Below, one piece after another: positions 1-64,000 of a stretch of DNA of 64,000 nucleotides. Under the pieces are notes generated by a model. The model saw nothing but the letters and a program-made list of their open reading frames with translations, made no database searches and had not been told where the DNA came from. How positions within the stretch are numbered: position 1 is the stretch's first letter; each line of letters begins with the position of its first letter. Position numbers and translations under genes: made by a program. Origin of the DNA: a virus; IMG/VR virus record IMGVR_UViG_3300036831_000067, positions 1 through 64,000 of that record; one strand, written 5' to 3'.

Positions 1-2
1 CA

Positions 3-815
3 CACGGGGCCAACTTCCACCCCTGCCAGGCGTGCCAGGAGGTCCGGCCGAAGCGCCGAGGCATGCACTGGCCGCACGTGATCCTGGATTACCTGCACGT
101 GTGGAAGCCCGGGGACAGCCCGCCCGACGAGGACGGGCGCCGCAAGATCAACTACATCGCGGTGATGGCCGAGATCGAAGACATCCTGATCCGGTTCCCC
201 TCGACCACCAAAATCAGTTTCGACCAGTACGATTCGGCGCTGGGCATGGCCCAGTTGCGCCAGAAGTTCTCTCCGCACATCTCGGTCGCCGAGGTGATCT
301 TCACCGAGAAGGAGAACCAGCGCCGCGCCGAGCGGTTCAAGAACGCCCTCAACCTGGGGTGGGTCAGCGCCTACCGGGACCACCTCTACGAGGACGGCGG
401 GTCCCTGCTGGAGATGGAGTGCAAGTTCCTCTCCGAGCGCAACATGAAGGTGGTCAAGCAAGACTTCGGGCCGGTGCAGACCAAGGACCTGTTCGACGCC
501 GTCTCGGTGGTGGTCACCGATCTGCTGCACGAGGCCCTGGACCGTTACCGGGGCCAGTCCCTGGTCCACCCGTTGTTCGGGTCCTCGGAGACGGCCGGGT
601 TGCGCTCCGGTCGTGAGTTCCTGCGTCAGGGCGGCAGCAGCGCGCACAAGCGCCTGTCCCAGATGGAGCCGCTGATGCCCGACAACCCGGCGCGCGACAT
701 GCTGGCCGGGATGCGAACCGAGCGCAACCGGCGCGGTGCCTACGTTCCGAACCGGGCCAGCCAGATCCGTGAGCGTGCCTCTAACACACGGGCCGGGCGG
801 GGAAGGCGATTATGA
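3..815 (+). CDS. Terminase large subunit, C-terminal nuclease part (5'-truncated by window)
   Basis: The frame is open from the window edge to the stop at 813-815, about 270 residues, so the ATPase half lies upstream. Two stretches resemble the RNase-H-like nuclease domain of phage terminases: VILDYLHVW near the visible N-terminus and ISFDQYDSALGMAQL about 50 residues later, with acidic residues at strand ends. A CxxC pair (CQAC) stands just before the first. The enzyme cuts concatemeric DNA during head filling. The C-terminus is Arg-rich. It is the first gene of the window and is followed by a 51-base gap. The family call comes from pattern only; the Walker motifs are not visible here. Confidence 0.8.
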   Translation, partial: HGANFHPCQACQEVRPKRRGMHWPHVILDYLHVWKPGDSPPDEDGRRKINYIAVMAEIEDILIRFPSTTKISFDQYDSALGMAQLRQKFSPHISVAEVIFTEKENQRRAERFKNALNLGWVSAYRDHLYEDGGSLLEMECKFLSERNMKVVKQDFGPVQTKDLFDAVSVVVTDLLHEALDRYRGQSLVHPLFGSSETAGLRSGREFLRQGGSSAHKRLSQMEPLMPDNPARDMLAGMRTERNRRGAYVPNRASQIRERASNTRAGRGRRL

Positions 816-834
816 CTTCCCGGCGTGTCGTCAG

Positions 835-860
835 CCAATTCCGTTTGGATTGGGTCCAAT
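835..860 (+). promoter_or_regulatory. CCAAT/ATTGG inverted repeats before the small gene at 867
   Basis: CCAAT (835-839), ATTGG (849-853) and CCAAT (856-860) alternate in the short gap after the terminase gene and are followed directly by AATAATCG and the ATG at 867. No Shine-Dalgarno is visible, so a promoter with a leaderless start or an operator is possible. Inference from symmetry only. Confidence 0.3.
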
Positions 861-866
861 AATCGT

Positions 867-1064
867 ATGGCCCGGGACACCAAGGCGTTGATGGATGAGG
901 TCGAGTACTTTGATGAGCCCACGCTGGAGATGAAACGCGCGGCCCAGCGCACGATCTGTGCCTACGCCACCGATGCCGCCGAGGCTGCTCTGTTCCTGGA
1001 CATGTGCGGTGTAGATCCTATCCAGGTTCCCCCGGCCTCCTCGGTGACATCGCGGCTCATATGA
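867..1064 (+). CDS. Small conserved actinophage-type protein, 65 aa
   Basis: Predicted 65-residue acidic and helical protein containing RAAQRTICAYATDAAEAALF, a pattern I associate with small phage proteins of unknown function that sit near whiB-type genes. The ATG at 867 is preferred over an upstream in-frame ATG at 825 because 825 overlaps the terminase end region and has no better ribosome site. Its stop overlaps the WhiB start by ATGA (1061-1064), so the two are translationally coupled. No catalytic motif is seen and no function is assigned. Confidence 0.6.
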   Translation: MARDTKALMDEVEYFDEPTLEMKRAAQRTICAYATDAAEAALFLDMCGVDPIQVPPASSVTSRLI

Positions 1065-1348
1065 GCAGGCGACTGCCTCTGTTTGTCGTCTCCCCTGACG
1101 ACGAGTGGAAGTTGCGCGGGCTGTGTCGTCAGCCGGACTTGGATCCTGACACCTTTTTTCCGCCGGGGTCGGGGGAGATGGCCGCGCGGGCGGCCAAGAA
1201 GATCTGTTTTCATTGTCCGGTGGTCTCCCGGTGCCGGGACTGGGCGCTGACCCATGACGAATTTGGGGTCTGGGGCGGGATGACCGAGCGTGAGCGCAAG
1301 CGCCTGCGTCACCAGGCCAGACACAACCGCCGCCGCCGCTGTGGTTAG
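1061..1348 (+). CDS. whiB: WhiB-like iron-sulfur transcription regulator
   Basis: The 95-residue protein has the full WhiB signature: Cys22, then Cys49-x2-Cys52-x5-Cys58, which would bind a 4Fe-4S cluster, followed by the G[VI]WGG turn (GVWGG, residues 69-73) and a basic C-terminus (RRRRCG) suited to DNA binding. Start 1061 is chosen because it overlaps the previous stop by ATGA and leaves a normal-length protein; the upstream extension from 1004 has no family counterpart. Phage WhiB proteins such as that of TM4 are known to interfere with host WhiB2 and septation. That role here is inferred by analogy. Confidence 0.92.
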   Translation: MSRRLPLFVVSPDDEWKLRGLCRQPDLDPDTFFPPGSGEMAARAAKKICFHCPVVSRCRDWALTHDEFGVWGGMTERERKRLRHQARHNRRRRCG

Positions 1349-1349
1349 A

Positions 1350-1385
1350 GGAACATTGGAATAAACCTTGGTCTGGGAATGTTCC
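1350..1385 (+). promoter_or_regulatory. Palindromic member of the GAATAM-N13-AATGTTC element
   Basis: GGAACATT (1350-1357) and AATGTTCC (1378-1385) form a perfect 8-bp inverted repeat 20 bases apart. Inside it, GAATAA (1359-1364) stands exactly 13 bases before AATGTTC, the spacing seen at 4187, 5835 and 9086. This copy lacks the ATAAT box; GATCGG follows. An operator or regulated promoter for the gene at 1425 is plausible. Confidence 0.5.
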
Positions 1386-1424
1386 GATCGGTGGAAAGAG
1401 AGATCCCCGATGGAAGGAAGACCA

Positions 1425-1592
1425 ATGGCAATGACCAAGCGGCTTCGTGAGGGGCCGATCACAACCAGTGAGCTGGATGCGCTCAATGACGCGATTCTTG
1501 TGCTGGAGATGCGCGGCCACCGAGAGCTGGCCAATCAACTGATTAACGTGTGGATCGAAGAGTTCGCTGCGACCGAAGAGAGGGCGGCATAA
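1425..1592 (+). CDS. Small protein of unknown function, 55 aa
   Basis: The 55-residue product begins MAMTKRLREGPITTSEL and contains LNDAILVLEMRGHRELANQL, predicted helical. ATG codons exist at 1410, 1425 and 1431; 1425 is preferred because GGAAGG at 1412-1417 sits 7 bases before it. The stop overlaps the next start (TAATG). It lies directly downstream of the palindromic element at 1350-1385, which may control it. I do not recognise a family. Confidence 0.55.
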   Translation: MAMTKRLREGPITTSELDALNDAILVLEMRGHRELANQLINVWIEEFAATEERAA

Positions 1593-1996
1593 TGACCACA
1601 GTCCAGAGCCCCAGGCTCACCTCGCGCGCGAGCGAGCAGTTGTACGCCCGGGCGCACGCCGCCGGGATGGCGGCCGGAGAAGCCGCGCGGCCGACCCCGA
1701 TGGTTGTCACTGAGCATCGCAATCCGCTCGATGACTCTTCGCCGGTCATCCGGACCTACGCGCCGGTGATGTCTGGTGTGTGCGGTTTCGCCTGGGTCAC
1801 GGTGCGACCTGCCACCTCGTCGTTCGCGCGGTACCTCAAGGCCCGGGGGCACCGCCGGGGATATGAGGGCGGCATCCAGATCTGGGTCGGCGAGTTCGGC
1901 CAGAGCATGGAACGCAAGGAGGCTTACGCCCGGGCGTTCGCCGCAGTGCTGCGCGAGGCCGGGATCACGGCCTACGCCGCGAGCCGGATGGATTAA
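1592..1996 (+). CDS. Conserved phage hypothetical protein, 134 aa
   Basis: The 134-residue protein contains GVCGFAWVTVRPATSSFARY and EFGQSMERKEAYARAFAAVL, motifs I recall from hypothetical proteins of actinobacteriophages. It is mixed alpha/beta with no obvious catalytic set, signal or membrane segment. The start is fixed by a one-base overlap with the preceding stop (TAATG at 1590-1594). An intrinsic terminator follows at 2015-2039, so this gene closes the first small-gene unit. Function unknown. Confidence 0.65.
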   Translation: MTTVQSPRLTSRASEQLYARAHAAGMAAGEAARPTPMVVTEHRNPLDDSSPVIRTYAPVMSGVCGFAWVTVRPATSSFARYLKARGHRRGYEGGIQIWVGEFGQSMERKEAYARAFAAVLREAGITAYAASRMD

Positions 1997-2014
1997 CTCC
2001 ATCGATCATCAATC

Positions 2015-2039
2015 ACCGGCGTCCCCAGAGGGCGCCGGT
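2015..2039 (+). terminator. Intrinsic terminator-like hairpin
   Basis: ACCGGCGTCC (2015-2024) pairs with GGGCGCCGGT (2030-2039) around a 5-base loop, including one G-U pair, and is followed by TCTCATT. It lies between two genes on the + strand and would end transcription of the unit from 867. Confidence 0.65.
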
Positions 2040-2061
2040 TCTCATTGGAAGACACGCACAA

Positions 2062-2856
2062 ATGACGACAATTTACTTCGCGACCAATCACGCCTCGGCG
2101 ATCCCGCTGATGCAGGCTGCTTACCGGGGTGAGGCGGCGCTGCCGTTGGGCTACATCGATACGCCCAACCAGGGCAACCGGCTTCCCGAGGACGTGCTGT
2201 GGTGCGCCGACAACGGCCGGTTCTCCTGCAAGGACTGGACCGAAGCCAGATGGTGGAGCTTCCTGGTCAAGCACGCTTACGCGGCCGACCGTTGCGCGTT
2301 CGCCACGGCCCCCGATGTCGTGTACCAGATCCCCGACCCGGATCATCCCGGCAAGACTATTCCGGTCGGCGACTTCGCGGCCACTCTTGAGTTGAGCCGC
2401 AAGTGGTTCGGTCGCATCCGTGAGCTGGGTTACCAGGTCGCGTTCGTTGCCCAGGATGGCTGGGACCCCTCGGTCATCCCGTGGGACGAGTTCGATGTTC
2501 TGTTCGTGGGCGGGTCCGACGAGTTCAAGCTGGGACCGGACGGCGCCGCCGCGATCGCTGAGGCCCGGGCTCACGGTAAGTGGGTTCACATGGGCCGGGT
2601 CAACAGTGCCCTGCGCATGGGCATCGCCGCGCAGCGAGGTTGTGATTCCGCCGACGGTTCCTGCCTGCGCGCGGGTGCGGTCAAGGGCGGGATCAACGTC
2701 AACCTGCACAAGATGCTGAGCTGGATCGGCGACGAGGCCACGGTGTCCGGGGCCCTGCGTCACGCCGGGTTGGAAGAGGTCAGTGTCGAGACCGCGCACG
2801 GCATCGAGATCGGCCATCGCCGCGCGCACCAAAACGAGTACGCTCTGGCGGCATAA
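2062..2856 (+). CDS. Guanine transglycosylase-like protein (TGT/DpdA-like)
   Basis: The 264-residue protein resembles the actinophage proteins usually labelled queuine tRNA-ribosyltransferase. Landmarks are LGYIDTPNQGNRLP near the N-terminus, LWCADNGRF, FATAPDVV, the strand-like runs VAFVAQDGW and FDVLFVGG, and HMGRVNSALR late in the protein, all consistent with a TIM barrel. Phage DpdA enzymes of this superfamily exchange guanine for a 7-deazaguanine in DNA, protecting it from restriction; tRNA modification is the alternative. No 7-deazaguanine synthesis gene is in the window. Starts at ATG 2062, after a terminator-like hairpin. The family call is moderately sure, the DNA target is inferred. 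Confidence 0.6.
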   Translation: MTTIYFATNHASAIPLMQAAYRGEAALPLGYIDTPNQGNRLPEDVLWCADNGRFSCKDWTEARWWSFLVKHAYAADRCAFATAPDVVYQIPDPDHPGKTIPVGDFAATLELSRKWFGRIRELGYQVAFVAQDGWDPSVIPWDEFDVLFVGGSDEFKLGPDGAAAIAEARAHGKWVHMGRVNSALRMGIAAQRGCDSADGSCLRAGAVKGGINVNLHKMLSWIGDEATVSGALRHAGLEEVSVETAHGIEIGHRRAHQNEYALAA

Positions 2857-2886
2857 TCAATCCGGCTCAAATGTTCTTATAACTGG
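2851..2886 (+). promoter_or_regulatory. GCATAA-N13-AATGTTC element with TATAAC box
   Basis: GCATAA (2851-2856), 13 bases, AATGTTC (2870-2876), then TTATAAC and TGGAAGG leading to ATG 2900. It is the most divergent copy of the element repeated at 4187, 5835 and 9086. Read as promoter plus start-associated sequence. Confidence 0.5.
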
Positions 2887-2899
2887 AAGGGAGAGCGAA

Positions 2900-3211
2900 A
2901 TGACTTACTACGTGGCACCCCAGCGCAAGGATCACACCCTGGCCATCGTGGTGGGAATGTCGCTGGTCGCCATGGCTTTGGCCGTTATTGTCATAGTCGG
3001 GATCGTGGCGGCGATGATGACGATGGCCCACCATGAGCAGCAGCATTCTCCGGCCTGGCATATGGGACACGACTTCGCGACTAGCCAGGTGATGCAGGGC
3101 GGGGTCGACGAGCACGCCTGTAACTGGATCGCCTACGGCGGCCCCAGCGGTGGCGTCAACCCGGACGACTACTACGCCGGATGCATGGCCGGGATCCAGC
3201 ATCACCGCTGA
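2900..3211 (+). CDS. Single-pass membrane protein, exported C-terminus
   Basis: The 103-residue product has a long hydrophobic segment at about residues 13-40 (IVVGMSLVAMALAVIVIVGI) after a short charged N-terminus, then a His-rich soluble tail with two Cys (HACNW and YYAGCM). This suggests an anchored protein with the tail outside the membrane. ATG 2900 has GGAAGGGAG 8 bases upstream and follows the TATAAC-type element. The C-terminal part faintly recalls secreted mycobacterial DUF732 proteins, but I do not assign it. A superinfection or envelope role is only a guess from topology. Confidence 0.6.
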   Translation: MTYYVAPQRKDHTLAIVVGMSLVAMALAVIVIVGIVAAMMTMAHHEQQHSPAWHMGHDFATSQVMQGGVDEHACNWIAYGGPSGGVNPDDYYAGCMAGIQHHR

Positions 3212-3230
3212 AATGTGATCTTCGTCACAC

Positions 3231-3300
3231 GGCTTGACCTGCGGCACTTCGCTTAGAGCAACTAATCGTCGTAAGCATAAGCCCAGGTCAGGCCGTTTTG
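3231..3300 (+). terminator. Long-loop hairpin followed by GTTTTG
   Basis: GGCTTGACCTG (3231-3241) is complementary, with one G-U pair, to CAGGTCAGGCC (3284-3294), followed by GTTTTG. The 42-base loop is unusually large for a terminator, so a structured leader is possible. It sits between the membrane protein gene and the promoter at 3325. Confidence 0.4.
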
Positions 3301-3324
3301 TGTGAGTTAGCTACAAACACTGTT

Positions 3325-3333
3325 TGATATAAT
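3325..3333 (+). promoter_or_regulatory. Extended -10 promoter TGATATAAT
   Basis: TG-N-TATAAT at 3325-3333 is a perfect extended -10 box. No good -35 lies 17 bases upstream; TTGTGT at 3298 is too far. It precedes the gene at 3384 by about 50 bases and probably drives the unit 3384-4207. Confidence 0.65.
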
Positions 3334-3383
3334 TGCAGGTGAGAGGGTTAAAAGGACCTGATCTAGCAAAGGAGACACACACG

Positions 3384-3713
3384 ATGAATCAGAAGAGTCC
3401 GCACCCGGCCGAGCCGGTTCCCGAGTATCTGCACGAGGTGCGAGTCAACGGGCGCCGACTGATCAAGGGAATGGAAGCATCCCTGCCCAAGGGTCGCAGC
3501 GGCATCGCCGGGCGCTACGAGTTCCGCTACGGCGAGGTGATGCGCGGCCAGCGGGTCACGCTCACCGATGGTGGACTGGTGCCCGAGGGCCCGGTCGAGG
3601 AGATCCTGATGCTGACCTTCTACGGGCCGGTGCGCCGCGTGAAGCAGCGCTTCCGCACGGTGCGTGCCGGTGATGTCCTGACGGTGCACTCCAAGACGGA
3701 GGCCCGGTCATGA
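3384..3713 (+). CDS. Hypothetical protein, 109 aa
   Basis: The 109-residue protein has a basic beta-rich core (VRVNGRRLIKGMEASLP, RYEFRYGEVMRGQRVTL) that reads like a small barrel or OB-like fold. No family is recognised. ATG 3384 is supported by AAAGGAGA at 3368 and the recurrent GACACACAC spacer before the start. It overlaps the next gene by ATGA and is first in the unit driven by the TGATATAAT promoter. Confidence 0.6.
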   Translation: MNQKSPHPAEPVPEYLHEVRVNGRRLIKGMEASLPKGRSGIAGRYEFRYGEVMRGQRVTLTDGGLVPEGPVEEILMLTFYGPVRRVKQRFRTVRAGDVLTVHSKTEARS

Positions 3714-4207
3714 GCACCAAGCGCAAGGTCCAAAAGGCAACCCCGTGGCAGCCGCTGCGGCCTGCCGAGTCAAAAGACCCGGACGTGTGGGCGCGGAACG
3801 GCATGCGGGCGCCGGACCGGATCTATGTCAACAACCTGTACTCGGTCTACGTTCGTGAGATCGGTAAGGGTGCGCTGCACATCAGTTTCCACCGGCACAG
3901 CCGTGGGGCGGTACGTGATTGGCGTCATTTCCAGGCGATCAAGAACGAGGTCGCCGGTCCGGAACGACTGGCTGTCGAGGTGTTTCCTCCCGAGTCAATG
4001 CTGGTGGACGAGGCGAACGAGTACCACCTATGGGTGTTCTCTGAGGGATCAGAGGGTGAGTTTCCGTTCCTGCTGCCGGGCCGCCGCCAGGTGGGCACGC
4101 GAGAGGACATGGAACGCGAGCAGGGTCGCACCAGGGCACGGCAGCGCAACTGGCAACCGGGCATTCCGACGGGAAAGGGGTTTGAGGAATACACAGCTCT
4201 CCTCTAA
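3710..4207 (+). CDS. Hypothetical protein, 165 aa
   Basis: The 165-residue protein has a Lys-rich N-terminus, a central segment IYVNNLYSVYVREIGKGALH and a conserved-looking YHLWVF. There are no Cys clusters or membrane segments. The motif order (DRIYVNN..Y.V, HISFHRHSRGAVRDWRHFQAIKNE) is one I associate with short phage-encoded hypothetical proteins; function unknown. ATGA overlap with the gene upstream. Its last codons overlap the regulatory repeat at 4187-4225. Confidence 0.65.
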   Translation: MSTKRKVQKATPWQPLRPAESKDPDVWARNGMRAPDRIYVNNLYSVYVREIGKGALHISFHRHSRGAVRDWRHFQAIKNEVAGPERLAVEVFPPESMLVDEANEYHLWVFSEGSEGEFPFLLPGRRQVGTREDMEREQGRTRARQRNWQPGIPTGKGFEEYTALL

Positions 4208-4225
4208 TGTTCAGATAATCGGAAG
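4187..4225 (+). repeat. 39-bp regulatory repeat, copy A
   Basis: GAATAC, 13 bases, AATGTTC (4206-4212), one base, GATAAT (4214-4219), then CGGAAG. It matches copy B at 5835-5873 at 38 of 39 positions and spans the end of the gene at 3710. Read as an early promoter/operator for the gene at 4241. Confidence 0.7.
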
Positions 4226-4240
4226 AAGGAGACACACACC

Positions 4241-5263
4241 ATGACGACAATCACGACCTACACCCGCGAGCAGGCCAAGGCATCCGATGCCAAGCTGGCC
4301 GAGCTGTGGATGGTCCGGGCGATGGCTCGTCAGAGCCTCAAGTCCGCCAAGATCACGGTCCACTACGCGGCCGGTGACAGCAAGCTCTACTACGGCGGGC
4401 GCTCGGAGTGGAAGCTGGACCTGGTTGATGCGATCGCCAAGGCGACGGCAACCGCGCAGGGGACCACCTACGCTGCCGAGCAGGCCGCCCGCGCGCTGCG
4501 TGAGATGGGCAAGGCCACCGAGCGTCTGGAGGCGGCTGACACCGCCGTGCAAGAGCAGGAGAGGCAGTGGTACGAGCACGGCCAGTGGCGTCGCTACATC
4601 GCGGTGCCCGGCGGTCACATCCATCACAACGATGGCTGCTTCACGCTTCGGTGGGACACCGACACCCGGTGGCTGCCGGAGTTGTCCGGTGACACCGAGG
4701 CCGACGCGGTGGCCGCTTACGGTCCGGCACTGTGCAGCCACTGCTACCCCAGTGCCCCGAGCGACTGGCGCGAGCGGGCCACAGTGCCCGTCGACACCGA
4801 CGGCAACCCGTTGCCCAAGGCCCAGGCCGACGCGATCAAGGCCGAGCGTCGCGCGGAGAAAAACGCCAAGGCTTCGGCCAAGGCCGCCGCCGAGGTGCGA
4901 GACCCCGATACCGGCCGGGTCCTCTACAAGACCGACCGGGCCGCGACCAACGCGGTCGCGGGTGCCTTGAAGAACATGCGCTGGTACGAGTTCGATCACC
5001 CGGACATGCCGGAGTGGGAGAGCACGGTCTCCGAGGCGATCGCCGCCTTGGCCGCCAAGCAGGGTGTCGACCCCGACGCGTTGCGCGCCGAGGCCGAGGT
5101 CCGTGCCGACAAGGCCTACCAGGCCGGGTTGCGCAAGGCCTGGCGCGAGCTGAAGGCCGACTGCGCCTGCGGGCGCTGGGGTCGTTCGTGCGTGAACATG
5201 GACTCGGCCACCGTGCGCTACGGGCGCTCGATCGGCGAGGAGTTGGTCTTCGCCCGCGATTAA
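4241..5263 (+). CDS. Hypothetical zinc-binding protein, 340 aa
   Basis: The N-terminal third is helical. The middle carries a His/Cys cluster: GGHIHHNDGCF, then WLPELSG, then YGPALCSHCYPSAP. This set (H, C, C-x2-C around a WLPELSG block) recurs in many actinophage hypothetical proteins and probably binds zinc. The C-terminus has a second Cys group (CACGRWGRSC). An Ala/Lys-rich helical linker joins the two. ATG 4241 is supported by AAGGAG and the GACACACAC spacer. It stands alone behind its own copy of the regulatory repeat. Biochemical role unknown. Confidence 0.65.
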   Translation: MTTITTYTREQAKASDAKLAELWMVRAMARQSLKSAKITVHYAAGDSKLYYGGRSEWKLDLVDAIAKATATAQGTTYAAEQAARALREMGKATERLEAADTAVQEQERQWYEHGQWRRYIAVPGGHIHHNDGCFTLRWDTDTRWLPELSGDTEADAVAAYGPALCSHCYPSAPSDWRERATVPVDTDGNPLPKAQADAIKAERRAEKNAKASAKAAAEVRDPDTGRVLYKTDRAATNAVAGALKNMRWYEFDHPDMPEWESTVSEAIAALAAKQGVDPDALRAEAEVRADKAYQAGLRKAWRELKADCACGRWGRSCVNMDSATVRYGRSIGEELVFARD

Positions 5264-5292
5264 ATGAGACGAGCCTCTGCGGCGTACATAGC

Positions 5293-5345
5293 GCCGGGGT
5301 ACGGCCAGGCCGCGCTGGTTGATACGCCCCGGCCCCGCAGGGGCC
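5293..5345 (+). other. Two overlapping, mutually exclusive hairpins in a leader
   Basis: GCCGGGG (5293-5299) can pair with CCCCGGC (5327-5333); alternatively GGCCCC (5331-5336) pairs with GGGGCC (5340-5345) over a GCA loop. The arms share 5331-5333, so only one can form. The second lies about 12 bases before the AAGGAG of the gene at 5372. Such an arrangement could act in attenuation or translation control. Confidence 0.35.
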
Positions 5346-5371
5346 TACACAACAAAGAAGGAGACACACAC

Positions 5372-5704
5372 ATGAGCACGCAAGAGAAGCTCGGCTGGGG
5401 TGCGGCCCACCTGGTGCCCGAGGGCGCCAAGGCCGCGTGGGGTGCCCGCCTCATCGTCACCCAGACCGGGGACGTGGACATCGTCCATGATCGTCAGCAT
5501 GCGGTCGGTACCGAGGTTGACACGTTGCTGGATCACCTGAACAAGGTGCCCTGGCGCAAGAGTCTCAGTGACATGCTCAAGCGCTACGAGGTCTCGACCC
5601 GGGAGGGTGGCGAGGTCACCGTCTATGAGGACGACAAGATCGCGGTGCGGGGCAACTCCAATGGCAGCTACGGCTACTTCTACGTGGCCGCCTGGCTCAA
5701 GTAA
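5372..5704 (+). CDS. Hypothetical protein, 110 aa
   Basis: The 110-residue protein contains GARLIVTQTGDVDIVHDRQ and GEVTVYEDDKIAVRGNSNGSYGYFYVAAW, a beta-rich pattern with no recognised family. The frame stays open back to an ATG at 5264, directly after the preceding stop, but ATG 5372 has the strong AAGAAGGAGACACACAC start signal shared by neighbours and is preferred. It is followed by the 181-base region holding a long stem (5708-5835). Confidence 0.6.
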   Translation: MSTQEKLGWGAAHLVPEGAKAAWGARLIVTQTGDVDIVHDRQHAVGTEVDTLLDHLNKVPWRKSLSDMLKRYEVSTREGGEVTVYEDDKIAVRGNSNGSYGYFYVAAWLK

Positions 5705-5707
5705 AAG

Positions 5708-5835
5708 CCCAGGTGGGTGGCGTCAAGCCACGAGGACCCGTTTATCGTTCGGCGGCATCACCCGGGTAAGGGCGGTCCATGACGGAAGCCGCGAATCTCC
5801 CCCGAGACCGTACCTGCGCCACCACCTCACCTGGG
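5708..5835 (+). ncRNA. Possible structured RNA closed by a 15-bp stem
   Basis: CCCAGGTG-GGTGGCG (5708-5722) is complementary to CGCCACC-(ACCT)-CACCTGGG (5817-5835), 15 pairs with a 4-base bulge, enclosing 94 bases that contain further short complementary arms such as ACCCG/CGGGT. There is no ORF. It may be a small RNA, a long terminator or a processed leader. It does not match tRNA, tmRNA or 5S RNA features by eye. Confidence 0.35.
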
Positions 5836-5873
5836 AATACACAGCTTTCCTCTAATGTTCAGATAATCGGAAG
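5835..5873 (+). repeat. 39-bp regulatory repeat, copy B
   Basis: GAATAC (5835-5840), 13 bases, AATGTTC (5854-5860), GATAAT (5862-5867), CGGAAG. It differs from copy A at one base. It leads into GGAAGGGAG and ATG 5886. Promoter/operator for that gene by inference. Confidence 0.7.
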
Positions 5874-5885
5874 GGAGATACACAG

Positions 5886-6440
5886 ATGGGATCGATCAGT
5901 TATCGGATTCCCTACGGCAGCTCGGCTAAGGCCGAGGTAGCCAAGTACGTGCGCGAGAATTTCATGGGCGAGTTCCTCGTCGGTAACTTCGCGCCTGGTG
6001 ACTCTGGCGGTCTGAAGTGGGGTGGCTGGGGTGGCTATTACTTCGGTGCGCACAGGTTGCCGGACGGCACCGTGTACGCCTCGGTTACCGCGTTCGCTCA
6101 GGACAAGGGTGACGTGGTCATCAAGGCCATGGAGGAGTCGATGGGACCGACCGCGATTGGCGTTGGCGCCAAAGTGCTGGCGGCGTTGACTCCGTTGCCC
6201 GAGAACACCCACGAGTGGCAGCGCGGCTGGCGCGAGGAGGCCGAGAAGTACCAGATGCAACGTAAGGCGGGGCTGGCGGCCAAGGGTAAGACCATCAAGC
6301 TGGCCAAGCCCATGAAGTTCACTAGCGGGCTGGAACTCGACACCTTCGAGGTCGAGGGGCTCAACGAGTGGCGCTGGGCTGGTCGGCGGTTTCGCCCTGG
6401 CCAGGACTGGTTTATGTCCGAGTGGAGCGTGGTGGCATGA
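5886..6440 (+). CDS. DUF6927-like phage protein, 184 aa
   Basis: The 184-residue protein contains VYASVTAFAQDKGDVVIKAM, then a central ALTPLPENTHEWQRGWREE segment near residues 105-125 that I associate with the phage family DUF6927, and a C-terminal GLNEWRWAGRRFRPGQDW. Family members are common in actinophages and of unknown role. Start ATG 5886 follows copy B of the regulatory repeat and GGAAGGGAG. It overlaps a short alternative start of the next gene. The family name is given with moderate confidence. Confidence 0.55.
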   Translation: MGSISYRIPYGSSAKAEVAKYVRENFMGEFLVGNFAPGDSGGLKWGGWGGYYFGAHRLPDGTVYASVTAFAQDKGDVVIKAMEESMGPTAIGVGAKVLAALTPLPENTHEWQRGWREEAEKYQMQRKAGLAAKGKTIKLAKPMKFTSGLELDTFEVEGLNEWRWAGRRFRPGQDWFMSEWSVVA

Positions 6441-6463
6441 GCAACGTCGGAAGGAGCAGCACG

Positions 6464-6616
6464 ATGACGTGCAAGGACTGTGGCAAAGAGATTGACCTGT
6501 TGGAGGCGTTCCCGAAGGGACGCTGCCTGGAGTGCCACGCCACTGCCCCGGAAGTATGCCGGGAGACACGAATGATGACCGCCGAGAAACTGGCGAGAAT
6601 GTGGGGCGCGAAATGA
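6464..6616 (+). CDS. Small zinc-ribbon protein, 50 aa
   Basis: The 50-residue protein has two knuckles, C-x2-C (CKDCG, residues 3-6) and C-x2-C (CLECH), the layout of a small zinc ribbon, and a basic C-terminal helix. ATG 6464 is chosen because GGAAGGAG lies 8 bases upstream; an in-frame ATG at 6437 overlaps the preceding stop and would add nine residues. The gene probably encodes a nucleic-acid or protein-binding accessory factor; this is an inference from the fold only. Confidence 0.6.
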   Translation: MTCKDCGKEIDLLEAFPKGRCLECHATAPEVCRETRMMTAEKLARMWGAK

Positions 6617-6631
6617 GCGCGGTACGCATCG
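6613..6631 (+). repeat. 19-bp direct repeat with 7303-7321
   Basis: The first 19 bases of the gene at 7303 recur at 6613-6631, in register with an ATGA overlap at the end of the zinc-ribbon gene. Here the frame reads only nine codons (stop 6640-6642). It looks like a remnant of a duplicated gene start. Confidence 0.55.
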
Positions 6632-6644
6632 GAAGGAGATGAAA

Positions 6645-6944
6645 ATGATTGGCCGAGAGACACTGCGCGACGACGCTGAAGCATGCGGATGGGAGAACAT
6701 CACCAAGTCTGACTATCCGAGCTGGACGGAAGGATTCCGGCGCGGCGATATCGAGCTGTTCGTCGACTACAACAAGGTTGGGTCGGTGACCGTTGCCTGG
6801 TTGCGCCGGGTGGTTGCTATGACCAAGGATTCGTTGACGGGTCGCGAATTGCCTGCCGTGCGAACCCTTGGCTATGTCAATCACAAGAGCCGCAACAAAG
6901 GCATCACCGTGCGTGGTTGGTTACGCGAGAAGGTGCAGTCATGA
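6645..6944 (+). CDS. Short GW-family protein, paralogue 1
   Basis: The 99-residue protein opens with a helix ending in EACGW, then RRGDIELFVDYNKVGSVTVAWL and a C-terminal GITVRGWLREK. The order A-x3-GW, a basic or hydrophobic strand pair and a final WL helix recurs in the proteins at 6941, 9887 and 13291. ATG 6645 is preferred to 6639 because GGAAGGAG (6631-6638) abuts 6639. Stop overlaps the next gene by ATGA. Function unknown. Confidence 0.6.
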   Translation: MIGRETLRDDAEACGWENITKSDYPSWTEGFRRGDIELFVDYNKVGSVTVAWLRRVVAMTKDSLTGRELPAVRTLGYVNHKSRNKGITVRGWLREKVQS

Positions 6945-7306
6945 GCGCGGTCACGCAAGATCGAATCCGCCAGGCCGCTGTTGAGAACGGTTGGGCGATC
7001 AAGGCCAGGAAGGGTGAGGTTTATACCTCCGCGCACGGCGTAACCCGATGGGATCGCGACATTTTCCAGATTGGGCGCGTCGACCGTTACCTTCAGAACG
7101 GCACACCGGTTACCGAGTGCGAGCATGACATTTCAGTCTGGTATCGCCACGACGGCGCGGTTTGGTTCGCCACTGCTCACACCTACACGGTGCCCAGGGT
7201 GATCTATCGGGAGGGCGTCGCACGCGGAGAAAAGAACAAGGCGGCCCGCATTATCGCTGCTTTGCGGGCGCGCACATCGGATATCCCTGAGGAGGTGCGG
7301 TCATGA
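6941..7306 (+). CDS. Short GW-family protein, paralogue 2
   Basis: The 121-residue protein opens MSAVTQDRIRQAAVENGW, then KARKGEVYTSAHGVTRWDRD, strand-rich HDISVWYRHDGAVWFATAH, and a helix GEKNKAARIIAALR. It shares the N-terminal A-x3-NGW pattern with 6645, 9887 and 13291. It starts at the ATGA overlap with paralogue 1 and ends in an ATGA overlap with 7303. A small DNA-binding role is possible from the basic helix but unproven. Confidence 0.6.
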   Translation: MSAVTQDRIRQAAVENGWAIKARKGEVYTSAHGVTRWDRDIFQIGRVDRYLQNGTPVTECEHDISVWYRHDGAVWFATAHTYTVPRVIYREGVARGEKNKAARIIAALRARTSDIPEEVRS

Positions 7307-7506
7307 GCGCGGTACGCATCGTTCACAACAGGCTGCTGGGTGGCTGGTACGTCGTGACCGGCCCTCACCAGAGTCCCGTCAGCACCAGGTTCGACTCCAG
7401 GGCGGAGGCGCAGGCCTGGCTGCAGTGGCGTAGGTATCGGGGAGATCACTGGCGAGAGGAAAACCTCCCCAGTTTCGAGGAATGGAAGGAGACACACGAT
7501 GTATGA
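7303..7506 (+). CDS. Hypothetical protein, 67 aa
   Basis: The 67-residue protein contains VHNRLLGGWYVVTGPHQSPVS and a Trp-rich C-terminus (AWLQWRRYRG, HWREENLPSFEEW). The strand-helix pattern suggests a small alpha/beta fold. Its first 19 bases are repeated at 6613-6631. It overlaps both neighbours. No family recognised. Confidence 0.55.
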   Translation: MSAVRIVHNRLLGGWYVVTGPHQSPVSTRFDSRAEAQAWLQWRRYRGDHWREENLPSFEEWKETHDV

Positions 7507-8038
7507 GCGCAGCTACGGCAGTAAGTACAAGGAGCTGGGCGGCTACCAACCCGCCAGCCACATCGCCAGGCTGATGCGCGTCGACATCAAGGCCGCCATC
7601 GAGCGCGGCGAGTTGCCGGGCGCTATGAAGAACTACTCGGTGCGGGTGCACAACTACTCCGGCGGCCGGGCGATCTACATCGAGGCCCGCGATCTGGAGG
7701 ACATGTGGCAGGACTGCGACGGCACCAAGCCGGGCAGCAAGCACTACTTCACCGCATCCGACGGTACTCAGGGCTGGACGGCCATGAACTGTGGCTACCA
7801 CGGCCACGGGCGCCCCGACTTCGAGGGCCACCAGGTGCTCACCATCGAGGGATGCCGGGTCCAGGAGATCCTCAAGGGCATTCACCGGGCTTACAACTAC
7901 GACGGCTCAGAGGTCATGGTCGACTACTTCGACGTGAACTACTACGGCGATGCGTCGATCGAGGACCAGTGGCACCGAGACATCAGGAGGATCAGGGAGG
8001 CCGAGCGCAAGGCAGCCAAGGAAGCGAAGGCGTCATGA
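7499..8038 (+). CDS. LPD29-like domain protein, 179 aa
   Basis: The N-terminal half (GYQPASHIARLMRVDIKAAI, then KNYSVRVHNYSGGRAIYI) resembles the large polyvalent-protein-associated domain LPD29, which pairs an IRK-type helix with an SVR..YSGG strand pair and occurs in phage and plasmid proteins. Later come DGSEVMVDYFDVNYYGD and a charged coiled tail. ATG 7499 has GGAAGGAG and the GACACAC spacer. Stop overlaps the next gene by ATGA. LPD29 is usually linked to polyvalent anti-defence proteins; a role here is inferred only from the domain. Confidence 0.5.
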   Translation: MYERSYGSKYKELGGYQPASHIARLMRVDIKAAIERGELPGAMKNYSVRVHNYSGGRAIYIEARDLEDMWQDCDGTKPGSKHYFTASDGTQGWTAMNCGYHGHGRPDFEGHQVLTIEGCRVQEILKGIHRAYNYDGSEVMVDYFDVNYYGDASIEDQWHRDIRRIREAERKAAKEAKAS

Positions 8039-8331
8039 AGCAGGAGTTTGTCGACAGCCTGAAGGAACGGGCACTGGCCACTTACCTGCGCACCGACGGC
8101 AGTCAGGCTGACATCGCCGAGGTGGTCGAGTTCGAGGACCTGCGCTGGGGCGGTCGCTACGTCATCCTTCGGACGGCCGGTGAGGCTGTCGCCGTCTACA
8201 AGATGGTTGTGCGCTTCGGTGCAGCCAAGCCTGATGGCAAAGGTGCGTTCGTGGTCAACAGCATGAGCGTCGGAGTCAAACGGATCAAGCGTTGGCCAAA
8301 AGGATTGGTGAGCAAGGAAAGGGAGGCATGA
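8035..8331 (+). CDS. Hypothetical protein, 98 aa
   Basis: The 98-residue protein starts MKQEFVDSLKERALATYL, contains IAEVVEFEDLRWGGRYVILR and AVAVYKMVVRFGA, and ends basic (KRIKRWPKGL). The alternating hydrophobic pattern suggests a single beta-sheet domain. It is coupled to the gene upstream by ATGA. No recognisable family. Confidence 0.6.
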   Translation: MKQEFVDSLKERALATYLRTDGSQADIAEVVEFEDLRWGGRYVILRTAGEAVAVYKMVVRFGAAKPDGKGAFVVNSMSVGVKRIKRWPKGLVSKEREA

Positions 8332-8333
8332 TT

Positions 8334-8771
8334 ATGTACAACTTCAACAGCTATGGCGAGGTCGAGAGTGGCCCGGGTACCTACGAGCAGGCCGCGATGG
8401 ATCTCTATGAGCGCGGGCAAGTCCGGCTCAACTGGGTCGACGGAATGGGCACCCTGCTCAACGTCCTGCTGAGCTTTGACCCGACGGTGGTCGGTGCCCC
8501 GGGCGGCCGGATCTCCGGTGGGCCCGGACAGCTCTACGTGAGCGTCGCCGGGATGGGTATGCACGCCTGGACGCTGGGCAGCTCGGACATCTTCTCCGGG
8601 TATCTGGCCGAGAAGATCATGAGCGGTCAATACGTGAACACCACCGCGACCAAGCTGGCCGAGTTGGTGTCTGGCGTCCGGCGTGAACTGACCAAGATGG
8701 TCACTGCCGACCACAACCCCGGAGAAGAAAAGGAGAGTAATGACACACACATTGGAACGCACGCTCGATGA
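8334..8771 (+). CDS. Hypothetical protein, 145 aa
   Basis: The 145-residue protein starts MYNFNSYGEVESGPGTYEQ and has a central helix with VDGMGTLLNVLLSFDPTVVG and a Gly-rich segment. ATG 8334 is favoured over 8328 because GGGAGG at 8320-8326 needs the longer spacing. The last 32 bases overlap the start of the gene at 8740 in another frame. No known family; no membrane or Cys features. Confidence 0.55.
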   Translation: MYNFNSYGEVESGPGTYEQAAMDLYERGQVRLNWVDGMGTLLNVLLSFDPTVVGAPGGRISGGPGQLYVSVAGMGMHAWTLGSSDIFSGYLAEKIMSGQYVNTTATKLAELVSGVRRELTKMVTADHNPGEEKESNDTHIGTHAR

Positions 8772-9021
8772 GCGATATCAGGTCGTGCACGAGGCCATTC
8801 TGGCCGGGTCCCACGCCGAGGTTCAGGAGTTGATCGATACCGGGATGGCCTGGCGTATGCCGGGCAGTGTCGGGCGGGCCTGCATGGCCGCGCTGCAGTC
8901 CGGGGCGGCCGTGCTGGCGCCCGAGCCGAAGCGCGACTACTACGGCAACGTGGTGCCCAGCTACCGTGACGTGCTCGACGGCACGACTGGTTCGGTAGGC
9001 AACGCCGAGAAGCAGGACTGA
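8740..9021 (+). CDS. Hypothetical protein, 93 aa
   Basis: The 93-residue protein has an N-terminal helical part (LDERYQVVHEAILAGSHAEV) and a basic C-terminus with RDYYGNVVPSYRDVLDG. AAAAGGAG lies 4 bases before ATG 8740, and the first codons read through the ACACACA tract used as a start spacer elsewhere. A strong hairpin (9028-9071) follows at once, so this closes the unit from 5886. Function unknown. Confidence 0.55.
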   Translation: MTHTLERTLDERYQVVHEAILAGSHAEVQELIDTGMAWRMPGSVGRACMAALQSGAAVLAPEPKRDYYGNVVPSYRDVLDGTTGSVGNAEKQD

Positions 9022-9027
9022 AAAGCT

Positions 9028-9071
9028 GCCACGGGCGGCAGCCAACCCCCCACCGTGCTGTCGTCCGTGGC
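9028..9071 (+). terminator. 15-bp terminator-like hairpin
   Basis: GCCACGGGCGGCAGC (9028-9042) pairs along its full length with GCTGTCGTCCGTGGC (9057-9071), three pairs being G-U, with a 14-base loop. CCTTCCTTG follows, so the U-run is weak. It marks the end of the unit and precedes the regulatory element at 9086. Confidence 0.6.
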
Positions 9072-9085
9072 CCTTCCTTGTCCAG

Positions 9086-9123
9086 GAATACCTAGATCTG
9101 CCACAATGTTCATATAATCGGAA
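9086..9123 (+). promoter_or_regulatory. GAATAC-N13-AATGTTC element with TATAAT box
   Basis: GAATAC (9086-9091), 13 bases, AATGTTC (9105-9111), TATAAT (9113-9118), CGGAAGG. Same spacing as copies A and B but different sequence between the boxes, showing which bases are constrained. Leads to ATG 9135. Confidence 0.65.
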
Positions 9124-9134
9124 GGGAGAACGAA

Positions 9135-9356
9135 ATGACCACACCGCTGACATCTGCGTTACAGGTGCATTATCCCGACCGCCGGACACGGGCCTATGCC
9201 GAGATGGAGGCGCTGTTGACGCAGCGTCACATCGCAGAGACCCACCCCGAAGAGGTTTCGCTGTATCCGACGATCGAAGAGTCCTACACCACGGCCACCA
9301 TGATGTGCGCCGACCTCGACGAGATCGCCGCCGAGATGATGGAGATGATGAAGTGA
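9135..9356 (+). CDS. Hypothetical protein, 73 aa
   Basis: The 73-residue acidic protein includes PDRRTRAYAEMEALLTQRHI and a Met/Glu-rich C-terminus (DEIAAEMMEMMK), likely a helical hairpin. It is first in the run 9135-10653 behind the TATAAT element, with GGAAGGGAG at the right distance. The stop overlaps the GTG start of the next gene. Function unknown. Confidence 0.55.
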   Translation: MTTPLTSALQVHYPDRRTRAYAEMEALLTQRHIAETHPEEVSLYPTIEESYTTATMMCADLDEIAAEMMEMMK

Positions 9357-9646
9357 CTACCACATACCCCAGCGCTTCGGTTGTTTCCCGTGCGCTGCGC
9401 CGCGACGCCGGGATCATCAGCGTTGCGTACAACCGCCTGGGCTACCGGGTCCGGGGCACCCGTTCCTTTGCCCCCGCGATCGTGGTGGCGTGCTCTGAGC
9501 TTCCACACAGCCGCGCCGATGTCTTTCGGGCGCGGGAGCTTCACGAGCACCTCACCAACTTGGGGTGGGAACTCACCCCCCTTCCTGAGGGCGACACCAT
9601 TCTCTACGTCCAGCGCGTCCCAGCGAAGAAGGAGACGAAATCATGA
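9353..9646 (+). CDS. Hypothetical protein, 97 aa
   Basis: The GTG start at 9353 overlaps the previous stop (GTGA). The 97-residue product has a helix SVVSRALRRDAGI, a basic strand RLGYRVRGTRSFAPAIVVAC, a second helix and a closing strand pair ending ILYVQRV. The winged-helix-like order of helices and strands would fit a small DNA-binding or nuclease-accessory protein, but no family is recognised. Confidence 0.55.
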   Translation: MTTTYPSASVVSRALRRDAGIISVAYNRLGYRVRGTRSFAPAIVVACSELPHSRADVFRARELHEHLTNLGWELTPLPEGDTILYVQRVPAKKETKS

Positions 9647-9864
9647 CCACCGCAACCCTGAACCAGACCGAGCACGCCTATGCCTGCCGCATGGCATTGG
9701 CCGAGCTGCTCAACGCTATCGCTGTCACCGGCTCGTCGCGCCATGAAGCGCTATCGGTTGGGCGGCTGTGGTTGGAGCGGGCTCGCAAGCAGGCCCAGAC
9801 CGCCGATGAGCGCACGGTCGTGCGTCGTCTGCGCGAGGCGATGAGAGGAGTGGAGCAATCGTGA
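9643..9864 (+). CDS. Hypothetical protein, 73 aa
   Basis: The 73-residue helical protein contains YACRMALAELLNAIAVTGS and RLWLERARKQAQT, probably a three-helix bundle. ATGA overlap with the gene upstream. At its end GTGA at 9861 could start a nine-codon ORF that runs into the ATG at 9887, which may serve only to keep ribosomes coupled. Confidence 0.55.
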   Translation: MTTATLNQTEHAYACRMALAELLNAIAVTGSSRHEALSVGRLWLERARKQAQTADERTVVRRLREAMRGVEQS

Positions 9865-9886
9865 CGACTTCCTTCTGGCAGTCCAC

Positions 9887-10123
9887 ATGAAGGCTGCCCG
9901 GACCCGGGGACATATTCACCGGCTGGCCGTCGAGCACGGTTGGCAGGTAGGAACCGTTAACCGAACCGATGTCCTCACGCGCGGTCAGATCTTGGTTCGG
10001 GTGCGTTATGCCCGTAACGGGAGATTGGTGCACGTGGCTCAATACGCGCCTAACGGTCTAAATGAGCACCCCGCCAGGGGCAAGCAAACCTATGTCCGGC
10101 AATGGCTGACGGAGGCATCATGA
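9887..10123 (+). CDS. Short GW-family protein, paralogue 3
   Basis: The 78-residue protein has the family pattern in compact form: helix IHRLAVEHGW, strands VGTVNRTDVLTRGQILVRVRY and RLVHVAQYAPNG, and a final basic KQTYVRQWL. Compare 6645, 6941 and 13291. ATG 9887 overlaps the stop of a nine-codon ORF and lacks a clear ribosome site, which suggests coupled translation. The strongly basic charge would suit nucleic-acid binding. Confidence 0.6.
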   Translation: MKAARTRGHIHRLAVEHGWQVGTVNRTDVLTRGQILVRVRYARNGRLVHVAQYAPNGLNEHPARGKQTYVRQWLTEAS

Positions 10124-10345
10124 CATATGAGCAGGTTAATACGGTTGCTGAACTGGCTGCACTGCCTGAGTTCTCGGTGGTGCAGTTTCGGGGGTTACCC
10201 CGAGGGTGGACATCCGATGCAGGTGGTCTGGCAGAAGGACGGGGCGTGGTTCCCGGCCGGGGGCACTGATTATCTCAAGGACGAGGACGTGCCCGAGGTG
10301 GCCCTACCGGCACTGGTGTTGTGGCGTCCAGTGGAGGCATCGTGA
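10120..10345 (+). pseudogene. Gene split by a +1-type frame change
   Basis: From ATG 10120 (ATGA overlap with 9887) the frame reads MTYEQVNTVAELAALPEF SVVQF, typical of a small phage protein N-terminus, but then ends at a stop near 10266. One frame over, from about 10189, comes GGYPEGGHPMQVVWQK, then GAWFPAGGTDYL and LPALVLWRPVEAS to the stop at 10345, whose overlap with the next gene (GTGA) is intact. The frames join if one base is skipped at TTTCGGGGG (10186-10194), giving about 75 residues. Either a one-base insertion, a sequencing error, or programmed +1 slippage at the G-run. Confidence 0.6.
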
Positions 10346-10653
10346 TCCTGCACACCGCCTATGTCAACGAGGAAGCGATCCTGAAGAAGGGTCGTTACGC
10401 GGACGGCAGTACCGCTCTGGTGGCCTACAGTGCGCTCGGCGAGGTGCTTTCCAAGTGCACGGTGTGTCTAGACGAATACGGTGAAAAGCCGCGCGACGCC
10501 GAGCACGTGTTCATCAAGGACTACTCGGAGAACGAGGGCATGCTCAAGGCCCTGCAGGACGCGGGCATCGTCGGTGAGGTGCTGCGCACGGTGCCCTGTG
10601 GCTTCTGCACCGCTCATGAGGTCAAGCTGATCGCGGAGGTGGAACCGCTGTGA
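10342..10653 (+). CDS. Hypothetical protein with Cys pairs, 103 aa
   Basis: GTG 10342 overlaps the preceding stop. The 103-residue product has two Cys pairs, CTVC in the middle and CGFC near the C-terminus, and a helix EGMLKALQDAGIVGEVL between them, consistent with a small zinc-binding domain. It ends the coupled run that starts at 9135. No family recognised. Confidence 0.6.
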   Translation: MILHTAYVNEEAILKKGRYADGSTALVAYSALGEVLSKCTVCLDEYGEKPRDAEHVFIKDYSENEGMLKALQDAGIVGEVLRTVPCGFCTAHEVKLIAEVEPL

Positions 10654-10691
10654 GTTCCGGCGGCCGACGATTGAAGGGGTGAGGAGGAGCC

Positions 10692-11144
10692 ATGAGGATC
10701 AAGAAACAAGCCGAGCAGTGGCCGGACTGGATGACCCCCGAAGAGCGCACCGAGGCGTCTGGGCTGGCCCGTGAGCTACAGGACCGTGCCGATCGCGGGG
10801 AGATCTCTCCGTTGGATGCCCGTAGTCCGCGTTCGGTCAACGACGCCATGCAGGTCAACCGTGAACGGCGCCATCGTTTTCCGGATCCGCACTACGACGA
10901 TTACGACAAGGCCTTCAACGACTTCGAGCACCAGCAGGCCTATGAGGAGGCCGGGGTGGATCCCGCCGATACCGCCCGGCTGGGTTGGGGATCGCAGAAG
11001 CCCTCGCCCGAGAAGGTGCCGCCACCGCCGGTGCGCAACGACGATGTCCGGCTGATACAGCCCGAGGAGTCCGGGCTGGAGTATCCGGCCATTGTGCGGC
11101 GTAATCCCAAGGGTGACGGCTGGGATGTGATGAAGCCGCTGTGA
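10692..11144 (+). CDS. Hypothetical charged protein, 150 aa
   Basis: The 150-residue, highly charged protein has an N-terminal helix (TPEERTEASGLARELQDRAD), an acidic/aromatic stretch (HYDDYDKAFNDFEHQQAYEE) and a Pro-rich linker (EKVPPPPVRNDD). It probably lacks a compact core. GAGGAG precedes ATG 10692. It stands between the 9135-10653 run and the unit at 11200. No function assigned. Confidence 0.55.
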   Translation: MRIKKQAEQWPDWMTPEERTEASGLARELQDRADRGEISPLDARSPRSVNDAMQVNRERRHRFPDPHYDDYDKAFNDFEHQQAYEEAGVDPADTARLGWGSQKPSPEKVPPPPVRNDDVRLIQPEESGLEYPAIVRRNPKGDGWDVMKPL

Positions 11145-11157
11145 GCGGTCCAGTTTT

Positions 11158-11175
11158 GCTCTAATCTTGGTATCA
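11158..11175 (+). promoter_or_regulatory. Divergent copy of the early element
   Basis: CTCTAATCTTGGTATCAG aligns with the CTCTAATGTTCAGATAAT core of copies A and B, with substitutions in both boxes and no GAATAC upstream. It precedes ATG 11200 with AAAGGAG between. Weak promoter candidate. Confidence 0.35.
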
Positions 11176-11199
11176 GACACACACAAAGGAGAATTACCC

Positions 11200-11946
11200 A
11201 TGCGACCGTCATTGACCTTCAAAACTCCCCGGGGGATCAGCCGTTCGATCCGGCGCGAAGACATCAAGAAGATCGAGCCCGATCCCAAGACCGGCGGGTC
11301 TCGGCTCTGTGGACCGAGTGGTTTCTTCACCTTGGTGTGCGAAGACCCCGAGACCGTTCGCAACATGATTACCGAGGACTTCGTTGCCGAGCAGGAGGAG
11401 GAGCGCCAACTGCGCGAGCGTTGCCCGTCGGTTCCCGCCCGGCTGCTCGGTGATCGTGATCGCCCTGAGAAGGGTGATTTCATCGCCGTCTACAACAAGG
11501 CAGCTCAGCGCTGGCGCTGCTATCAGGTTTGGCGCCGCGTCAACCACCGTGACACCACCTCCACGATCACGATCGTGCGGGCCTCCCACGTCCCGCAGTC
11601 CGGGGACGGATCGGCCTATGCGCACTGGAACCGTGACGCCGGTTTCGCTCAGCCCACCAACTTCCACGGCTGGTGGGTAATTCCCGATACGGCCGAGGGG
11701 CGCCAGTGGGTGACCGACCAGATAGCCATCGAGAAGCAGGACGTACGCGATGAGGAGGCTGCCAAGCAACGCCAGTACCGCGAGCCCGGAGCCATCGTGG
11801 AGCGAATGCTGCAACGGGCCAAAGAGTGCGAGATCCAGGCCAACGGACTAGAAGCCGACGCCAGGGCAATTCGCAGGCTGGCCGAGCGGCTGCGCACCGA
11901 TGCCGATGTGATCAAGCAGAGCGCGTCGGAGCTTGTCGGTGGGTAG
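11200..11946 (+). CDS. Hypothetical protein, 248 aa
   Basis: The 248-residue protein has an N-terminal beta-rich part (FKTPRGISRSIRREDIKKIE, GPSGFFTLVC), a central segment KGDFIAVYNKAAQRWRCYQV followed by TITIVRASHV and GWWVIPDTAEGRQWV, and a long C-terminal coiled coil from about residue 185. A scaffold or DNA-binding structural role is possible, but no family is recognised. ATG 11200 has AAAGGAG and is preferred to ATG 11167. Confidence 0.6.
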   Translation: MRPSLTFKTPRGISRSIRREDIKKIEPDPKTGGSRLCGPSGFFTLVCEDPETVRNMITEDFVAEQEEERQLRERCPSVPARLLGDRDRPEKGDFIAVYNKAAQRWRCYQVWRRVNHRDTTSTITIVRASHVPQSGDGSAYAHWNRDAGFAQPTNFHGWWVIPDTAEGRQWVTDQIAIEKQDVRDEEAAKQRQYREPGAIVERMLQRAKECEIQANGLEADARAIRRLAERLRTDADVIKQSASELVGG

Positions 11947-11973
11947 AGAGAAACTGGGGATGCATCGAGGAAT

Positions 11974-12002
11974 TTGTGTGATCCTTAGAGCATTCCTATA
12001 GG
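11974..12002 (+). promoter_or_regulatory. Sigma-70-type promoter TTGTGT-N17-TATAGG
   Basis: TTGTGT (11974-11979) and TATAGG (11997-12002) are 17 bases apart. GGAAT (11969-11973) and ATTCC (11992-11996) add an inverted repeat across the spacer. A GNRA-loop hairpin, AGGGC-GCAA-GCCCT (12005-12018), lies in the expected leader of the gene at 12042. Confidence 0.6.
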
Positions 12003-12041
12003 TAAGGGCGCAAGCCCTCAAACAGAAAGAGAGACACACAC

Positions 12042-13235
12042 ATGACAACCACACTCACCCGTGAGCCTCTGGCCCCCCAGCGGGCCCGCAGCGTCGAACT
12101 GGAGGACATGGGCCGACTGCTGGCCCTGCAGCGTCGTCAGTCTGTCGACCTGGTCCTCCCGGCGTCCACCGTGCGCCTGGTCAACGGCAGACTGGAAGTT
12201 GCCGGGGCCGAGCCGATCCTGCGTAAGGACGGCGTGCTGGACCCCAACGGCTCCTACAGCTTGACCGCCATAGCCGATGGCCAACTCGGTGAGTTGTTCG
12301 GGGTTCCGGTCAAGTACGTGCGCAAGCTGCGTGATGAGTTCGTCGAATTGCTCGACGAGAACGTTAACCAGTGGGCCAATCACTCCAGCTACGCCGAGAA
12401 GAAGATCCTGGCTCGGTTGTTCTGGGCCGATGACCCCGAGCACCCCGAGACCGTCGGCAAGGCCCGGGCCTTCCTGTCCAACCGCTACGGTGCCAGAGAC
12501 AACTTCGACACCCTGGTGAGCACGCTCGACGGCATTCGTGAGGCCGGGCTGGCCGCCAACGAACTGGAGATCCACGGCGACATCACTGACCGCAGGTTCT
12601 ACGTGGTTGTGCACGCCCCGGAGATCCAGGGCTACGCGCACAAGCTGGTGGAGAACTACCGCAGTCCCTATGCGGGCCACGGTGGTGCCGACGCGGTCAA
12701 TCTGCCGATCGTGGATGCCGGGCTGATCATCTCCAACTCCGAGATCGGCTACGGGATGCAGAGCGTGACCCCGCGCCTGCGGATCCGGATGTGTGGCAAC
12801 GGTGCCCAGATCACCAAGGACGCGGTGGCCTTCCGGCACACCGGCGCCCGGCTGGACGAGGGGGCGGTCGACTGGTCGAACGAGACCCGCGCGGCCGTCA
12901 ACGAGGTGGCCCGGCTGCAGATCCGCGACGCCGTCAAGTCATTCCTGACCGCCGAGTACGTCCAGAAGACGATCGACGAGCTGGAACGCGACGCCGACAC
13001 CCCGGTGGACAACGTCTCCAAGACGATCGAGGCGGTGACCCAGGAGTTCGGTTACACCGAGGAGGAGGCCAACTCGATCCTGAACTTCTTCATGGACGGC
13101 GGCCAGCGCACAGCGGCCGGGGTGATGAACGCCATCACCGCAGCCGTGCAGGAGTTTGATGATGCCGATCGCGCCTACGAGGTCGAGGCCACCGCGATTC
13201 CCGCGATGGCGTTCGCCGCCAAGGCTGCTGGGTAA
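12042..13235 (+). CDS. DUF932-like protein
   Basis: The 397-residue protein resembles phage/plasmid DUF932 proteins: an N-terminal region asking for a first-contact loop (ITAIADGQLGELFGVPVKYV-type run), a core with RRFYVVVHAPEI, GLIISNSEIGYGMQSVTPRL and RMCGNGAQI, and a helical C-terminus. In that family the GLIISNSE and the RLRI-xC-xN blocks are typical. The family is widespread on mobile DNA and its function is not settled; early genome replication or anti-defence have been suggested. It has its own promoter, leader hairpin, AGAGAGACACACACA start signal and terminator, so it is probably strongly expressed. Confidence 0.65.
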   Translation: MTTTLTREPLAPQRARSVELEDMGRLLALQRRQSVDLVLPASTVRLVNGRLEVAGAEPILRKDGVLDPNGSYSLTAIADGQLGELFGVPVKYVRKLRDEFVELLDENVNQWANHSSYAEKKILARLFWADDPEHPETVGKARAFLSNRYGARDNFDTLVSTLDGIREAGLAANELEIHGDITDRRFYVVVHAPEIQGYAHKLVENYRSPYAGHGGADAVNLPIVDAGLIISNSEIGYGMQSVTPRLRIRMCGNGAQITKDAVAFRHTGARLDEGAVDWSNETRAAVNEVARLQIRDAVKSFLTAEYVQKTIDELERDADTPVDNVSKTIEAVTQEFGYTEEEANSILNFFMDGGQRTAAGVMNAITAAVQEFDDADRAYEVEATAIPAMAFAAKAAG

Positions 13236-13244
13236 TCAGGAAAC

Positions 13245-13268
13245 GGCCGGGGGTTTCGGTCCCCGGCC
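13245..13268 (+). terminator. Hairpin after the DUF932-like gene
   Basis: GGCCGGGG (13245-13252) and CCCCGGCC (13261-13268) pair perfectly over an 8-base loop and are followed by CTTA. Strong stem, weak U-tail, placed 10 bases after the stop. Confidence 0.6.
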
Positions 13269-13290
13269 CTTACCCATTCAAGGAGGCATG

Positions 13291-13527
13291 ATGGTCCATG
13301 ACCTGGACAAGATCACCGACTGGGCCGCCGAGTTCGGCTGGGAGGTCGTCGAGACCGACCCGCCGGTGCTCACTAAGGCCGGGCGTACGCTACAGCTCAA
13401 GTTCAACACCGCCGGAAAACTCAGCAGTTTGACCTGGATCGGCGGTGATGAACATAGCGAGACGATCCCCGGTACGACCAGCCTCAATAAGCTCCGCGAA
13501 TGGATGGCCACCGACCTTTCGTCATAA
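13291..13527 (+). CDS. Short GW-family protein, paralogue 4
   Basis: The 78-residue protein reads as the cleanest family member: helix LDKITDWAAEFGWEVV, then PPVLTKAGRTLQLKFN, a strand, and NKLREWMATDL at the end. ATG 13291 has AAGGAGG 4 bases upstream; ATG 13288 is too close. It is the last gene before the strong terminator at 13550. Function unknown, shared with 6645, 6941 and 9887. Confidence 0.6.
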   Translation: MVHDLDKITDWAAEFGWEVVETDPPVLTKAGRTLQLKFNTAGKLSSLTWIGGDEHSETIPGTTSLNKLREWMATDLSS

Positions 13528-13549
13528 CTGAATCCCACTCCCCTAGACC

Positions 13550-13602
13550 AACCCACCCCCGGAATTCTCTTCCTTCCTTCCGTCCCGGGGGTGGGTTTTT
13601 TT
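13550..13602 (+). terminator. Strong intrinsic terminator, end of the early block
   Basis: AACCCACCCCCGG (13550-13562) is perfectly complementary to CCGGGGGTGGGTT (13585-13597), with a pyrimidine-rich 22-base loop and a run of seven T at 13596-13602. It is the best terminator in the window and separates the small-gene block from the structural genes. Confidence 0.9.
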
Positions 13603-13630
13603 ATGCCCGAAAACAGAGAAGCATCGAGGG

Positions 13631-13662
13631 CTGTAGACCGTCTGCTCTTATGGCCTTAAGGG
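13631..13662 (+). promoter_or_regulatory. Late-type promoter motif 1
   Basis: CTGTAG (13631-13636) and TTAAGGG (13656-13662). First member of the CTGTRN...TAAAGG family, directly after the strong terminator and before the gene at 13675. Confidence 0.6.
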
Positions 13663-13674
13663 TAGGAGGCCTTC

Positions 13675-14271
13675 ATGAAGTTCATCAGTTCCCGGCAACG
13701 GGAAACCGAAGCGACCCATCGCCGTTTAGCGGCCGAAGTCAAGAAATTCCGTGCGGGCGAGCAAGGCTGGTTCGATGGCACTCCGCAGTCGGTGGACCGG
13801 CGCCTGGTGGCCTGTAATCGGGCTCTGGCGGCCGCCAGGGGCGCCCTGGAGCGCGACCCGGTTGATCCGTACCCACTGCAGATTGTCGGGCATCTGGAGG
13901 ATGATCAGCGTGCGCTCGTGGGACTGCGCGAGGATCTGCTCACCGGCTGTGCCGACCGGGATCCGGTGCGTACCGCATCCGCCCCCGGCGCACCTCCGTT
14001 GTCGCGCGAGATGCAGCGCTGGGTGACCCTGACGTCTTCCCAGTTCGTCCAGGCCAATGCCGACTGCGTGCACTATCCCCACGAGCTGGCCATCCGGGCC
14101 CGCGACTACGCCAGTAGAGCGGCGTCGACTCATTTGCAGTGCCGCGAGGTGACGGCGGCGTTCGTCGATGCGGTGCTGGCCCGGGCCCGTGATGTTCCGC
14201 AGCCACGTCCGCACAACAAGACGGCCGCGCGCGATGTCTGCGATCTCGATGGTGCGGTGATGTTCCTGTAA
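13675..14271 (+). CDS. Hypothetical protein at head of late block, 198 aa
   Basis: The 198-residue mostly helical protein has several conserved-looking helices (RQRETEATHRRLAAEVKKF, ACNRALAAARGALERD, ALVGLREDLLTGC) and basic patches. GTAGGAGG lies 5 bases before ATG 13675, and late motif 1 precedes it. It could be a small structural or terminase-accessory protein by position, but no family is recognised. Confidence 0.6.
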   Translation: MKFISSRQRETEATHRRLAAEVKKFRAGEQGWFDGTPQSVDRRLVACNRALAAARGALERDPVDPYPLQIVGHLEDDQRALVGLREDLLTGCADRDPVRTASAPGAPPLSREMQRWVTLTSSQFVQANADCVHYPHELAIRARDYASRAASTHLQCREVTAAFVDAVLARARDVPQPRPHNKTAARDVCDLDGAVMFL

Positions 14272-14289
14272 CCCTGGAAGGGGGGTCTG

Positions 14290-14475
14290 ATGCTGAGCTT
14301 GGCTGAGCGTGAGGAGATTCGTCAGGTTGCCTATGACGCTATCGCCGAGCTGGAACGTCAGATCTATGAGTGTGCGGGGTCCTACAGCTACCTGTGCTTG
14401 ATTGACGGCGCGGTGACTTTTACCCATCACCCGGTGGGACGTGTGTTGCGCTATATTCCGCGCCCGGTGGCCTGA
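14290..14475 (+). CDS. Hypothetical protein, 61 aa
   Basis: The 61-residue protein has an N-terminal helix (LAEREEIRQVAYDAIAELER) and a beta-like second half (YSYLCLIDGAVTFTHHPVG). GGAAGGGGGG precedes ATG 14290. It lies in the presumed lysis module next to small membrane proteins. No known family. Confidence 0.5.
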   Translation: MLSLAEREEIRQVAYDAIAELERQIYECAGSYSYLCLIDGAVTFTHHPVGRVLRYIPRPVA

Positions 14476-14484
14476 AAGGCGATC

Positions 14485-14769
14485 ATGTTCAGTATCGGAC
14501 CGACGAGCTTTTATCCACTGCTCGATACGCTGCTGCTGCTGATCATCATCGGTTGGCTGATTTGGCGTTACGTCAGTCTCAATAAGGCCCGCGACAACGA
14601 CATCGTCAAGATCACCGACACCATCAATGCCTTGCGTTATCGACAAAAGGCTTTGGAGGCGATTGTTTTACAGCACCATCGTCATCATCCCGGTGCCGGT
14701 GAGTTTCCTCTGGTCGACGACGAGTTTGACGATCTGGAGCCCCCCGGTGCCCAACCAGCTCAGCCTTAA
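14485..14769 (+). CDS. Small membrane protein, holin-like candidate
   Basis: The 94-residue protein has one hydrophobic segment at about residues 10-28 (YPLLDTLLLLIIIGWLIW), then a helical cytoplasmic part with a His-rich loop (HHRHHPG) and an acidic tail. One membrane span followed by a coiled region fits a class III holin or a holin partner. Its 3' end overlaps the next gene by 23 bases. The role is inferred from topology and the neighbouring lysin B. Confidence 0.5.
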   Translation: MFSIGPTSFYPLLDTLLLLIIIGWLIWRYVSLNKARDNDIVKITDTINALRYRQKALEAIVLQHHRHHPGAGEFPLVDDEFDDLEPPGAQPAQP

Positions 14770-15136
14770 CGCACTGCAGGCCGTCGCCTATGCCGGTCTC
14801 GGCGGTGGTCTGGGGGCCGTCGGGGCGGCGTGGATCACGGCCCGCGCCGGGCGCGATCACGACAAGGCCGATGCCGCTGCTCAGCTCACCAAGGCTGCCT
14901 CGGCACTGACCGATCGGCTGGTCAAGCGCAATGCCGATTTGTCCGCCGACAACGGTCGGCTGCGGCGCACGTTGCTGGATCTGATCGAGCGCATCGACGT
15001 GGTGGTGCAGCAGTCGCGCCGGGAGGTCACCGACGACAAGGGGCCGCGTCTGATGATTCCGTTGCTGTACGCACTGGAAAAGGCCAATGACCGGGCCCAG
15101 CGGGTGCTAGCCGGGGCCGAGGACAGCCCGGCCTGA
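14747..15136 (+). CDS. Membrane protein, possible holin partner, 129 aa
   Basis: GTG 14747 has GGAG 6 bases upstream and begins inside the preceding gene. A hydrophobic Gly/Ala-rich span (LQAVAYAGLGGGLGAVGAAW) opens the protein, followed by a long amphipathic helix (AAAQLTKAASALTDRLVKRN, LLDLIERIDVVVQQ). An N-terminal anchor and a coiled-coil tail next to another small membrane protein suggest a paired holin or spanin-like function. A longer start at GTG 14690 cannot be excluded. Confidence 0.5.
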   Translation: MPNQLSLNALQAVAYAGLGGGLGAVGAAWITARAGRDHDKADAAAQLTKAASALTDRLVKRNADLSADNGRLRRTLLDLIERIDVVVQQSRREVTDDKGPRLMIPLLYALEKANDRAQRVLAGAEDSPA

Positions 15137-15203
15137 CCTGTAGCGCAGCAGATCCTGGGCAGGAAGAAGTGAGGGGGCCGTTCCCCGACAAGGAAGGCAA
15201 GCC

Positions 15204-15638
15204 ATGACCGATCCGGTCGAGCAGTCCATCTGGACACAAATGGTCAATCCCGCCGACTCCATCAATCTGTATGAGGGCGAGCAGTGCGTGTCGCCGGTGG
15301 TGATCAGGGGCGCCAACGACATGCGCAAGTGGTTGCGGTTTCTGTCCTGGGATCTGTTGCGCTTCGCGGGCGTCACCCTGTTCAAGGGGCCGTTCAACCC
15401 GGCCGGTCTATGGGGGATTCGTGACCAGGTCAACCGCATCCACCTGCTCTCGGAGATGAACGCCATCATGCTGATGCGGATATGCGAAAGCGCTACTCCG
15501 CCGATCAACATCAGCGACGTGCTCGGCTATATCGGGCCGCCACCGGCCGCGACGCTGCAGGCCGGAATGCCACCCGATCCGCTCGACAGCACCGATTTGC
15601 ACCGCCGGTTCGGCGCCGGTCTGAAGGTCACGATGTAA
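15204..15638 (+). CDS. Hypothetical protein upstream of lysin B, 144 aa
   Basis: The 144-residue protein contains LYEGEQCVSPVVIRGANDM and WLRFLSWDLLRFAGVTLFKG, with a Pro-rich C-terminal half. It may be partly membrane-associated through the WLRFLSWDLLRF segment. GACAAGGAAGG precedes ATG 15204, and a weak late-type motif (CTGTAG at 15138) lies further up. The stop overlaps the lysin B start by one base, so it probably belongs to lysis. Confidence 0.5.
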   Translation: MTDPVEQSIWTQMVNPADSINLYEGEQCVSPVVIRGANDMRKWLRFLSWDLLRFAGVTLFKGPFNPAGLWGIRDQVNRIHLLSEMNAIMLMRICESATPPINISDVLGYIGPPPAATLQAGMPPDPLDSTDLHRRFGAGLKVTM

Positions 15639-16501
15639 TGGGCAAGCCCGCCATCATTACCGTCAACGGGACGGGTGTCCCCGACCCGTTCGGACCCGGG
15701 TTCTCCGGTGACATGGGCCGCTACCTCAGCCCGGCGGTGAGTTCCTGGGTGCCCGTCGCGTCTCAGTTCTTCGGGCCCTCCGTGGTCCCGCCGCCCCCGC
15801 CGATCTACTGGCAGCCGACCGGCTATCCGGCTGCCGTGGCACAGATGGGCGCCAGCATGTTGGCCGGTGTTGATGCCATCAGCGCCAACGTCGACAGGAT
15901 GGAGCAAGAAGGTATCAATGGCCCGGGTGACCCGCTGAGCCTGAGCGGGTACAGCCAGGGTGCCATGGTCACCGGCTACTGGGCGGTGAACCTCTGTCTC
16001 AATCCCAACGGCAAGTACCACAACCGGCTGGCCGACGTGCAGAAGGGCGGCATCGTTCAATATGGTGACCCGTACCGTTGCCCTGGTATCGCTCGTGGCA
16101 ATGACATCTGCGGCGTACCTGTGCCAGGCACTCAGGATGGTGCAGTTACCGGTGGCATATCTGGTCCATTAGACCTCACGCAGGAACAGACAGATGAACT
16201 CAATTTGAAATCATGCGCATTACCCGGAGATTTATATGCCAGTGCGCCGGTGGGTTCCAATCCCTGGACGGCGGAGGCTTCGGCCGGGAAGGTGGGCACG
16301 TCAATTTTCGCCGCAGTACAGAGCTTCACATTTATGAAATTGGTCAGGATTCTTCTGGACGTGTTCACGCCAATCGGCATGATCGAAGAGATTTACAACG
16401 GTATGCAATTCGCCAGTCAGGGAACAAATGCGCCACATTGGCGATATGAGCCATTCGTGGTTCCCATGAGTAATTGGATACTTAAAAACATAGGGGCCTA
16501 A
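15638..16501 (+). CDS. lysB: Lysin B, mycolylarabinogalactan esterase
   Basis: The 287-residue protein is a cutinase-type alpha/beta hydrolase. The nucleophile motif G-x-S-x-G is seen as GYSQG at residues 104-108 (Ser106) within LSLSGYSQGAMV, and GDPYRCPGI follows at the place where lysin B proteins carry GDP. The enzyme cleaves the ester linking mycolic acids to arabinogalactan after lysin A has cut peptidoglycan, which fixes the host as a mycolate-bearing actinobacterium. There is no N-terminal peptidoglycan-binding domain. The last third (from about 16180) is clearly AT-richer than the rest. Confidence 0.88.
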   Translation: MGKPAIITVNGTGVPDPFGPGFSGDMGRYLSPAVSSWVPVASQFFGPSVVPPPPPIYWQPTGYPAAVAQMGASMLAGVDAISANVDRMEQEGINGPGDPLSLSGYSQGAMVTGYWAVNLCLNPNGKYHNRLADVQKGGIVQYGDPYRCPGIARGNDICGVPVPGTQDGAVTGGISGPLDLTQEQTDELNLKSCALPGDLYASAPVGSNPWTAEASAGKVGTSIFAAVQSFTFMKLVRILLDVFTPIGMIEEIYNGMQFASQGTNAPHWRYEPFVVPMSNWILKNIGA

Positions 16502-16503
16502 CC

Positions 16504-16938
16504 GTGAGCGTGTTCTCTCCCCTGCAGCATTCGTCGTGGCACTGGCACCCCCGCGTCAAGACCGGTGGCCAGCTTCCGATCGCCGACCGCGCCGTGGACA
16601 CGGTGGTGGCCTTCCTCGGATCGTTTCGGTATCTGGCGTGGCAGACGGTCGCCCTGGTGATATGGGTGCTATTGAACGTGCGTTGGGCGATCCCCCAACT
16701 GATGATGCATCCCTGGGACCCGTACCCGTTCATCTTCTTGAACCTGGCGATGAGCGCGCAGGCCGCCTATGCAGCTCCGTTGATCCTGGCGGCCGGTATC
16801 CGCGCGGACGCCAAGCGTGAAGCAGTGGCGGCCGAGACCCATGAGGGTGTGGCGGAGCTGCGCCAGCACGCTCAGGAGAGCCGCGCGCAACTGCGCGAAC
16901 TGCAGGACAAGGTTGACCGGTTGGTGGCGCACCTGTAA
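16504..16938 (+). CDS. DUF1003-type membrane protein
   Basis: GTG 16504 starts a 144-residue protein with the DUF1003 layout: AVDTVVAFLGSFRYLAWQT, a first span, DPYPFIFLNLAMSAQAAYA, a second span LIL, then a C-terminal amphipathic coiled coil. DUF1003 proteins are small two-span membrane proteins also found in bacteria. Its place right after lysin B suggests a holin-like or membrane-signalling function in lysis, though the family has no proven activity. Its stop lies in late motif 2. Confidence 0.75.
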   Translation: MSVFSPLQHSSWHWHPRVKTGGQLPIADRAVDTVVAFLGSFRYLAWQTVALVIWVLLNVRWAIPQLMMHPWDPYPFIFLNLAMSAQAAYAAPLILAAGIRADAKREAVAAETHEGVAELRQHAQESRAQLRELQDKVDRLVAHL

Positions 16939-16966
16939 CCCGTCTACTTTGCGCACAGATAAAGAG
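16933..16966 (+). promoter_or_regulatory. Late-type promoter motif 2
   Basis: CTGTAA (16933-16938, including the stop codon) and TAAAGA (16960-16965), spacing 2 bases longer than the norm. It precedes the head module starting at 17002. Confidence 0.5.
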
Positions 16967-17001
16967 AAAGGGCAGTTATCTGGCGGAATCAGGGGTCGAA
17001 A

Positions 17002-20000
17002 ATGTCCACTTCAGCGAGTCTAGGGATGTTCGAGATCGATGCGGCATCCGGTATCCAGGAACAGATCAACCAGCAGCAGGCTCTCGACAAGCTAGCCGCT
17101 GCCGCTTACGACGTGCGCGAGCGCTTCGGCGAGTTCCTGTTTCAGGCCGCTTCCGTCGAGGAGTTCCGCGACCGGGTGGCCCTGGTCAAAAACGACGCCA
17201 TGAAGGTGATCGATAAGCACCTGATGCCGGTGACCGGCGTGGTGCGCCGGGTGATGGGTCGCAACTCTGAGCTGGAGAAGGAGTTCCGGTCCCAGCTCGG
17301 TGTGCTCAAGGGCGCCCCCGACAGCGGCAACACCGACGACGGCCGTTTGCACGGTCCCTTCGCGGGTTATGACGACTGGGAGGACTGCACCTCCAAGAAC
17401 TCCGACAAGGGTGACCCGGACGCCTACTGCGGGCAGATTTATCACCAGGTGGAGGAGGGCCGCAAGGACAAGGGCGAGCCCCTGACCGACTTCCAGGACA
17501 AGCAGTCCCGGCGCCGACGCGCCCAGGGCGCCGGGGGTATCGATGACGAAACCTTCCACACCGGTGAGACCCCCGGCAATATCGGAATGGATCCCGGGTC
17601 GGCCAGCCCTTCGGCGACCGGTCTTCAGGACCAGACCCTGCGATCGGCGCACCGTGTGGCGTATGAGGACAGTGGCCCCACCCGGGCGCTGTGGCGCGGC
17701 AAGCCGGTCAAGCCCCAGAACGACAAGGGATATCACCCCCACGGTGACGAGTGGGAGAGGGTCCCCAATGCCGGATACCCCCTCGACGAGGAGGGTCGCG
17801 AGATCACTTCGGAGGACCGCCACGATCCCGAATGGGAGAACGTGCTGCACGAGCGCCAGCGCCGGGAGAAGGCCAAGAAGCCACCGCGCCCTCAGCCCCG
17901 TGACCACGGCGAGCAGTACTTCCGCGATCAGACGCGTCGTAGCCAGAAGACGGCGACTGTGGTGCCCGGTGACCGCGTGGAACTTCACCCCGCCACCGAC
18001 GCCTGGATGAGTGGTGACAGGTACGGAGAGGTTCAACACGTCACTCCCACCCACGCGCATGTGCTGATGGACCGCAGTGGGAAGACGAGAAAAATCCCGC
18101 ACGAGATGTACAGGTACGTCGACAAGCATGGCGAAAAGGATGTCTATGGCCGCCGTACGGCGCGGCCGTTTGCGGATTTCCGTGATGCCATCGACGAGGA
18201 CCGGCCGTTCACTCCCGAGGAGGAGGAGGCTTCGGCTCGGCAATACCGCGAGCGTCCGCCCATCCACTTCGACCCGCGCGCGGCCCGGCGCCGCCAGGCT
18301 GAGGAGGAGGGCCGCCCCCTTCTGGATACTGACGAGACCTTCGAGGATCACCAGGGCGAAGAGTTGGAGCCTGAGGGTGACTTCAAGGGTTACCTCAGCG
18401 ACGTCGACCAGGGCGCCCCGGAGAAGATCGACGATAACTTCGTCGACAATCCCGATGCCCGAGAGCACACCGAGAACCCGGCCACCAGTGGGGACTTCGC
18501 CAAGGCCTCCTCGGTCTATCGCCAGTTCGTCGCCTTTTGCCGACACAACCGGTTGCCTCTTCACCTGGGCACTTTGGAGCGCCATGGCCGCAGGCTGTCT
18601 GATCGGGACTATCTGATCATCGCGCGCCAGATGCAGGCCGAGACATACCAGGGCGAGGGCGACGTTGAAAAGAAGTCGGGTCCCTTCGCCGGGCCGCACG
18701 GTTCCTTTCCGGTAGGTACCCCTGAGGATCTGGATCACGCCAAGGATGTCTGCAATATGCCCTCGGTGAAGTCCAAGCACCCGGGCACCTGCGAGAGCAT
18801 CGAGAAGCGGCAGAAACCGGCGCGGCGCCAGAAAGACAGGGGTTCCAGCCGCCGTCGCACCGCTCAGCCCGACTATTTGCAAAAGGCCGATGAGGCGCTG
18901 ACGAATCTGCTCAACCAACGTGCCGAGCAGTTCCAGGAGGAGGTCGCCCCCTTCCAGCAGGCGCTACAGACCGTGCAGCAGGCCGAGCAGGCCGTGCAGG
19001 CGCAGAACCCGTTGCAGGTGCAGCCACCGGCCGGGACGGTCAACGTGCTGCCTGACCAGGGTGGCCAGGGTGCAGACCAGGGTATGCCACCGGCTGACCA
19101 GGGTGCCCCGCCACCGGCGGCGGCCGAGCAGGGTGGCTTGCCCCCTGACCAGGGCGCCATGCCTCCTCAGGTGGCCGGTAAGCAGCGTAAGCGAGGTGGT
19201 CAGGGAAAAGGTAAGGCCCGGCGCCGCCGGGCCGACAGCCGCCAGGATCGCCACGGTGGCGTGATCGACCACTTCCAAAACTGGCTCAAGCAGCGTGGCG
19301 AGCTGGGCCGGGGCGGCTGGCCCGACATCGAGGCCTGGGCCAACGAGAACAACATCGGTGAGCGCGGCAAATCGATGGTGCACCAGCATCTCTACGGGCC
19401 GCAGACAACGCAGCCAACGGCGGGTCGCCACGATGCTCCGCCCTCCTCCCTCACCGATGAGGACCGCTATCAGCAGTGGGCGGCCGAGCAGGGCCGTGAT
19501 CCAGATGACTGGGACACCTTCATTCATCACCAGTTCCAGCCCGGTCGGCATGAGGGAAGACGCAAGCAGGCCTGGCAGGGCTGGGGACCCGTCCCGCAGA
19601 ACGATCACCGCCGGGTGGCGGGCTGGGACTGGAACGATTACCTCAATGCCTATACCGCCGGTGCCCCGGCCAGGTTCGCCTGTGAGTGCGGGGAAGCCTT
19701 TGACATACCGAGTGGCTTCCACACCTGTCGGTGCGGCAAGCAGTGGAACTCCTGCGTGATCGGAAGTGGGGGCGCCAATCACGAGGCCAGTGCCGAGCAG
19801 TACCTGGTGCGTGAGATCCCGGTCAGGCCCGGGGTGGTGGTGGCCAACCGCCGGTCCAAGTTTGTCGGCTACGACGAGGACGACGACTTCGATGATGACC
19901 GGCCCCCAGAAAGGAAGCGAAACCGCTTCCAGGATGACGCGTGGCGCAATCGTGGCATCGACGACGACCAGCTGGGTAACGCGGTGATCCGCCATCACGG

Positions 20001-20862
20001 GGTTGATTTAGCACAGTACGGGCTCGATCCCGGCACCCTGCACGACTATGGCCCGACCTTTCAGGCGCTGGCCGACCACATCACCGGTCTCGGCCACGAG
20101 TATTCGGGACACCTCAACGATCTCTACCACGACGTGCACCACGTCTATCACAACTACGGCAAGGACTGGGCGAACCAGGCCAAGGACTGGACCGACCGCC
20201 ATGTTCGTCAGTTCGGCAAGCCGCCGTCCACCGAGGACCTGGTATCGCATGCCCGCGACTTCCTGGAACAGCACCCCGGCCTTGTCCAGGTCCACGCTTC
20301 GCGGCGGCATCGCGCCGCGCATCCCCCGCTCTCCGGCAAGGCCAGTTGCCAGCACTGCTGGAACGAGTCGCAGGAGCGCGGCGCGTCGAACACTCCCTAC
20401 CTGGACCTGCTCAAGAGCCGCCACCACAGTGAGCTGACACACCAGTTCCACCAGGACCGTTACCTGGAACAGCAGCGCCAGAACGCCAAGCCTCGGGGCC
20501 CGGGCAGGAGACGCGATCGTGCGGCCGGGTATGCCGATGAGCATCCCGAGGCCTTCCCTTACGAGCACCTCAAGCCCGGGGAGGATCCCTTCGCCGATCG
20601 TCCGCGCTTCCCCAAGCAACATCCCCCGCCCGAGTATCTGCCGCACGAGGACGAGGACTATGACCGGGTAGCGCGACGTAAACGTCGCCGGGCGGCCGGG
20701 GATCACGAGGCCATCGAGGGCGAGGAGGAGGAGCCGTTCAACAACCCACCCCACCGGGTGCCCACCTTCGCCACCCCTGACGACTGGCACCGGCGTGACC
20801 CGAAGGGCAAGTGGACCCCCAAGAGCCCGGGCCCGCGCAAGAGACACCGGACGATGTCGTGA
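17002..20862 (+). CDS. Very large head-associated protein, 1286 aa
   Basis: It starts with a short folded domain (about 1-110, EEFRDRVALVKNDAMKVIDK), then long charged low-complexity linkers. Two recognisable peptide modules occur: GPFAGYDDWEDCTSKN followed by YCGQIYH at about residues 117-150, and GPFAGPHGSFPVGTPEDL at about 560. Both resemble short motifs near phage capsid proteases. A Cys4 zinc ribbon (FACECGEAF...CRCGKQW) lies near 892-915, and a coiled Gln-rich region at 615-700. Basic RRxxA sites are scattered throughout. Position just before portal suggests an internal head or injected protein. No enzyme domain was recognised. Confidence 0.6.
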   Translation: MSTSASLGMFEIDAASGIQEQINQQQALDKLAAAAYDVRERFGEFLFQAASVEEFRDRVALVKNDAMKVIDKHLMPVTGVVRRVMGRNSELEKEFRSQLGVLKGAPDSGNTDDGRLHGPFAGYDDWEDCTSKNSDKGDPDAYCGQIYHQVEEGRKDKGEPLTDFQDKQSRRRRAQGAGGIDDETFHTGETPGNIGMDPGSASPSATGLQDQTLRSAHRVAYEDSGPTRALWRGKPVKPQNDKGYHPHGDEWERVPNAGYPLDEEGREITSEDRHDPEWENVLHERQRREKAKKPPRPQPRDHGEQYFRDQTRRSQKTATVVPGDRVELHPATDAWMSGDRYGEVQHVTPTHAHVLMDRSGKTRKIPHEMYRYVDKHGEKDVYGRRTARPFADFRDAIDEDRPFTPEEEEASARQYRERPPIHFDPRAARRRQAEEEGRPLLDTDETFEDHQGEELEPEGDFKGYLSDVDQGAPEKIDDNFVDNPDAREHTENPATSGDFAKASSVYRQFVAFCRHNRLPLHLGTLERHGRRLSDRDYLIIARQMQAETYQGEGDVEKKSGPFAGPHGSFPVGTPEDLDHAKDVCNMPSVKSKHPGTCESIEKRQKPARRQKDRGSSRRRTAQPDYLQKADEALTNLLNQRAEQFQEEVAPFQQALQTVQQAEQAVQAQNPLQVQPPAGTVNVLPDQGGQGADQGMPPADQGAPPPAAAEQGGLPPDQGAMPPQVAGKQRKRGGQGKGKARRRRADSRQDRHGGVIDHFQNWLKQRGELGRGGWPDIEAWANENNIGERGKSMVHQHLYGPQTTQPTAGRHDAPPSSLTDEDRYQQWAAEQGRDPDDWDTFIHHQFQPGRHEGRRKQAWQGWGPVPQNDHRRVAGWDWNDYLNAYTAGAPARFACECGEAFDIPSGFHTCRCGKQWNSCVIGSGGANHEASAEQYLVREIPVRPGVVVANRRSKFVGYDEDDDFDDDRPPERKRNRFQDDAWRNRGIDDDQLGNAVIRHHGVDLAQYGLDPGTLHDYGPTFQALADHITGLGHEYSGHLNDLYHDVHHVYHNYGKDWANQAKDWTDRHVRQFGKPPSTEDLVSHARDFLEQHPGLVQVHASRRHRAAHPPLSGKASCQHCWNESQERGASNTPYLDLLKSRHHSELTHQFHQDRYLEQQRQNAKPRGPGRRRDRAAGYADEHPEAFPYEHLKPGEDPFADRPRFPKQHPPPEYLPHEDEDYDRVARRKRRRAAGDHEAIEGEEEEPFNNPPHRVPTFATPDDWHRRDPKGKWTPKSPGPRKRHRTMS

Positions 20863-21230
20863 TCGCCTCGGTGTGTCACAGCTGTAAGAAGCTGGCCGAC
20901 GTGGTATATACCGACAGGCTGGGACTGGGGTACTGCGTTCGGTGCCTGCCCAGCCTCCCGGTGACCAGCGAGATGCTGGGCCTGCAGTACCTGATGACGA
21001 CAGTGCCGTTCAAGGAGGGCGATCGCGTGCAGTGCCGGACCGGCGGAGTCATCTTCGACGGCGTCGGCACCGTGCAGGAGGTCTCCTTCGACCTGGAGCA
21101 TGGCGGCACGCTGATCTTCCCGATGTTCCGGGTGAGCATCGATGAGCCCGCCGACGAGCTGAGCCCGGCCGAGGGTTGGTACAGTGAAATTTGTTTAGCT
21201 AGGGTAAAAGATGACGCTCACAGTAGCTGA
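20859..21230 (+). CDS. Small zinc-ribbon protein before portal, 123 aa
   Basis: GTG 20859 overlaps the preceding stop. Residues 6-9 (CHSC) and about 28-31 (CVRC) form a zinc ribbon; then a KEGDRVQCRTGGVIFDGVGT segment reads as an SH3-like or KOW-type strand set. The end overlaps the HNH gene by 20 bases and its last codons are AT-richer, probably part of the HNH insertion. Function unknown. Confidence 0.6.
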   Translation: MIASVCHSCKKLADVVYTDRLGLGYCVRCLPSLPVTSEMLGLQYLMTTVPFKEGDRVQCRTGGVIFDGVGTVQEVSFDLEHGGTLIFPMFRVSIDEPADELSPAEGWYSEICLARVKDDAHSS

Positions 21231-21663
21231 ACGGGCGGAATCGTATCGACAGCGGGGATTGAGAATAGGTGCTGTCCAGAAGGGCATACCTAAGATCCGG
21301 TGTCAGCCAGGTTGTCAATGCAATAAGCATCGTGATGGAACCCAAGGCCGACGTTTCAACAAGCAGAAAGGTTACTTTGTTCTAGTTGGCATCGTTCACC
21401 CTTTGACCGGTCGAGGTGAATTAAGTGGTCCTGTTTTCGAACATCGAATGGTTTTGTGGGACAAGCTCGGATGTCGGTCTCTGGATTGTGTTCATCCGTG
21501 TTATTGGTGCGGGAAACCTTTAATCTGGGCAACGATTAAGGCTGATCATCTTGATGGAGACAGGCTCAATAACGATCCTGAGAATTTAGAGCCTTCCTGT
21601 AATTCCTGCAACATTCGACGCGGAAGGGCTGGTAGCCCGATCGACTGGAAGCCCACGCGATGA
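21211..21663 (+). CDS. HNH homing endonuclease
   Basis: The 150-residue protein has a beta-beta-metal type HNH core: HPCYWCGKPL, then ADHLDGDRLNNDPENL and SCNSCNIRRG, i.e. two CxxC pairs around the D-H and N residues that bind metal and DNA. An N-terminal CQPGCQCNKH cluster may bind DNA. The gene is distinctly AT-richer than its neighbours and sits between two tightly spaced head genes, overlapping portal by ATGA. This is typical of a free-standing homing endonuclease; a target in this or a related phage is expected. Confidence 0.88.
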   Translation: MTLTVAERAESYRQRGLRIGAVQKGIPKIRCQPGCQCNKHRDGTQGRRFNKQKGYFVLVGIVHPLTGRGELSGPVFEHRMVLWDKLGCRSLDCVHPCYWCGKPLIWATIKADHLDGDRLNNDPENLEPSCNSCNIRRGRAGSPIDWKPTR

Positions 21664-24215
21664 CCGCACCCTTCACCGTCAACGACCGGCGCGGTACCCG
21701 GCGCACCGCCTCCGGGCTCTACGTCGGCAACGCGGACCAGGAGTTCAGCCGGTTACGCCAGGCGGGCTACACGTTGCCCAGCTCCAGGGTGCAGGCCCGG
21801 TTGGAGGCTCGCCGGGTCGCCGACACGGTGACCGGCGGATCGATGGTCGACAGCCACAACCGGGCGATGATGTCGCAGATGCGCCGGGCCAAGATGGCCA
21901 GCCTGCGTACCGGGGCCAATATCCAGCTGGCATTGCCCAAGCTGCGTAGTCCTCTGGGCAGCCTCGAAGACAAGGGCATCCCGTTCAATGTCGAGGATCC
22001 CAAGGAATTATCCGAATGTCGCCGCTGGGCCCGGGCCTTTTACGTCACCCATGACCTGGTGCCGTTACTGGTCGACATCTATGCACGATTCCCGTTGGTG
22101 GGTCTGGAGTTCAAATCGACGGACTCGCTGATCGAGAAATTCTATACGGCCATGTTCCTGGACAATTTGGACTACGAGAATTTTCTTCCCGACTGTCTGG
22201 GCCGTGAATACTACATCGCCGGGGAAGTCACCTCGCTGGCTCATTTCAATGAGTCCCTGGGCATCTGGTCCTCCGAGGAGGTCCTCAACCCCGACTTCGT
22301 GCGGGTATCCAAGAGCGTGTTCATCGAGGAGGAGCGTGTCCAGCTGCTCGTCAAATCGATGGTCGAGAGCCTGCGCGACGGTCCCAAGGGCTCACCGTCT
22401 GAAGAGTCGCGCTCCGAGCGCGAGGAGCGCACCTTCGAGTACCGCCAGCTGGTCAAGTACTACCCCGAACTGATCCGCGCCGCCCAGCAGGACGACGGCC
22501 TGGACATCAGCCCGGCGCTGTGGAGCCGCATCGTCAACAAGGCCGCCCCGTGGGAGGACCGGGGAACCCCGTTCCTGCTGCGCTCTTACCGGACCCTGAT
22601 GATGGAGGAGAGCCTCAACGCCGCCCAGGACGCGGTAGCCGACCGGCTCTACAGCCCGATGATCCTGGCCACCCTCGGCATCGAGAACATGGGCGACGGA
22701 CTGCCCTGGATTCCCGACCAGGACGATCTCGACGCCCTGCGCGACGACATGCAGAACGCCTTGGCGGCCGATTTCAAGCTGGTCTGCCACCACATGGGTC
22801 TCAACGTCCAGAACGTGTTCGGTCGCGAGAGCGTCCCCCGATTCGACCAGGACTACGAGCGCATCGACCTCAAGCTGATGCAGGCCTGGGGGATTGGCTC
22901 GGCCTTGATCATGGGCGGTACCGCAGCGGCGGGCACCTACGCCTCCAGTGCCCTGAACCGCGAGGTCTGCGAGTTGCTGATGAAGTCCTTCCAGAAGAAG
23001 GTCATCAAGCACATCAAGCAGCGCATGGAGGTCATCGCCGAGGCCCAGGAGCACTATGCCTACGAGAAGAAGGGCGGCTACCGGCGCCCGCTGTACCGCG
23101 AGGTGGTGCAGTTCAACGAGGAGACGGGTGAAGAGGAAATCGTGAGGGTGCCCGAACTGCTGACGCCTGACGTGGAGTTCCGCACCCTCAATCTGCGCGA
23201 CGAGGCCCAGGAACGCCAGTTCATGATCATGCTCAAGGAGCACGGCCTGCCGATCTCCGATAAGAGCATGGCCATCAACACGCCGATCGATTTTGAGCAG
23301 GAATTGCCGCGCACCTCCGATGAGACCGTCGACAAGATCGTGGCCCAGGCCGAGGCACTCGGGAAGGCCCAGGAGATCGTCGACGCCAAGAAGCTGCCCT
23401 ACCCGCAGGACCTGGCCACCTTCCTCACCAACACCCTGCTGTTGCGCCAGCAGTTGGCGCAGACCCAGATCATGGAGGCCCAGGCCAAGATGGCTTCCCC
23501 GGAGGGTCAGGCCCAGGCCGCGCTGGCACAGGCCGGGGCTGGGGGAGAGCAGCAGGAGGGTGCTCAGCCCGCGCTTCCCCCCGGAATGCCGATGCCCGGC
23601 GCGGGAGCAGAGGAGGGCGGCGCCCCGCCGCAGGGTCCTATGGCTGGACCACCCCCGGCAGGCGCCCCGATGCAGATGGGGGCGGCGGTCACCAATGGAA
23701 AGCCGTCGCCCTTCACGGTGTTCGGGCCGTCGGCGGCCGCGCCCGGTGTGCTGCCACCGGAGATGGAGTTCCCTGACGCCGACACCGAGACGGAGACCAC
23801 CGTGACCCCTTCCAAACGCAACTGGGACCAGCCCATGCGCAACTGGGCCCGGCCCACCGAGAGTGACGATCTGAAGTCCAACATGCCGCGACGGGCCAAA
23901 CGAAATGGCGACGAGATCCGTCCGCTTTCCACGCTGGAGGTGGGCCCCAGCTCCCAGGGCCATTCCCGGCGCGTCACCAGAGCCCAGGTGCACGCGGCGA
24001 TTCAGCGCATGGAGGCCCAGGCCTCCCCGCCCTCGGTCGAGGAGCTGGTCAACAGTCCCAAGTTCTATGCGCTGACCAACATGGGTGCCTACGAGGGCCA
24101 GATCCGGGCGGACTTCGCCGAGATCATGGCCGGTGGCGCCGAGGATTCCCGGGATCTGCTCGAGGACACGCTGGAACGCTACGAACATCTGACGGGAGTG
24201 AGGCCGGTGTGGTAG
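21660..24215 (+). CDS. Portal protein
   Basis: The 851-residue protein is the only plausible portal in the module. It shows the usual order: an N-terminal clip/wing part with LVPLLVDIYARFPLVGLEFK, VAGxxY-like REYYIAGEVTSLAHFN, LLRSYRTLMMEESLNAAQDA, a stem-like helix region with QKKVIKHIKQRMEVIAEAQE, and a Gln/Ala/Pro-rich C-terminal extension (about 600-740). Twelve copies would form the DNA entry ring at one capsid vertex and bind the terminase. The ATGA overlap fixes the start. The long low-complexity tail is typical of large actinophage portals. Confidence 0.8.
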   Translation: MTAPFTVNDRRGTRRTASGLYVGNADQEFSRLRQAGYTLPSSRVQARLEARRVADTVTGGSMVDSHNRAMMSQMRRAKMASLRTGANIQLALPKLRSPLGSLEDKGIPFNVEDPKELSECRRWARAFYVTHDLVPLLVDIYARFPLVGLEFKSTDSLIEKFYTAMFLDNLDYENFLPDCLGREYYIAGEVTSLAHFNESLGIWSSEEVLNPDFVRVSKSVFIEEERVQLLVKSMVESLRDGPKGSPSEESRSEREERTFEYRQLVKYYPELIRAAQQDDGLDISPALWSRIVNKAAPWEDRGTPFLLRSYRTLMMEESLNAAQDAVADRLYSPMILATLGIENMGDGLPWIPDQDDLDALRDDMQNALAADFKLVCHHMGLNVQNVFGRESVPRFDQDYERIDLKLMQAWGIGSALIMGGTAAAGTYASSALNREVCELLMKSFQKKVIKHIKQRMEVIAEAQEHYAYEKKGGYRRPLYREVVQFNEETGEEEIVRVPELLTPDVEFRTLNLRDEAQERQFMIMLKEHGLPISDKSMAINTPIDFEQELPRTSDETVDKIVAQAEALGKAQEIVDAKKLPYPQDLATFLTNTLLLRQQLAQTQIMEAQAKMASPEGQAQAALAQAGAGGEQQEGAQPALPPGMPMPGAGAEEGGAPPQGPMAGPPPAGAPMQMGAAVTNGKPSPFTVFGPSAAAPGVLPPEMEFPDADTETETTVTPSKRNWDQPMRNWARPTESDDLKSNMPRRAKRNGDEIRPLSTLEVGPSSQGHSRRVTRAQVHAAIQRMEAQASPPSVEELVNSPKFYALTNMGAYEGQIRADFAEIMAGGAEDSRDLLEDTLERYEHLTGVRPVW

Positions 24216-24682
24216 CCCTACTGCGCGATCTCAAAACGGCGACGATCCGGTCCCTGCGTCTGATCGCCGGGGTGGCCGATCTAGTGGCCGATGCCTGGGC
24301 CCCTCTCGAGACTCCGCCGGTCTCGCTGACCGACGAAGTTCCCGAGATCAAGACGGCCGTCGAGGAGGTGAACCTCCCACGTGTACAGTTCGGATTGCGG
24401 TTGCCCAATGGAGAGATTGTTTGGGACACCGAGCTGTACCAAAACCGAGGACTGGCCACCACCGAGCAACGCGCAGCGTTATTGGTGGCACTGCGCCAGA
24501 CGGCGGTTGATCTAAGTTTTCCCGAGCAAGATTTTCTGGGGTTCTACGGTTGGGCCCGGCGGTTGTGCTGGCCCCGGACTGGAGAGGTGGGGGAAGAGGT
24601 CGACGTGGTTCCGATGTTCGCACCAGACCCGGTGTCGCTGGGAAGTACCAATGGAAATGTTGAAAGCCCGTTGCCCACATAG
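24209..24682 (+). CDS. Hypothetical head-module protein, 157 aa
   Basis: GTG 24209 overlaps the portal stop. The 157-residue product has a hydrophobic helix (IAGVADLVADAW), a strand pair (VQFGLRLPNGEIVWDTELYQ) and FLGFYGWARRLCW. No catalytic residues are evident. Placed between portal and the 2H phosphoesterase, so possibly a minor virion protein. Confidence 0.55.
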   Translation: MVALLRDLKTATIRSLRLIAGVADLVADAWAPLETPPVSLTDEVPEIKTAVEEVNLPRVQFGLRLPNGEIVWDTELYQNRGLATTEQRAALLVALRQTAVDLSFPEQDFLGFYGWARRLCWPRTGEVGEEVDVVPMFAPDPVSLGSTNGNVESPLPT

Positions 24683-24734
24683 GGTTCCGGAGTACGGTGT
24701 TCATGATCCCCCTCCTACAGAAAGTTGATCCGCG

Positions 24735-25031
24735 ATGCCGCGTACCACAGATGTCTACTATCTGACGCTGCCGGTAGACAGTATTGACCAGGGCACCAGT
24801 CTGGCCGATTACCTCACCAAACATGGTGTGCATGCGGAGGTGGAACTGCCGGACGGCGTGTTGTGTCCCGTCGAGGAGATGTCGGCCACCGGGTTGATCC
24901 AGCAGCTGCACCAACACTGGAAGCTCTACTGGCAACATTCCGATGCCGAGTTGTTCGGTTTGCCGGTGTTCGTCAAGCCGACTCAGGAACCGTCCGGTTG
25001 TACCGAATGTAACCGGTCGCAATGTGACTGA
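24735..25031 (+). CDS. Hypothetical protein, 98 aa
   Basis: The 98-residue acidic protein has alternating strands and helices (VYYLTLPVDSIDQG, LADYLTKHGVHAEVELP) and a C-terminal Cys pair (CTEC, then C near the end). The alpha/beta order is compatible with a ferredoxin-like fold. It overlaps the 2H phosphoesterase start by 8 bases. Function unknown. Confidence 0.55.
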   Translation: MPRTTDVYYLTLPVDSIDQGTSLADYLTKHGVHAEVELPDGVLCPVEEMSATGLIQQLHQHWKLYWQHSDAELFGLPVFVKPTQEPSGCTECNRSQCD

Positions 25032-25593
25032 TTTCTACCGGAGGGCCGACGCCTCCCAGGCGCAGGCCACCGGAGGCATGGTGGCCTTGTTCCCCCGGTC
25101 GGACTACGCCGAGATGCTGGCTGTGCCCGGTGGCGAGGACATCGATGCGCTGCACTGCACCCTGGCCTTTCTCGGCCAGGATGTCACCGACATGTCCGAC
25201 GGGAACCTGGGAGCGGCCGTGGGCGCCATCGCCGATTCCTACACCTCGATCGAGGCCAACGTCTTCGGGCACGCCATCTTCAACCCCGACGCACCCGGTG
25301 ACGGAGACGATCCGGCCGGGGTGTACTTGTTGACCGATTCCCCCGAACTGGACAAGGTCTACAACGAAATCATCGATGCCGTCGAAGGCGCCTTTCCGAT
25401 ACCCGAGCAGCACGTTCCCTGGATCCCTCACGTGACTTGCAGCTACGGGCGCCCGCCCCTGGTCGGGCAGTACACCGGGCCGATCATCTTCGACCGGCTG
25501 GGCTTCGCGTTCGCCGGTGACACCAGCTTCTACCCCCTGGTGGGGGCAAGCCTTAACGCTTCGGTAGCCAGCTTGACACCCTGGTCCCTGTAG
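25024..25593 (+). CDS. 2H phosphoesterase superfamily protein
   Basis: The 189-residue protein carries both signature H-x-T motifs: HCT at residues 44-46 (LHCTLAFLGQ) and HVT at 136-138 (WIPHVTCSYG), with the ~90-residue spacing normal for the fold. Such enzymes hydrolyse cyclic 2',3' or 3',5' phosphodiesters or ligate RNA. Phages encode them as head-module passengers and also as Acb1, which destroys CBASS cyclic nucleotides. Which applies cannot be told from the sequence. GTG 25024 is the start that keeps the overlap. The stop lies inside late motif 3. Confidence 0.85.
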   Translation: MTDFYRRADASQAQATGGMVALFPRSDYAEMLAVPGGEDIDALHCTLAFLGQDVTDMSDGNLGAAVGAIADSYTSIEANVFGHAIFNPDAPGDGDDPAGVYLLTDSPELDKVYNEIIDAVEGAFPIPEQHVPWIPHVTCSYGRPPLVGQYTGPIIFDRLGFAFAGDTSFYPLVGASLNASVASLTPWSL

Positions 25594-25620
25594 ATCGGCC
25601 GCCTCCCGCCCAAAAAAGGG
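25588..25620 (+). promoter_or_regulatory. Late-type promoter motif 3
   Basis: CTGTAG (25588-25593, including the TAG stop) and AAAAGGG (25614-25620), followed by TAGGAGG and ATG 25636. Confidence 0.6.
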
Positions 25621-25635
25621 TAGGAGGATGCCGCG

Positions 25636-28600
25636 ATGACCCAGCTTTTCACCGCACACGGCCTCGGCGACGTCATCAAGACCGATACCGTGCGTGGACG
25701 CACCAGTTACCTGGTTAAAGGCACGGGCTTTAAGGTGTGGGTGGACGCGACGAAGTGCCGTGTCGCCACCGAGGAGGGCGGCGCTGCTCCGGAACAGCTG
25801 TTCACCAACACCTTCAGCCCGGAGAAGTATCTCGATCCCGAGACGGCCATTCGCAGCGGCTCCGACGCGTTCTCTTACGAGCCGCCGATCCACGTCCAGG
25901 ACAACTCGACGACGCTGCCCTACGATCCCACTCCGCAGTTTCCCGTCGACATGTTCACCGAGCAGACCATCCAGCCCGGTGAGCAGGAGATCGACCCCGA
26001 GAAGCGGTTGTCCCCCAGCGACTCGCGCTCCCAGAGTGATCGGCGCCCAGAACACCCCTGGCCGAGCCCGGACCCTCAGCTGTTCGCGGGTGCCTATCAC
26101 CAGGCCCTCGACGAGCGCGAGAGGGGCTTCAGCCCCCAAGGCCCCTCCGGGGGCGATCTCGACCCGTTCACCACGGCCCCCCGGCTGCGTTCCGAGGACG
26201 AGCCGGTCTATCCCTTCGACAAGGTCTCCCCGCGTGGGCTGACCACCCACGAGATGGATCCTGACGAGCAGTACTGGTATCACGACCCGGAGGCCGGTGC
26301 CTGGCGCAACCCGTATCGCCACTACGAGGACATGCGCCACGTCAAGGTCAATCCGCGCGGGACCGACCGGGAGAACATGTACGGCCCGGCCTACATGGGC
26401 TCGGTGATCGACCCCAACCTGCCGACCGGCAGCTTCCACGTCGCCGGGCTCTCCGACCGTTACGCCGACATCCCGGCCGCTCGAGAGGACCCCAACGATC
26501 CGGCGGTGGCCTTCCGGGTCAACCCGCTGGCCTTCCTGCAGCGCCACGCCGCCATTCACGAGGCCCTGGATGCGCCTACCGGTGAGCTGATGGACGCGGT
26601 GCTGGCCGACCGCAGGCTGTTCATCTCGGCCTGGCGTGACGTGCACGCCAAGGCCATGCGGCTGCGCCGCGAGGGCCGGGTCCACATCAAGCAGTCCACC
26701 CCGGAGGCGATCTACGCCACCGTCCAGGGTGATCACCACTTCTACGACACGATCATCATCCGGGGCAACGTGTTCGACCTGGGCGGTCAGTCGGTCACCG
26801 CCTGGCGGTGCGGCTGCAAGTGGGGCCAGTGGGCGTTCAAGCGCAAGCTCACCTACGTCGGCCGGTTCTGCAGCCACGCCCTGGCCACCTATCACGAGAT
26901 GCAGCACCTGCACAGCCGTGGCAACGGCGGCACCGGTTTCCGCAACCCCTACACCCGCAAGCACACCTCCTCGGTGGTCGACGACTTCAAGTCCTGGGCC
27001 CGCGACAACGGCCAGCTCATCGACGAGACCAGCCTGCCCAACTTCATCTCCCAGTCCGACACGGACGAGGACGAACGGCTCACCAAGGAGCAGGTTGAGC
27101 AGCTCTACGACTACGTCGAGGGCAACCAGGAGGAGACCCCAGAACGTAAGTTCGATATCGATTACACGCTGGATCCCGACGAGGCGTATAAGACAGCCGA
27201 TGCCTTACGCACCCAGCCGCGCAGCCTGACCCCGGATCTGCAGTTCGTGCCCGAGGGCGAGGACGAGCACTTCGTCGACGTCGAGAAGGACGATCGCAAG
27301 ACCACCGGTCCCGGCCAGATCATGCACGGTGGCCAGCACAGGCTGGATGAGGCCACGGGTATCGTTTCCAACCCATATACAGGAGATGAGAGGGGCAAAT
27401 TCGAGGGGAACCCCCTCGGGCACGGCCACTGGGTTCCAGGAGACACCACTCCACAAGAGCCCGACATCGAGCACTTCGCGGCACTGCAGCGTCACTGCGA
27501 CGACAACTGCCTGCCCTACCCGTCGGAGCTGTCCCGGTTCTTGATGCACGGCGATGTCGAGGAGTTCCGCCCCGATACCGGTGAGGCTGCCGGACGATTG
27601 GACAAGTTGCGTGATCTGATTGCCGAGCCCACCGAGGACCACTTCGGTGACATGCCCGCCTACAACGACAAGATCCGTGACCTCGTCGACGAACTGCACG
27701 ACGAGGGTGTGGGCGCCGACAACCTGGTGGCCAGCCGCCGGTTCGAGGGCGACGGGTCCTTCATGGGCGAGGGTGGCGGCGACTGGATGGATCACGGGTT
27801 CGCGGGCTCGGGGTACGACCCCAAGGAGTGGTACCAGTCCTCTGATGACCCCGACGGGTACATCGAGAAGCATGAGCGCCCCCGGTTCCAGGACGTCACC
27901 AACCTGCCCGACGGCGACATCATCAAGTACAACGATTCCGACGGCCCGGTGACTAAGCCACGGGAGGCCTGGCGTCAAGCCGATGCCTGGTCGAACGAGA
28001 CTTCTTCGGCCACTCCCCCGGCCCAGAACACGGCGCCCGGTGACATGGGGGAGATGAGCGGCGGGCAGCCCCTGGTGCAGGATCCCGGGACCGAGGACCC
28101 CGGTCTTGTCACGGGCCGTAATTTCTTTGGTGACGACGATGCCGACATGGGTTTGGATGGTGTCGGGAACACTACTCCGTCGGCCACGGTGACCAATCCC
28201 GGCGACATGAGCGCGCAGACCGGCGGGGCCGGGTCGGGTGACTATATGCACCCGCAGTCCTCCGAGAACATTCAGTACTCCCAGCGGATGCAGCAGCATC
28301 GCCGCAAGCGCGCGGATAAGCCGCGCCCGCCTTCGGTGCGCCGCCTGGGCTATGACACCACCACCCTGCCCCCGGGCTGGGGAGACGTTCCCGAGAGCAG
28401 CGATGATGACGACCCGACGTCGGCGATCCCCGGGGCCGACGAACTCAAGAAGCAGATGCCCAAGATGCCCGACCTGCCGGGCACAGAGCCGGGCGCATCC
28501 CCTTCGGGCTCACCCCCGGCCGCCAGTGCGACCTCCGACGTCGCTCCCGAGCTGATGGCGGTGGCGGGCACCGGCGACCACGGCTGGCGTCGCTGTGACC

Positions 28601-29004
28601 GGCCGCCGGAGAACTTCGGCTATGACGGCCCCTCCGTCGGGTTGTCCATGCACGGGGGCACCGATGACAGCTCTGACGTGGTTCGTGACTTTCACGCGAG
28701 CATGGGTGCCCAAGCCTACGCCCGGGGTGGCGGGGGCGCCGCGCCAGCGAGTTCGCGTCAGGCCGCCATGGCGGCAGCGGGCGGTGCCCTGATGCCGGTC
28801 GGTGCCCGGGGTGGCCGCGAAGCCGGGCGCAATGCCTCCGACGCCGATATTGCGGCACGAGCCAACGAGTTCCTGATGCGTACCGCCGGGCGTAACTATC
28901 CCCCTCACGAGCAGGCCGAGTTGATGGACGAGCAGCCCGTGGGTGGGTACGGCGCACGTAATCTTGATGGCCTCGATCTTCGCGGGACTCACTATGTGCA
29001 GTAG
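25636..29004 (+). CDS. Large SWIM zinc-finger head protein, 1122 aa
   Basis: Residues 392-414 hold a SWIM-type zinc site, C392-x-C394 then C412-x-H414 (WRCGCKWGQW ... RFCSHAL), preceded by FYDTIIIRGNVFDLGG, the usual lead-in strand. The remainder is acidic and low-complexity: a Pro/Glu-rich N-terminal part, a region around 600-830 with FAALQRHCDDNCLPYP, and Gly/Ala-rich C-terminus. SWIM domains bind DNA or proteins; in a head module this may organise packaged DNA or the capsid interior. No enzyme domain is evident. It precedes the capsid protease, from which it is separated by 6 bases. Confidence 0.65.
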   Translation: MTQLFTAHGLGDVIKTDTVRGRTSYLVKGTGFKVWVDATKCRVATEEGGAAPEQLFTNTFSPEKYLDPETAIRSGSDAFSYEPPIHVQDNSTTLPYDPTPQFPVDMFTEQTIQPGEQEIDPEKRLSPSDSRSQSDRRPEHPWPSPDPQLFAGAYHQALDERERGFSPQGPSGGDLDPFTTAPRLRSEDEPVYPFDKVSPRGLTTHEMDPDEQYWYHDPEAGAWRNPYRHYEDMRHVKVNPRGTDRENMYGPAYMGSVIDPNLPTGSFHVAGLSDRYADIPAAREDPNDPAVAFRVNPLAFLQRHAAIHEALDAPTGELMDAVLADRRLFISAWRDVHAKAMRLRREGRVHIKQSTPEAIYATVQGDHHFYDTIIIRGNVFDLGGQSVTAWRCGCKWGQWAFKRKLTYVGRFCSHALATYHEMQHLHSRGNGGTGFRNPYTRKHTSSVVDDFKSWARDNGQLIDETSLPNFISQSDTDEDERLTKEQVEQLYDYVEGNQEETPERKFDIDYTLDPDEAYKTADALRTQPRSLTPDLQFVPEGEDEHFVDVEKDDRKTTGPGQIMHGGQHRLDEATGIVSNPYTGDERGKFEGNPLGHGHWVPGDTTPQEPDIEHFAALQRHCDDNCLPYPSELSRFLMHGDVEEFRPDTGEAAGRLDKLRDLIAEPTEDHFGDMPAYNDKIRDLVDELHDEGVGADNLVASRRFEGDGSFMGEGGGDWMDHGFAGSGYDPKEWYQSSDDPDGYIEKHERPRFQDVTNLPDGDIIKYNDSDGPVTKPREAWRQADAWSNETSSATPPAQNTAPGDMGEMSGGQPLVQDPGTEDPGLVTGRNFFGDDDADMGLDGVGNTTPSATVTNPGDMSAQTGGAGSGDYMHPQSSENIQYSQRMQQHRRKRADKPRPPSVRRLGYDTTTLPPGWGDVPESSDDDDPTSAIPGADELKKQMPKMPDLPGTEPGASPSGSPPAASATSDVAPELMAVAGTGDHGWRRCDRPPENFGYDGPSVGLSMHGGTDDSSDVVRDFHASMGAQAYARGGGGAAPASSRQAAMAAAGGALMPVGARGGREAGRNASDADIAARANEFLMRTAGRNYPPHEQAELMDEQPVGGYGARNLDGLDLRGTHYVQ

Positions 29005-29010
29005 CCGCGC

Positions 29011-31878
29011 ATGACGACAACTCTGGCCCCGGCACCACCGCGTCGCTTCGAGGCGTCGGCGGTCCGGCCCGTCTCCCATGACGGCGTCAGGCAGCTCCTG
29101 CTGGCCTACCGCTCCGCCAAGTACGGCGCCGTGATTCCTCACTTCGAGCTGCTGCCCGGGATGATCTACACCAAGGTGCGCGCGATCAGTGCCCGGATCA
29201 ATCAGAATTGGGACGCCTGGCCGTCCGAGGAACTGAAGAAGAGCTACAAGACCTTCCTGGGTAAGCCGGTGTTCGTCAACCACAACAACTTTGACCCGAC
29301 TCGAGCCCGGGGGCGGGTGGTGGCTTCCCAGTACATCGAGAAGGACGCCGACAAGTACATCGAGGTGATCCAAGAGGTCGACGGCGTCCGGTTCCCCAAG
29401 CTCGCCCACGAGATCCGTACCGGGGGTATGGACAGCGTCAGCATGGGTGTGGAGGCGGGCTTCACCATCTGCAGCTACTGCGGCAACAGGGCCACCGATG
29501 TCTGGGACATGTGTGACCACGTGAAGTTCCACAAGGGCACGCACCTGCCCGATCCTCGCACCGGCCAGCCGAGGCTGGTGTTCGAGCACTGCTACAAGCT
29601 GGGCTTCTTCGAGTTGAGCTATGTCTTCGACCCGGCCGACGAGACGGCGGTGGTCAACCAGGTGGTGGTGGCGAACAAGAAAGCCTGGAAGCCAATGAGT
29701 CCCGGTCTCGACGCGTATATGGATTGGGTGAACGATGCCGGGACGCTGGTGCATCCGGACAGCGCAGAAGAGTATATCCAGAGCTACCGGCCGGAAAATC
29801 CGGACGAGATCAGAGAGTTCGCTCACGGTCAGGGCGGTAAGGCCTATGGGCCGCCGGAGCGTCATCACATGAAAAGACCAGCACGTCGCAGGCAGGCCTG
29901 GGGTGAGACTGAAGCCCCCGAGGACATCGACACACTGCGCGAAGACGACGACGACTCCGACGACGACTATGAGTTCGTCACTCCCTATCGTCCGCGCGAC
30001 GAGGAAGACTCCCCGTTCCAGCACTATCTGGAATCTCCGGAGGAGCTGCAGACCCCCGACTTCGACCAGACCAAGCGGCTCGACCGTGCCCAGGAGCAGG
30101 AAGGCCTGGACGCCGATCGGCTGGTGGAGGACGTCGAAGAGGTCGGGACTCTTGAAGGTCCCGAAGGTCCTGAAGGTCAGGATCCCCAAGCAGGTCAGCG
30201 TCCGCAGATGGCGCGCAAAACAAGGAGGAACGCCATGGCTCGCAACAGGTATGCGGCTGAGGAGGACGAGGACCGCCGCCCGCCGTGGCTGCGTGACGAT
30301 GACTCCGAAGACCGCGACGAAGACCGCGATCACGACGAAGACCGCGACGAAGAGGATGACGATCGCGACGACGACGACGATGACCGCGATGAGGATCACG
30401 ACGATGAAGATCGTGATGACGACCGCGATCACGACGAGGAGGACCGGCGCCCTCCCCAGTTCGAGTCGCGTCGACGGCGCCCCCGTCAGGGACGGCGCTA
30501 CTACGCCGACGATGACAAGGACGACGACGATTCCGACGATAAGGATCGCGACGACGACGACAAAGACGACGACGACAAGCCGCCGTGGCTGAAGGGGAAG
30601 GAATCCCGACGTCGGCGCCCTGTTAATCCTCGCTCCTCGCGACAGAAGGGGAGAAAGAAGGGATCACCCATGGGCGCCACTCTGGCCGAGCGCGGGCAGG
30701 TTGTCGCGTCCCGGCAGCGTCGTCATTTCCGTGCCGACGACAGCGGCAACACTGACGGTGGTCCCTACGGGCGCAACGATCTGGGCGAGCAGGCCGAGAC
30801 CTTCATCCCGGCGGTGTTCGGCGAGGGTGACGGTGTGCCGCCTGCCGAGAAGGTGGAGGCCCCGGCCGGGGACGAGCCCAAGGAGTCCAACACCGAGTCC
30901 AACCTAGTGGCCTCCATTGCGGCCAAGACCCGCAGCCTGAAGGCCGACCTCAACCGGTACCAGAGGCTCAAAGGCCGTCGTCTGCACGCCGAGGAGGGCG
31001 TCGAGGACCCCAAGGTGGTCAACCCGGAGCTGTCGGGTACCGACGACCAGAGCCTTAAGGGCGATGACTTTCAGGACACCGGTCTCTCCGACACCGAGAC
31101 CCATCCCACCGACGGGGACCGCAGTGCGGCACGGGCCCGGGGCGACGACGAGAGCCGCCAGTGGTTCGCCGCGTTCGACTCCTGGTTGACCCAGGCGACC
31201 GGCAAGCCGTGGCAGTACCACACCTCGGCTGCGCTCACGCGCGCGGCCGCGCGGTGGGCCAACGGCACCGGTATCGCGCTCGACCGGCTCTTCCCGACCC
31301 TGGAAACTGCCCTGCGCCAGGCAAGAAAGGGCGAAGCCGAAAGGAAAGCCATGAACCGCACCGCAGAAGGGCTGGATGAAGCGGCCCCCGACGCCCGTGT
31401 GGACGTGGAGAAGCCGGTCAGCGACGAGACGAACGACCGGGCCCAGGCCTCCCAGTTCGACCTCGGCGAGTTCGGCCACAACGCCGGTGACGATCTGGCC
31501 GATCCGGAGATGTCTTCGGACTCCCAGATTTGGGCGCCGGGCAAGGAAGGCCGCCACGTGCGGATGGCGGACGGGGTGACGGCGGTTCGTTGTGCCGAGG
31601 CCTACATCCGGATGCGCATGGCCAGCCCTGAAGACAAATGGAAACTCGCAGGCTGGTTGCAGACCATCCGCCACGCCACCGTGGTGGACCGGACCAACCT
31701 GCTGGAAGCGGCATTCGAGGCCAACAGAAGGTCTCTTACCGCAAAACGGACTCCCGCCGGAATTTCACGCGGGGCCGTGCGGTCGATCCCCCCGGGGCTG
31801 ACCTCGGGCGGACGGACGGCGTCCTTTGAACGTGAGGCCGCCTACGACCGCATCAACGACTCCGCGATCTTTATGTAG
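29011..31878 (+). CDS. Capsid maturation protease fused to acidic scaffold-like region
   Basis: The N-terminal 230 residues match a prohead-protease family: KPVFVNHNNFDP with His91, then DSVSMGVEAG with Ser144, then a Cys/His zinc-like cluster (CSYCGNRATDVWDMCDH) and FFELSYVFDPADETAV. Residues 310-540 are almost wholly Asp, Glu and Arg in short repeats, with PPWL twice, resembling a scaffold core. A helical domain near 710-800 (WFAAFDSWLTQATGKPW) follows. The protease would cut head proteins, and possibly itself, during maturation. The fusion is over three times the length of a free protease. Confidence 0.75.
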   Translation: MTTTLAPAPPRRFEASAVRPVSHDGVRQLLLAYRSAKYGAVIPHFELLPGMIYTKVRAISARINQNWDAWPSEELKKSYKTFLGKPVFVNHNNFDPTRARGRVVASQYIEKDADKYIEVIQEVDGVRFPKLAHEIRTGGMDSVSMGVEAGFTICSYCGNRATDVWDMCDHVKFHKGTHLPDPRTGQPRLVFEHCYKLGFFELSYVFDPADETAVVNQVVVANKKAWKPMSPGLDAYMDWVNDAGTLVHPDSAEEYIQSYRPENPDEIREFAHGQGGKAYGPPERHHMKRPARRRQAWGETEAPEDIDTLREDDDDSDDDYEFVTPYRPRDEEDSPFQHYLESPEELQTPDFDQTKRLDRAQEQEGLDADRLVEDVEEVGTLEGPEGPEGQDPQAGQRPQMARKTRRNAMARNRYAAEEDEDRRPPWLRDDDSEDRDEDRDHDEDRDEEDDDRDDDDDDRDEDHDDEDRDDDRDHDEEDRRPPQFESRRRRPRQGRRYYADDDKDDDDSDDKDRDDDDKDDDDKPPWLKGKESRRRRPVNPRSSRQKGRKKGSPMGATLAERGQVVASRQRRHFRADDSGNTDGGPYGRNDLGEQAETFIPAVFGEGDGVPPAEKVEAPAGDEPKESNTESNLVASIAAKTRSLKADLNRYQRLKGRRLHAEEGVEDPKVVNPELSGTDDQSLKGDDFQDTGLSDTETHPTDGDRSAARARGDDESRQWFAAFDSWLTQATGKPWQYHTSAALTRAAARWANGTGIALDRLFPTLETALRQARKGEAERKAMNRTAEGLDEAAPDARVDVEKPVSDETNDRAQASQFDLGEFGHNAGDDLADPEMSSDSQIWAPGKEGRHVRMADGVTAVRCAEAYIRMRMASPEDKWKLAGWLQTIRHATVVDRTNLLEAAFEANRRSLTAKRTPAGISRGAVRSIPPGLTSGGRTASFEREAAYDRINDSAIFM

Positions 31879-31910
31879 ATCACCAACGTGTGTGAAAGGA
31901 GGCGAGACAC

Positions 31911-32483
31911 ATGCTTCGTGTAACCCTCAGCAACCCCGCGCAGAAGCGCACCCTGTTGCCCAAATATGCACAGACGCAGGCCACTGCGTACTCGGGTTTC
32001 CTTGACCCGGCGTGGCCGCGCACCTATGACATCTACCCAGGTAGTGTCATGGCCCGCGAAAACGACGAGGTGTTCACCTTGTTCACCGGTGCCACCGGTC
32101 AGGTCCCCTTCGGTCTGTCGTCACTGTTCGTCGCGCCCCAGTTGGGGATCGACGAGGTGCTGGCCACCGGCGGCAACGAGTTCACGGTGTGGACCATCGA
32201 GCCCCAGGGCGAGTTCGAGGTCTTGGCTCCGGCCTTCGACCAGAACGCCAACTGGGCCACGGCGGCCACCAGCCACGGCGGCATCTGCCTGCTGACCGGG
32301 ACGACCGCTTCGGTCACCCTGTCCAACGGGTTTGTCCAGCCGCCCGGCGTGCTGACCCCCACCGGGGCCAACAACGCCAACTCGATCGCTGAACTCATCT
32401 CGGTCGAGACCACCAGCAAGATTCTCATCCGAGGCCGACGCTACAACTTCGCGTCGACCGTCGCGCTGGGTACCGGAAGCTAA
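31911..32483 (+). CDS. Head decoration protein candidate
   Basis: The 190-residue protein just upstream of the major capsid gene is beta-rich and poor in charge (VFTLFTGATGQVPFGLSSLF, EFTVWTIEPQGEFEVLAPAF, ASVTLSNGFVQPPGVL), as expected of capsid decoration or cement proteins. AAAGGAGG lies 6 bases before ATG 31911. A TGTAGATC...GAAAGG pair at 31874-31899 could be a shortened late motif. Role inferred from position and composition. Confidence 0.65.
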   Translation: MLRVTLSNPAQKRTLLPKYAQTQATAYSGFLDPAWPRTYDIYPGSVMARENDEVFTLFTGATGQVPFGLSSLFVAPQLGIDEVLATGGNEFTVWTIEPQGEFEVLAPAFDQNANWATAATSHGGICLLTGTTASVTLSNGFVQPPGVLTPTGANNANSIAELISVETTSKILIRGRRYNFASTVALGTGS

Positions 32484-32494
32484 GGAGGGACATC

Positions 32495-33508
32495 ATGGGA
32501 CTCCCAGCTCTAGTAGCCCAGGGTGCCGGTCTGGACCGTTACGGTTCGGCACGCTCCAGCGACGAGTTCGTGGTGCAGATGGCGGGTCTGCAGCAGCGGA
32601 TGGGCGGCATGAAGCTGTCCGTGCGCGAAAAGCAGACCCGGATGGCCCACATGCTGCGGGATGCCTCCAACGGCATGCTGCGGCTCGGCCAGTCGATGAT
32701 CGGCCCGATCCAGCTCCAGCTGCGATACCAGGGCATTCTGCGCAACGTGCTCTTGGAAGACACGCTCAGTCCTGGTGTGCCGATCCAGTACGACATCCTC
32801 GATGACCTCGGTCAGGCCTATGTCCTGCATGGCAACGAAGGTGAAGTGCGGATCACACCGTTCGAGGGCAAGAGGGTCGAAGTACAGTTGTTCAGAATTG
32901 CGACCTTCCCGATGGTTCGCAAGGAAGACCTGTATTTGCTCCGCGCTAATGTGGTGGAATATCAGCAGGATTTTTCCAAGCAGGCAGTTATGCGCCAGGA
33001 AGACGGGCGTCTGATTAGCTTGCTGGAGACCTCTGCGGCGAACTACCGCCTGGTGGACGCCTCGGCGAACCCCACGTCTGGTACGTTGCCGAACGAGATC
33101 AGCGTTGCTGGGGATATCCTTTCCCCCGACGATCTCTATAACGCGGTGACGTTTACCGACCAACGCCTGCTCGATTCCACGAGGTTGCTGTGCAACCCCA
33201 AAGAATATCGGGATTTTTATCGCTGGGACGTGAACACGACCGGCTGGGCGTTTAAGGACAGCGTGGTCGCGGGCGAGAGGATTGTGCAATTCGGCGAATT
33301 CCAAATCGGAAAGAGCATCATTATTCCGATGGGGACATCGTACTTAACTCCGGACCCAGAATTTTTAGGGGTATTTCCGGTAATGTACAGTCTCGACGTC
33401 GAGGAGAATAACCTCGTGCAGCAATTCCATAAAGGATGGGTTATGGACGAATTAGTTGGGATGGCTATCCTAAATGCTCGCGGGATTGTGATCCTCCGCA
33501 AGTCCTAA
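32495..33508 (+). CDS. Major capsid protein
   Basis: The 337-residue protein follows protease and decoration genes and ends at its own terminator, as usual for the major capsid protein. HK97-like traits are a helical N-arm (LSVREKQTRMAHMLRDASNG), an E-loop-like segment (QLQLRYQGILRNVLLEDTLS), VRITPFEGKRVEVQLFRIAT, and a C-terminal strand-rich half. No delta domain precedes it, so scaffolding is presumably supplied by the protease fusion. The second half, from about 32880, is much AT-richer than the first. Expected to be the most abundant virion protein. Confidence 0.82.
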   Translation: MGLPALVAQGAGLDRYGSARSSDEFVVQMAGLQQRMGGMKLSVREKQTRMAHMLRDASNGMLRLGQSMIGPIQLQLRYQGILRNVLLEDTLSPGVPIQYDILDDLGQAYVLHGNEGEVRITPFEGKRVEVQLFRIATFPMVRKEDLYLLRANVVEYQQDFSKQAVMRQEDGRLISLLETSAANYRLVDASANPTSGTLPNEISVAGDILSPDDLYNAVTFTDQRLLDSTRLLCNPKEYRDFYRWDVNTTGWAFKDSVVAGERIVQFGEFQIGKSIIIPMGTSYLTPDPEFLGVFPVMYSLDVEENNLVQQFHKGWVMDELVGMAILNARGIVILRKS

Positions 33509-33532
33509 TCAATCCTCTACCAGTACAGATGG

Positions 33533-33565
33533 CCCCTGGAGCGAATAGACCTCCGGGGGTTTTCT
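33533..33565 (+). terminator. Intrinsic terminator after the major capsid gene
   Basis: CCCCTGGAG (33533-33541) pairs with CTCCGGGGG (33551-33559) with one G-U, 9-base loop, followed by TTTTCT (33560-33565). A small CCTCTA/TAGAGG hairpin (33569-33593) lies just beyond. Confidence 0.85.
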
Positions 33566-33600
33566 GTTCCTCTAGCAAACATCCCATTAGAGGATAAGAA

Positions 33601-33861
33601 ATGGCGAAAAGAATTGTCACGGCGCGCGAGCAATGGGCAATCTTTTTGGATTCCCTGCAGATGAATGAGACTGCCCCTTGGTTTAAGCCGCTTCAGCCCG
33701 GCGAGGAGCTGAAACCACACGACTACGACGAGGAAGACCCCTACAACTTCACGGGCTCACCGGAGACCCAGCACCACCACCGCACCTTTGACGAGGGCGG
33801 CTGGGACGCTATTCGGCGCCGCAAGGAGCAGTACGCGCGCCGGATGCGCGAGAGAGGCTAG
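33601..33861 (+). CDS. Hypothetical charged protein, 86 aa
   Basis: The 86-residue protein starts AT-rich (MAKRIVTAREQWAIFLDSLQ) and then turns acidic/His-rich (HDYDEEDPYNF, ETQHHHRTF), with a basic C-terminus (RRRKEQYARRMRERG). No family recognised. It lies alone between the capsid terminator and late motif 4, so it depends on read-through or its own promoter. Possibly a head-completion helper. Confidence 0.5.
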   Translation: MAKRIVTAREQWAIFLDSLQMNETAPWFKPLQPGEELKPHDYDEEDPYNFTGSPETQHHHRTFDEGGWDAIRRRKEQYARRMRERG

Positions 33862-33901
33862 ATTTCACCATCGGTTCGTTCGTGTGATCCCCGGGGTATC
33901 C

Positions 33902-33934
33902 CTGTAATCGGGCCGCGTCCGCGAAAGAAAAGGT
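33902..33934 (+). promoter_or_regulatory. Late-type promoter motif 4
   Basis: CTGTAA (33902-33907) and AAAAGG (33928-33933). The stretch GTATCCCTGTAATCGGGCCGCGTCC is close to that around motif 5, so the similarity extends beyond the two boxes. Drives the TIG-fibre gene at 33960. Confidence 0.6.
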
Positions 33935-33959
33935 GGCCAGACTTTTCAGGGAGTAGAGC

Positions 33960-35507
33960 ATGAGCTTGAACACCGATCTCGAACGACTCTTGGCCGACTT
34001 CGTCAAACACGAGCTGGGTGAGCTGGGCGACAAGCTCGTGGGCGCCATCAGTAATTTCAACACTCAATTGGAGGCCGTCATGGCTGAACTGACCGATCTG
34101 AAGGGCCTGGACGCCAGTTTGCAGGCACTCACCACTTCTCTGACCGGGGTCGTATCTCAGGTCACCGGCCTGCAGAGCCAGGTCGACAGCCTGCAGGGCC
34201 AGGTGAGCACCCTCAACACCCAGCTGGCCGCCAGCCAGGCCCAGGTGGCCTCGGACCAGACCACCATCGCCGCCGATGCCGCACAGATCGCGGCCGACCA
34301 GGCGGCGTCCACGGCCGACGCGGCCGAGATCGCCACTCTGCAGAGCGACATCGCCAACCTGACGAGCACGATCCAGAATCTGCAGAACCTGCTCAACCCG
34401 CCCAAGGCGGCTCCTACGGTGACTTCGATCTCCCCGGCCACCGGCGCCTCCGACAACGGCGGGGACACGGTGACGGTCACCGGTACCGGTTTCACCGGTG
34501 CGACCGGCGTGAACTTCGGCACGGTTGCGGCGACGTCCTTCACGGTGGACTCCGACACCTCGCTCACGGCCGTCTCCCCGGCAGGGGCGGCGGGCACGGT
34601 GGACGTGCTCGTGATCGGGCCGGGCGGTTCCTCGGCGGCCAGCGCGACCGACCAGTTCATCTATCCCACCCCGGTCACCCCGCCGCCGCCCTCGGCGCCG
34701 ACGGTCACGGCCGTCTCCCCGGTGGTCGGTACCTCGGTCGGTGGTGGTGACACGGTCGCCGTCACGGGCACCGGGTTCACCGGTGCCACCGCCGTCAACT
34801 TCGGCACTGTTCCGGCCACCTCGTTCACGGTGGTCGATGACAGCGACCTGACGGCCGTTTCTCCGGCCGATTCCGATGCTGCCGGGGGTAACACCGTCGA
34901 CATCACCGTCGTGACGCCAGCGGGCACCTCAGCGGCCGGTGCGGCCGATCAGTTCACGTACCCGACAGCCACCACTCCGACCCCCACCCCTACTCCCACT
35001 CCGACACCCACGGCCCCGACGGTCACGGGTGTGTCTCCGGCCACGGGGACCTCGGCGGCGGGCGGAGACACGGTCGCGGTGACAGGCACTGGCTTCACCG
35101 GGACCACGGCGGTGAATTTCGGGCCCACACCGGCGGCCTCGTTCACCGTCACCGACGACTCCAACCTGACGGCGGTCTCCCCGGCCGACACCAATGCCGC
35201 CGGTGGTGGCGTGGTGGACGTCACAGTCGTTACTCCGGCGGGCACGTCGGCCGTCTCGGCGGCTGATCAGTTCACGTTTCCCGCTGCCGCGACTCCTACG
35301 CCGACTCCGGCGCCGACTCCGGGAAGCACTCCGGTTCCGGTAGACCCCAACGCTGCTCCGGTGCCCGCAGGCACGGTGCCCCCGACCACGATGGTGGTCG
35401 AGGTTCCGGCCGGGGTGGTTCCGGTGGTGGTGCCCTCTGGGGCCGTGGCCGTGACCGCCGGGTCGTTGCCGCCGGACGCGATAGTGACCCCGGTTCAGAC
35501 GTCATAA
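33960..35507 (+). CDS. Coiled-coil and TIG-domain fibre protein
   Basis: Residues 1-145 form a heptad-rich, Ala/Gln-rich coiled coil (LQSQVDSLQGQVSTLNTQLA). Then come three IPT/TIG immunoglobulin-like domains at about 151-238, 247-337 and 352-442, each with VTSISP/VSPATG near its start, a GGDTVTVTGTGFTGAT core and a T-A-V-SP end. PT-rich linkers separate the second and third and lead to a Val/Pro-rich tail. Tandem TIG domains on a coiled stalk fit a capsid fibre or surface attachment protein binding the host or mucus. It follows the major capsid gene and ends in its own terminator. Confidence 0.75.
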   Translation: MSLNTDLERLLADFVKHELGELGDKLVGAISNFNTQLEAVMAELTDLKGLDASLQALTTSLTGVVSQVTGLQSQVDSLQGQVSTLNTQLAASQAQVASDQTTIAADAAQIAADQAASTADAAEIATLQSDIANLTSTIQNLQNLLNPPKAAPTVTSISPATGASDNGGDTVTVTGTGFTGATGVNFGTVAATSFTVDSDTSLTAVSPAGAAGTVDVLVIGPGGSSAASATDQFIYPTPVTPPPPSAPTVTAVSPVVGTSVGGGDTVAVTGTGFTGATAVNFGTVPATSFTVVDDSDLTAVSPADSDAAGGNTVDITVVTPAGTSAAGAADQFTYPTATTPTPTPTPTPTPTAPTVTGVSPATGTSAAGGDTVAVTGTGFTGTTAVNFGPTPAASFTVTDDSNLTAVSPADTNAAGGGVVDVTVVTPAGTSAVSAADQFTFPAAATPTPTPAPTPGSTPVPVDPNAAPVPAGTVPPTTMVVEVPAGVVPVVVPSGAVAVTAGSLPPDAIVTPVQTS

Positions 35508-35519
35508 CTCCATGGAATT

Positions 35520-35552
35520 AACCCGGGGCGCGAATGGATTCGGCCCCGGGTT
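35520..35552 (+). terminator. Intrinsic terminator after the TIG fibre gene
   Basis: AACCCGGGGC (35520-35529) and GCCCCGGGTT (35543-35552) pair perfectly around a 13-base loop; AGCCGTGTGTTTATT follows. Strong stem 12 bases after the stop. Confidence 0.75.
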
Positions 35553-35643
35553 AGCCGTGTGTTTATTAAGACAAGGTGACAAGGTGCGTTATCCTATTGG
35601 AGTAAAGCTGGACCCCACCTGGAACACAGAATCGACGGACGCC

Positions 35644-35835
35644 ATGAAGAGCTACCTGGTGACCTTGGTCGACCAGGAAACTGGTGACCTGCAGCGCATT
35701 GTGGTGCAGTCGGACTGCTCGCACAATATGCAGGAGTTCGTGGATGGCCTGGTTGATCTGAAATTGGCTCACCCGATTGTGGTCGACATCGATGAGCAGG
35801 TCGTTCGCCACCTTCCCTTGGTCAATCCGACGTAG
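35644..35835 (+). CDS. Small protein, 63 aa
   Basis: The start is uncertain. The frame is open upstream to GTG 35584 and ATG 35512, but the latter lies before the terminator hairpin and cannot be the usual start; ATG 35644 gives a natural N-terminus (MKSYLVTLVDQETGDL). The protein alternates strands and a helix (IVVQSDCSHNMQEFVDGLVD, HPIVVDIDEQVV), a ferredoxin-like pattern. Function unknown. Confidence 0.45.
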   Translation: MKSYLVTLVDQETGDLQRIVVQSDCSHNMQEFVDGLVDLKLAHPIVVDIDEQVVRHLPLVNPT

Positions 35836-35843
35836 GAGAGTGC

Positions 35844-36179
35844 GTGGCACGCAAGGATCTGGGGACGCCCCCCGCCGACTTCGCCGATGACGTCAATCTG
35901 GGTTTCTTGATCTCCACGCTCGCCAGTCAGCGCATCACGTTGACCCCGGCCCGGGACTTCACCATCTCGCTTCCCGATCCTCCGGCGACCGGGGACCTGA
36001 TGGTCCTTTACGAGATCTATCCGTCGGCCGACGTCGTGGTCATGTTGCCCAGTAGTGTGATTTTGACCTCAGGGCTCAGTGACTCCTACGACGTGCAGAC
36101 CGGGAAGGCCTGCTTCGTGGGACTGTCCTACTCCCCGTTGTCGGGGTGGACCCTGCTCGCCGCGACCACTCAGGTCTGA
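35844..36179 (+). CDS. Hypothetical virion-like protein, 111 aa
   Basis: GTG 35844 with GTAGGAG 4-9 bases upstream. The 111-residue product is strand-rich (RITLTPARDFTISLPDPPAT, GDLMVLYEIYPSADVVVMLP) and ends WTLLAATTQV. A beta-sandwich structural protein is likely by composition and by its place behind the head genes. No family recognised. Confidence 0.55.
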   Translation: MARKDLGTPPADFADDVNLGFLISTLASQRITLTPARDFTISLPDPPATGDLMVLYEIYPSADVVVMLPSSVILTSGLSDSYDVQTGKACFVGLSYSPLSGWTLLAATTQV

Positions 36180-36180
36180 C

Positions 36181-36708
36181 GTGACAACTCTCGACGAGCT
36201 GGCCTTGAAGTATGGCACCGACAAAGCCTCGGGCTTCCACAACTACTGCCCGATCTATGAGCGCTACTTCGCCGAGCTGCGCCACACCCCGGTGGCACTG
36301 TTAGAGCTGGGGGTTTACCGGGGCGCCAGCCTGCGGATGTGGCGGGAGTACTTCGACAATCCATCGAGCTACTTCTGGGGGGTGGACTACAACACTGGGT
36401 GCTGCGTGGGCCAGGAGGACCGCCTGGAGGTCTTCCGCATCGATCAGGAGGATCCCCGCCTGGCCAACGAGCTGCTGGCCGACTACCCCCTCAACATCGT
36501 CGTCGACGACTGCAGCCACCGGTCCGACCTGACGATCGCGTCCTTCAAAAACCTGTGGCCTCTGGTCGTCGCGGGCGGGTTCTACGTGGTGGAGGACCTG
36601 TGGGTCCAGCCCGAGGCCACCGAGTTCCTGCGCGAGGTCTCCGGGGCCACCATCGAACGCGGCGATGCCAGTGAGATCTGCTTCATCCGGAAGGAAGCCG
36701 ATGGCTAG
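36181..36708 (+). CDS. SAM-dependent methyltransferase
   Basis: The 175-residue protein has the class I methyltransferase signature: motif I LLELGVYRGASL, an acidic strand-end YFWGVDYN, and a late motif IVVDDCSHRSDLTI followed by LWPLVVAGGFYVVEDL, as in the macrocin/cephalosporin-hydroxylase-like O-methyltransferases (Methyltransf_24 type). These act on small molecules and sugars. It is short and lacks a target-recognition domain, so DNA methylation is unlikely. Directly linked to the glycosyltransferase-like gene, which it overlaps by 8 bases, suggesting sugar methylation on virion proteins. Confidence 0.75.
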   Translation: MTTLDELALKYGTDKASGFHNYCPIYERYFAELRHTPVALLELGVYRGASLRMWREYFDNPSSYFWGVDYNTGCCVGQEDRLEVFRIDQEDPRLANELLADYPLNIVVDDCSHRSDLTIASFKNLWPLVVAGGFYVVEDLWVQPEATEFLREVSGATIERGDASEICFIRKEADG

Positions 36709-37438
36709 TCAGTACGCCTGGTACAGCCCGCACAAGGTCGAGGTGCCCGACGGCCAGCGGCTCATGCTCGCGCTGCCGCTCTATAAGTCGGTCTCGGTGA
36801 CCTGGCTGCTGAACATGTTCGGCATGGACCAGTCCTCGGTGGTCGGGTCCGTACGCACCAACGGGGTCTATGTCACCAAGGCGATGCAGATCCTGATCGA
36901 GGCCGCGCTGGACCAGAGCGACTGGGACCGGCTGGTCTTTATGGAGCACGACATGATGGTGCCGCAGGACGCCTTCGCGCGCGTGGCCTCCTACACCAAG
37001 CCGGAGTACGACATCGTCGGCTCGGTGTACTTCGAGCACTACCCTCCCCACAAGGCCATCGTGTACGGCGAGAACCATCCGCCCGAGGAGGCGGGCCAGC
37101 CCTGGAAGGCGGTCAACCTCGGTCCCGACGTCGTGGCCAAACTCGTGGAGAGACCGGCCATCTACGAGGTCGCGGCGGTGGGCTTCGGGTTCACTTCGAT
37201 CGCGCGTCATGTCTTCGAGAAATGGGACGAGGCCACTCCGATGTTCTCCCTCGACGAGTGCTCCCACGACCTGTTCTTCTGCCGCAAGGCCAAGGACCAA
37301 GGCTTCGGAATCTACGTGGACTCCGCCATCTGCTGCGAGCACCTCACCGAGATCTCGGTGGGCTTCCTGCACAACCAGCGGGCCCAGGCCGAAGATGCCA
37401 TGGGCCGTAACTGGATCGATTCCCTGACGCTGGACTGA
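36701..37438 (+). CDS. Glycosyltransferase-like protein (GT-A fold)
   Basis: The 245-residue protein begins MASQYAWYSPHKVEVPDGQR and has RLVFMEHDMMVPQDAF near residue 90, an acidic strand end reminiscent of the DxD loop that holds a nucleotide-sugar metal in GT-A enzymes. YDIVGSVYFEHYPPHKAIVY and VGFGFTSIARHVFE follow, then SLDECSHDLFFCRKAKDQGF near the end. It pairs with the methyltransferase and lies among virion genes, so glycosylation of capsid or tail proteins is the simplest idea. Actinophage virion glycosylation is known. Followed by late motif 5. Confidence 0.65.
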   Translation: MASQYAWYSPHKVEVPDGQRLMLALPLYKSVSVTWLLNMFGMDQSSVVGSVRTNGVYVTKAMQILIEAALDQSDWDRLVFMEHDMMVPQDAFARVASYTKPEYDIVGSVYFEHYPPHKAIVYGENHPPEEAGQPWKAVNLGPDVVAKLVERPAIYEVAAVGFGFTSIARHVFEKWDEATPMFSLDECSHDLFFCRKAKDQGFGIYVDSAICCEHLTEISVGFLHNQRAQAEDAMGRNWIDSLTLD

Positions 37439-37442
37439 TTCC

Positions 37443-37474
37443 CTGTATCCGACCTGTCGTCGCGTCCTTAAAGG
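37443..37474 (+). promoter_or_regulatory. Late-type promoter motif 5
   Basis: CTGTAT (37443-37448) and TTAAAGG (37468-37474), followed by TAGAGGG. Precedes the small gene at 37502. Confidence 0.65.
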
Positions 37475-37501
37475 TAGAGGGACCTTCGACAGGGAGGATG
37501 C

Positions 37502-37648
37502 ATGACTAATCCAGCCATTCCCGCTGGTTCGGGCCTTCCCAAGGGTGCTCAGCTGATCGGTGGAATCGTGGCCTGGGCCAGCGCATCCGTGCAGCATGCC
37601 GATGGCACCGTCGACTCCGATGAAGAGACCGAAGAGGTGCAGCCGTGA
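37502..37648 (+). CDS. Small protein, 48 aa
   Basis: An ORF of 48 residues (MTNPAIPAGSGLPKGAQLIG..., ending in an acidic EETEEVQP). GGGAGG lies 6 bases before ATG 37502, and its stop overlaps the next GTG start (GTGA). The proximal late motif, ribosome site and overlap all support a real gene. A short hydrophobic IGGIVAWASASV stretch is present. Function unknown. Confidence 0.6.
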   Translation: MTNPAIPAGSGLPKGAQLIGGIVAWASASVQHADGTVDSDEETEEVQP

Positions 37649-38046
37649 CCGTTGGATTACACAGTACGAACGTAGCCGAGCCACTGCTCAACACCTTGCG
37701 CGGCACCTCGACGAGCTATGCCTCCACCTGGATCCAGTTACACACGGGCGACCCCTCGAGCGCCGGAACGGCCGCCGTCAGCGTAGGCAGTACCAACAGA
37801 TACCAGGCAACCTTTGCGGCGGCCACGTCCTCGGGTGCCAGTGCATCGATCGCCCTGTCGGCCTCCCCCACCGCATGGACCAACGGCGGCACCAGCGAGA
37901 CCATCTCCTACATCTCGGTGTGGTCGGCTTCCACGGCGGGCAACCCGCTGTGGACGGCCTCGCTGTCGGTGGCCAAGACCTGGGCGAGCGCGGACACCCT
38001 GACCCTGAACACCTGTGGGCTTTCCCTGACCCCACTGGCCGTTTAA
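37645..38046 (+). CDS. Virion structural protein, 133 aa
   Basis: GTG 37645. The Thr/Ser/Ala-rich 133-residue protein contains WIQLHTGDPSSAGTAAVSV, a pattern (LHTGDPG..GT) I know from small phage structural proteins, followed by AWTNGGTSETISYISVWSAS and AGNPLWTASLSVAKTW. It is probably a beta-sandwich accessory or fibre protein. Compare the two proteins downstream, similarly rich in Thr/Ser. Confidence 0.6.
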   Translation: MTVGLHSTNVAEPLLNTLRGTSTSYASTWIQLHTGDPSSAGTAAVSVGSTNRYQATFAAATSSGASASIALSASPTAWTNGGTSETISYISVWSASTAGNPLWTASLSVAKTWASADTLTLNTCGLSLTPLAV

Positions 38047-38061
38047 AGGAAGCTGGAGGAG

Positions 38062-38649
38062 ATGTCCTTCTTCACCGGCACCAACGTCGAACTGCTCTAC
38101 TTCAGCACGGCGACAGGCACCGCCAAGGGCACCTTTACCAGCGAGGTGCAGATCAACGACACGGCAGGGATGGGAGTACAGGCCCATTTGCCGCCGGATT
38201 TCTGGCTGCCGAATCAGACCTCGGTCGGGCGCGGGATTCGTATCGTGGCGCGCGGCATCTTGAGCAGCACTGCCACTCCCACGTACACCTTCACCATTCG
38301 CTCCGGTGCTGCCGGTTCGACCTCGGCGGCAATCTTGCTCGGCTCTGCGGCGCTGACCACCGGCTCCGGGGTGTCCAACCAGATGTGGGAGCTGGAAGGG
38401 GACTGCGTCTTGACCGCGATAGGGGCGGCGGGCACGAACTCCACCGTGCGCGGTATCGGGTCGATCTTCTGCGGTGGTCTGGCCAGCCCGTTCCAGTATC
38501 CGATCTGGGGCGGTGCGGCGTCACCGGGAACCGTTGCCACGGTGGACACCAGCATCATGAATTTCATCAACTTCAATGTGACTTGCAGTGCGTCCAGTGC
38601 CAGCAACACGATCACCCTGCAACAGCTCCAGGTGTACGGCCTGAACTAA
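38062..38649 (+). CDS. Virion structural protein, 195 aa
   Basis: The 195-residue beta-rich protein (VELLYFSTATGTAKGTFTSE, RIVARGILSSTATPTYTFTI, GSAALTTGSGVSNQMWELEG) with a C-terminal ASNTITLQQLQVYGL strand looks like a jelly-roll or TNF-like fold as used in fibres and head spikes. GCTGGAGGAG precedes ATG 38062. Position after the 133-aa gene and before the 1450-aa repeat protein suggests a shared virion appendage. Confidence 0.6.
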   Translation: MSFFTGTNVELLYFSTATGTAKGTFTSEVQINDTAGMGVQAHLPPDFWLPNQTSVGRGIRIVARGILSSTATPTYTFTIRSGAAGSTSAAILLGSAALTTGSGVSNQMWELEGDCVLTAIGAAGTNSTVRGIGSIFCGGLASPFQYPIWGGAASPGTVATVDTSIMNFINFNVTCSASSASNTITLQQLQVYGLN

Positions 38650-38677
38650 CACCCTCGCCCGGGTGAGGGGGTAACCG

Positions 38678-41600
38678 ATGGGTGTCACCTACGACTCGGT
38701 TGGCGCTGGCAACGGCCAGCAAGCTGCGACCGTGAGCGAGACGCACACCATTGGCGCGGGCGCCAATGCCCTGGTGCTGGGTGTCACCGCATGGGGGACA
38801 GGCGCTACAGGTAACACGGCCACGGTGGGAACCACCTCCATGACGCTGCTGGGTAACTACACGCCCGACAGCGGCACGATGTATCTTCTGATCTTCGGGT
38901 TGTTGAGCCCACCTACCGGGACGCAGACAATAACCTTCACCAGCGCCACCGGTACCCCGTACGTCAACCTCAATTCTGTTGCCTACGCGGGAGTTTTAAG
39001 TTTCGGAACCGCAGTCAACGCCAGCGGCAGCGGAACGGCGGCGTCGCAAACGGTTTCATCAACCACATCGAATCAGCTTATTTTCCAGATGTTCACCGAT
39101 GACCAAGGGTCAGCCAGCGGTGCACCCACGGGCTACAACCAAACCGCCAGGTGGTCTGGGGATGGCAGCGTCGCGCAACCCACGGTGATCGGTGATGCCC
39201 CCGGTGGGGGAAACATCACGTTCAGTGCCACGATGCCCTTGTCTGCGACCTGGGGCGGCCTTGCGATCCCGCTTAATGGTGCTGCTGGTGGTGGTCGCCC
39301 AATCCTTCGCATCCCCAACCGCAACGTCGGCCCGATGGCTCAGCGTCATGTGTTCCGTAGACCGACTCCGACGGTTTTTTCTTTCGGTCAAAATAACTGG
39401 ATCGCCGATGCATCATTGGCCATCGCCGCGTCGTCGATCGACACGATCAGCCAGGGTCAGGTTCTTGACACGTCGTCTTTGGCGATTACCACAGGGCTCA
39501 CCGACACCGCCACCCGAGCTGCGTTCGCCGACACTTCTCTGCCAGTGACCGCCACTATCACCGACAACATCAATGCTGCCTTCCTGGCTAATGCTTCCCT
39601 ACCGGTCACGGCGAACCTTGCCAGCCTGCTGAACCTGGAGGCCTATATTGCCGGTCTCCTTCCGATCACGGCCGGGTTCACCGAGATACTGAATCTGGCG
39701 GGATTGGCCAACACCTCTTTGGGGATCACGGCCGGGCTCACCGACGTGGCCAGCTACGGCGCTGTCGCCAACACCACCCCACTGGCAATCACGGCGGGCT
39801 TGACGGATGCCGCGCGGTTGGCTGCCAAGGCCAACACCTCACTGGCGATCACCGCCGGGTTCACCGGTCTGGCTAATCAGGTCATCAACTCGGCCGTTAT
39901 CTCTTTGCCGATCACGGCGGCATTGACTGCTACGGACACCCGCAATGCGGTCGTTGGCGCCTCTCTCCCGATCACGGTGGGCAACCTGGCTGGGGCTGTA
40001 CCCACCTACGACAACTCCGCGTCCAGCAGCTATCAGAGTGGCACCGGCAGCGGAACGGCGGTCACCTGGTCACACACCGTCGCAGCCGGGGCCTACGCCA
40101 TCATCGTGGTCTTCGTGCCCTACGCCAGTATGTCGGGGCCGGGCTCCGGCACGACCGCTGTGGTGAAGATGGGCACCGTAACCCTGTCCAGCCTGGGTTC
40201 GGTGTTCATCAACAACGCTGCCGAAGGGTGGGCCTGGGTCTTCGGCGGCTATACCTCGGGAAGTGGCGCCCAAACCGCGTCGGTGAAGCTCACCGAATCT
40301 GGGCAAACCTTCACCGGCTACGGTGCGTCATTCACCTACAACAACGTCAGTAGTGTCGGGATCCTCCAGACAGCCTATGGAGGGTCCGCCACCACACAAT
40401 CGGTGTCGGTCCCCTCGGCCAGTACCAATCTCGTGTGGGGAGCCATCCAGATCGGCACCAGCGGTGCCACTCTCGCGGGATTCAGTGCATTCAGCCTCAA
40501 CCAGCGACAGGAACAGGACTCCAACACGACCTGGGGTGAGTCGTTCATCGCTGGGGATATCGCCGGGAGTTCGAGCGTCTCGGTAAGTGTCAACACCAGC
40601 AGCAGCTTTGACTGGGCGGCTGTGGGCCTCTCGCTGAACGGTCTTGCCGGTCCGACGATTGGCTACTCGGGTGTGGCCAATGTTGCTCTGCCGATCACGG
40701 CGGGGGGACTGGTCAATGTCATCAGCAAGGGTCAGGCATTGGTGGCCCTTTCCTTGGGCCTCACCGCGACCCCAACGGCCGTGGCCAGTTACGGAGCCAC
40801 GGCCAACACCTCGCTTCCGATCACCGCAACACCCTTGGGCTCGGTTCACTGGAATGCGGTAGCCAGTGCTGCCCTGGCACTCACCGCGACTCCGACAAGC
40901 GCCGGGGTCCGTAATGCGGTCGTGGATGCTTTACTGCCGATCACCGCAGGCAATATGACCGGGGCTGTCCCTGCCTATGACAATTCCGCGATCAGCAGCC
41001 TTCAGAACGGTGTGCCTAGTCCCGCATCATTTACTTGGACACAGACCGTTGCCGCCGGGGCCTATGTGATCATTGCTATTTTCGAGCCCTACGGCAGCTC
41101 TTTCCACATGCAGGGGCCCGGCAACACGACCGCTGTGGTGAAGATGGGCACCGTAACCCTGTCCAGTTTGGGCTACGCCTTCCTTGGTGGTACCAGCGAC
41201 AGTAATGGATGGACCTGGGTTTTCGGTGGTTATGTTTCGGGAAGCGGCAGCCAAACCGCCTCGGTGACACTCACCCAATCCTTTTCCAATTTCTACGGAT
41301 ATGCGGCATCGTTCACCTACACCAATGTGTTTAGCGTCGGGACTCTCCAGACGGCCTACGGGACAACTACCCCGGGCTCGATGCCGGTGTCGGTTTCTTC
41401 GGCTGCCAGTGCTCTGGTTTGGGGCGCCGTTAACGTGTCTGCCAATTCGACCGTTAATTTAACGTCCATCACCCTAACCCAACGGCAGGCCGAAGACATG
41501 GGCGTGACTTGGGGCGAGGCTTTCGTCGCCGGGGATATTACTGGTGCTACCACAGTTTCGGTGAGTGCTTACACAGCCAGCAGTGACACCTCCGGCTGGG

Positions 41601-43030
41601 CGGCCGTGGGGCTTTCATTGAACGGCCTGCCCGGACCGGTGGTCCAGTATGCGGGTGTTGTTCAGGGTCTCCTGGCGATCACCGCAGGGTTGGTCGACAC
41701 CCTTAGTCTGGGGCGCGCGATTGCCGCCGCTCTGCCCATCACGGCCACACCGACCGGAACGGCCAGCTATGGCGCCCGTGCCAATGTGGCGCTACCGATC
41801 ACCGTGGGATTGCTGGCCAGTTCTGCCCACCTTTGGATGGCCGATGTCGCCCTCGCGATCACGGCCGGGCTTATCGATACGGCCAGCTACGGTGCTGTTG
41901 CTAATGCCTCTTTGCCGATCACGTCCGCCCAGTCCGGAGCGGGGACTCGGGGAGCGCGGGCGGATATTCTTTTGACGGTCATCGCAACGCTCACCGACGC
42001 CGCGCAACTCGCCGGGCTGATCAATACCTCGCTTCCGGTCACCGCAACACCGATCGACACCGTCAGTCAGGGACAGAACCTTGATGGCCTATTGCCGATC
42101 ACGGCCACCCCGACCGGTGCGGCGCGACTGGCGGCACTTGGTAATGCTTTCCTGCTGGTCACGGCGACCCCGACCCAGACGGGATCGCGTGGCCAGAACC
42201 TAGACGCCGTCCTGGGTTTCACGGCCGCCACAACACAGGTCCTTTCCCGGGGTCAGGGCGTGGACAGCACTCTGACCGTCACCGCGACACCGACCGGGTT
42301 CTTCAGCTGGGGCAGCTTCATGACAGCGCTGTCGGTCATTACCGTGACACCCCAGGGCGCTGGGTCGCGCGGACAAAACATGGACGTTTCCCTGCCGTTG
42401 ACGATCGCGGTGTCCAGCCTGGTGAACTGGGCCGCGAACGCCGACGTCCTGCTTCCCATCACCGTCACCACGGTGTCGGACTCCGATCACGGGACCATCA
42501 TCGATGCCGTCCTGGCGATCACGGCCACTCCCAACCAGGTGCTCAAGCAAGACATGCTTGCCGATGCCTCGCTGGGGATCGTCTCCGGTCAGTCCGGCTT
42601 CGTCTCCAACAGCTCGCTGATCAACTCCCTGCTGAACGTCACGGCCGATTTCTCGGTGACCGCCACCGAGGTCAACGTCATCCTCATCGACGTGCAACTG
42701 CCGATCATGGCCACCCCGGACACCGCTGTCGCCTATGCGGGGACCCTGGACACCAACCTGACGGTGACCACCACCCCGGTCAACGTGCTCAACCTCGTCG
42801 GGCTCTTCGACGTTCTGCTGAACGCGACCATCGCCTCGGCGCAGGCCACCGGTCAGGGGCAGAATCTCGATACCTCGCTGGATGTCACCGCCGTGCCCGA
42901 GGTGGACGTCGGCCACAACGCCACCGCCGACGCGGTGCTGGCCGTCATCCTGGAGACCGTCGCGCAGCTCTCCGTGTCGACCGGGGGCGGCAACTTCCTG
43001 ATGTTTTTCCGCAATGCGATGGGTCAGTAG
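38678..43030 (+). CDS. Giant 20-residue-repeat appendage protein, 1450 aa
   Basis: An N-terminal ~200-residue beta-sandwich domain ends in WGGLAIPLNG. Two more copies of a related domain (about residues 440-655 and 762-985) end in WAAVGLSLNG. Between and after them run roughly 37 tandem repeats of almost exactly 20 residues, consensus L-P-I-T-A-T-P-T-x-x-A-S-x-G-x-x-x-D/N-x-S, with the longest array from about 985 to 1430. That period fits a beta-solenoid turn. The product is probably a long fibre. Two copies of the domain share a 41-bp identical DNA segment. Late motif 6 follows. Confidence 0.75.
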   Translation: MGVTYDSVGAGNGQQAATVSETHTIGAGANALVLGVTAWGTGATGNTATVGTTSMTLLGNYTPDSGTMYLLIFGLLSPPTGTQTITFTSATGTPYVNLNSVAYAGVLSFGTAVNASGSGTAASQTVSSTTSNQLIFQMFTDDQGSASGAPTGYNQTARWSGDGSVAQPTVIGDAPGGGNITFSATMPLSATWGGLAIPLNGAAGGGRPILRIPNRNVGPMAQRHVFRRPTPTVFSFGQNNWIADASLAIAASSIDTISQGQVLDTSSLAITTGLTDTATRAAFADTSLPVTATITDNINAAFLANASLPVTANLASLLNLEAYIAGLLPITAGFTEILNLAGLANTSLGITAGLTDVASYGAVANTTPLAITAGLTDAARLAAKANTSLAITAGFTGLANQVINSAVISLPITAALTATDTRNAVVGASLPITVGNLAGAVPTYDNSASSSYQSGTGSGTAVTWSHTVAAGAYAIIVVFVPYASMSGPGSGTTAVVKMGTVTLSSLGSVFINNAAEGWAWVFGGYTSGSGAQTASVKLTESGQTFTGYGASFTYNNVSSVGILQTAYGGSATTQSVSVPSASTNLVWGAIQIGTSGATLAGFSAFSLNQRQEQDSNTTWGESFIAGDIAGSSSVSVSVNTSSSFDWAAVGLSLNGLAGPTIGYSGVANVALPITAGGLVNVISKGQALVALSLGLTATPTAVASYGATANTSLPITATPLGSVHWNAVASAALALTATPTSAGVRNAVVDALLPITAGNMTGAVPAYDNSAISSLQNGVPSPASFTWTQTVAAGAYVIIAIFEPYGSSFHMQGPGNTTAVVKMGTVTLSSLGYAFLGGTSDSNGWTWVFGGYVSGSGSQTASVTLTQSFSNFYGYAASFTYTNVFSVGTLQTAYGTTTPGSMPVSVSSAASALVWGAVNVSANSTVNLTSITLTQRQAEDMGVTWGEAFVAGDITGATTVSVSAYTASSDTSGWAAVGLSLNGLPGPVVQYAGVVQGLLAITAGLVDTLSLGRAIAAALPITATPTGTASYGARANVALPITVGLLASSAHLWMADVALAITAGLIDTASYGAVANASLPITSAQSGAGTRGARADILLTVIATLTDAAQLAGLINTSLPVTATPIDTVSQGQNLDGLLPITATPTGAARLAALGNAFLLVTATPTQTGSRGQNLDAVLGFTAATTQVLSRGQGVDSTLTVTATPTGFFSWGSFMTALSVITVTPQGAGSRGQNMDVSLPLTIAVSSLVNWAANADVLLPITVTTVSDSDHGTIIDAVLAITATPNQVLKQDMLADASLGIVSGQSGFVSNSSLINSLLNVTADFSVTATEVNVILIDVQLPIMATPDTAVAYAGTLDTNLTVTTTPVNVLNLVGLFDVLLNATIASAQATGQGQNLDTSLDVTAVPEVDVGHNATADAVLAVILETVAQLSVSTGGGNFLMFFRNAMGQ
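40151..40191 (+). repeat. 41-bp direct repeat with 41126-41166
   Basis: The 41 bases beginning ACGACCGCTG are identical at 40151-40191 and 41126-41166, inside two homologous domains of the 1450-aa protein. The rest of the domains is diverged, so recent gene conversion or duplication is implied. Confidence 0.8.
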
Positions 43031-43033
43031 ATC

Positions 43034-43065
43034 CTGTGATGCCAGAGATTTGGGCACCTAAAGGG
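43034..43065 (+). promoter_or_regulatory. Late-type promoter motif 6
   Basis: CTGTGA (43034-43039) and CTAAAGGG (43058-43065), then TAGGAGG before GTG 43078. It lies 3 bases after the stop of the repeat protein. Confidence 0.65.
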
Positions 43066-43077
43066 TAGGAGGTTGCC

Positions 43078-43860
43078 GTGAACCGGGAAGTGGACCCTGG
43101 CGGCACATCCTCCCCTACTCGAGAGGATTCCCCGATGAGTGCACCGACCACGCCCAAGAAGGACGCCGCCGAGGCCCGGATCGCCGAACTGGAGCGCCAG
43201 CTCGAAGAGGCCAAGGCCCGGGTCGCCGACGCCGAGGCGAAGGCCCCCATCCCGGTCACGGTGTCCACCGTGGACCAGGACGAGGAGGTCCTAGACAAGG
43301 AGCCCGCCCCGACCACGGTCAACCTGCAGCAGTTGCGCAAGTACGAGGGGACCCTCTACATCAAGAACAACGACCCGCAGCGCGCGTTCAGCTGTCACCA
43401 GGCGATCGGTCAGCACCGGGTGGACTTCGACCTGGAACCGGCCGGGTGCTCGGAGTCGGTGACCATCATGCCCAAGCTCGCGCTGGAGGTCCGTGGACTG
43501 CTGCGGGCGTGGCTGCGCGGATCGATCACCATCTCCACCGACGAGAAGCTCGAAGACGAGATGACGCTGCTGATGAACAAGCACGTGCGGGCGTCTCAGG
43601 CCCGGGTGGACTCGTTCATGACGCAACTGACCCCGAGCGCGACTGAGAAGGACCTGGTGGAGAAGGCGTGCCTGCAGTGTGGCAAGCGCAATCAGTTCGG
43701 CGCCATCGAGGGCGGCCGGGTCTTCCAGACCCTGAAGATGATCAAAGAGGGTATCCCCCCGCTGTGCGACCTGCACACGCATCTGGCTCACCTGTTCCCA
43801 GGAACCCAGATCACCACCGAGAATGGCCAGGAGTGGATGTTCAACTCCCCGGGACGATGA
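43078..43860 (+). CDS. Hypothetical protein with coiled coil and zinc pair, 260 aa
   Basis: The start is GTG 43078 (GTAGGAGG 5 bases upstream) or ATG 43135. The N-terminal coil (EARIAELERQLEEAKARVAD) is followed by VNLQQLRKYEGTLYIKNND, an alpha/beta core, then CLQCGK and LCDLHTHL, a C-x2-C with C and H that could bind zinc. The position between structural genes suggests a virion or assembly protein. No family recognised. Confidence 0.6.
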   Translation: MNREVDPGGTSSPTREDSPMSAPTTPKKDAAEARIAELERQLEEAKARVADAEAKAPIPVTVSTVDQDEEVLDKEPAPTTVNLQQLRKYEGTLYIKNNDPQRAFSCHQAIGQHRVDFDLEPAGCSESVTIMPKLALEVRGLLRAWLRGSITISTDEKLEDEMTLLMNKHVRASQARVDSFMTQLTPSATEKDLVEKACLQCGKRNQFGAIEGGRVFQTLKMIKEGIPPLCDLHTHLAHLFPGTQITTENGQEWMFNSPGR

Positions 43861-43875
43861 GACAAGGAGACAATC

Positions 43876-44169
43876 ATGACGGGAACACCGGTACCGGGAA
43901 TACTGTTCACCGGCACCTACTTGACGAAGAACTACAACCCCGGGGTCCCGGGTCAGCCCACCGTCTTTGACGCCTTGGCCAATCCCCCCGCGACCGGGGA
44001 AGCCGCTGAGGCCAACGCTGAGGCGGCTACCACGGCTCTTGGGGTGGTGGCCCCACCCGCGCAGGTTCTGGCCCTGCGCACGGCCAACAGGGACTACGTG
44101 AAGGACTTCTACGACGATGCCAGCGTGCTCAATGCGCTGCACACCGACCCGAACATCCTCGCCCCGTAA
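43876..44169 (+). CDS. Hypothetical protein, 97 aa
   Basis: The 97-residue Ala/Pro/Thr-rich protein has a helical C-terminal part (QVLALRTANRDYVKDFYDDA). AAGGAGACA precedes ATG 43876. Its ending pattern YVKDFYDDASVLNAL resembles VKDFYDSVGVPGSP in the small protein just downstream, hinting at a duplicated tail peptide. Confidence 0.55.
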   Translation: MTGTPVPGILFTGTYLTKNYNPGVPGQPTVFDALANPPATGEAAEANAEAATTALGVVAPPAQVLALRTANRDYVKDFYDDASVLNALHTDPNILAP

Positions 44170-44178
44170 AGGACTGAG

Positions 44179-44334
44179 ATGGCTGATCCCGTGCAGAGCG
44201 GACAGTGGCCGATGCCACTGTCCGAGATTCAGAAGCTGACCACCTCCAACATCGATCCGGTGAAGGACTTCTACGACAGCGTGGGCGTTCCGGGCTCACC
44301 CCAGCTCGGGAACGCACCGACTCCTGGCCAATGA
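44179..44334 (+). CDS. Small protein, 51 aa
   Basis: The 51-residue ORF (MADPVQSGQWPMPLSEIQKL...) starts at ATG 44179 and its stop overlaps the next start by ATGA. The phrase DPVKDFYDSVGVPGSP echoes the C-terminus of the gene at 43876 and supports translation. Function unknown. Confidence 0.55.
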   Translation: MADPVQSGQWPMPLSEIQKLTTSNIDPVKDFYDSVGVPGSPQLGNAPTPGQ

Positions 44335-44789
44335 CCGGCGTCGTCTCCGGGATGAAGTACGGCTGGGCATCCCAGGCGCGGCAGTATGCCCCCACGGGTG
44401 AGCCGGGCATCCACCTGGAGCAGCACGACGTTCCCGGCGTGCGGGGCCCTACTGTCGTCGACTGCCTGCTCTACCGTGACGACGATGGTCAGCTGCTGGG
44501 GATCTTCAACCACTACAACGAGAACAACCTGTGGCAGAAGCCCGGCAGCTGCAACCTGTGGGTGCACCCCGACCACCAGCGCAAGGGGATCGCGACCGAC
44601 CTGCTGCGTGAGGCCGATAAGCTCTGGGAACTGGCCGACCAGGAGAACTACACCCCGGAGGGTAATGCCTGGATCGAGGGCCTGGTCAAGAAGGGCAAAA
44701 TCGATCCGACCAGGACGGGCTCCATCGAGGGAGACCCCTCCTCCATCTCGGGTCGTAAGGTGCCGCGCCCCTGTGATCCTGGCGGATAG
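44331..44789 (+). CDS. GNAT-family N-acetyltransferase
   Basis: The 152-residue protein has a short GNAT core: GQLLGIFNHYNENN (strand pair), then NLWVHPDHQRKGIATDLLRE, the motif A strand and the acetyl-CoA loop (Q/R-x2-G-x-A/G seen as QRKGIA), then a helix (ADKLWELADQ). The C-terminus (PSSISGRKVPRPC) is outside the fold. Acetyl-CoA-dependent acylation of a protein N-terminus, lysine or small molecule is expected; the substrate is unknown. Its place beside virion genes suggests modification of virion or host factors. Late motif 7 overlaps its 3' end. Confidence 0.7.
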   Translation: MTGVVSGMKYGWASQARQYAPTGEPGIHLEQHDVPGVRGPTVVDCLLYRDDDGQLLGIFNHYNENNLWQKPGSCNLWVHPDHQRKGIATDLLREADKLWELADQENYTPEGNAWIEGLVKKGKIDPTRTGSIEGDPSSISGRKVPRPCDPGG

Positions 44790-44801
44790 CGATCTTAAAG
44801 G
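44771..44801 (+). promoter_or_regulatory. Late-type promoter motif 7
   Basis: CTGTGA (44771-44776) inside the end of the GNAT gene and TTAAAGGG (44795-44802), then TGAAG. Precedes ATG 44829. Confidence 0.55.
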
Positions 44802-44828
44802 GTGAAGCCGAAGCACGGAGGGTAGAGG

Positions 44829-46619
44829 ATGCCGATCAATTATCCCAGTGGCAACGACATCTTCACGGTTCCATCGGACCCCGCTGACACCCCGCTCTCC
44901 TCGGCCGGTGACGGCACCCGCAACCTGGTCGAGTCGATCCAGGACATCGGAGGGGCGACCACGGCCCTGGAGATACTGGCGGCCGTCAAGACCCACGCCC
45001 ATGCCGGTAGCACCGACGGAACCCATCAACTTCTTCAGGCCAATACGCACGTCAACGCCGACACCGATGTGTCACCGACATCGATCCACCACACTCTCGG
45101 GACGTCGGGGGATCAGGCGGCACCGGGCAATCACCTCCACGACTACAACGATCTGGTTGACCGGCCGCTGGTCATCTGCACCTCGACCACCCGGCCGACG
45201 AGCCCGTTTCTGGGGCAGATGATCTGGGAGGTCGACAAGAACCGGTTCCGGATCTGGTCACAGTTCTCGGGCAGCGACGTCGCGCAGGTGGGCCTGGTCG
45301 CCACCATCCCCTTCAACCAGACCAACACCCTCAGCCTGGGCACCGGCTGGAACCAGGTCTACTACCCGATCGACGCCACGCTGAACCCTGTCGGGACGGC
45401 CGGTGGGCTGATGGCGGTTCCGGACGGGGCCAATGCCCAATGGGTGTTCGACTACGCGCCCTACGGCGCCGGGGGCAAGGATCTGGTGTGGCCGCCGACC
45501 GGTTGGCCGTGGCCCTACGTCCAGGGCCGCTGCCGTGCACAGCGGACCAACACCGTCGATCGCCATACGCTGACCGATGACCAGTCCCTGACCTGGGTGG
45601 CCGGGCCGACCGTGATGCCGGGCGACAATGCATGGCCGCCCAACCCGTCGGCCAACGATTGCTATCTGCGGATGTCAGATGACGGCCAGTCCTACATCCG
45701 GGTGTCATACAGTTTTGTGCCCGGAATCGTGCTCAGGTTCTGGGTCCTCACCATTCAGCTCGGGTATCCCTTTTACCCCCCAACCGAGACGGTCATGGTG
45801 TACTACACCACCAGCGGGATCGAGAATGAGCAACTGCTGGGAACGGTGCAGGTACCCAATTTCGATCCCTGGTCGACTTATCAGGTGGATATTTCCGGGC
45901 GCACGCTGCTTTTCTACAACGACTCGAATTACATCGGGCGAATCACCGACACCCAAAACGTCACCGCGATGGGCTCCAACAACCGTGGGTGGGGGATAGG
46001 CATGACGGTGGGCCGGGACCCGAGCTGGGCTGATACGGTGGCGTGTCACCCTACCCTGGTGCACAGCGTCACGATCCGCGACATCGTCTACTACACCGGT
46101 TCCCCGGTCTGGCAGATCCTGCCCGTCGGGCTGGTGCCCATCGTGCGCCTGCAGCAGACCATTCCCCAGACGCTGGATCACGCCGGGTCGATCATCGAGT
46201 GGAACACCGCCGTCGAGGACAACTTCGGGTTCTTCAACAAGGCCGCTTCGACAACCGACCTCGTGGTCGCCGACGGGTGCGCGGGTTTGTACGATGTCGA
46301 GGCCACCCTGCAGATGGGCACCGACTTCTACCCCGACTCGGGCACCGTCGTCTTCCTGCTCAATGGCCTGGCCACCGACGTGCGCCAGCAGGCGTCGACG
46401 CCGGGGTACGGATCAGGCTCCAAGGGCCAGAACACCAAGGGGGGCGCCCAGAGCATCACCGTCCCGGTGTCGGGCAAGCTGCGGCTGGCCGACGGGGACG
46501 TTCTGCAGGTCCAGGTCTACTACACCTCGGCGCAAAGCGAGTGGGACCAGATCGTCTCCTACTCGGATCCGGCCGCCAACATTGTGTCGACTCTCAAGAT
46601 CAAGTTCCTCTCACCGTAG
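44829..46619 (+). CDS. Tail fibre or appendage protein, 596 aa
   Basis: The N-terminus (MPINYPSGNDIFTVPSDPAD, then VAAVKTHAHAGSTDGTHQLL with two His patches) is like phage fibre or baseplate attachment segments. A central carbohydrate-binding-like beta region follows (WPPTGWPWPYVQG, YIRVSYSFVPGIVLRFWVLT) with a C-terminal GTVVFLLNGLATDV sandwich. The NYPSG start recurs at 46622, suggesting a common docking site. Function is likely host or capsid attachment, inferred from composition. Confidence 0.6.
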   Translation: MPINYPSGNDIFTVPSDPADTPLSSAGDGTRNLVESIQDIGGATTALEILAAVKTHAHAGSTDGTHQLLQANTHVNADTDVSPTSIHHTLGTSGDQAAPGNHLHDYNDLVDRPLVICTSTTRPTSPFLGQMIWEVDKNRFRIWSQFSGSDVAQVGLVATIPFNQTNTLSLGTGWNQVYYPIDATLNPVGTAGGLMAVPDGANAQWVFDYAPYGAGGKDLVWPPTGWPWPYVQGRCRAQRTNTVDRHTLTDDQSLTWVAGPTVMPGDNAWPPNPSANDCYLRMSDDGQSYIRVSYSFVPGIVLRFWVLTIQLGYPFYPPTETVMVYYTTSGIENEQLLGTVQVPNFDPWSTYQVDISGRTLLFYNDSNYIGRITDTQNVTAMGSNNRGWGIGMTVGRDPSWADTVACHPTLVHSVTIRDIVYYTGSPVWQILPVGLVPIVRLQQTIPQTLDHAGSIIEWNTAVEDNFGFFNKAASTTDLVVADGCAGLYDVEATLQMGTDFYPDSGTVVFLLNGLATDVRQQASTPGYGSGSKGQNTKGGAQSITVPVSGKLRLADGDVLQVQVYYTSAQSEWDQIVSYSDPAANIVSTLKIKFLSP

Positions 46620-46621
46620 CC

Positions 46622-47614
46622 ATGGTCAACTACCCCAGCGGGATATCCACCTACACCCCGAAGATCGCCGACTCCGCGCTGGTGCGCCGGTTCGTTGCGC
46701 TCGGCGGGCGCGGCTACGTGGCGCTCACGATCTGGGATGGTTCCACGGCGATCGATCCCGACGCGGGCAGCATGAACCTGCAGGTGTGGTTCGACGACGT
46801 CATCACTCCCCCGCCGACCGGTGACGATCCTCGCGGTACCCGGGTTATCGATGCCAGTGCCGATCAGATCAGCCGTGACGACATCGGGCGCTACCACTAC
46901 GACATCGGACCGCAGTACACCGGCAATCGGGGCGTACTCACTGCGCAGTGGACCTACAACGTGAACGGGACCACGTTCACCTTCACCGACTATCTGCAGA
47001 TCCTTGACCAGATGCCGCTCTACGAGAGCCTCAACGACTCCGAGCGCCTGCTGGTGGAGCAGGTCAGTTGGATGATCGGGGATTTCTACGACTCCACCGA
47101 CGGCGGCCCGCACCTCATCGACGAGTTCCAGACCCACTTCGACTACGAGCGTCTGGCCGAGTTGGCCGTGATCGCCACCCAGCGCTTCAACGTGATCGGC
47201 TACCCGTTGACCAGTTACGGCTTCGGGTACGGCGCCAACAATCCTCCGTCGGAGTTCTCGGGACTCATACTGCTGGGCACCTACCTGGAGGTGGTGCGTC
47301 ACCTTCGCGACTCCTACGTCGAGATCCCGAATTTCGTGGGGATGAACGTCACCTACACGGACAGAAGGGATTACTTCAACCGCTGGTCGCAGGTGTTCAG
47401 CTCGGAGTGGCCGGACTACAAGCAGATGGTGATGCGGGCCAAGTACAAGCTGCTGAACCTGGGCCGGGGATCGATCCTGCTGGCCGGTGGGATTTTCGGC
47501 AGCACCTCGGGCCGGGGACTGTTCCTGTTCAGTCCGTACAACGCTTGGACCAGGGCTTTCCGGTTTTATCCCGCTGCTCCGGCGATCTCATTCCCGGCCA
47601 CCCGGATCCCGTAG
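46622..47614 (+). CDS. Connector or virion protein, 330 aa
   Basis: The 330-residue protein starts at ATG 46622, three bases after the stop upstream, with MVNYPSGISTYTPKIADS (compare 44829). A beta region with VALTIWDGSTAIDPDAG and HYDIGPQYTGNRGVLTAQWT is followed by a helical half (LVEQVSWMIGDFYDSTDGGP, MVMRAKYKLLNLGRGSILLA). Beta-sandwich plus helices in this place suggests a neck or adaptor, but no family is recognised. Confidence 0.55.
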   Translation: MVNYPSGISTYTPKIADSALVRRFVALGGRGYVALTIWDGSTAIDPDAGSMNLQVWFDDVITPPPTGDDPRGTRVIDASADQISRDDIGRYHYDIGPQYTGNRGVLTAQWTYNVNGTTFTFTDYLQILDQMPLYESLNDSERLLVEQVSWMIGDFYDSTDGGPHLIDEFQTHFDYERLAELAVIATQRFNVIGYPLTSYGFGYGANNPPSEFSGLILLGTYLEVVRHLRDSYVEIPNFVGMNVTYTDRRDYFNRWSQVFSSEWPDYKQMVMRAKYKLLNLGRGSILLAGGIFGSTSGRGLFLFSPYNAWTRAFRFYPAAPAISFPATRIP

Positions 47615-47624
47615 CTGGTCAGCT

Positions 47625-48485
47625 GTGCCCATCATCAAGCTCCCGGAGCCTTACTCGGTCACCTTGGCCCGGCACTCGGTGAACGACTCGCTGATGGCCC
47701 ACGGTGAGGAATGCGTGCTGCTATCCACCTATCACCCCAGCGACGGCGACGGGATGACCTGTCCCAACTGCTCCGACGACATCTACGACAGCGGATCCAA
47801 CACCTGCACTTATTGCTTCGGCACCGGCTACTCCGGTGGGGTGCGCTACGCCCGGCGGGTATGGGGGCTGTTCAGCGATCACCGCGCCGACGAGAATTAC
47901 TCGGCGCGCGGCACCTGGGCGCCCGACGCCCGGGAGTTTCAGACCGAGGCCTTCCCGCTGCTGCTGGAGCACGACTTCGTGGTACGGGTGCGCCACTGGG
48001 ACACCAATCACATCCCCTTGGAGTTGGAGGGCTACTACGGCATCGGCCAGGTCATTCGCAACAGCCTGCGTACCGGCAACCGGTTCGGCCAGTTCTACTG
48101 GGACGTGGTGGGCCAGCGGGCCTCGATCACCAAGCTGCAGACCAACGACGCCATCTGCAATTACCCGGTGCTCGGCGTGGCCTTCCCCGACATCGGCGTC
48201 GGCGGCGTATCTACGGTGCTGCCGCCCGTGGTGGCCCCGGACACAAAGGTGATCTACTACACGCCGCCGACCAACGAATACAGCGTGGTCATCGGAGATG
48301 GCACCACATCGGTCTACCCGGTGGTCCACCACCTCGGCACCACGTCGGTCGTCGTCGCGGTCTACGAGGTATCCACCGGCGAGTTGGTCGACGTCGACAC
48401 CTTCGTCACCGACGCCAACACGGTCACGTTCCGGTTCGGGGTCGCCCCGGCCCCGGGCTCCTGTCGAGTGGTTATCCGAGGTTGA
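47625..48485 (+). CDS. Neck/connector-type protein with zinc ribbon, 286 aa
   Basis: GTG 47625. CPNCSDDIYDSGSNTCTYCF at about residues 46-65 is a C-x2-C / C-x2-C ribbon followed by a glycine-rich turn. A central beta region follows, and the last 90 residues (YSVVIGDGTTSVYPVVHHLG, VVVAVYEVSTGELVDVDTFV) match a small beta-sandwich that I know as an appendage domain in phage structural proteins. The gene lies just before the tail-terminator candidates, so a neck or portal-tail connector role is suggested. Confidence 0.6.
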   Translation: MPIIKLPEPYSVTLARHSVNDSLMAHGEECVLLSTYHPSDGDGMTCPNCSDDIYDSGSNTCTYCFGTGYSGGVRYARRVWGLFSDHRADENYSARGTWAPDAREFQTEAFPLLLEHDFVVRVRHWDTNHIPLELEGYYGIGQVIRNSLRTGNRFGQFYWDVVGQRASITKLQTNDAICNYPVLGVAFPDIGVGGVSTVLPPVVAPDTKVIYYTPPTNEYSVVIGDGTTSVYPVVHHLGTTSVVVAVYEVSTGELVDVDTFVTDANTVTFRFGVAPAPGSCRVVIRG

Positions 48486-48486
48486 T

Positions 48487-48951
48487 ATGAAAATTCCCGT
48501 CCCCCACCGGATCTGTCGAATCGTGTCCGAGCGAGCGGCCAAGAACGCGCGCGAGGATGTGCGCAGTATGGGCTGGTCCGACAAGTCGATGGAAGCTCTG
48601 GTTCCGCTGGAGTCCGAGGAGAACGGGTTGGTCGGGATCCGCTCCAAGCAGAAGTACCTCATGTATCAGGAGCGCGGCATCAAACCGTTCCTGATGACCT
48701 GGGTGCAGGGGCGCGTCATCCCGATGGGCTGCAAGCAGGGCGACGGTCCGCACTTCGTCACCGGTGGTCACGTCGGGGAGCCCGGCTACGTCAACATCCC
48801 CCATGTCGGCCGGGTCTACCGTGAGCAGCGCTGGCGCCATCCCGGCATCCGGCCCAAGCACTTCATGCAGAGCGCCCTGGACAAGGCCATCAAGCAATCA
48901 CAGCCAGAGATCAAACAGGAACTCCTGCGAATGATGAGAGGAAATCGCTGA
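48487..48951 (+). CDS. Head-tail connector or tail-completion protein, 154 aa
   Basis: The 154-residue protein has an HK97-gp10-like composition: a helical basic N-terminus, a beta core (YLMYQERGIKPFLMTWVQGR) and a C-terminal RWRHPGIRPKHFMQSALDKA helix, the pattern of tail-completion proteins (HPG..P..Fm..Al). The ATG is 1 base after the preceding stop and its own stop overlaps the next start (TGATG). The assignment is from pattern and order only. Confidence 0.6.
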   Translation: MKIPVPHRICRIVSERAAKNAREDVRSMGWSDKSMEALVPLESEENGLVGIRSKQKYLMYQERGIKPFLMTWVQGRVIPMGCKQGDGPHFVTGGHVGEPGYVNIPHVGRVYREQRWRHPGIRPKHFMQSALDKAIKQSQPEIKQELLRMMRGNR

Positions 48952-49802
48952 TGAGCACCCCGACCGAGCCGCCCGGTAGCACCGATCCTGGGGGCACTGG
49001 CCCCTACGGCCCCACTGCCTTCTGGTCCGACGAGCACCCTCCTGTTGATCTGCTCACCCAGGTCAACGACACCCTGCCCGGGTCCACCCCGGGAGGGCTC
49101 ATCGAGGCGGTCAAGCGCGCGGTGGTCACCGGCCTGCGCGATGCCGTCACCACTGCCGACCTGCAGGTCAACGGCAGCGGGATCTCCATCGATCTGGAGT
49201 ATCCCCTCGAAGAGGAGCGCTACCCGGGCATCTGGGTGCAGTTCTCCATCACCAAATTCACCCGGGCCGGGATCGGCCAGGAGGTGGCCTACCAGGACCC
49301 CAACACCGGGACCTGGACGCCCATTCAGACGTTCACCTTCAGCGGGCGCGTGACGCTGTCGATCGTGGCGCTGACCAACAAGGACCGCGACCAGCTCGCC
49401 GATTCCGTCATCGCGATGCTGGCCTTCACCCGGACCCCGGAAGTCTGGGTCACCCAGCCTTCCCAGGACACCAAGCAGTACCGGGGGCTGCTCGCCTCAC
49501 TGGACAACAATCCCTTCGTCTCGCTGACGCTGAACACCGACGTCATCAACTGCGGTGGTCAGGGTGTTGAGGTGGGGGTGCCCTGGCAACCGGACAAACT
49601 GGCCTACACCGACAACTACTCGTTTGACCTGCTCGGGCAGACCCAGATCCGGTTCATGCACGACGGCGCTTACACGCTGTCCAACGTGAACTACGTGCCC
49701 ATCGTGGTTACTTCGGTTCCCGAACAGGATGTGTTCCCGATTCCGGTCACCTATCCGCCGATCGGCCGGGGCGTTTCCGAGGAGACCCTGCGGACGCTGT
49801 GA
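48951..49802 (+). CDS. Tail terminator-like protein, 283 aa
   Basis: The 283-residue protein is directly upstream of the sheath gene. N-terminal Pro/Gly linker, then a helix (LIEAVKRAVVTGLRDAVTTA), strand pairs (GISIDLEYPLEEERYPGIWV, PIQTFTFSGRVTLSIVALTN) and a long helix (DRDQLADSVIAMLAFTR). This order matches tail-terminator/sheath-terminator folds, which cap the tail at the neck. The stop lies inside late motif 8. Confidence 0.55.
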   Translation: MSTPTEPPGSTDPGGTGPYGPTAFWSDEHPPVDLLTQVNDTLPGSTPGGLIEAVKRAVVTGLRDAVTTADLQVNGSGISIDLEYPLEEERYPGIWVQFSITKFTRAGIGQEVAYQDPNTGTWTPIQTFTFSGRVTLSIVALTNKDRDQLADSVIAMLAFTRTPEVWVTQPSQDTKQYRGLLASLDNNPFVSLTLNTDVINCGGQGVEVGVPWQPDKLAYTDNYSFDLLGQTQIRFMHDGAYTLSNVNYVPIVVTSVPEQDVFPIPVTYPPIGRGVSEETLRTL

Positions 49803-49828
49803 AATAACCTTCCGCGCGACAGAAAGGG
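49797..49828 (+). promoter_or_regulatory. Late-type promoter motif 8
   Basis: CTGTGA (49797-49802, containing the TGA stop) and GAAAGGG (49822-49828), directly before the sheath gene, one of the most highly expressed late genes. Confidence 0.6.
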
Positions 49829-49858
49829 GGAGAGAGGTCCTTTGCGCAGGGAGGCTTC

Positions 49859-51448
49859 ATGACCACTCCGGTTATCACCGCCCCATCCTCGGTGATCGAC
49901 TTCTCCACCTACAAACCCCCAGGTGTGTACGTCAATCCCGTCCCGGGACCGCAGCTGGCCGTTGCCTCTTCGCTGCCCACGGCGGTCGGGTTGTTCGGGA
50001 TGTCGGTGGGTTATCGCCAGTACATCGAGAGCCTGGTCATCAACCCTGACACGAACTCGACCACCCCGGCCATCAACCGGACCCTGTCCAACCAGGGCAT
50101 CCACACCTCGACGATCAAGGTCACCAACCCCAACAGCGGGGCGCAGTACGCACTGGGCACCGACTACACCGTGGTCAATGTCGGCGGTACCACCGGTACC
50201 AGCAATGCCCTGTACACCATCAGCCGGGTGATCGACGGCGGGCACATCACCCAGGGCTCGACCGTGCAGGTCAGCTATCAGTTCACCAACCCCGCCTACT
50301 TCAACCCCACACTGTTCTACACCTACCGCGACATCGTCACGGCCTACGGAGTGCCCTACAACCTGACCACCGGCGCCATTCAGTCCGAGCTGACTCTGGC
50401 TGCCCAGTTCGCCATTCTCAACGGGGCCTATCGGCTCGTCTGCGCCGCCGTGAACCCCGTCACCCCGGGTGCCCCTACCGTTGGCGACTACAACAATGCC
50501 CTGGCCAATCTCGCCAACAACGGCCTGGTCGCGATCGTGGTCTGCTGCAACGGGAGCATGCAGCCGATCCAGCAGCTGGTGCAGGAACACGTCGATCAAC
50601 AGAGCAGGTTCCGCTTCGAGCGCCGAGCCATCCTGGGCATGGACGGGACCGGCACGCCGGTGCCCTCCACCCAGCGCATCAACAACGCCATGGAGCTTTC
50701 CGACCAGCGTGTGATGCTGCTGAGCCCGGCCAGCTTCACCTACTTCTCCACCGAGATCAACCAGACCGTGACGGTGGGTGGGCAGTACATGGCCGCCAGC
50801 CTGGCGGGCATGGCGACCAACATGAGCTGGGCACAGCCGCTCACTCATAAGCTGCCGACCGGCTGGATCGACGTGCCCGAGGTCGAGCCCGAGTCCCAGA
50901 AGGACCTCGAAACCGAGAACGGGCTGTGCGTGATCGAGAAGACCCGGCGCCTGCAGATCTGGGTCCGCCACGGGGTGACCACCGACAACATCGACATGGA
51001 ACACCGTGAATGGTCGATTATCGGTCAGCAAGATGCAATGGTATATCGTTTGCGGGACTATCTTGAGAACGCAAATTTGATTGGCCAGCCGATATACGAT
51101 TACACACTGGTAAATGTCAAGTCATCTGCTGAAGCTGCACTTCAGAGCCTTATTCGTGATGGACTATTGGTCGATTACTACGGGTTGGAAGCGCGCCAGC
51201 TATTGACCAATCCGGACGTAATTGAAGTTAGCTACAGTTGGCTTCCGGCATTTCCCTTGAATTATATTGTCGTGACGTTCAATATCAGCCTCACCTCCGG
51301 CAACCTGACTCAGCAGGGCAGCACCGCCAACATCGCCAACACCACCAACTCGTCGGTGTCGAGGACGGCGGGTCTGATCACTGCCCCGGCCAGCTCCTCG
51401 ATCACCGACTTCGGTGGTCCGGCCAACACATTGCAGAGCACCGTTTAA
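49859..51448 (+). CDS. Tail sheath protein
   Basis: The 529-residue protein fits contractile-tail sheath proteins by length, order and sequence: YKPPGVYVNPVPGP near residue 20, a beta-rich middle domain (tail exposed), ASLAGMATNMSWAQPLTHKL (residues ~315) and the conserved C-terminal half with RLQIWVRHGVTTD and GLEARQLLTNP, leading to a C-terminal strand used for the interlocking sheath mesh. GGGAGG precedes ATG 49859. The segment 51000-51270 is distinctly AT-rich compared with the rest. Confidence 0.85.
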   Translation: MTTPVITAPSSVIDFSTYKPPGVYVNPVPGPQLAVASSLPTAVGLFGMSVGYRQYIESLVINPDTNSTTPAINRTLSNQGIHTSTIKVTNPNSGAQYALGTDYTVVNVGGTTGTSNALYTISRVIDGGHITQGSTVQVSYQFTNPAYFNPTLFYTYRDIVTAYGVPYNLTTGAIQSELTLAAQFAILNGAYRLVCAAVNPVTPGAPTVGDYNNALANLANNGLVAIVVCCNGSMQPIQQLVQEHVDQQSRFRFERRAILGMDGTGTPVPSTQRINNAMELSDQRVMLLSPASFTYFSTEINQTVTVGGQYMAASLAGMATNMSWAQPLTHKLPTGWIDVPEVEPESQKDLETENGLCVIEKTRRLQIWVRHGVTTDNIDMEHREWSIIGQQDAMVYRLRDYLENANLIGQPIYDYTLVNVKSSAEAALQSLIRDGLLVDYYGLEARQLLTNPDVIEVSYSWLPAFPLNYIVVTFNISLTSGNLTQQGSTANIANTTNSSVSRTAGLITAPASSSITDFGGPANTLQSTV

Positions 51449-51467
51449 GGCACTGGGAGGAAACGGA

Positions 51468-51938
51468 ATGGCGCCTACCGTAACCCGCGTCGGCGGTAGC
51501 GGGTTCACTACGATGATGTACAACGGCCAGCGCATGGCCTACTTGCAGATCATCAACGACACCCAACCCACCCCGGTGGCCCAGGCCGTGGCCGTGCAAC
51601 CTATCGACGAGCCCGTGCCCCTGGAGATCGTCACCGCGCAGGCCGTTGGCGTTGGTACAATGCGTGGTACATTCTACGAGTTGTGGAACGCCCCGGTCTG
51701 GGCCGACTTGCCGGGACTGCAGGGCACCAACACTCTGCTCGACATACTGCAACGGCAGACCGGTCTGGGTGCCGTCACCCTGCAGAAGGTCATCAAGGCG
51801 CCGCAGGGCATCATGCGTGCCCTGGTCTATCACGCCACCAGCATCACTGACGTCGACGCCGGGGAGAACATCAACATCTCCACCATGACGTTGCCGAAGA
51901 CCATCACCTGGCAGTACTGCTATTCGTCGAACGTCTGA
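51468..51938 (+). CDS. Tail tube protein
   Basis: The 156-residue protein directly after the sheath matches the tube protein by size and order. It is beta-rich: NGQRMAYLQIINDTQPTPVA, EPVPLEIVTAQAVGVGTMRG, GTFYELWNAPVWADLPGLQG, LLDILQRQTGLGAVTLQKVI, and a closing TMTLPKTITWQYCY. Hexameric rings of it stack into the inner tube through which DNA passes. GGGAGGAAACGG precedes ATG 51468. Confidence 0.78.
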   Translation: MAPTVTRVGGSGFTTMMYNGQRMAYLQIINDTQPTPVAQAVAVQPIDEPVPLEIVTAQAVGVGTMRGTFYELWNAPVWADLPGLQGTNTLLDILQRQTGLGAVTLQKVIKAPQGIMRALVYHATSITDVDAGENINISTMTLPKTITWQYCYSSNV

Positions 51939-51962
51939 CCAACAGGTAAAAGGAGAACACAC

Positions 51963-52187
51963 ATGTTGTCTGCCCTCAGTAACGTACGCAAGGCGATCGT
52001 CGCCGCGATCGGTGTCATCCTCTCGGGCCTTACCTTCACCCACAACCTCGACCCGATCCTGAACTGGATTCCGGGCGGCTCCAAGGTCGAGGCCGTGGTG
52101 GGAATCCTGATCGTCATCCTCACCCCGATCGTTACCTGGTGGACGCCGAACGCTCCGGCGTCGTCATCGACGCCCGCAGGTACCTGA
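51963..52187 (+). CDS. Two-span holin-like protein, 74 aa
   Basis: The 74-residue protein has a short basic start (SNVRKAIVAAIGVILSGLTF, first span) and a second span (VVGILIVILTPIVTWWTPNA), typical of small class II holins and the DUF7439-like actinophage membrane proteins. AAAGGAGA and the ACACAC spacer precede ATG 51963. Its location between tail tube and chaperones is unusual for a holin, so a tail-membrane or late lysis-timing role is possible. Stop overlaps the next start (TGATG). Confidence 0.6.
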   Translation: MLSALSNVRKAIVAAIGVILSGLTFTHNLDPILNWIPGGSKVEAVVGILIVILTPIVTWWTPNAPASSSTPAGT

Positions 52188-52549
52188 TGCGCCCGATCCT
52201 GCGCCAGGCCGAGCAGTACGGCCTGGGCACTCCGTTGCCCGACCCCCGTGTCGCCGAGCACGAGGTGAGTGATCTATTGAGGGCCCCGGGGATTCCGCGC
52301 GGGTCACTGAACCGTCGCGCCGTCGGTCCTACTCTCAAGCCGCCGGTCATCCCCGACATCACGGCCCCCAACGCCCGCTCTACGCCCTCTGGTGACCCGA
52401 ACATGAACCCCCGGCGCCTGGACACCCAGGAGGCGCCGAAAGTGGATGCCGGGCCGCCCCACAAGCTCACACCGATGCCGCAGATAGCACGCCGGGATTA
52501 CCGCACCGGCGACGGTGACTATGTCGCGTACTACCCTCCCGGATTCTGA
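52187..52549 (+). CDS. Hypothetical protein, 120 aa
   Basis: The 120-residue protein has an N-terminal helix (RPILRQAEQYGLGTPLPDPR), a basic middle (LLRAPGIPRGSLNRRAVGPT) and a Pro-rich, largely disordered C-terminal half ending GDYVAYYPPGF. Coupled to the holin-like gene by TGATG. No family recognised; presumably a minor tail-associated or assembly factor. Confidence 0.55.
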   Translation: MRPILRQAEQYGLGTPLPDPRVAEHEVSDLLRAPGIPRGSLNRRAVGPTLKPPVIPDITAPNARSTPSGDPNMNPRRLDTQEAPKVDAGPPHKLTPMPQIARRDYRTGDGDYVAYYPPGF

Positions 52550-52562
52550 GAAGGACTGATCT

Positions 52563-53258
52563 ATGGCCGGACGACGCCTGACCCCCGATCCCTCCGTGGT
52601 GCAGTCGGTGACCGAGATCGTCGACCCCACCCTGGCCCAGCCGATGGCGGGAATGGCCCAGCCGGGTGTGGTCACTCCGACGGCGGCGATGATCCCGCCG
52701 GGGATGGTGCGGGCCCAGCAGGAGGCGGGACAGGCCCGGGTCGCGGCCTTCTCGGAGTTCGAGCAGGCCGACCAGCCGTTCGCCACCTTTCATGGTGACG
52801 AGGATCAGTCACAAGGCGGGTCTGCACCCGCGCCGCCCGCTCCGGAGGTGGTGACGGAGCTGGATCCCCAGGAACGCCTTGATTTGTCCATGCTGATGAC
52901 GATCGGGCGCCGGGTTAAGAAGATCGACGTGTTCAACCACCCGGTGGTCATCGAGAGCTTGACGGTGGGCGATGACCAGCAGATCGGCCTGTATTGCAAG
53001 GAGTACCAAGGAGCCCCTCCAGCCGATTCGCGCTCCTATCAGATCGCGGTGTGTGCCTGTGGGATTCGCAGCGTCGACGGGGTGCCGCTGTATCAGCCCC
53101 TCTCGACCGAGGAGAGTCCCGGGGCGATCTTTCGCATCAAGGCCGACAAGCTGCAGAAGTGGTACCCGGCGACGATCACCGAGATCTATCAGGCAATTCT
53201 GCAGCTGGACAAGGAGTTCGCGGAGTTGGCTGACAAAGTGGGAAAATCCAACGGCTAG
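52563..53258 (+). CDS. Tail assembly chaperone, upstream frame (G-like)
   Basis: The 231-residue product has an acidic, disordered N-terminal region and a folded C-terminal domain (LDLSMLMTIGRRVKKIDVFN, VIESLTVGDDQQIGLYCKEY, QKWYPATITEIYQAILQLDK) like the G proteins that bind the tape measure. The frame carries the slippery heptamer GGGAAAA 12 bases before its stop and the tape measure follows, the classic arrangement in which a small share of ribosomes shift to make a longer GT-like chaperone. Confidence 0.78.
   Translation: MAGRRLTPDPSVVQSVTEIVDPTLAQPMAGMAQPGVVTPTAAMIPPGMVRAQQEAGQARVAAFSEFEQADQPFATFHGDEDQSQGGSAPAPPAPEVVTELDPQERLDLSMLMTIGRRVKKIDVFNHPVVIESLTVGDDQQIGLYCKEYQGAPPADSRSYQIAVCACGIRSVDGVPLYQPLSTEESPGAIFRIKADKLQKWYPATITEIYQAILQLDKEFAELADKVGKSNG
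53240..53246 (+). promoter_or_regulatory. -1 ribosomal frameshift slippery site GGGAAAA
   Basis: G-GGA-AAA read as X-XXY-YYZ in the chaperone frame. Shifting back one base at the AAA codon gives ATC CAA CGG CTA, leading into the frame to 53623 with no stop. The site is 10 bases before the zero-frame stop. Confidence 0.8.
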
Positions 53259-53623
53259 ACGCATTGTCGGAGTTGGAAGTGCGGCTAGCCTACGAAAAGG
53301 GACATCTCAGCCAGAAGAACCTCAACCCCTTTCAGCACTGGGCGCTGTTGTACTGGCTCTACCTGAACCGGCGCACCGAGGTCGAGGACATCCAGGCCGA
53401 ACTGATCCAGCAGACCTACAACCTGTTCCCCGAACGCTGGGGCGATCTGTACCGCTCTCACGTGCTCAACGAGCTTGGCATCGCCGACGAGGCGGCGGAG
53501 GACGTCGTGGTTGACGACCTCGACGAACTCAACAAGTTCTACGAGCAGATGGAAAAGAAGCAGTGGATCCGGGGCGGTAACCTGCCGGATGCCTTCACGC
53601 CGCAACGGGGCGTACGCGTATGA
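53246..53623 (+). CDS. Tail assembly chaperone, -1 frame extension (T-like)
   Basis: Reached by -1 slippage at 53240-53246; the fusion would be about 353 residues. The segment begins IQRLDALSELEVRLAYEKGH and contains LNPFQHWALLYWLYLNRRTE and IQAELIQQTYNLFPERWGDL, helices of the T domain. Independent initiation from a TTG at 53264 is possible but lacks a good ribosome site. The stop overlaps the tape-measure start by ATGA (53620). Confidence 0.75.
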   Translation: MQRLDALSELEVRLAYEKGHLSQKNLNPFQHWALLYWLYLNRRTEVEDIQAELIQQTYNLFPERWGDLYRSHVLNELGIADEAAEDVVVDDLDELNKFYEQMEKKQWIRGGNLPDAFTPQRGVRV

Positions 53624-56082
53624 CTACCGGCGGCGAGGACTTCGTCAGTGCCCGGCTGAATTTCGAGGTGCCCGTCGAGGGCATCCAGAGCATGCGCGAG
53701 ATCAACCAGGAACTGGACCGCTTCCGCACCAACACCGAGGCGGCCGCGCGCGGCGCCGAGTCCTTCTCTCGCTACATCCATTTGATGAGCGAGGCCCAGG
53801 AGCGCGCGATCCAGATGAGCCGCAACCTGACGACCCAGATGGAGCGCATGCTGGCTGTCCAGGAGCGCATGGGTGGCACGCCCGGGGGAACCGCCGTCCC
53901 GCAGGGCCATACCCAGCCCTGGGAGGGGGTCACCACCGGCATGGGAGGCGCCGATCGCCTTCCCGTCGGTGCCACCGGGGGCCATGTCCCGGCGATGCTG
54001 GAGAGCCTGGCGGCCAACGATCCCCGGGCCTACGTCAATGCCCGGGCGGCCTGGGGCGGCCAGCGCCCCGGTGACGTACCAACGGTGTCGATCTCCGAGG
54101 ACACTCTCGACAAGCTCGCCTCGCGTCTGTCCGCGCGTGACAAGCAACAGGCCCACGAGGAGGGCAAGCACCCTCAGACTCCGCACGCTCCCCGCACCAC
54201 CAAGACCGGTGCCCCGCCCTGGGAGAGCTGGCATAACCGCGTCTCGGGCTGGACCCAGACAGCCGGATCGATGATGGGTGCGCTCGGCCCCGGAGGCAGC
54301 ACCACAGGACTGCTCAGTATGGGCGCGCGCGCGCTGCAGGGCTGGGGAACTCGACTGGCCCAGGATGACCCGTCGGTGCCCAGCGGACCTGGCGGCACCG
54401 CACCGGGTGGTCGAGGGGGAGCGGTGCCCTCGGCAGTTCCCGGTGCCCCGGGAGCACCGGGTCTTCCCGGTGGTGAAGAGCAACCCGAGCAGGCCGGTGG
54501 CAGCGGTGGCCTGGGTTTCGGGTCGGCCATGGGGATAGGTGGCGCGGCCCTGGGTATCGGTCTGGCCGGGCTGGGGCTGTTCGAGAAGGGCGGCCAGCAG
54601 GTCCAGCAGTACCGATCCCTGGGCCAGATCCGGGGTGGGGGCTTCGCCCAAGGCTTCGGGTATGAGATGCAGGCCCGGATGATGGCGCTGAATCCGTTCA
54701 TCACCAATGAGCAGTCCCGTCAGATCATCCAGAGTGCGCTCACCCAGGGTTACACCGGCAAGGAATTCGACACAGTAACTGGCTTCATGTCGAGCAATCT
54801 CAAGGACATGAACCTCTCCGTGGCGGACTCAACCAAGATACTGCAGCAGGGGGTCAAGGGCAGCAACGAATCCATCCAGGACCTGACCAAGAATTTGCAC
54901 GACAATTTGGCCGCGCAGAAAGACTTGTCGAAGACCGGCTACGAAACACTGCCCGCGCGCCAGCAGGAAATGATGCAGACCTACGGCGGCATGGTAGGGG
55001 CCGGGGTTCCTGCAGGACCGGCGGCGACGCTGGGCACGATGGCGGGCCAGTGGTTTGCCAATCAGCCCGGAATGCAGGGAATGGGTGGGCAATTAGGCGG
55101 GGCTGTCAGCGGGTCCTTGAATTTCCAGCAGATGATGCGCGAGTACGGCGGCCCCGGCGGAACCCGGATGACCAATATCCCGGGCTTCAACCCGCAGGAT
55201 CCCGGGTCCTTCATGGAGGCACTGGGCAAGGATCCCGAGCGGGCCCAGGAAGCGATATGGAATACCATGAAGCGTTTGGCGCAGATGTCCAAGGGCAACA
55301 TCTTCGTGTTCCAGGGCCTGTTGCAATCCACGTTGGGTCTCAGTCTCAATCGTCAGGACGCCGAAGCCTATTACAAGCAGGCCATGGCCGTGGGCTCAGG
55401 AAGCGATGATGATCCGATAGCCCAGGGGAAGAAGGCCGCGAAGGACGTAGAGGACCAGGCCAACAAGGGTGCTCCTAAGCCCGGTATGGGTCAACTGTTC
55501 GGGCGCGGGGGAATGGGGGCGCTGGGTTTCCTTGCCGGTGGCCTGGGCGGTCTGGGAGCCTTGGGTGCTTTGGGCCTGGGCGGTTTCGGTCTCGGCCAGA
55601 CGCTCTCGGGTCTCTTCAGCGGGGGACAGCATCAGAACATCACGACAGATGAGATCTCCAAGAGGGTCGCCGGTCTCTACGGTAGTGATGCCGAGGTGGG
55701 CAGTGGGGAAACCTGGCACGCCTTCAACCCGAACGACAAGCAGCAACTCCAGGATCTGCAGAGCGGCAAGCTGCATGTCCGGCGCCAGGGCGAGAGCGGT
55801 CCCGGTATGACGGTGGACAAGCTGCCGTCGGCGCCCCAGGGAGACACCACGACCGGTACCGGGGCGAACCGAGGGGCTACACGTACACATTCGTCCGCCC
55901 TCAGTGGCCAGTTGCACATCGTCGTCAAACCCGAGAGCATGCGCAGCGTTCTGGGAGTACCGGCCTACGTGCCGATCTCGGCCAACGAGCAGCAGGCCAA
56001 CGCGGGCTACGGGACCGCCACCAAAAACAACTCCCCGCCCGGGGACACCATCACCTCGCGCGGCGCCCGGGGAGCGTTCTGA
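53620..56082 (+). CDS. Tape measure protein
   Basis: The 820-residue protein follows the frameshifted chaperones. An N-terminal coiled coil (FRTNTEAAARGAESFSRYIH, QERAIQMSRNLTTQ) is followed by long Gly/Pro/Met-rich segments, a hydrophobic stretch (ALGIGLAGLGLFEKGG) and a second Gly-rich hydrophobic region (GALGFLAGGLGGLGALGALG) that could enter the host membrane. At about 0.15 nm per residue it would set a tail of the order of 120 nm. No hydrolase domain was recognised here, unlike many actinophage tape measures; those domains are in the hub instead. Confidence 0.78.
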   Translation: MTTGGEDFVSARLNFEVPVEGIQSMREINQELDRFRTNTEAAARGAESFSRYIHLMSEAQERAIQMSRNLTTQMERMLAVQERMGGTPGGTAVPQGHTQPWEGVTTGMGGADRLPVGATGGHVPAMLESLAANDPRAYVNARAAWGGQRPGDVPTVSISEDTLDKLASRLSARDKQQAHEEGKHPQTPHAPRTTKTGAPPWESWHNRVSGWTQTAGSMMGALGPGGSTTGLLSMGARALQGWGTRLAQDDPSVPSGPGGTAPGGRGGAVPSAVPGAPGAPGLPGGEEQPEQAGGSGGLGFGSAMGIGGAALGIGLAGLGLFEKGGQQVQQYRSLGQIRGGGFAQGFGYEMQARMMALNPFITNEQSRQIIQSALTQGYTGKEFDTVTGFMSSNLKDMNLSVADSTKILQQGVKGSNESIQDLTKNLHDNLAAQKDLSKTGYETLPARQQEMMQTYGGMVGAGVPAGPAATLGTMAGQWFANQPGMQGMGGQLGGAVSGSLNFQQMMREYGGPGGTRMTNIPGFNPQDPGSFMEALGKDPERAQEAIWNTMKRLAQMSKGNIFVFQGLLQSTLGLSLNRQDAEAYYKQAMAVGSGSDDDPIAQGKKAAKDVEDQANKGAPKPGMGQLFGRGGMGALGFLAGGLGGLGALGALGLGGFGLGQTLSGLFSGGQHQNITTDEISKRVAGLYGSDAEVGSGETWHAFNPNDKQQLQDLQSGKLHVRRQGESGPGMTVDKLPSAPQGDTTTGTGANRGATRTHSSALSGQLHIVVKPESMRSVLGVPAYVPISANEQQANAGYGTATKNNSPPGDTITSRGARGAF

Positions 56083-56999
56083 TGCCGCTGCCCACATTCG
56101 TCGGATCAGGTGGTACCGGTACACCTTCCAGTGGTGCCCCGCCCCCGATCGTGCCGAACTTCCCCTACATGCCGGTGGCCGCACCCTTCGGCTATTCGGG
56201 TACAGAGTTCGCCTCTCCGCAGCGCGGGATCGCCTCCCTGACGTTCTCCGGACGCACCTGGCGGTTCCGGACCAACCCCAACACCATCACCTGGTCCTAC
56301 TCCCTGGTCACCAACACTGACCAAACCTACGGGGGCAGGGTCATCCAGATCCTGGCCACCAAGATCGATGACCTGATCGTGCGGGTGGAGTGTGGTAACG
56401 GTGGCTGGGCCTACAACGAGGCGCTGGTCCTGTTCATCCGGGATCTGCTGGTGTCCCAGCGCAATCCGATGGCTCCTCCGGCGACGTTCGAGTACACCAC
56501 CCGCAACTGGAAGTTCAACGTCTACGGGTTGAGCATTCCGTTCCAGGACCAGGTCACCGCCACGGTGCGTGAGCTGGAGCTGCACTTCAAGGTCCAGGAG
56601 GACGTCTCCGGAGTGGTCTCGGGTGCGATCCTGGACGCCACCCTGGCGCAGATGCAGGACGGCATCGGCTTCACCCGCAACCAGTACAACAGCGTCAATG
56701 CACCGTTCAGTTGGAACGGCCAGACCTCCTCGGGAACTCCGCCCCCGGCGGCGGCGCCTCTGCCCGCACCCAAACCGACCGACCCGGCCATTACCGGGCC
56801 AACGACCACCATTCCGACACCGCCGACAACACCCGCCGTCCCCAATCCCGCGACGAACCCCAGCGCTGGCCAGACATTCCAGCCCGGCGTGGGTGGCCAC
56901 GGGCTTCCGGCACTGCCGCCCGGGGCCAGCTGGGTCGAGAACCCCGACGGCACTTACACCATGGTGAACGTGCCTACAGGTACAGGACCTTTCATCTAA
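56082..56999 (+). CDS. Baseplate/distal tail protein, 305 aa
   Basis: The start overlaps the tape-measure stop (TGATG). Residues 45-180 form a beta-rich core (YSGTEFASPQRGIASLTFSG, TWRFRTNPNTITWSYSLVTN, TFEYTTRNWKFNVYGLSIPF) with the TWRFRTNP start that is typical of baseplate proteins next to the tape measure; a Pro/Thr-rich linker and a C-terminal PPGASWVENPDGTYTMVNVP tail follow. It may be a hub-proximal ring protein. Confidence 0.6.
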   Translation: MPLPTFVGSGGTGTPSSGAPPPIVPNFPYMPVAAPFGYSGTEFASPQRGIASLTFSGRTWRFRTNPNTITWSYSLVTNTDQTYGGRVIQILATKIDDLIVRVECGNGGWAYNEALVLFIRDLLVSQRNPMAPPATFEYTTRNWKFNVYGLSIPFQDQVTATVRELELHFKVQEDVSGVVSGAILDATLAQMQDGIGFTRNQYNSVNAPFSWNGQTSSGTPPPAAAPLPAPKPTDPAITGPTTTIPTPPTTPAVPNPATNPSAGQTFQPGVGGHGLPALPPGASWVENPDGTYTMVNVPTGTGPFI

Positions 57000-57018
57000 G
57001 AACGAAGGAGACGGTGTC

Positions 57019-57192
57019 TTGAGTGGATACGTCAGTAATGTCCCGATCTCGCGCCCTGTGGTGCTGCCCAATTTCCCGCCCGACGTCGACCTCAACGGTA
57101 TCGGGTTCAACTACAACATCGGATTGCTGTACCAGGTGTTCTCTGACCCGCCGTTGATCCGGCTCCCCGCACCCCAACCGCAGCAGCCATGA
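57019..57192 (+). CDS. Small baseplate-region protein with TTG start, 57 aa
   Basis: TTG 57019 has AAGGAG 8 bases upstream and the frame (MSGYVSNVPISRPVVLPNFP..., ending APQPQQP) ends in an ATGA overlap with the next gene. These three features support a translated small protein despite the rare start. It is Pro-rich and may be a connector peptide of the baseplate. Confidence 0.55.
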   Translation: MSGYVSNVPISRPVVLPNFPPDVDLNGIGFNYNIGLLYQVFSDPPLIRLPAPQPQQP

Positions 57193-57758
57193 GCCAGCTC
57201 TACGTCCGCACCACCTACGCCGGGCAATTCGCTCTGAACGTGCTCAACTTCCAGTCGCCGCTGTTCGGGACGATGATGAGCGCCCAGACCAAGAGGATGG
57301 CGGTGTACTTCCCGATCAAGGCCCAGCAGCCTGAGATCGAGTTCGAGGTCATCTTCGCCAGCGTCGGCGATTACCAGGCCTTCCAGGACTTCGTGCGCAC
57401 CACTCAGCTCAACGCCCTGTCCAACGACACCGAGCCCGGAGTCACCTTGTGGTGGCCGCAGCGCAACATCCTGAACTGGTCGGGGACCATCCGTCAGTTC
57501 GCCGGTGGCGGCCAGCGGTTTGTTTATGCCCCCCGTGCCCGGTTCGTCGTTGACCTGGTGGACTCGCTGACGTCTCAGCGCACCACTGTCTCCTCGACGG
57601 CCCCCATCTTCGACACCGTCTTCGGGTTGGGCAGCCCCGAGGGGGAGATGCAGTTGCCCAACACGTCGGGAGACACCGGGGGCGCCCCTGGGCTCGTGAC
57701 GCCACCACCGTCCCCGGCATTACCCGGGCTGGGGCAATCGGCAGGAATACCGGTATGA
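57189..57758 (+). CDS. Baseplate protein, 189 aa
   Basis: The 189-residue protein opens MSQLYVRTTYAGQFALNVLN and has a folded N-terminal domain (RMAVYFPIKAQQPEIEFEVI, NWSGTIRQFAGGGQRFVYAP) followed by a low-complexity Pro/Gly C-terminus. The size and place between distal-tail and hub genes suggest a tail-tip ring component. ATGA overlaps at both ends. Confidence 0.6.
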   Translation: MSQLYVRTTYAGQFALNVLNFQSPLFGTMMSAQTKRMAVYFPIKAQQPEIEFEVIFASVGDYQAFQDFVRTTQLNALSNDTEPGVTLWWPQRNILNWSGTIRQFAGGGQRFVYAPRARFVVDLVDSLTSQRTTVSSTAPIFDTVFGLGSPEGEMQLPNTSGDTGGAPGLVTPPPSPALPGLGQSAGIPV

Positions 57759-60700
57759 CAGTCACTCCCGGCAGCCCGGGCAACGATCCCGGCATCGTCG
57801 GCAATGTGGGTACGCCCCCCACGGCAACCAATCCGTTCGGCAACAGCTTCGTCCAGACCCCGGTCAACGGAACGCCGGGCAGTTCGTCAGGGGCCCATCC
57901 CGCGCCGCCGTTCTATGTACCGCCGGGTCAGCAGACCCAGATCGGCAACACCACCCCGCCGCCCGAACGCACGTTGGTCTATTCGCCGGATGTTCGTATT
58001 CTCGTCGCTCACAACGGTCAGCAGATCGACGTCAGCAACGATCTCGTCCGGGGCACCCTGATTCGCAAGGAGAATGCCGCCTCGACGCTGCTGTGGACCT
58101 GTCACAACAAGGGCCTGCGCTACACCAACGGGGGGCTCGGGAACCAGCCCCTGCTTTCCCGGATGGACCGGGTGACCTGCTACATGAAGCGGGCGGGCAA
58201 TTGGGTCCAGACCTTCTCCGGGTACCTGGACAGCATCCCCTACCTGCAGCTCTACCCCGGACTGGTGGACTTCAAGGCCACCTGCACGCTCAAGCGATTG
58301 TTGTGCAGCTGGTGGAATCCCGGCCTTCCTGAGTCGGCATCTCTGCTGAACCAGTACGCCAACGAAACGCAGGAAACAGCCGGGGACGGGCAAGTGACCC
58401 TCGACGTTGGCATGGGTTCCATGCTGCGCGACATCCTGATCAAGGTGGGCGGGTGGGCACCCCAGAATGTCCACATCCAGAACTTCCCGCAGGGTTTCCT
58501 GGATCTGCTGGATGCCCAGGAGAAGCAGCAGCCCGCCAACAACCAGCAGGCCACCAACTTCCGCCAGATGCTCGAGGGCAACGTCAGCACCCCGGCGCCC
58601 GGGCAGATGGCCGGATACAACTCCTCGGCCGGACCTCCCGGGCCCGCCGGTTCACCCGGTCTTGCCGGTGCGGGTCCCGTCGGGTCGGGGACGATGTTCT
58701 ATGTCGGTGAGATCATCGCGGCCACCGACCTCGCGGGTATGGGTCCCAATGTCCAGGACCAGAACCTGGCGCGCGGCCTGCAAACTGTGTCCACGACCGG
58801 CGAGGGATCCCGCGACAATGCCACCAAGGAGGCCTTTCAGCAGACCCAGAACGTGGCGACTTACTATGCCGCGTCGACCCGTAACACCGACGCCGCCATT
58901 ATCGCGACGGCGACCGCGATGTGGGAAAGCACCAATGGACCCGCGATCAGGAATTTGTATAACCCGGCCCGGCCCGATTCGCAGCAATACAAGAATGACG
59001 GGCCGGGATATGACACCCGTGCGTGCGGGATTTTTCAGCAGGAAGACAATGGTGCGTGGGGCACCACCGCCGAGCAGATGAATCCCCGTCAGGCGGCCTC
59101 CATGTTTCTCGCGGCGCTCAACAAATTCGACTGGAAGAATATGGACCCCGGGGTGGTGGCCTATGACGTGCAGCAGGCCCTGAACCCCTCCACGTACTCG
59201 GCCGGGGTCGACGGTCTCATCCCCGCCGCGACCACGGCGGTCCAGACCCTCCGCAAGACCCAGGCGGGGGCGACCAGCTCCGTGGTGCCCGCCGTGTCGA
59301 ATCCCTTGAGTAATGTGGCGTCCTCGACGGCCCCCGCCTTGGGCATAGGGGGCACCGGCGCGACCAATACCCCGGGGGCCACACCGGTTGTGCCCGTTTC
59401 CACCGGGAGCTTGGTCGGCAAGCCCAACCCCGATTCGGAGGGGGCGATCAACTGGGCGATCACCCAGCTCGGGAAGCCCTATCACTACGGTGCCGCCGGA
59501 CCTGATTCCTGGGACTGCTCGTCTCTTCTTCAGGGTGCCTTCAGGTCTATCGGCCGGGAGATTGGCCGTGACACTTGGCACCAGCAGACCTCCGGCATCC
59601 CCATTTCCCCGTCCGCGATCAAACGTGGGGACGCACTGCAGTGTGAGGGCGGTGACCACACCATGCTGTGGCTGGGGGACGGCACCATCATCGAGGCCTC
59701 CACCGACGGAGTTCCGGTGCACCGGGTCAATGCCTATGTGCAGCCCGCGCAGGCCTTCGGGATCTACCGTTACGCCGACAACGGTGGTCCCGATCCCAGT
59801 GCCCCGTTCGATCACACCGCTTCACCCGGGCCCGGTAATCCTCCCTATACGGGGTATTCCACCACGACGGGTGCGGCGGCCGGAGCAACTCAGGAGGGCA
59901 TCGCCCAAAACCTTTTCGCCTACATCTTCGACCCGTCGCGATTCTTGACCTACACGTCGCAGATGTACGCGTCGGTCCCCGAAAAGGATTTCATCGACGC
60001 GCAGCCCCTCATCCAAATGGTGCAGTCGATATCCGGTGCGTGTCTGCGAAATTTCGCCAGCGCACCCAACGGTGATTTCATCGCTTACTACCCCGATTTT
60101 TTCGGGATGGACGGAAAGCCCGCCGTCTTCACCCTGGAGGACATCGAACTCAAAGACCTGACGATGAACTTCAGCGACGACGCGTTGGCCACCCACGTTT
60201 ATGTCAATGCCGCCGACACCCCGCAGGGTCTGGAGAACCAGACCATGGGGTGGCTGAAGAGCCTGGGCTACGCCACGGTGGAGAACACGCTGCTTTATCA
60301 GCGGATGCGCCTGGTGGCTCCCGGTGACTTGGAGAACATGAGCGGCCAAGACCTGATGAAGCGCTTTGGGGTGCGCCCGCTGCAGGTCACCTACGGGACG
60401 GTCATGGCCGGTGGCGGGCTGGACTTTCTGATGGCGGTGCGCATCTTCATGACCAAGTGGGCCGAGCAGTACCAAAGCTCGATCGCCATGACGTTCATGC
60501 CGGACCTGTTCCCCAGCATGCGGGTGCAGCTGTCCGGGCATAACATCCAGTTCTACGTCAGCGAGGTCACCCATCACTTCGACTTCGAGCAGGGGTTCAC
60601 CACTTCGGTGGTCGCAACTGCGCCGAGCAACCCCAATGTGCGCAACCTGTGGCCCACCAGCAATTCTCAGGTGCCCCCCGTTCAAGGAGGGCTGGGCTCC

Positions 60701-60784
60701 ATAGTGAACGCCGCTGCCGATGCCCTGACCGCAGGGCTGGCCGCCGCCGTGTCTTTGGCCTCCGACATCGCGGCCCCGGGATGA
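57755..60784 (+). CDS. Baseplate hub with transglycosylase-like and NlpC/P60 domains
   Basis: The 1009-residue protein has hub-like ends, roughly residues 60-280 (VRGTLIRKENAASTLLW, TCYMKRAGNWVQTFSGYLDS) and 740-970. Between them are two hydrolase domains. About 370-500: a lytic-transglycosylase/lysozyme-like segment with AMWESTNGPAIRNLY (Glu391) and ACGIFQQEDNGAWGT. About 565-690: an NlpC/P60 endopeptidase with Cys588 in WDCSSLL and His635 in GDHTMLWLGDG. Together they can cut the glycan and peptide parts of the wall during DNA injection. ATGA overlap on each side. Confidence 0.85.
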   Translation: MTVTPGSPGNDPGIVGNVGTPPTATNPFGNSFVQTPVNGTPGSSSGAHPAPPFYVPPGQQTQIGNTTPPPERTLVYSPDVRILVAHNGQQIDVSNDLVRGTLIRKENAASTLLWTCHNKGLRYTNGGLGNQPLLSRMDRVTCYMKRAGNWVQTFSGYLDSIPYLQLYPGLVDFKATCTLKRLLCSWWNPGLPESASLLNQYANETQETAGDGQVTLDVGMGSMLRDILIKVGGWAPQNVHIQNFPQGFLDLLDAQEKQQPANNQQATNFRQMLEGNVSTPAPGQMAGYNSSAGPPGPAGSPGLAGAGPVGSGTMFYVGEIIAATDLAGMGPNVQDQNLARGLQTVSTTGEGSRDNATKEAFQQTQNVATYYAASTRNTDAAIIATATAMWESTNGPAIRNLYNPARPDSQQYKNDGPGYDTRACGIFQQEDNGAWGTTAEQMNPRQAASMFLAALNKFDWKNMDPGVVAYDVQQALNPSTYSAGVDGLIPAATTAVQTLRKTQAGATSSVVPAVSNPLSNVASSTAPALGIGGTGATNTPGATPVVPVSTGSLVGKPNPDSEGAINWAITQLGKPYHYGAAGPDSWDCSSLLQGAFRSIGREIGRDTWHQQTSGIPISPSAIKRGDALQCEGGDHTMLWLGDGTIIEASTDGVPVHRVNAYVQPAQAFGIYRYADNGGPDPSAPFDHTASPGPGNPPYTGYSTTTGAAAGATQEGIAQNLFAYIFDPSRFLTYTSQMYASVPEKDFIDAQPLIQMVQSISGACLRNFASAPNGDFIAYYPDFFGMDGKPAVFTLEDIELKDLTMNFSDDALATHVYVNAADTPQGLENQTMGWLKSLGYATVENTLLYQRMRLVAPGDLENMSGQDLMKRFGVRPLQVTYGTVMAGGGLDFLMAVRIFMTKWAEQYQSSIAMTFMPDLFPSMRVQLSGHNIQFYVSEVTHHFDFEQGFTTSVVATAPSNPNVRNLWPTSNSQVPPVQGGLGSIVNAAADALTAGLAAAVSLASDIAAPG

Positions 60785-61272
60785 CCAATCCCGGATATTC
60801 CCGCGTGCAGCCCACCGCGAACCGGATCCAGCCGGTGGGCATCGTAGCCGTCGACCCGGCCAGTAACACCGCCACGGCGATGACCCTTCAGCGCTCACAG
60901 CTCTCGGTGGACCTGCGCTGGCATGTGGGCTCGGTGCAGGTCACCCCCTCGGTCGGGGAGCAGTGGCTCATCCGCTACCTGGTTACCCCGATCGGTTCCT
61001 ACTGGGTACTGGACTCCAAGATCCCGTTCGGCACCGCCGAAACCCTCACCCCGGTCACCGAGGGTCAACAGCAGATCGGTAACGGCCGGGGGCCGATCCA
61101 GCTGCTCGGTACCCAGATCAACGTCAACGGCCCGCTGGGGGTCCAGGCGGTGACCACGGCCGAGCGGCCCACCGGCGCCCCGGCCGGAACTCATCTCTTC
61201 GACACCACCCTCAACAAGCCGATCTGGTCCACGGGCACCGGGTGGGTGGATGGGTCAGGGACTGCCGTATAG
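60781..61272 (+). CDS. Spike/OB-fold baseplate protein, 163 aa
   Basis: The 163-residue protein has an OB-like beta barrel (PVGIVAVDPASNTATAMTLQ, VQVTPSVGEQWLIRYLVTPI, GSYWVLDSKIPFGT) as in gpV/gp5 central-spike proteins, followed by GPIQLLGTQINVNGPLGV, a beta-helix-like segment, and GTHLFDTTLNKPIWSTGTGW. It probably caps the hub and pierces the envelope. ATGA overlap with the hub. Confidence 0.65.
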   Translation: MTNPGYSRVQPTANRIQPVGIVAVDPASNTATAMTLQRSQLSVDLRWHVGSVQVTPSVGEQWLIRYLVTPIGSYWVLDSKIPFGTAETLTPVTEGQQQIGNGRGPIQLLGTQINVNGPLGVQAVTTAERPTGAPAGTHLFDTTLNKPIWSTGTGWVDGSGTAV

Positions 61273-61274
61273 AC

Positions 61275-61306
61275 CTGTAGCGGTCCAATTTTCCGACCAT
61301 AAAGGG
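61275..61306 (+). promoter_or_regulatory. Late-type promoter motif 9
   Basis: CTGTAG (61275-61280) and ATAAAGGG (61299-61306), followed by AGAGAGGAG and GTG 61324. It lies just after the spike gene stop. Confidence 0.6.
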
Positions 61307-61323
61307 AGAGAGGAGACGTTGCG

Positions 61324-61770
61324 GTGACCTTCAGCCTCGCTTTGAAGAATGGCGATCTCGTTTTATCCGGGTCCAATTTGGCGATCGTCTCGGGATCGGA
61401 CAAATTACAGCAGGACATGACGTGCTGGCTCGAAGAGCGTCTCGGCGTCGACCGTTTTCATCCCCGCTACGGGTCGATTCTGCCGAACTTCATCGGTGGA
61501 ATCGTCAACTTGTCCACCCAGGCGGCCGTGCAGGGTGAGGTGGACCGGGTGCTGGGCAACTATCAGGCCGTGCAGCAGCAGGCCTTCAAGAACAACCCGC
61601 AGCTGTTCAGCCTCGTCGAATTGCTCAGCGGTCTGACCGGGATCGACGTCGGGATCAATTACGACACCGTGAGTGTGGCCGTTTCGGTGACCACCGGCAC
61701 CAACTCGTTCGTCTCCATTATCTCCTCGACAAGCACCACCGGGTCGAGCACATCCACATCGAATAGTTAA
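61324..61770 (+). CDS. Baseplate wedge protein (gp25/gpW-like)
   Basis: The 148-residue protein contains LQQDMTCWLEERLGVDRFHP and YGSILPNFIGG, the typical gp25 block (WLxxxxGxxxxxPxYGSxL) of contractile-tail baseplates, then a helix (QAAVQGEVDRVLGNYQAV) and a beta-rich C-terminus with a Ser/Thr tail. Its partner, the J protein, is interrupted from it by the endonuclease gene at 61787. AGAGAGGAG precedes GTG 61324. gp25 connects the sheath to the baseplate. Confidence 0.8.
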   Translation: MTFSLALKNGDLVLSGSNLAIVSGSDKLQQDMTCWLEERLGVDRFHPRYGSILPNFIGGIVNLSTQAAVQGEVDRVLGNYQAVQQQAFKNNPQLFSLVELLSGLTGIDVGINYDTVSVAVSVTTGTNSFVSIISSTSTTGSSTSTSNS

Positions 61771-61786
61771 CAGAGGGTCGGCACAA

Positions 61787-62557
61787 GTGGCTATGCCGGT
61801 GGGGTTCAAACACAGTGCAGAGACGCGCGTCCGCATGTCGGCTGCTCACAAGGGGAGGGTCAAGACCCCTGAGCATCAGGCCAAAATCACGGCAACGCTG
61901 CGGGCGCTTCCTCCTCGTGGTTTGGAACACCGACGTAAGTTGTCCGAGGTTGGCAGAGGGAGGCGTCACTCGCCCGAAACCAGGGCCAAGATGTCGGCGA
62001 CGCACAAGATCCTCGTCAAGACACCCGAACATTGTGCCAACATCTCGAAGGCCAAAAGGGGTGTCCCCCAGCGTGTTCCTCAATCGGCCGAGCAACGAGA
62101 GAAAAATCGATTGGCTCAGTTGGGGAACAAGAGAGCCAGGGGATACAAGAACACCCCAGAGGCTTGTGCTCGCACCAGTGAGCGCATGAAGAAGATGTGG
62201 GCCGAGGGAAAATTTGAGGGGGAGTCACGTCCTTATTGGGGTAAATCTGCTGGTATCCATGCTGGAGTGGAGATGAGATGTCTTAATTCCGAAGGTGTTT
62301 TTGCTCAGGATTGTGAAGCTAATGGAATCGCTTGGCTCTATGAACCTCGGCGCTTCAAGTTGTCCTGGTGTTGCTATACCCCAGACTTCTATCTTCCTGA
62401 GTTCGACATCTGGATAGAGGTTAAGGGCCGTCCCGGGCAACCAGGAAACTGGACTAGGAAAATCGAAACATTTAGGGCTGAGACAGGCAAGACGTTGATT
62501 TTAGTGTTCCAGAACGAATTGTCGTCAGCTAAGTATGTAGGTGATCAAAATTTCTAG
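61787..62557 (+). CDS. Homing endonuclease, NUMOD3 repeats plus PD-(D/E)XK domain
   Basis: The 256-residue protein begins with about six NUMOD3-like helices that recur as HSAETRVRMSAAHKG, KTPEHQAKITATL, HSPETRAKMSATHK and KTPEHCANISKAKRG, used for DNA binding. The C-terminal domain has TPDFYLPEFDIWIEVKG with Asp200, Glu211 and Lys213 in PD-(D/E)XK spacing. The gene is AT-richer than its neighbours, splits gp25-like from J-like genes and overlaps the latter by 17 bases. It probably cuts and spreads into related phages. Confidence 0.85.
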   Translation: MAMPVGFKHSAETRVRMSAAHKGRVKTPEHQAKITATLRALPPRGLEHRRKLSEVGRGRRHSPETRAKMSATHKILVKTPEHCANISKAKRGVPQRVPQSAEQREKNRLAQLGNKRARGYKNTPEACARTSERMKKMWAEGKFEGESRPYWGKSAGIHAGVEMRCLNSEGVFAQDCEANGIAWLYEPRRFKLSWCCYTPDFYLPEFDIWIEVKGRPGQPGNWTRKIETFRAETGKTLILVFQNELSSAKYVGDQNF

Positions 62558-64000
62558 GACTCCCGATCAGATCGCCGCTCAGATAATGGCTTCGCTGGCC
62601 GTTACGTTGCCCACCCTGTCCTGTGGGATCGGTACCCCGGAGCGCAAGATCATCGACGCCTGTGCCGAGGCGATCAGCGCGGCCTACATCGACCAGTACC
62701 TGGTCGGTTCGTTGCTGGACATCGACACCAAGGCCGGGATCGAGCTGGAACAGTTCGTCGGGATCTTCGGTTACGGCCGCCTGCAGGGCACTTCTTCCAC
62801 CGGCACGGTCGTGGTGACCCTGACCGTGGCGTCCAACATCGACTTCACGATTCAGCAGGGCGCCCAGTTCTACACCCCGACCGGGATTTCCGGGACGACC
62901 ACCCAGTTGTACTTCTCCTCCACCTCGACGGTGGTGCTGCCCGCCGGGGACATGACGGTGAGTGTGCCGGTGCAGTGCACCACGGTGGGGTCGGTGGGCA
63001 ACCTACCCCCGGGCTCGATCACCAGCATGGCGGCCACGATCGGATCGGCGAGCGTGACCAACCTGCAGGCCCTAATCGGGGGCACCGATGTCGAGACCGA
63101 TGCGGAGTTGAGGCAAAGGTTTAAGGACACCTTCTTGCGCAACGTGGCGGGGACCGCCGACTACTACATCGCGCTGTGCCAGCAGAACAACAACGTCACC
63201 AGATGCGTGGCCTACGGCCCGATCGCGCTCTACACCACGCAGATCGCCGCGCCCGCCACCACCCTGACGCTGCCGGTCACTCAGGATGTCAAGTACGTAT
63301 GGCCCGGTGAGTCGAGTTGCTTCTTCGACCTGGGCCAGGCCGACGAGGTGTTCTACTCCGACGTCGACGACTACACCCTGTCCTCGGGGGCCAGCCCGGT
63401 GTTCACCCGGATCTCCACTGGCGCGATCGTTGCGGGCACCATCTTGGATCTGGAGTTCCAGTACACCACCGCCTCCTCGCGCAACAATCCGTCAGCCGGG
63501 ATCACCAACAAGGTCGACATCTTCTGCGACGGTGTGGCGCCCTATGCGGTGGCCGAGACCACCGTGCTCACCGCGACGGCGCTGTCGTCCAGCTCGGCCG
63601 ACCCCCTCTACACCGGGAACTTCGTGCGGGTGGGTTCTGCGGGCAGCCCGACGGCGGGCAACCGGTTCACCCGGCTGGGCAACGTGCCGATAGTGAACTT
63701 CCCGACCACCGTCACCGTGGGCTCCACCGTTTATGTAATGGGGACGCACTACTTCCAGCTGCAGGACGTCACTCTGCTGCAGGGCAGCCGGTTGGAGTCC
63801 TCGGGTATCGAGTGGGCCGCTGCAGGACCGGCGAACGGGACCCAGTTGGTGTTGCACTACGTCTACAACCAGGTCCCCGAGGTGCTCGACGCGGTGATGG
63901 GCACCAGCAAGCAGCTGACGACCGACGTGCTGGTGCACCAGGCCGAGTACACCTACCTGCAGCCCTGCCTGAACATCGAGTACGACCGTTCCTACTCGGT
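62541..64000 (+). CDS. Baseplate J-like protein (3'-truncated by window)
   Basis: GTG 62541 lies in the end of the endonuclease gene. At least 486 residues are present with no stop before the window edge. The J family signature is clear: GTPERKIIDACAEAISAAYI (start), LQGTSSTGTVVVTLTV, IDFTIQQGAQFYTPTGI, VGSVGNLPPGSITSM, and GGTDVETDAELRQRFKDTFL, the conserved D-E-L-R-x-R-F segment. J links wedge and sheath in P2-like and other contractile baseplates. Downstream baseplate and fibre genes lie beyond the window. Confidence 0.88.
   Translation, partial: MIKISRTPDQIAAQIMASLAVTLPTLSCGIGTPERKIIDACAEAISAAYIDQYLVGSLLDIDTKAGIELEQFVGIFGYGRLQGTSSTGTVVVTLTVASNIDFTIQQGAQFYTPTGISGTTTQLYFSSTSTVVLPAGDMTVSVPVQCTTVGSVGNLPPGSITSMAATIGSASVTNLQALIGGTDVETDAELRQRFKDTFLRNVAGTADYYIALCQQNNNVTRCVAYGPIALYTTQIAAPATTLTLPVTQDVKYVWPGESSCFFDLGQADEVFYSDVDDYTLSSGASPVFTRISTGAIVAGTILDLEFQYTTASSRNNPSAGITNKVDIFCDGVAPYAVAETTVLTATALSSSSADPLYTGNFVRVGSAGSPTAGNRFTRLGNVPIVNFPTTVTVGSTVYVMGTHYFQLQDVTLLQGSRLESSGIEWAAAGPANGTQLVLHYVYNQVPEVLDAVMGTSKQLTTDVLVHQAEYTYLQPCLNIEYDRSYS

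Follow-up and report, generated by a model that had tools for sequence, protein, structure and literature searches.

The window is a 64-kb stretch of a 72,081-base IMG/VR virus record (G000). The portal, capsid, sheath and tail proteins of this virus match those of the cluster C mycobacteriophages (Bixzunavirus and Myrnavirus), of Phrappuccino and of the Gordonia phages Skog and Pupper; judged from its sequence, the virus is a myophage. Genes for HNH or homing-type endonucleases lie directly upstream of the portal gene (21211-21663) and after the baseplate gene (61787-62557), and are probably mobile inserts in the structural module. A WhiB-like protein (E = 1.2e-23) is encoded at 1106-1306, in the left gene block.

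The pattern CTGT[AG], followed at a distance of 25-28 by AA[AG]G[GA], has 12 matches in the window, all of them on the + strand, compared to a mean of 0.88 and a maximum of 6 in order-3 simulations. Ten of these matches are located 44-93 bases upstream of a gene start and were counted as sites (Table 1). The matches at 21597 and 44556 lie inside ORFs and probably arose by chance, and a match at 3836 was set aside as a coding-region match. A sequence-only reading had listed nine sites, all of which are real; its statement that none occurs before 13.6 kb is slightly wrong, as a good site is present at 10648. This site, the hairpins and the candidate factor described below were absent from that reading. 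Six sites overlap or touch the stop codon of the preceding gene, as had been observed: the stop is contained in the upstream box (CTG-TRR) at 16933, 25588 and 49797 and lies 3-5 bases before it at 37443, 43034 and 61275, while the 44771 site overlaps the end of an ORF. That every site precedes a structural gene is only partly true: LysM-like, tail sheath and baseplate genes and several virion families are found downstream, but no function is known for the gene that follows 13631.

Table 1. Putative late-promoter elements and an associated terminator-like hairpin in the window.
Feature	Position	Strand	Remarks
Additional copy of the element	10648..10681	+	Good site; an ORF ends at 10653, with its stop codon inside CTGTGA; upstream of the ATG at 10692
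Intrinsic-terminator-like hairpin with T7 tail	13577..13603	+	About 30 bases upstream of the 13631 site; end of the left (early-type) gene block
Putative late-promoter element, CTGTAG ... TTAAGGG	13631..13664	+	Upstream of a gene of unknown function
Putative late-promoter element	16933..16972	+	An ORF ends at 16938, with its stop codon inside CTGTAA; followed by the large gene 17002/17026-20862
Putative late-promoter element	25588..25620	+	CTGTAG includes the stop of an RNA-ligase-like ORF; before 25636-29004; strong hairpin
Putative late-promoter element	33902..33934	+	Before 33960-35507
Putative late-promoter element, CTGTAT	37443..37475	+	Before the gene block from 37502; strong hairpin
Putative late-promoter element	43034..43066	+	Before 43078-43860; no significant hairpin
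Putative late-promoter element	44771..44803	+	Overlaps the end of the preceding ORF; before 44829-46619
Putative late-promoter element	49797..49829	+	CTGTGA includes the stop of the ORF ending at 49802; before the tail sheath gene 49859-51448
Putative late-promoter element	61275..61307	+	Before the baseplate gene 61324-61770

The downstream half of the element had been described as an A-rich AAAGG block at all nine sites, its start lying 25-26 bases from that of CTGTR (27 at 16933). An exact AAAGG is indeed found 26-27 bases after CTGT at seven sites, but not at the two others: 13631 carries TTAAGGG, with no AAAGG, and 16933 has AAAGA at +28 and AAAGG only at +34. The conclusion that this spacing is longer than a sigma-70 spacer does not hold, since, measured from hexamer to hexamer (CTGTRR-N17-nnnAAA), most window sites have the ordinary 17 bases.

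At matching loci in related genomes, the consensus consists of (AnC)CTGTRR, 16-20 unconserved bases and a purine block, AAxARGRKxAG. In an alignment of 31 sites, the information is concentrated in AnCCTGTRR, the most conserved part, and in a downstream block RAARAGRGAnAGAG, with a nearly empty spacer in between. This block is also kept at 17 sites located at least 28 bases from the start codon, which indicates that it is more than a ribosome-binding site. It reads TAAAGGG in the lineage of the window and AATAGGTG or AAGAAGA in other lineages. With two conserved boxes on either side of an unconserved spacer of near-constant length (a gap of 16-20 after the 7-base box), the element fits a bacterial-type two-box promoter with near-17-base spacing.

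The element is common to most relatives infecting Mycobacterium and Gordonia. Even distant ones (Phrappuccino, Shelob, Skog, ScoobyDoobyDoo and IMG/VR contigs) keep it at matching loci, and the 25588 copy is retained at the orthologous position in ten genomes. Upstream of the tail sheath gene, it was found in 12 of the 14 genomes compared (the window, its two nearest relatives G001 and G002, Phrappuccino, Shelob, Skog, ScoobyDoobyDoo and five further contigs), some of these matches being weak by score; the spacers are not conserved, and the sheath proteins are ~48-80% identical to that of the window. In this comparison, no element precedes the sheath gene of Stormageddon, and E3 has a partial downstream block at most. 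The LysM-like gene and the large gene upstream of the portal gene show the same conservation pattern.

The element is also recovered independently of the sites chosen by eye. In an unseeded count of spaced pairs of four-base words in the intergenic sequence of the window, G001 and G002, CTGT-22-AAAG ranked second, with 10 occurrences against 0.4 expected. A two-block model trained exclusively on other clades returned nine forward matches and no reverse match in the 72-kb record; eight of them are sites of the sequence-only reading, and these lie in intergenic upstream sequence, which makes up 4.4% of the record, the motif being depleted in coding regions. In G007, which was never used in training, the same model gave 25 forward and three reverse matches, 19 of them upstream of genes. 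Thresholded leave-clade-out models were used here in place of a soft EM on all upstream regions, which drifted to codon phase and the ribosome-binding site; per-genome refits of Skog, E3 and Stormageddon likewise drifted to the ribosome-binding site and were left out. Across ten genomes, the motif is present in 51 of 220 intergenic stretches of the structural module and in 19 of 413 elsewhere (odds ratio 6.3, p = 5.6e-12), with module limits drawn by hand from orthologue positions and genes called by a simple in-house caller. Apart from the clear terminator upstream of 13631, a general pairing of sites with upstream terminators was rejected (2/53 for sites vs. 26/515). Conservation across clades, the bias towards one strand, the positions of the sites and their enrichment in the structural module together give good support to the proposal of a shared late-promoter element. 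On this sequence evidence, it is very probable that the element represents a class of promoters, and the content of the genes downstream suggests that their activity would be late.

A SigA -10 box (TANNNT) is absent from the expected position at all 56 sites, where the 16 bases from the block onward are 80% purine, and a scan for the sigma-70 consensus on the + strand of the window between 10 and 64 kb gave no site. The upstream box, CTGTRR, differs from a TTGACA-like -35 hexamer and thereby departs from SigA/sigma-70 promoters; as it carries most of the conservation, it equally departs from T4-type late promoters, which have a downstream element only and no -35. A search for a T7-type polymerase (PF00940) gave no match in nine genomes, the control genomes being silent too. 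No earlier description of this motif was found in the open-access literature; work reported in the 1990s on promoters of phage I3 could predate it. The involvement of a phage factor, as had been proposed, is supported indirectly, by the 56 sites without a SigA -10 box and by a conserved sigma-region-4 protein in the same phages, but not by the spacing argument. The unusual feature is the purine-rich downstream block lacking TANNNT and not the spacing, so the non-SigA conclusion stands for a different reason.

A sigma region 4 match led to PHROG 2931, whose members gp130 of Phrappuccino and gp160 of E3 are annotated as putative sigma-70 factors. Phrappuccino gp130 scores above the cut-off for PF08281, the other PHROG 2931 proteins below it. 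In the AF2 model (13 sequences, mean pLDDT 81), a region 4 domain spans residues ~50-117, preceded by only ~55 residues; it matches region 4 of SigmaE bound to -35 DNA (1.7 Å over 59 columns) as well as the mycobacterial SigC, SigD, SigL and SigH. Sigma region 2 (PF04542) was not detected in any of 13 phage genomes, while 10 controls were positive. The PHROG 2931 gene follows that of PHROG 2769 in the replication and recombination module. PHROG 2769 (~230 aa, function unknown) precedes it in every examined relative with both.

PHROG 2931 was found in the motif-bearing genomes whose records cover that region; it was not found in G003 or in the window's own record, both of ~72 kb, the latter being a fragment. 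In Stormageddon (L046, 1495-2782), an HNH endonuclease gene takes its place, with PHROG 2769 retained, and the two-block model gives no match with the stricter threshold; with the looser one, no match lies upstream of a gene. E3 possesses PHROG 2931 and few sites. In G009 and G010, the protein has diverged in the region of the recognition helix and sites are few, G009 keeping one before the sheath gene. Given these three exceptions, the link between factor and element is one that we infer, with a single clear co-loss in Stormageddon, and the chances that PHROG 2931 reads CTGTRR are about equal to those that it does not.

The reader of the same late promoters could instead be another protein of the phage, the host holoenzyme in a modified form or an alternative sigma factor of the host, with PHROG 2931 doing something else. 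The missing region 2, in PHROG 2931 and elsewhere, the few sites of E3 and the single co-loss all favor this explanation, but no other tested gene tracks the motif, and it is considered rather unlikely. WhiB was rejected as the factor: it occurs in the motif-free Stormageddon, and none was found in the motif-bearing Phrappuccino, ScoobyDoobyDoo and G002. PHROG 2769 was rejected as the missing region 2: its AF2 model is a bundle of long helices, no sigma factor is among the Foldseek matches listed, and it persists in Stormageddon. The early-type motif GGAAT-N-GTT was discarded as a target of PHROG 2931, since Skog and ScoobyDoobyDoo encode the protein but lack this motif.

At many sites, the spacer and the sequence downstream of the block are complementary, placing the block in the loop of an RNA hairpin. 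Pairing is more stable between a site's own arms than after exchange of arms among sites (-17.2 vs. -14.2 kcal/mol, n = 56), with a z of -7.5 that is somewhat inflated, as related genomes are not fully independent; in the clade of the window alone, z is -3.1. Controls gave -0.8 (motif-free intergenic sequence) and +0.8 (random positions). Within the window, hairpins are strong at 25588 (z -4.0) and 37443 (z -3.2), absent at 43034 and lacking at several sites; at 13631, the block is inside a small hairpin, GGCCUU/AGGCC, covering the ribosome-binding site. The predicted opening of the ribosome-binding site upon removal of the 5' arm exceeds 0.3 at 19% of sites vs. 5% of controls (p = 0.0035). 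As RNA begun at the promoter would be devoid of this arm, read-through RNA is predicted to be translated less than late RNA at this subset of sites.

The hairpin excess, the purine loop close to start codons and the effect on the ribosome-binding site could also indicate an element acting in RNA, as a translation-control or processing hairpin, and not as a promoter. This is improbable: sites without a hairpin retain both boxes, CTGTRR lies outside most stems, and its distance to the block is 16-20 bases regardless of stem length, as for DNA-level spacing.

A role of PHROG 2931 as a Q-like antiterminator at late promoters, and not as reader of the upstream box, is suggested by VIA-align, in which Q of phage 21 (Z 8.0 over 93 residues) is tied with sigma region 4 domains (Z 7.4). 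Such a Z is middling for a helical protein, the sequence profiles match sigma region 4, and ten dispersed sites contrast with the single late promoter of lambdoid phages, making this role highly improbable. Finally, a chance product of stop-codon context and ribosome-binding sites picked by eye, to which the frequent stop codons in CTGTRR and the four blocks running into the SD sequence might point, has a negligible probability in view of the strand bias, the cross-clade recovery and the conservation of the block away from start codons, and is refuted by the leave-clade-out test.

According to the preferred explanation, a group of actinobacterial myophages (Ceeclamvirinae, Phrappuccinovirus, Skogvirus and relatives from metagenomes) shares a class of late promoters in which (AnC)CTGTRR forms the upstream box and a spacer of normal promoter length separates it from the purine-rich AAxARGRKxAG. 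RNA polymerase would open the DNA and start transcription at or near this block, which host SigA would not read. The promoters are squeezed into gene junctions, so that CTGTRR often contains the stop codon of the preceding gene. PHROG 2931, of region 4 type and with no recognizable region 2, is the most likely recognizer of CTGTRR on the host RNA polymerase, acting with a partner or via a cryptic second domain. Some of the promoters would be embedded in a hairpin that conceals the ribosome-binding site in read-through RNA; RNA begun at the promoter would lack the 5' arm of this hairpin. Taken as a whole, with PHROG 2931 as likely reader and hairpin silencing at a subset of sites, this explanation is judged probable. 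A more far-reaching version is possible but doubtful: an undescribed late-transcription system in which the region-4-only PHROG 2931 reads CTGTRR, a partner replaces region 2 and host polymerase is directed to TATA-less promoters, many of them in silencing hairpins.

In phage T4, late transcription depends on the split sigma factor gp55/gp33, in which gp33 mimics sigma region 4 on the polymerase flap and reads no DNA, the promoters having only an 8-bp downstream element and no -35 (PMC2988020). The present phages resemble T4 in being myophages whose late genes would be transcribed by the host polymerase with phage sigma-like parts, here predicted; they differ in that conservation is highest in the -35-like box and that a sigma-type helix-turn-helix is retained in the region 4 protein. 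SPO1 gp33/gp34 and other two-part phage sigma factors act on two-box late promoters with near-normal spacing. This arrangement is shared here, but the box sequences differ and no region 2 partner was found in the present phages. In T4 gene e and similar genes, a late start is located inside a hairpin hiding the ribosome-binding site in read-through RNA; the predicted arrangement is alike, with a promoter in such a hairpin, but concerns many sites in an unrelated phage group. The start-associated sequences of cluster K are short repeats in mycobacteriophage genomes. Stoperators of cluster A are 13-14 bp repressor sites (PMC9262239). Both are, like the element, short actinophage repeats, often near gene starts, but neither has the CTGTRR-spacer-purine arrangement.

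A second promoter-like class is present in early-type regions: GGAATA-N-TGTTC occurs at 1358, 5834 and 9085 of the window and at 71681 of the full record (G000), followed at 5834 and 9085 by SigA-like GATAAT/TATAAT and CGGAAGGGAG. What looks like a counterpart of this class is seen in Shelob, where GGGAATGA-N-CGTTATACT occurs at least 14 times, mainly at 11-24 kb. Stormageddon (L046), which lacks the late element, has repeated CTTGC-N-TGTATATT sigma-70-like sites instead.

With a promoter consensus predicted for the Bxz1-like group, dozens of sites mapped in the isolated laboratory phages Shelob, Phrappuccino and Skog, and a candidate factor named, late gene control in these phages becomes directly testable. 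If true, the known split sigma factors would gain a further type, in which a protein consisting of region 4 only recognizes a -35-like box and no canonical -10 is present.

What the first reader, a model, noticed from the sequence alone, without database searches (positions are those of the whole stretch)
39400..43020. Exact 20-residue tandem repeats in a 1450-residue appendage protein
The translated sequence can be laid out in rows of 20 residues with almost no slippage over about 22 rows (985-1430), and about 15 more in earlier blocks. Each row starts LPITATPT or a variant and ends D/N-x-S. Three related 200-residue domains are inserted in or before the array. A 20-residue turn suits a beta-solenoid, so this could be a long regular fibre whose length is set by repeat number. 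I know of no named family with this repeat.
Basis: partly seen in the sequence, partly recalled or inferred. Interest (0 to 1): 0.75.

Follow-up and report, generated by a model that had tools for sequence, protein, structure and literature searches.

The report
Twenty-residue rope of a bead-type fibre
This soil phage carries a 1,450-residue protein built from about 37 copies of a 20-residue unit; across many unrelated phages such proteins almost always sit next to the gene for one small fibre protein, which suggests that they are the backbone of a bead-and-string fibre whose length is set by the number of units.

Summary
In detail: window 38678-43030 (+) encodes 1,450 residues with 10 + 5 + 22 rows of a 20-residue unit, plus three related ~200-residue domains that match phage minor tail proteins. 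No Pfam or NCBIfam model covers the repeat.

The main new result lies outside the given coordinates. The gene 0.6 kb upstream (37645-38046) is Pfam PF23140 'Gp80', fibre I protein of podophage GP4, which has a solved structure (8jou; 10 chains). The link holds from both directions. Contigs found by the repeat carry Gp80 in 27 of 31 cases; in the other four the array frame starts at or within 250 bases of a contig end. Contigs found by Gp80 alone have a neighbouring 20-residue-array protein in 20 of 24. Related arrays differ in length by 20, 40, 60 or 80 residues. The same pairing occurs in mycobacteriophages of cluster L, aquatic phages and, weakly, Burkholderia phages.

Best reading: the array is the 'rope' or stalk of a Gp80 bead-type fibre at the neck or tail. 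AlphaFold gives two 7-residue strands per unit at only moderate confidence (pLDDT 66), so solenoid versus extended rope is unresolved. This is a new, very long variant of a known appendage, and it gives a testable rule for fibre length.

The parts
38678..43030 (+). 1,450-residue repeat protein (putative rope/stalk)
   Evidence: open frame; phrog_553 minor tail domains
38678..39289 (+). domain D1 (residues 1-204)
39413..40021 (+). array block 1, about 10 units (residues 246-448)
39986..40651 (+). inserted domain D2 (residues 437-658)
40688..40987 (+). array block 2, about 5 units (residues 671-770)
40952..41635 (+). inserted domain D3 (residues 759-986), 61% identical to D2
41672..42994 (+). 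array block 3, 22 units (residues 999-1439)
37645..38046 (+). Gp80 fibre protein (PF23140), putative bead
   Evidence: E 2.7e-20; PDB 8jou_a E 2.5e-7; phrog_240
38062..38649 (+). 195-residue middle gene of the cassette, function unknown
   Evidence: 34% identical in L213; also between Gp80 and array in L232, L233, L242

Best explanation
The repeat protein is the backbone (rope or stalk) of a two-component fibre whose other component is the Gp80 protein encoded just upstream. Each 20-residue unit forms beta strands and, in the model, offers a repeated docking site along which Gp80 subunits are strung, so the number of units sets fibre length and Gp80 copy number; the ~200-residue minor-tail domains at the N-terminus and between blocks would be exposed, host-contacting modules. 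Shown here: the repeat, the Gp80 homology, the gene pairing across phages, the length variation in units of 20. Inferred: physical binding of Gp80 to the units, one unit per Gp80, position at the neck or tail.
For: Upstream gene is PF23140 Gp80, 'Podophage GP4 fiber I protein gp80', matching PDB 8jou_a, which has 10 copies in its one entry. Repeat-selected contigs: 27 of 31 with arrays have Gp80; the other four array frames start at or within 250 bases of a contig end. Of 89 pattern contigs whose repeats are of other kinds, 4 have Gp80, and all four of those also show a ~20-residue-period protein nearby by lag scan. Gp80-selected contigs: 18 of 24 have a periodic neighbour by script, 20 of 24 with L227 and L230, which the script's frame filter missed (Fisher p 6e-6 on the script's table). 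Blind check: 2 of 3 newly found Gp80 genes in relatives of this phage have an array nearby. Internal alignment gaps peak at 20 (33 cases), 40, 60 and 80. In Burkholderia Lessieviruses the gene after Gp80 (57-67% identical to the GP4 protein) is a 246-291-residue protein, labelled virion-associated in BcepMigl and BcepIL02, with a 20-22-residue pattern and, by eye, about 10-11 units, close to the 10 Gp80 copies in 8jou. In Sinorhizobium phage phiM5 Gp80 was detected in virions (record note). From my memory of its abstract (paper not held), the GP4 report (Zheng 2023, J Mol Biol 435:168258; reference seen) describes fibre I as five gp80 dimers linked by an elongated rope protein.
Against: No structure or binding data link the array itself to Gp80; the rope identity in GP4 is inferred from gene order in relatives plus memory of an abstract, and no PDB chain matches the Lessievirus array protein. 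AlphaFold gives the array alone a moderately confident regular beta fold, so it might stand alone. Some Gp80 genes have no array beside them (L261; cluster B Athena). Profile similarity between soil and aquatic arrays is only modestly above reversed-sequence controls, and an earlier test was not significant.
Confidence: 0.62

Rival explanations
1. The array folds on its own into a long beta-solenoid stalk (two strands per 20-residue rung), and Gp80 is only the part that fixes it to the virion.
For: AlphaFold with 24 in-register sequences gives two 7-residue strands and two 3-residue turns per unit throughout, pLDDT 65.7, pTM 0.57; the best though non-significant PDB matches include beta-solenoid folds (ice-binding, hemagglutinin and hemolysin secretion domains); strand pattern also in the longer 456-residue model.
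Against: Low confidence, no match with E below 0.001 in PDB or viral libraries; 8jou holds 10 Gp80 chains, suggesting Gp80 is the repeated part of the fibre rather than a single anchor.
Confidence: 0.25
2. The array is a trimeric shaft of the triple beta-spiral kind (adenovirus-like), an ordinary tail-fibre shaft next to an unrelated small head protein.
For: Unit size (about 15-20 residues with two short strands and turns) resembles triple beta-spiral repeats (own knowledge); minor-tail domains.
Against: Does not explain why Gp80 accompanies these arrays in very different phages; no sequence match to any solved trimeric fibre.
Confidence: 0.08
3. The array is a low-complexity, largely disordered Ala/Thr-rich linker between binding domains, and the 20-residue period is a by-product of duplication.
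For: Composition is 18% Ala, 14% Thr, few charges.
Against: The unit pattern (L at position 3, T at 6, A/T at 7-8) is kept over 350 units in 25 proteins that differ otherwise, with no recent DNA duplication in the window; regular strands predicted.
Confidence: 0.05

Closest known systems
Podophage GP4 fibre I (gp80, PF23140, PDB 8jou)
   Same: Homologous Gp80 gene; in the related Lessieviruses it is followed by a protein with a 20-22-residue pattern, about 10-11 units by eye, near the 10 Gp80 copies in 8jou.
   Different: Window partner has about 37 units, three inserted minor-tail domains, and lies in a Myrna/Bxz1-like myovirus; the Lessievirus array protein has no detectable sequence match to the PDB.
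Mycobacteriophage cluster L gp23-gp24 (Faith1 and others)
   Same: Gp80 (gp23) directly followed by a 761-766-residue minor tail protein with the same unit and a related N-terminal domain.
   Different: Fewer units (8-9 scored), a glycine-rich domain (PF21722), a charged C-terminal module absent from the window protein.
Anabaena phage A-1(L) neck fibre (gp82-gp81-gp80; PMC10966104)
   Same: Five bead-chain-like fibres at the neck, about 16 beads each.
   Different: Beads are gp81 trimers joined head to tail without a repeat rope; the shared number 80 is coincidence, and homology to PF23140 was not tested.
20-residue-array proteins of aquatic phages (named 'serine-rich adhesin' or HERC6 in records)
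   Same: Same unit length; Gp80 directly upstream in most contigs and in the complete genome MW202462.
   Different: Different terminal segments, roughly 6-12 units by length, sequence link to the window array weak.

Membership tests
Gp80-type fibre (GP4 fibre I kind) | Gp80 homologue (PF23140) above curated cut-off | tested here: met
   73.4 bits against cut-off 27
Gp80-type fibre (GP4 fibre I kind) | Adjacent array protein with ~20-residue units | tested here: met
   rule tested
Gp80-type fibre (GP4 fibre I kind) | Gp80 and array protein assembled in one fibre in the virion | not testable with these tools
   needs cryo-EM or pull-down
Gp80-type fibre (GP4 fibre I kind) | 15-fold fibre-tail adaptor present | not tested
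   known for GP4 from DEV paper comparison; not sought in the window
phrog_553 minor tail protein | Profile match of the 200-residue domains | tested here: met
   E 7e-35, three stretches
beta-solenoid proteins | Confident solenoid model or match to a solved solenoid | tested here: inconclusive
   pLDDT 66, pTM 0.57; best PDB E 0.02, TM 0.22

The most novel reading that the evidence does not exclude
A general rule of phage fibre building: a 20-residue-unit rope protein encoded beside Gp80 acts as a molecular ruler, one unit per Gp80 subunit, so that phages tune the length of flexible bead-and-rope fibres by duplicating units; the window phage has one of the longest ropes seen here.
Probability: 0.3. 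Interest if true: 0.75.

Novelty: new variant of a known kind. Interest (0 to 1): 0.58.

Why it matters
It turns an unnamed repeat, annotated as hypothetical, adhesin or minor tail protein, into the likely partner of a structurally solved fibre protein, found in contractile, siphovirus-like and short-tailed phages of soil, water and mycobacteria. If units count Gp80 subunits, fibre length becomes readable from sequence, a second ruler beside the tape-measure protein.

Tried and rejected
Direct protein search of the whole 1,450-residue query in phages and viral contigs gave nothing, so pieces were used. Profile-profile comparison of early soil and aquatic unit alignments was not above permuted decoys; a broader profile did better, but reversed sequences also scored, so homology there rests on gene order. 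A 456-residue AlphaFold run with 4 sequences was too uncertain. PDB searches for the Lessievirus array protein and phiM5 array gene found nothing useful. Other 20-residue repeats found by the same pattern (IAD/AVT type, leucine-rich) were set aside: they lack Gp80 and score at background. The papers library has no text on a rope protein. Anabaena A-1(L) gp80 is a different protein with the same number.

Full report
What is there. The window is 64 kb of a 72,081-base IMG/VR virus record. Its major capsid protein (phrog_2522) has its relatives in 80 viral contigs, several of them 125-167 kb long; one, of 164,602 bases, has the length I remember for mycobacteriophage Myrna, so I take this to be a Myrna/Bxz1-like myovirus. 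ORF 38678-43030 (+) encodes 1,450 residues. Lag analysis shows a 20-residue period in three blocks, in 10, 5 and 22 rows. A unit profile trained on 25 proteins (consensus AALAVTATLTAAATRTAPAD, 350 units, 7 in shuffles) scores 30 units in the window protein. DNA identity at a 60-base lag is only about 45%, so these are old repeats, not an assembly artefact. Three ~200-residue domains, D2 and D3 61% identical, match phrog_553 minor tail proteins.

Relatives of the whole protein. Domain and array both match one gene, gp24, of mycobacteriophages of cluster L. A 150-kb relative (L032/L087) has a 1,964-residue homologue with 57 scored units. The nearest long capsid relative, L085, lacks the protein, so it is an accessory element.

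The partner. The gene at 37645-38046 is PF23140 Gp80 and matches 8jou_a. The same family lies directly before the array gene in L087, cluster L and Aegeus, and just before it (one gene between) in L213. To test whether this is general I used two independent routes. A DNA pattern for three consecutive units, blind to Gp80, returned 120 viral contigs. Of 31 with arrays by profile, 27 carry Gp80, and in the other four (L102, L174, L205, L208) the array frame starts at or within 250 bases of a contig end; of 89 without, 4 do, and those four also have a ~20-residue-period protein close by. Conversely, 25 contigs were fetched by the L213 Gp80 sequence alone (one is L213's own contig); 18 of the other 24 have a periodic array gene nearby by script, against 4 periodic genes among 138 elsewhere in the same contigs (Fisher p 6e-6), and L227 and L230, missed by the script's frame filter, raise this to 20 of 24. 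Three more Gp80 genes found in relatives of the window phage were then checked: two have arrays. The complete aquatic genome MW202462 has Gp80 then an array gene called 'serine-rich adhesin'. A middle gene of 160-195 residues sits between the two in the window, L213, L232, L233 and L242.

Length variation. Pairwise alignments of related array proteins show internal gaps peaking at exactly 20 residues (33), with 40 (9), 60-61 and 80. Repeats favour such gaps in any aligner, but total lengths also differ by near-multiples of 20 (for example 318 and 258; 238 and 218).

Structure. With 24 in-register sequences AlphaFold gives two 7-residue strands and two 3-residue turns per unit, pLDDT 65.7, pTM 0.57. 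No significant PDB or viral-model match. The fold is all-beta and regular; whether it is a free solenoid or a rope that pairs with Gp80 is open.

Mechanism. Pfam calls Gp80 a fibre protein of GP4; 8jou contains 10 copies. In the related Lessieviruses the next gene has, by eye, about 10-11 units of 20-22 residues. I recall, without access to the paper, that GP4 fibre I is five gp80 dimers linked by an elongated rope protein. The simplest synthesis is that the array protein is the rope. By this reading the window phage would carry about 37 Gp80 per fibre. One unit per Gp80 is a guess from one rough count. A neck position is suggested by GP4 and by gene order next to neck and stabilization genes, not shown for this phage.

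Verdict. A real, widespread, unnamed repeat; a new and very long variant of the Gp80-type fibre.

Noticed in passing
window 36181-37438: A methyltransferase-like gene and a weak glycosyltransferase-like gene sit just upstream of the fibre cassette; the Thr-rich array could be glycosylated. A similar glycosyltransferase-like gene is in L028.
   Followed up: partly
L087 (P0002 residues 740, 1157, 1270): The 1,964-residue homologue has three near-identical 14-residue inserts NGVFPYIFPFxLDG within its array.
   Followed up: no
window 33960-35507: Coiled-coil protein with three IPT/TIG domains next to the major capsid gene.
   Followed up: no
MW202462 (L263) and MT375522 (L264): Array proteins are misnamed 'serine-rich adhesin' and 'E3 ubiquitin-protein ligase HERC6' in public records.
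   Followed up: partly
L261, L248: Gp80 genes without a 20-residue array beside them (a relative of this phage; cluster B phage Athena).
   Followed up: partly
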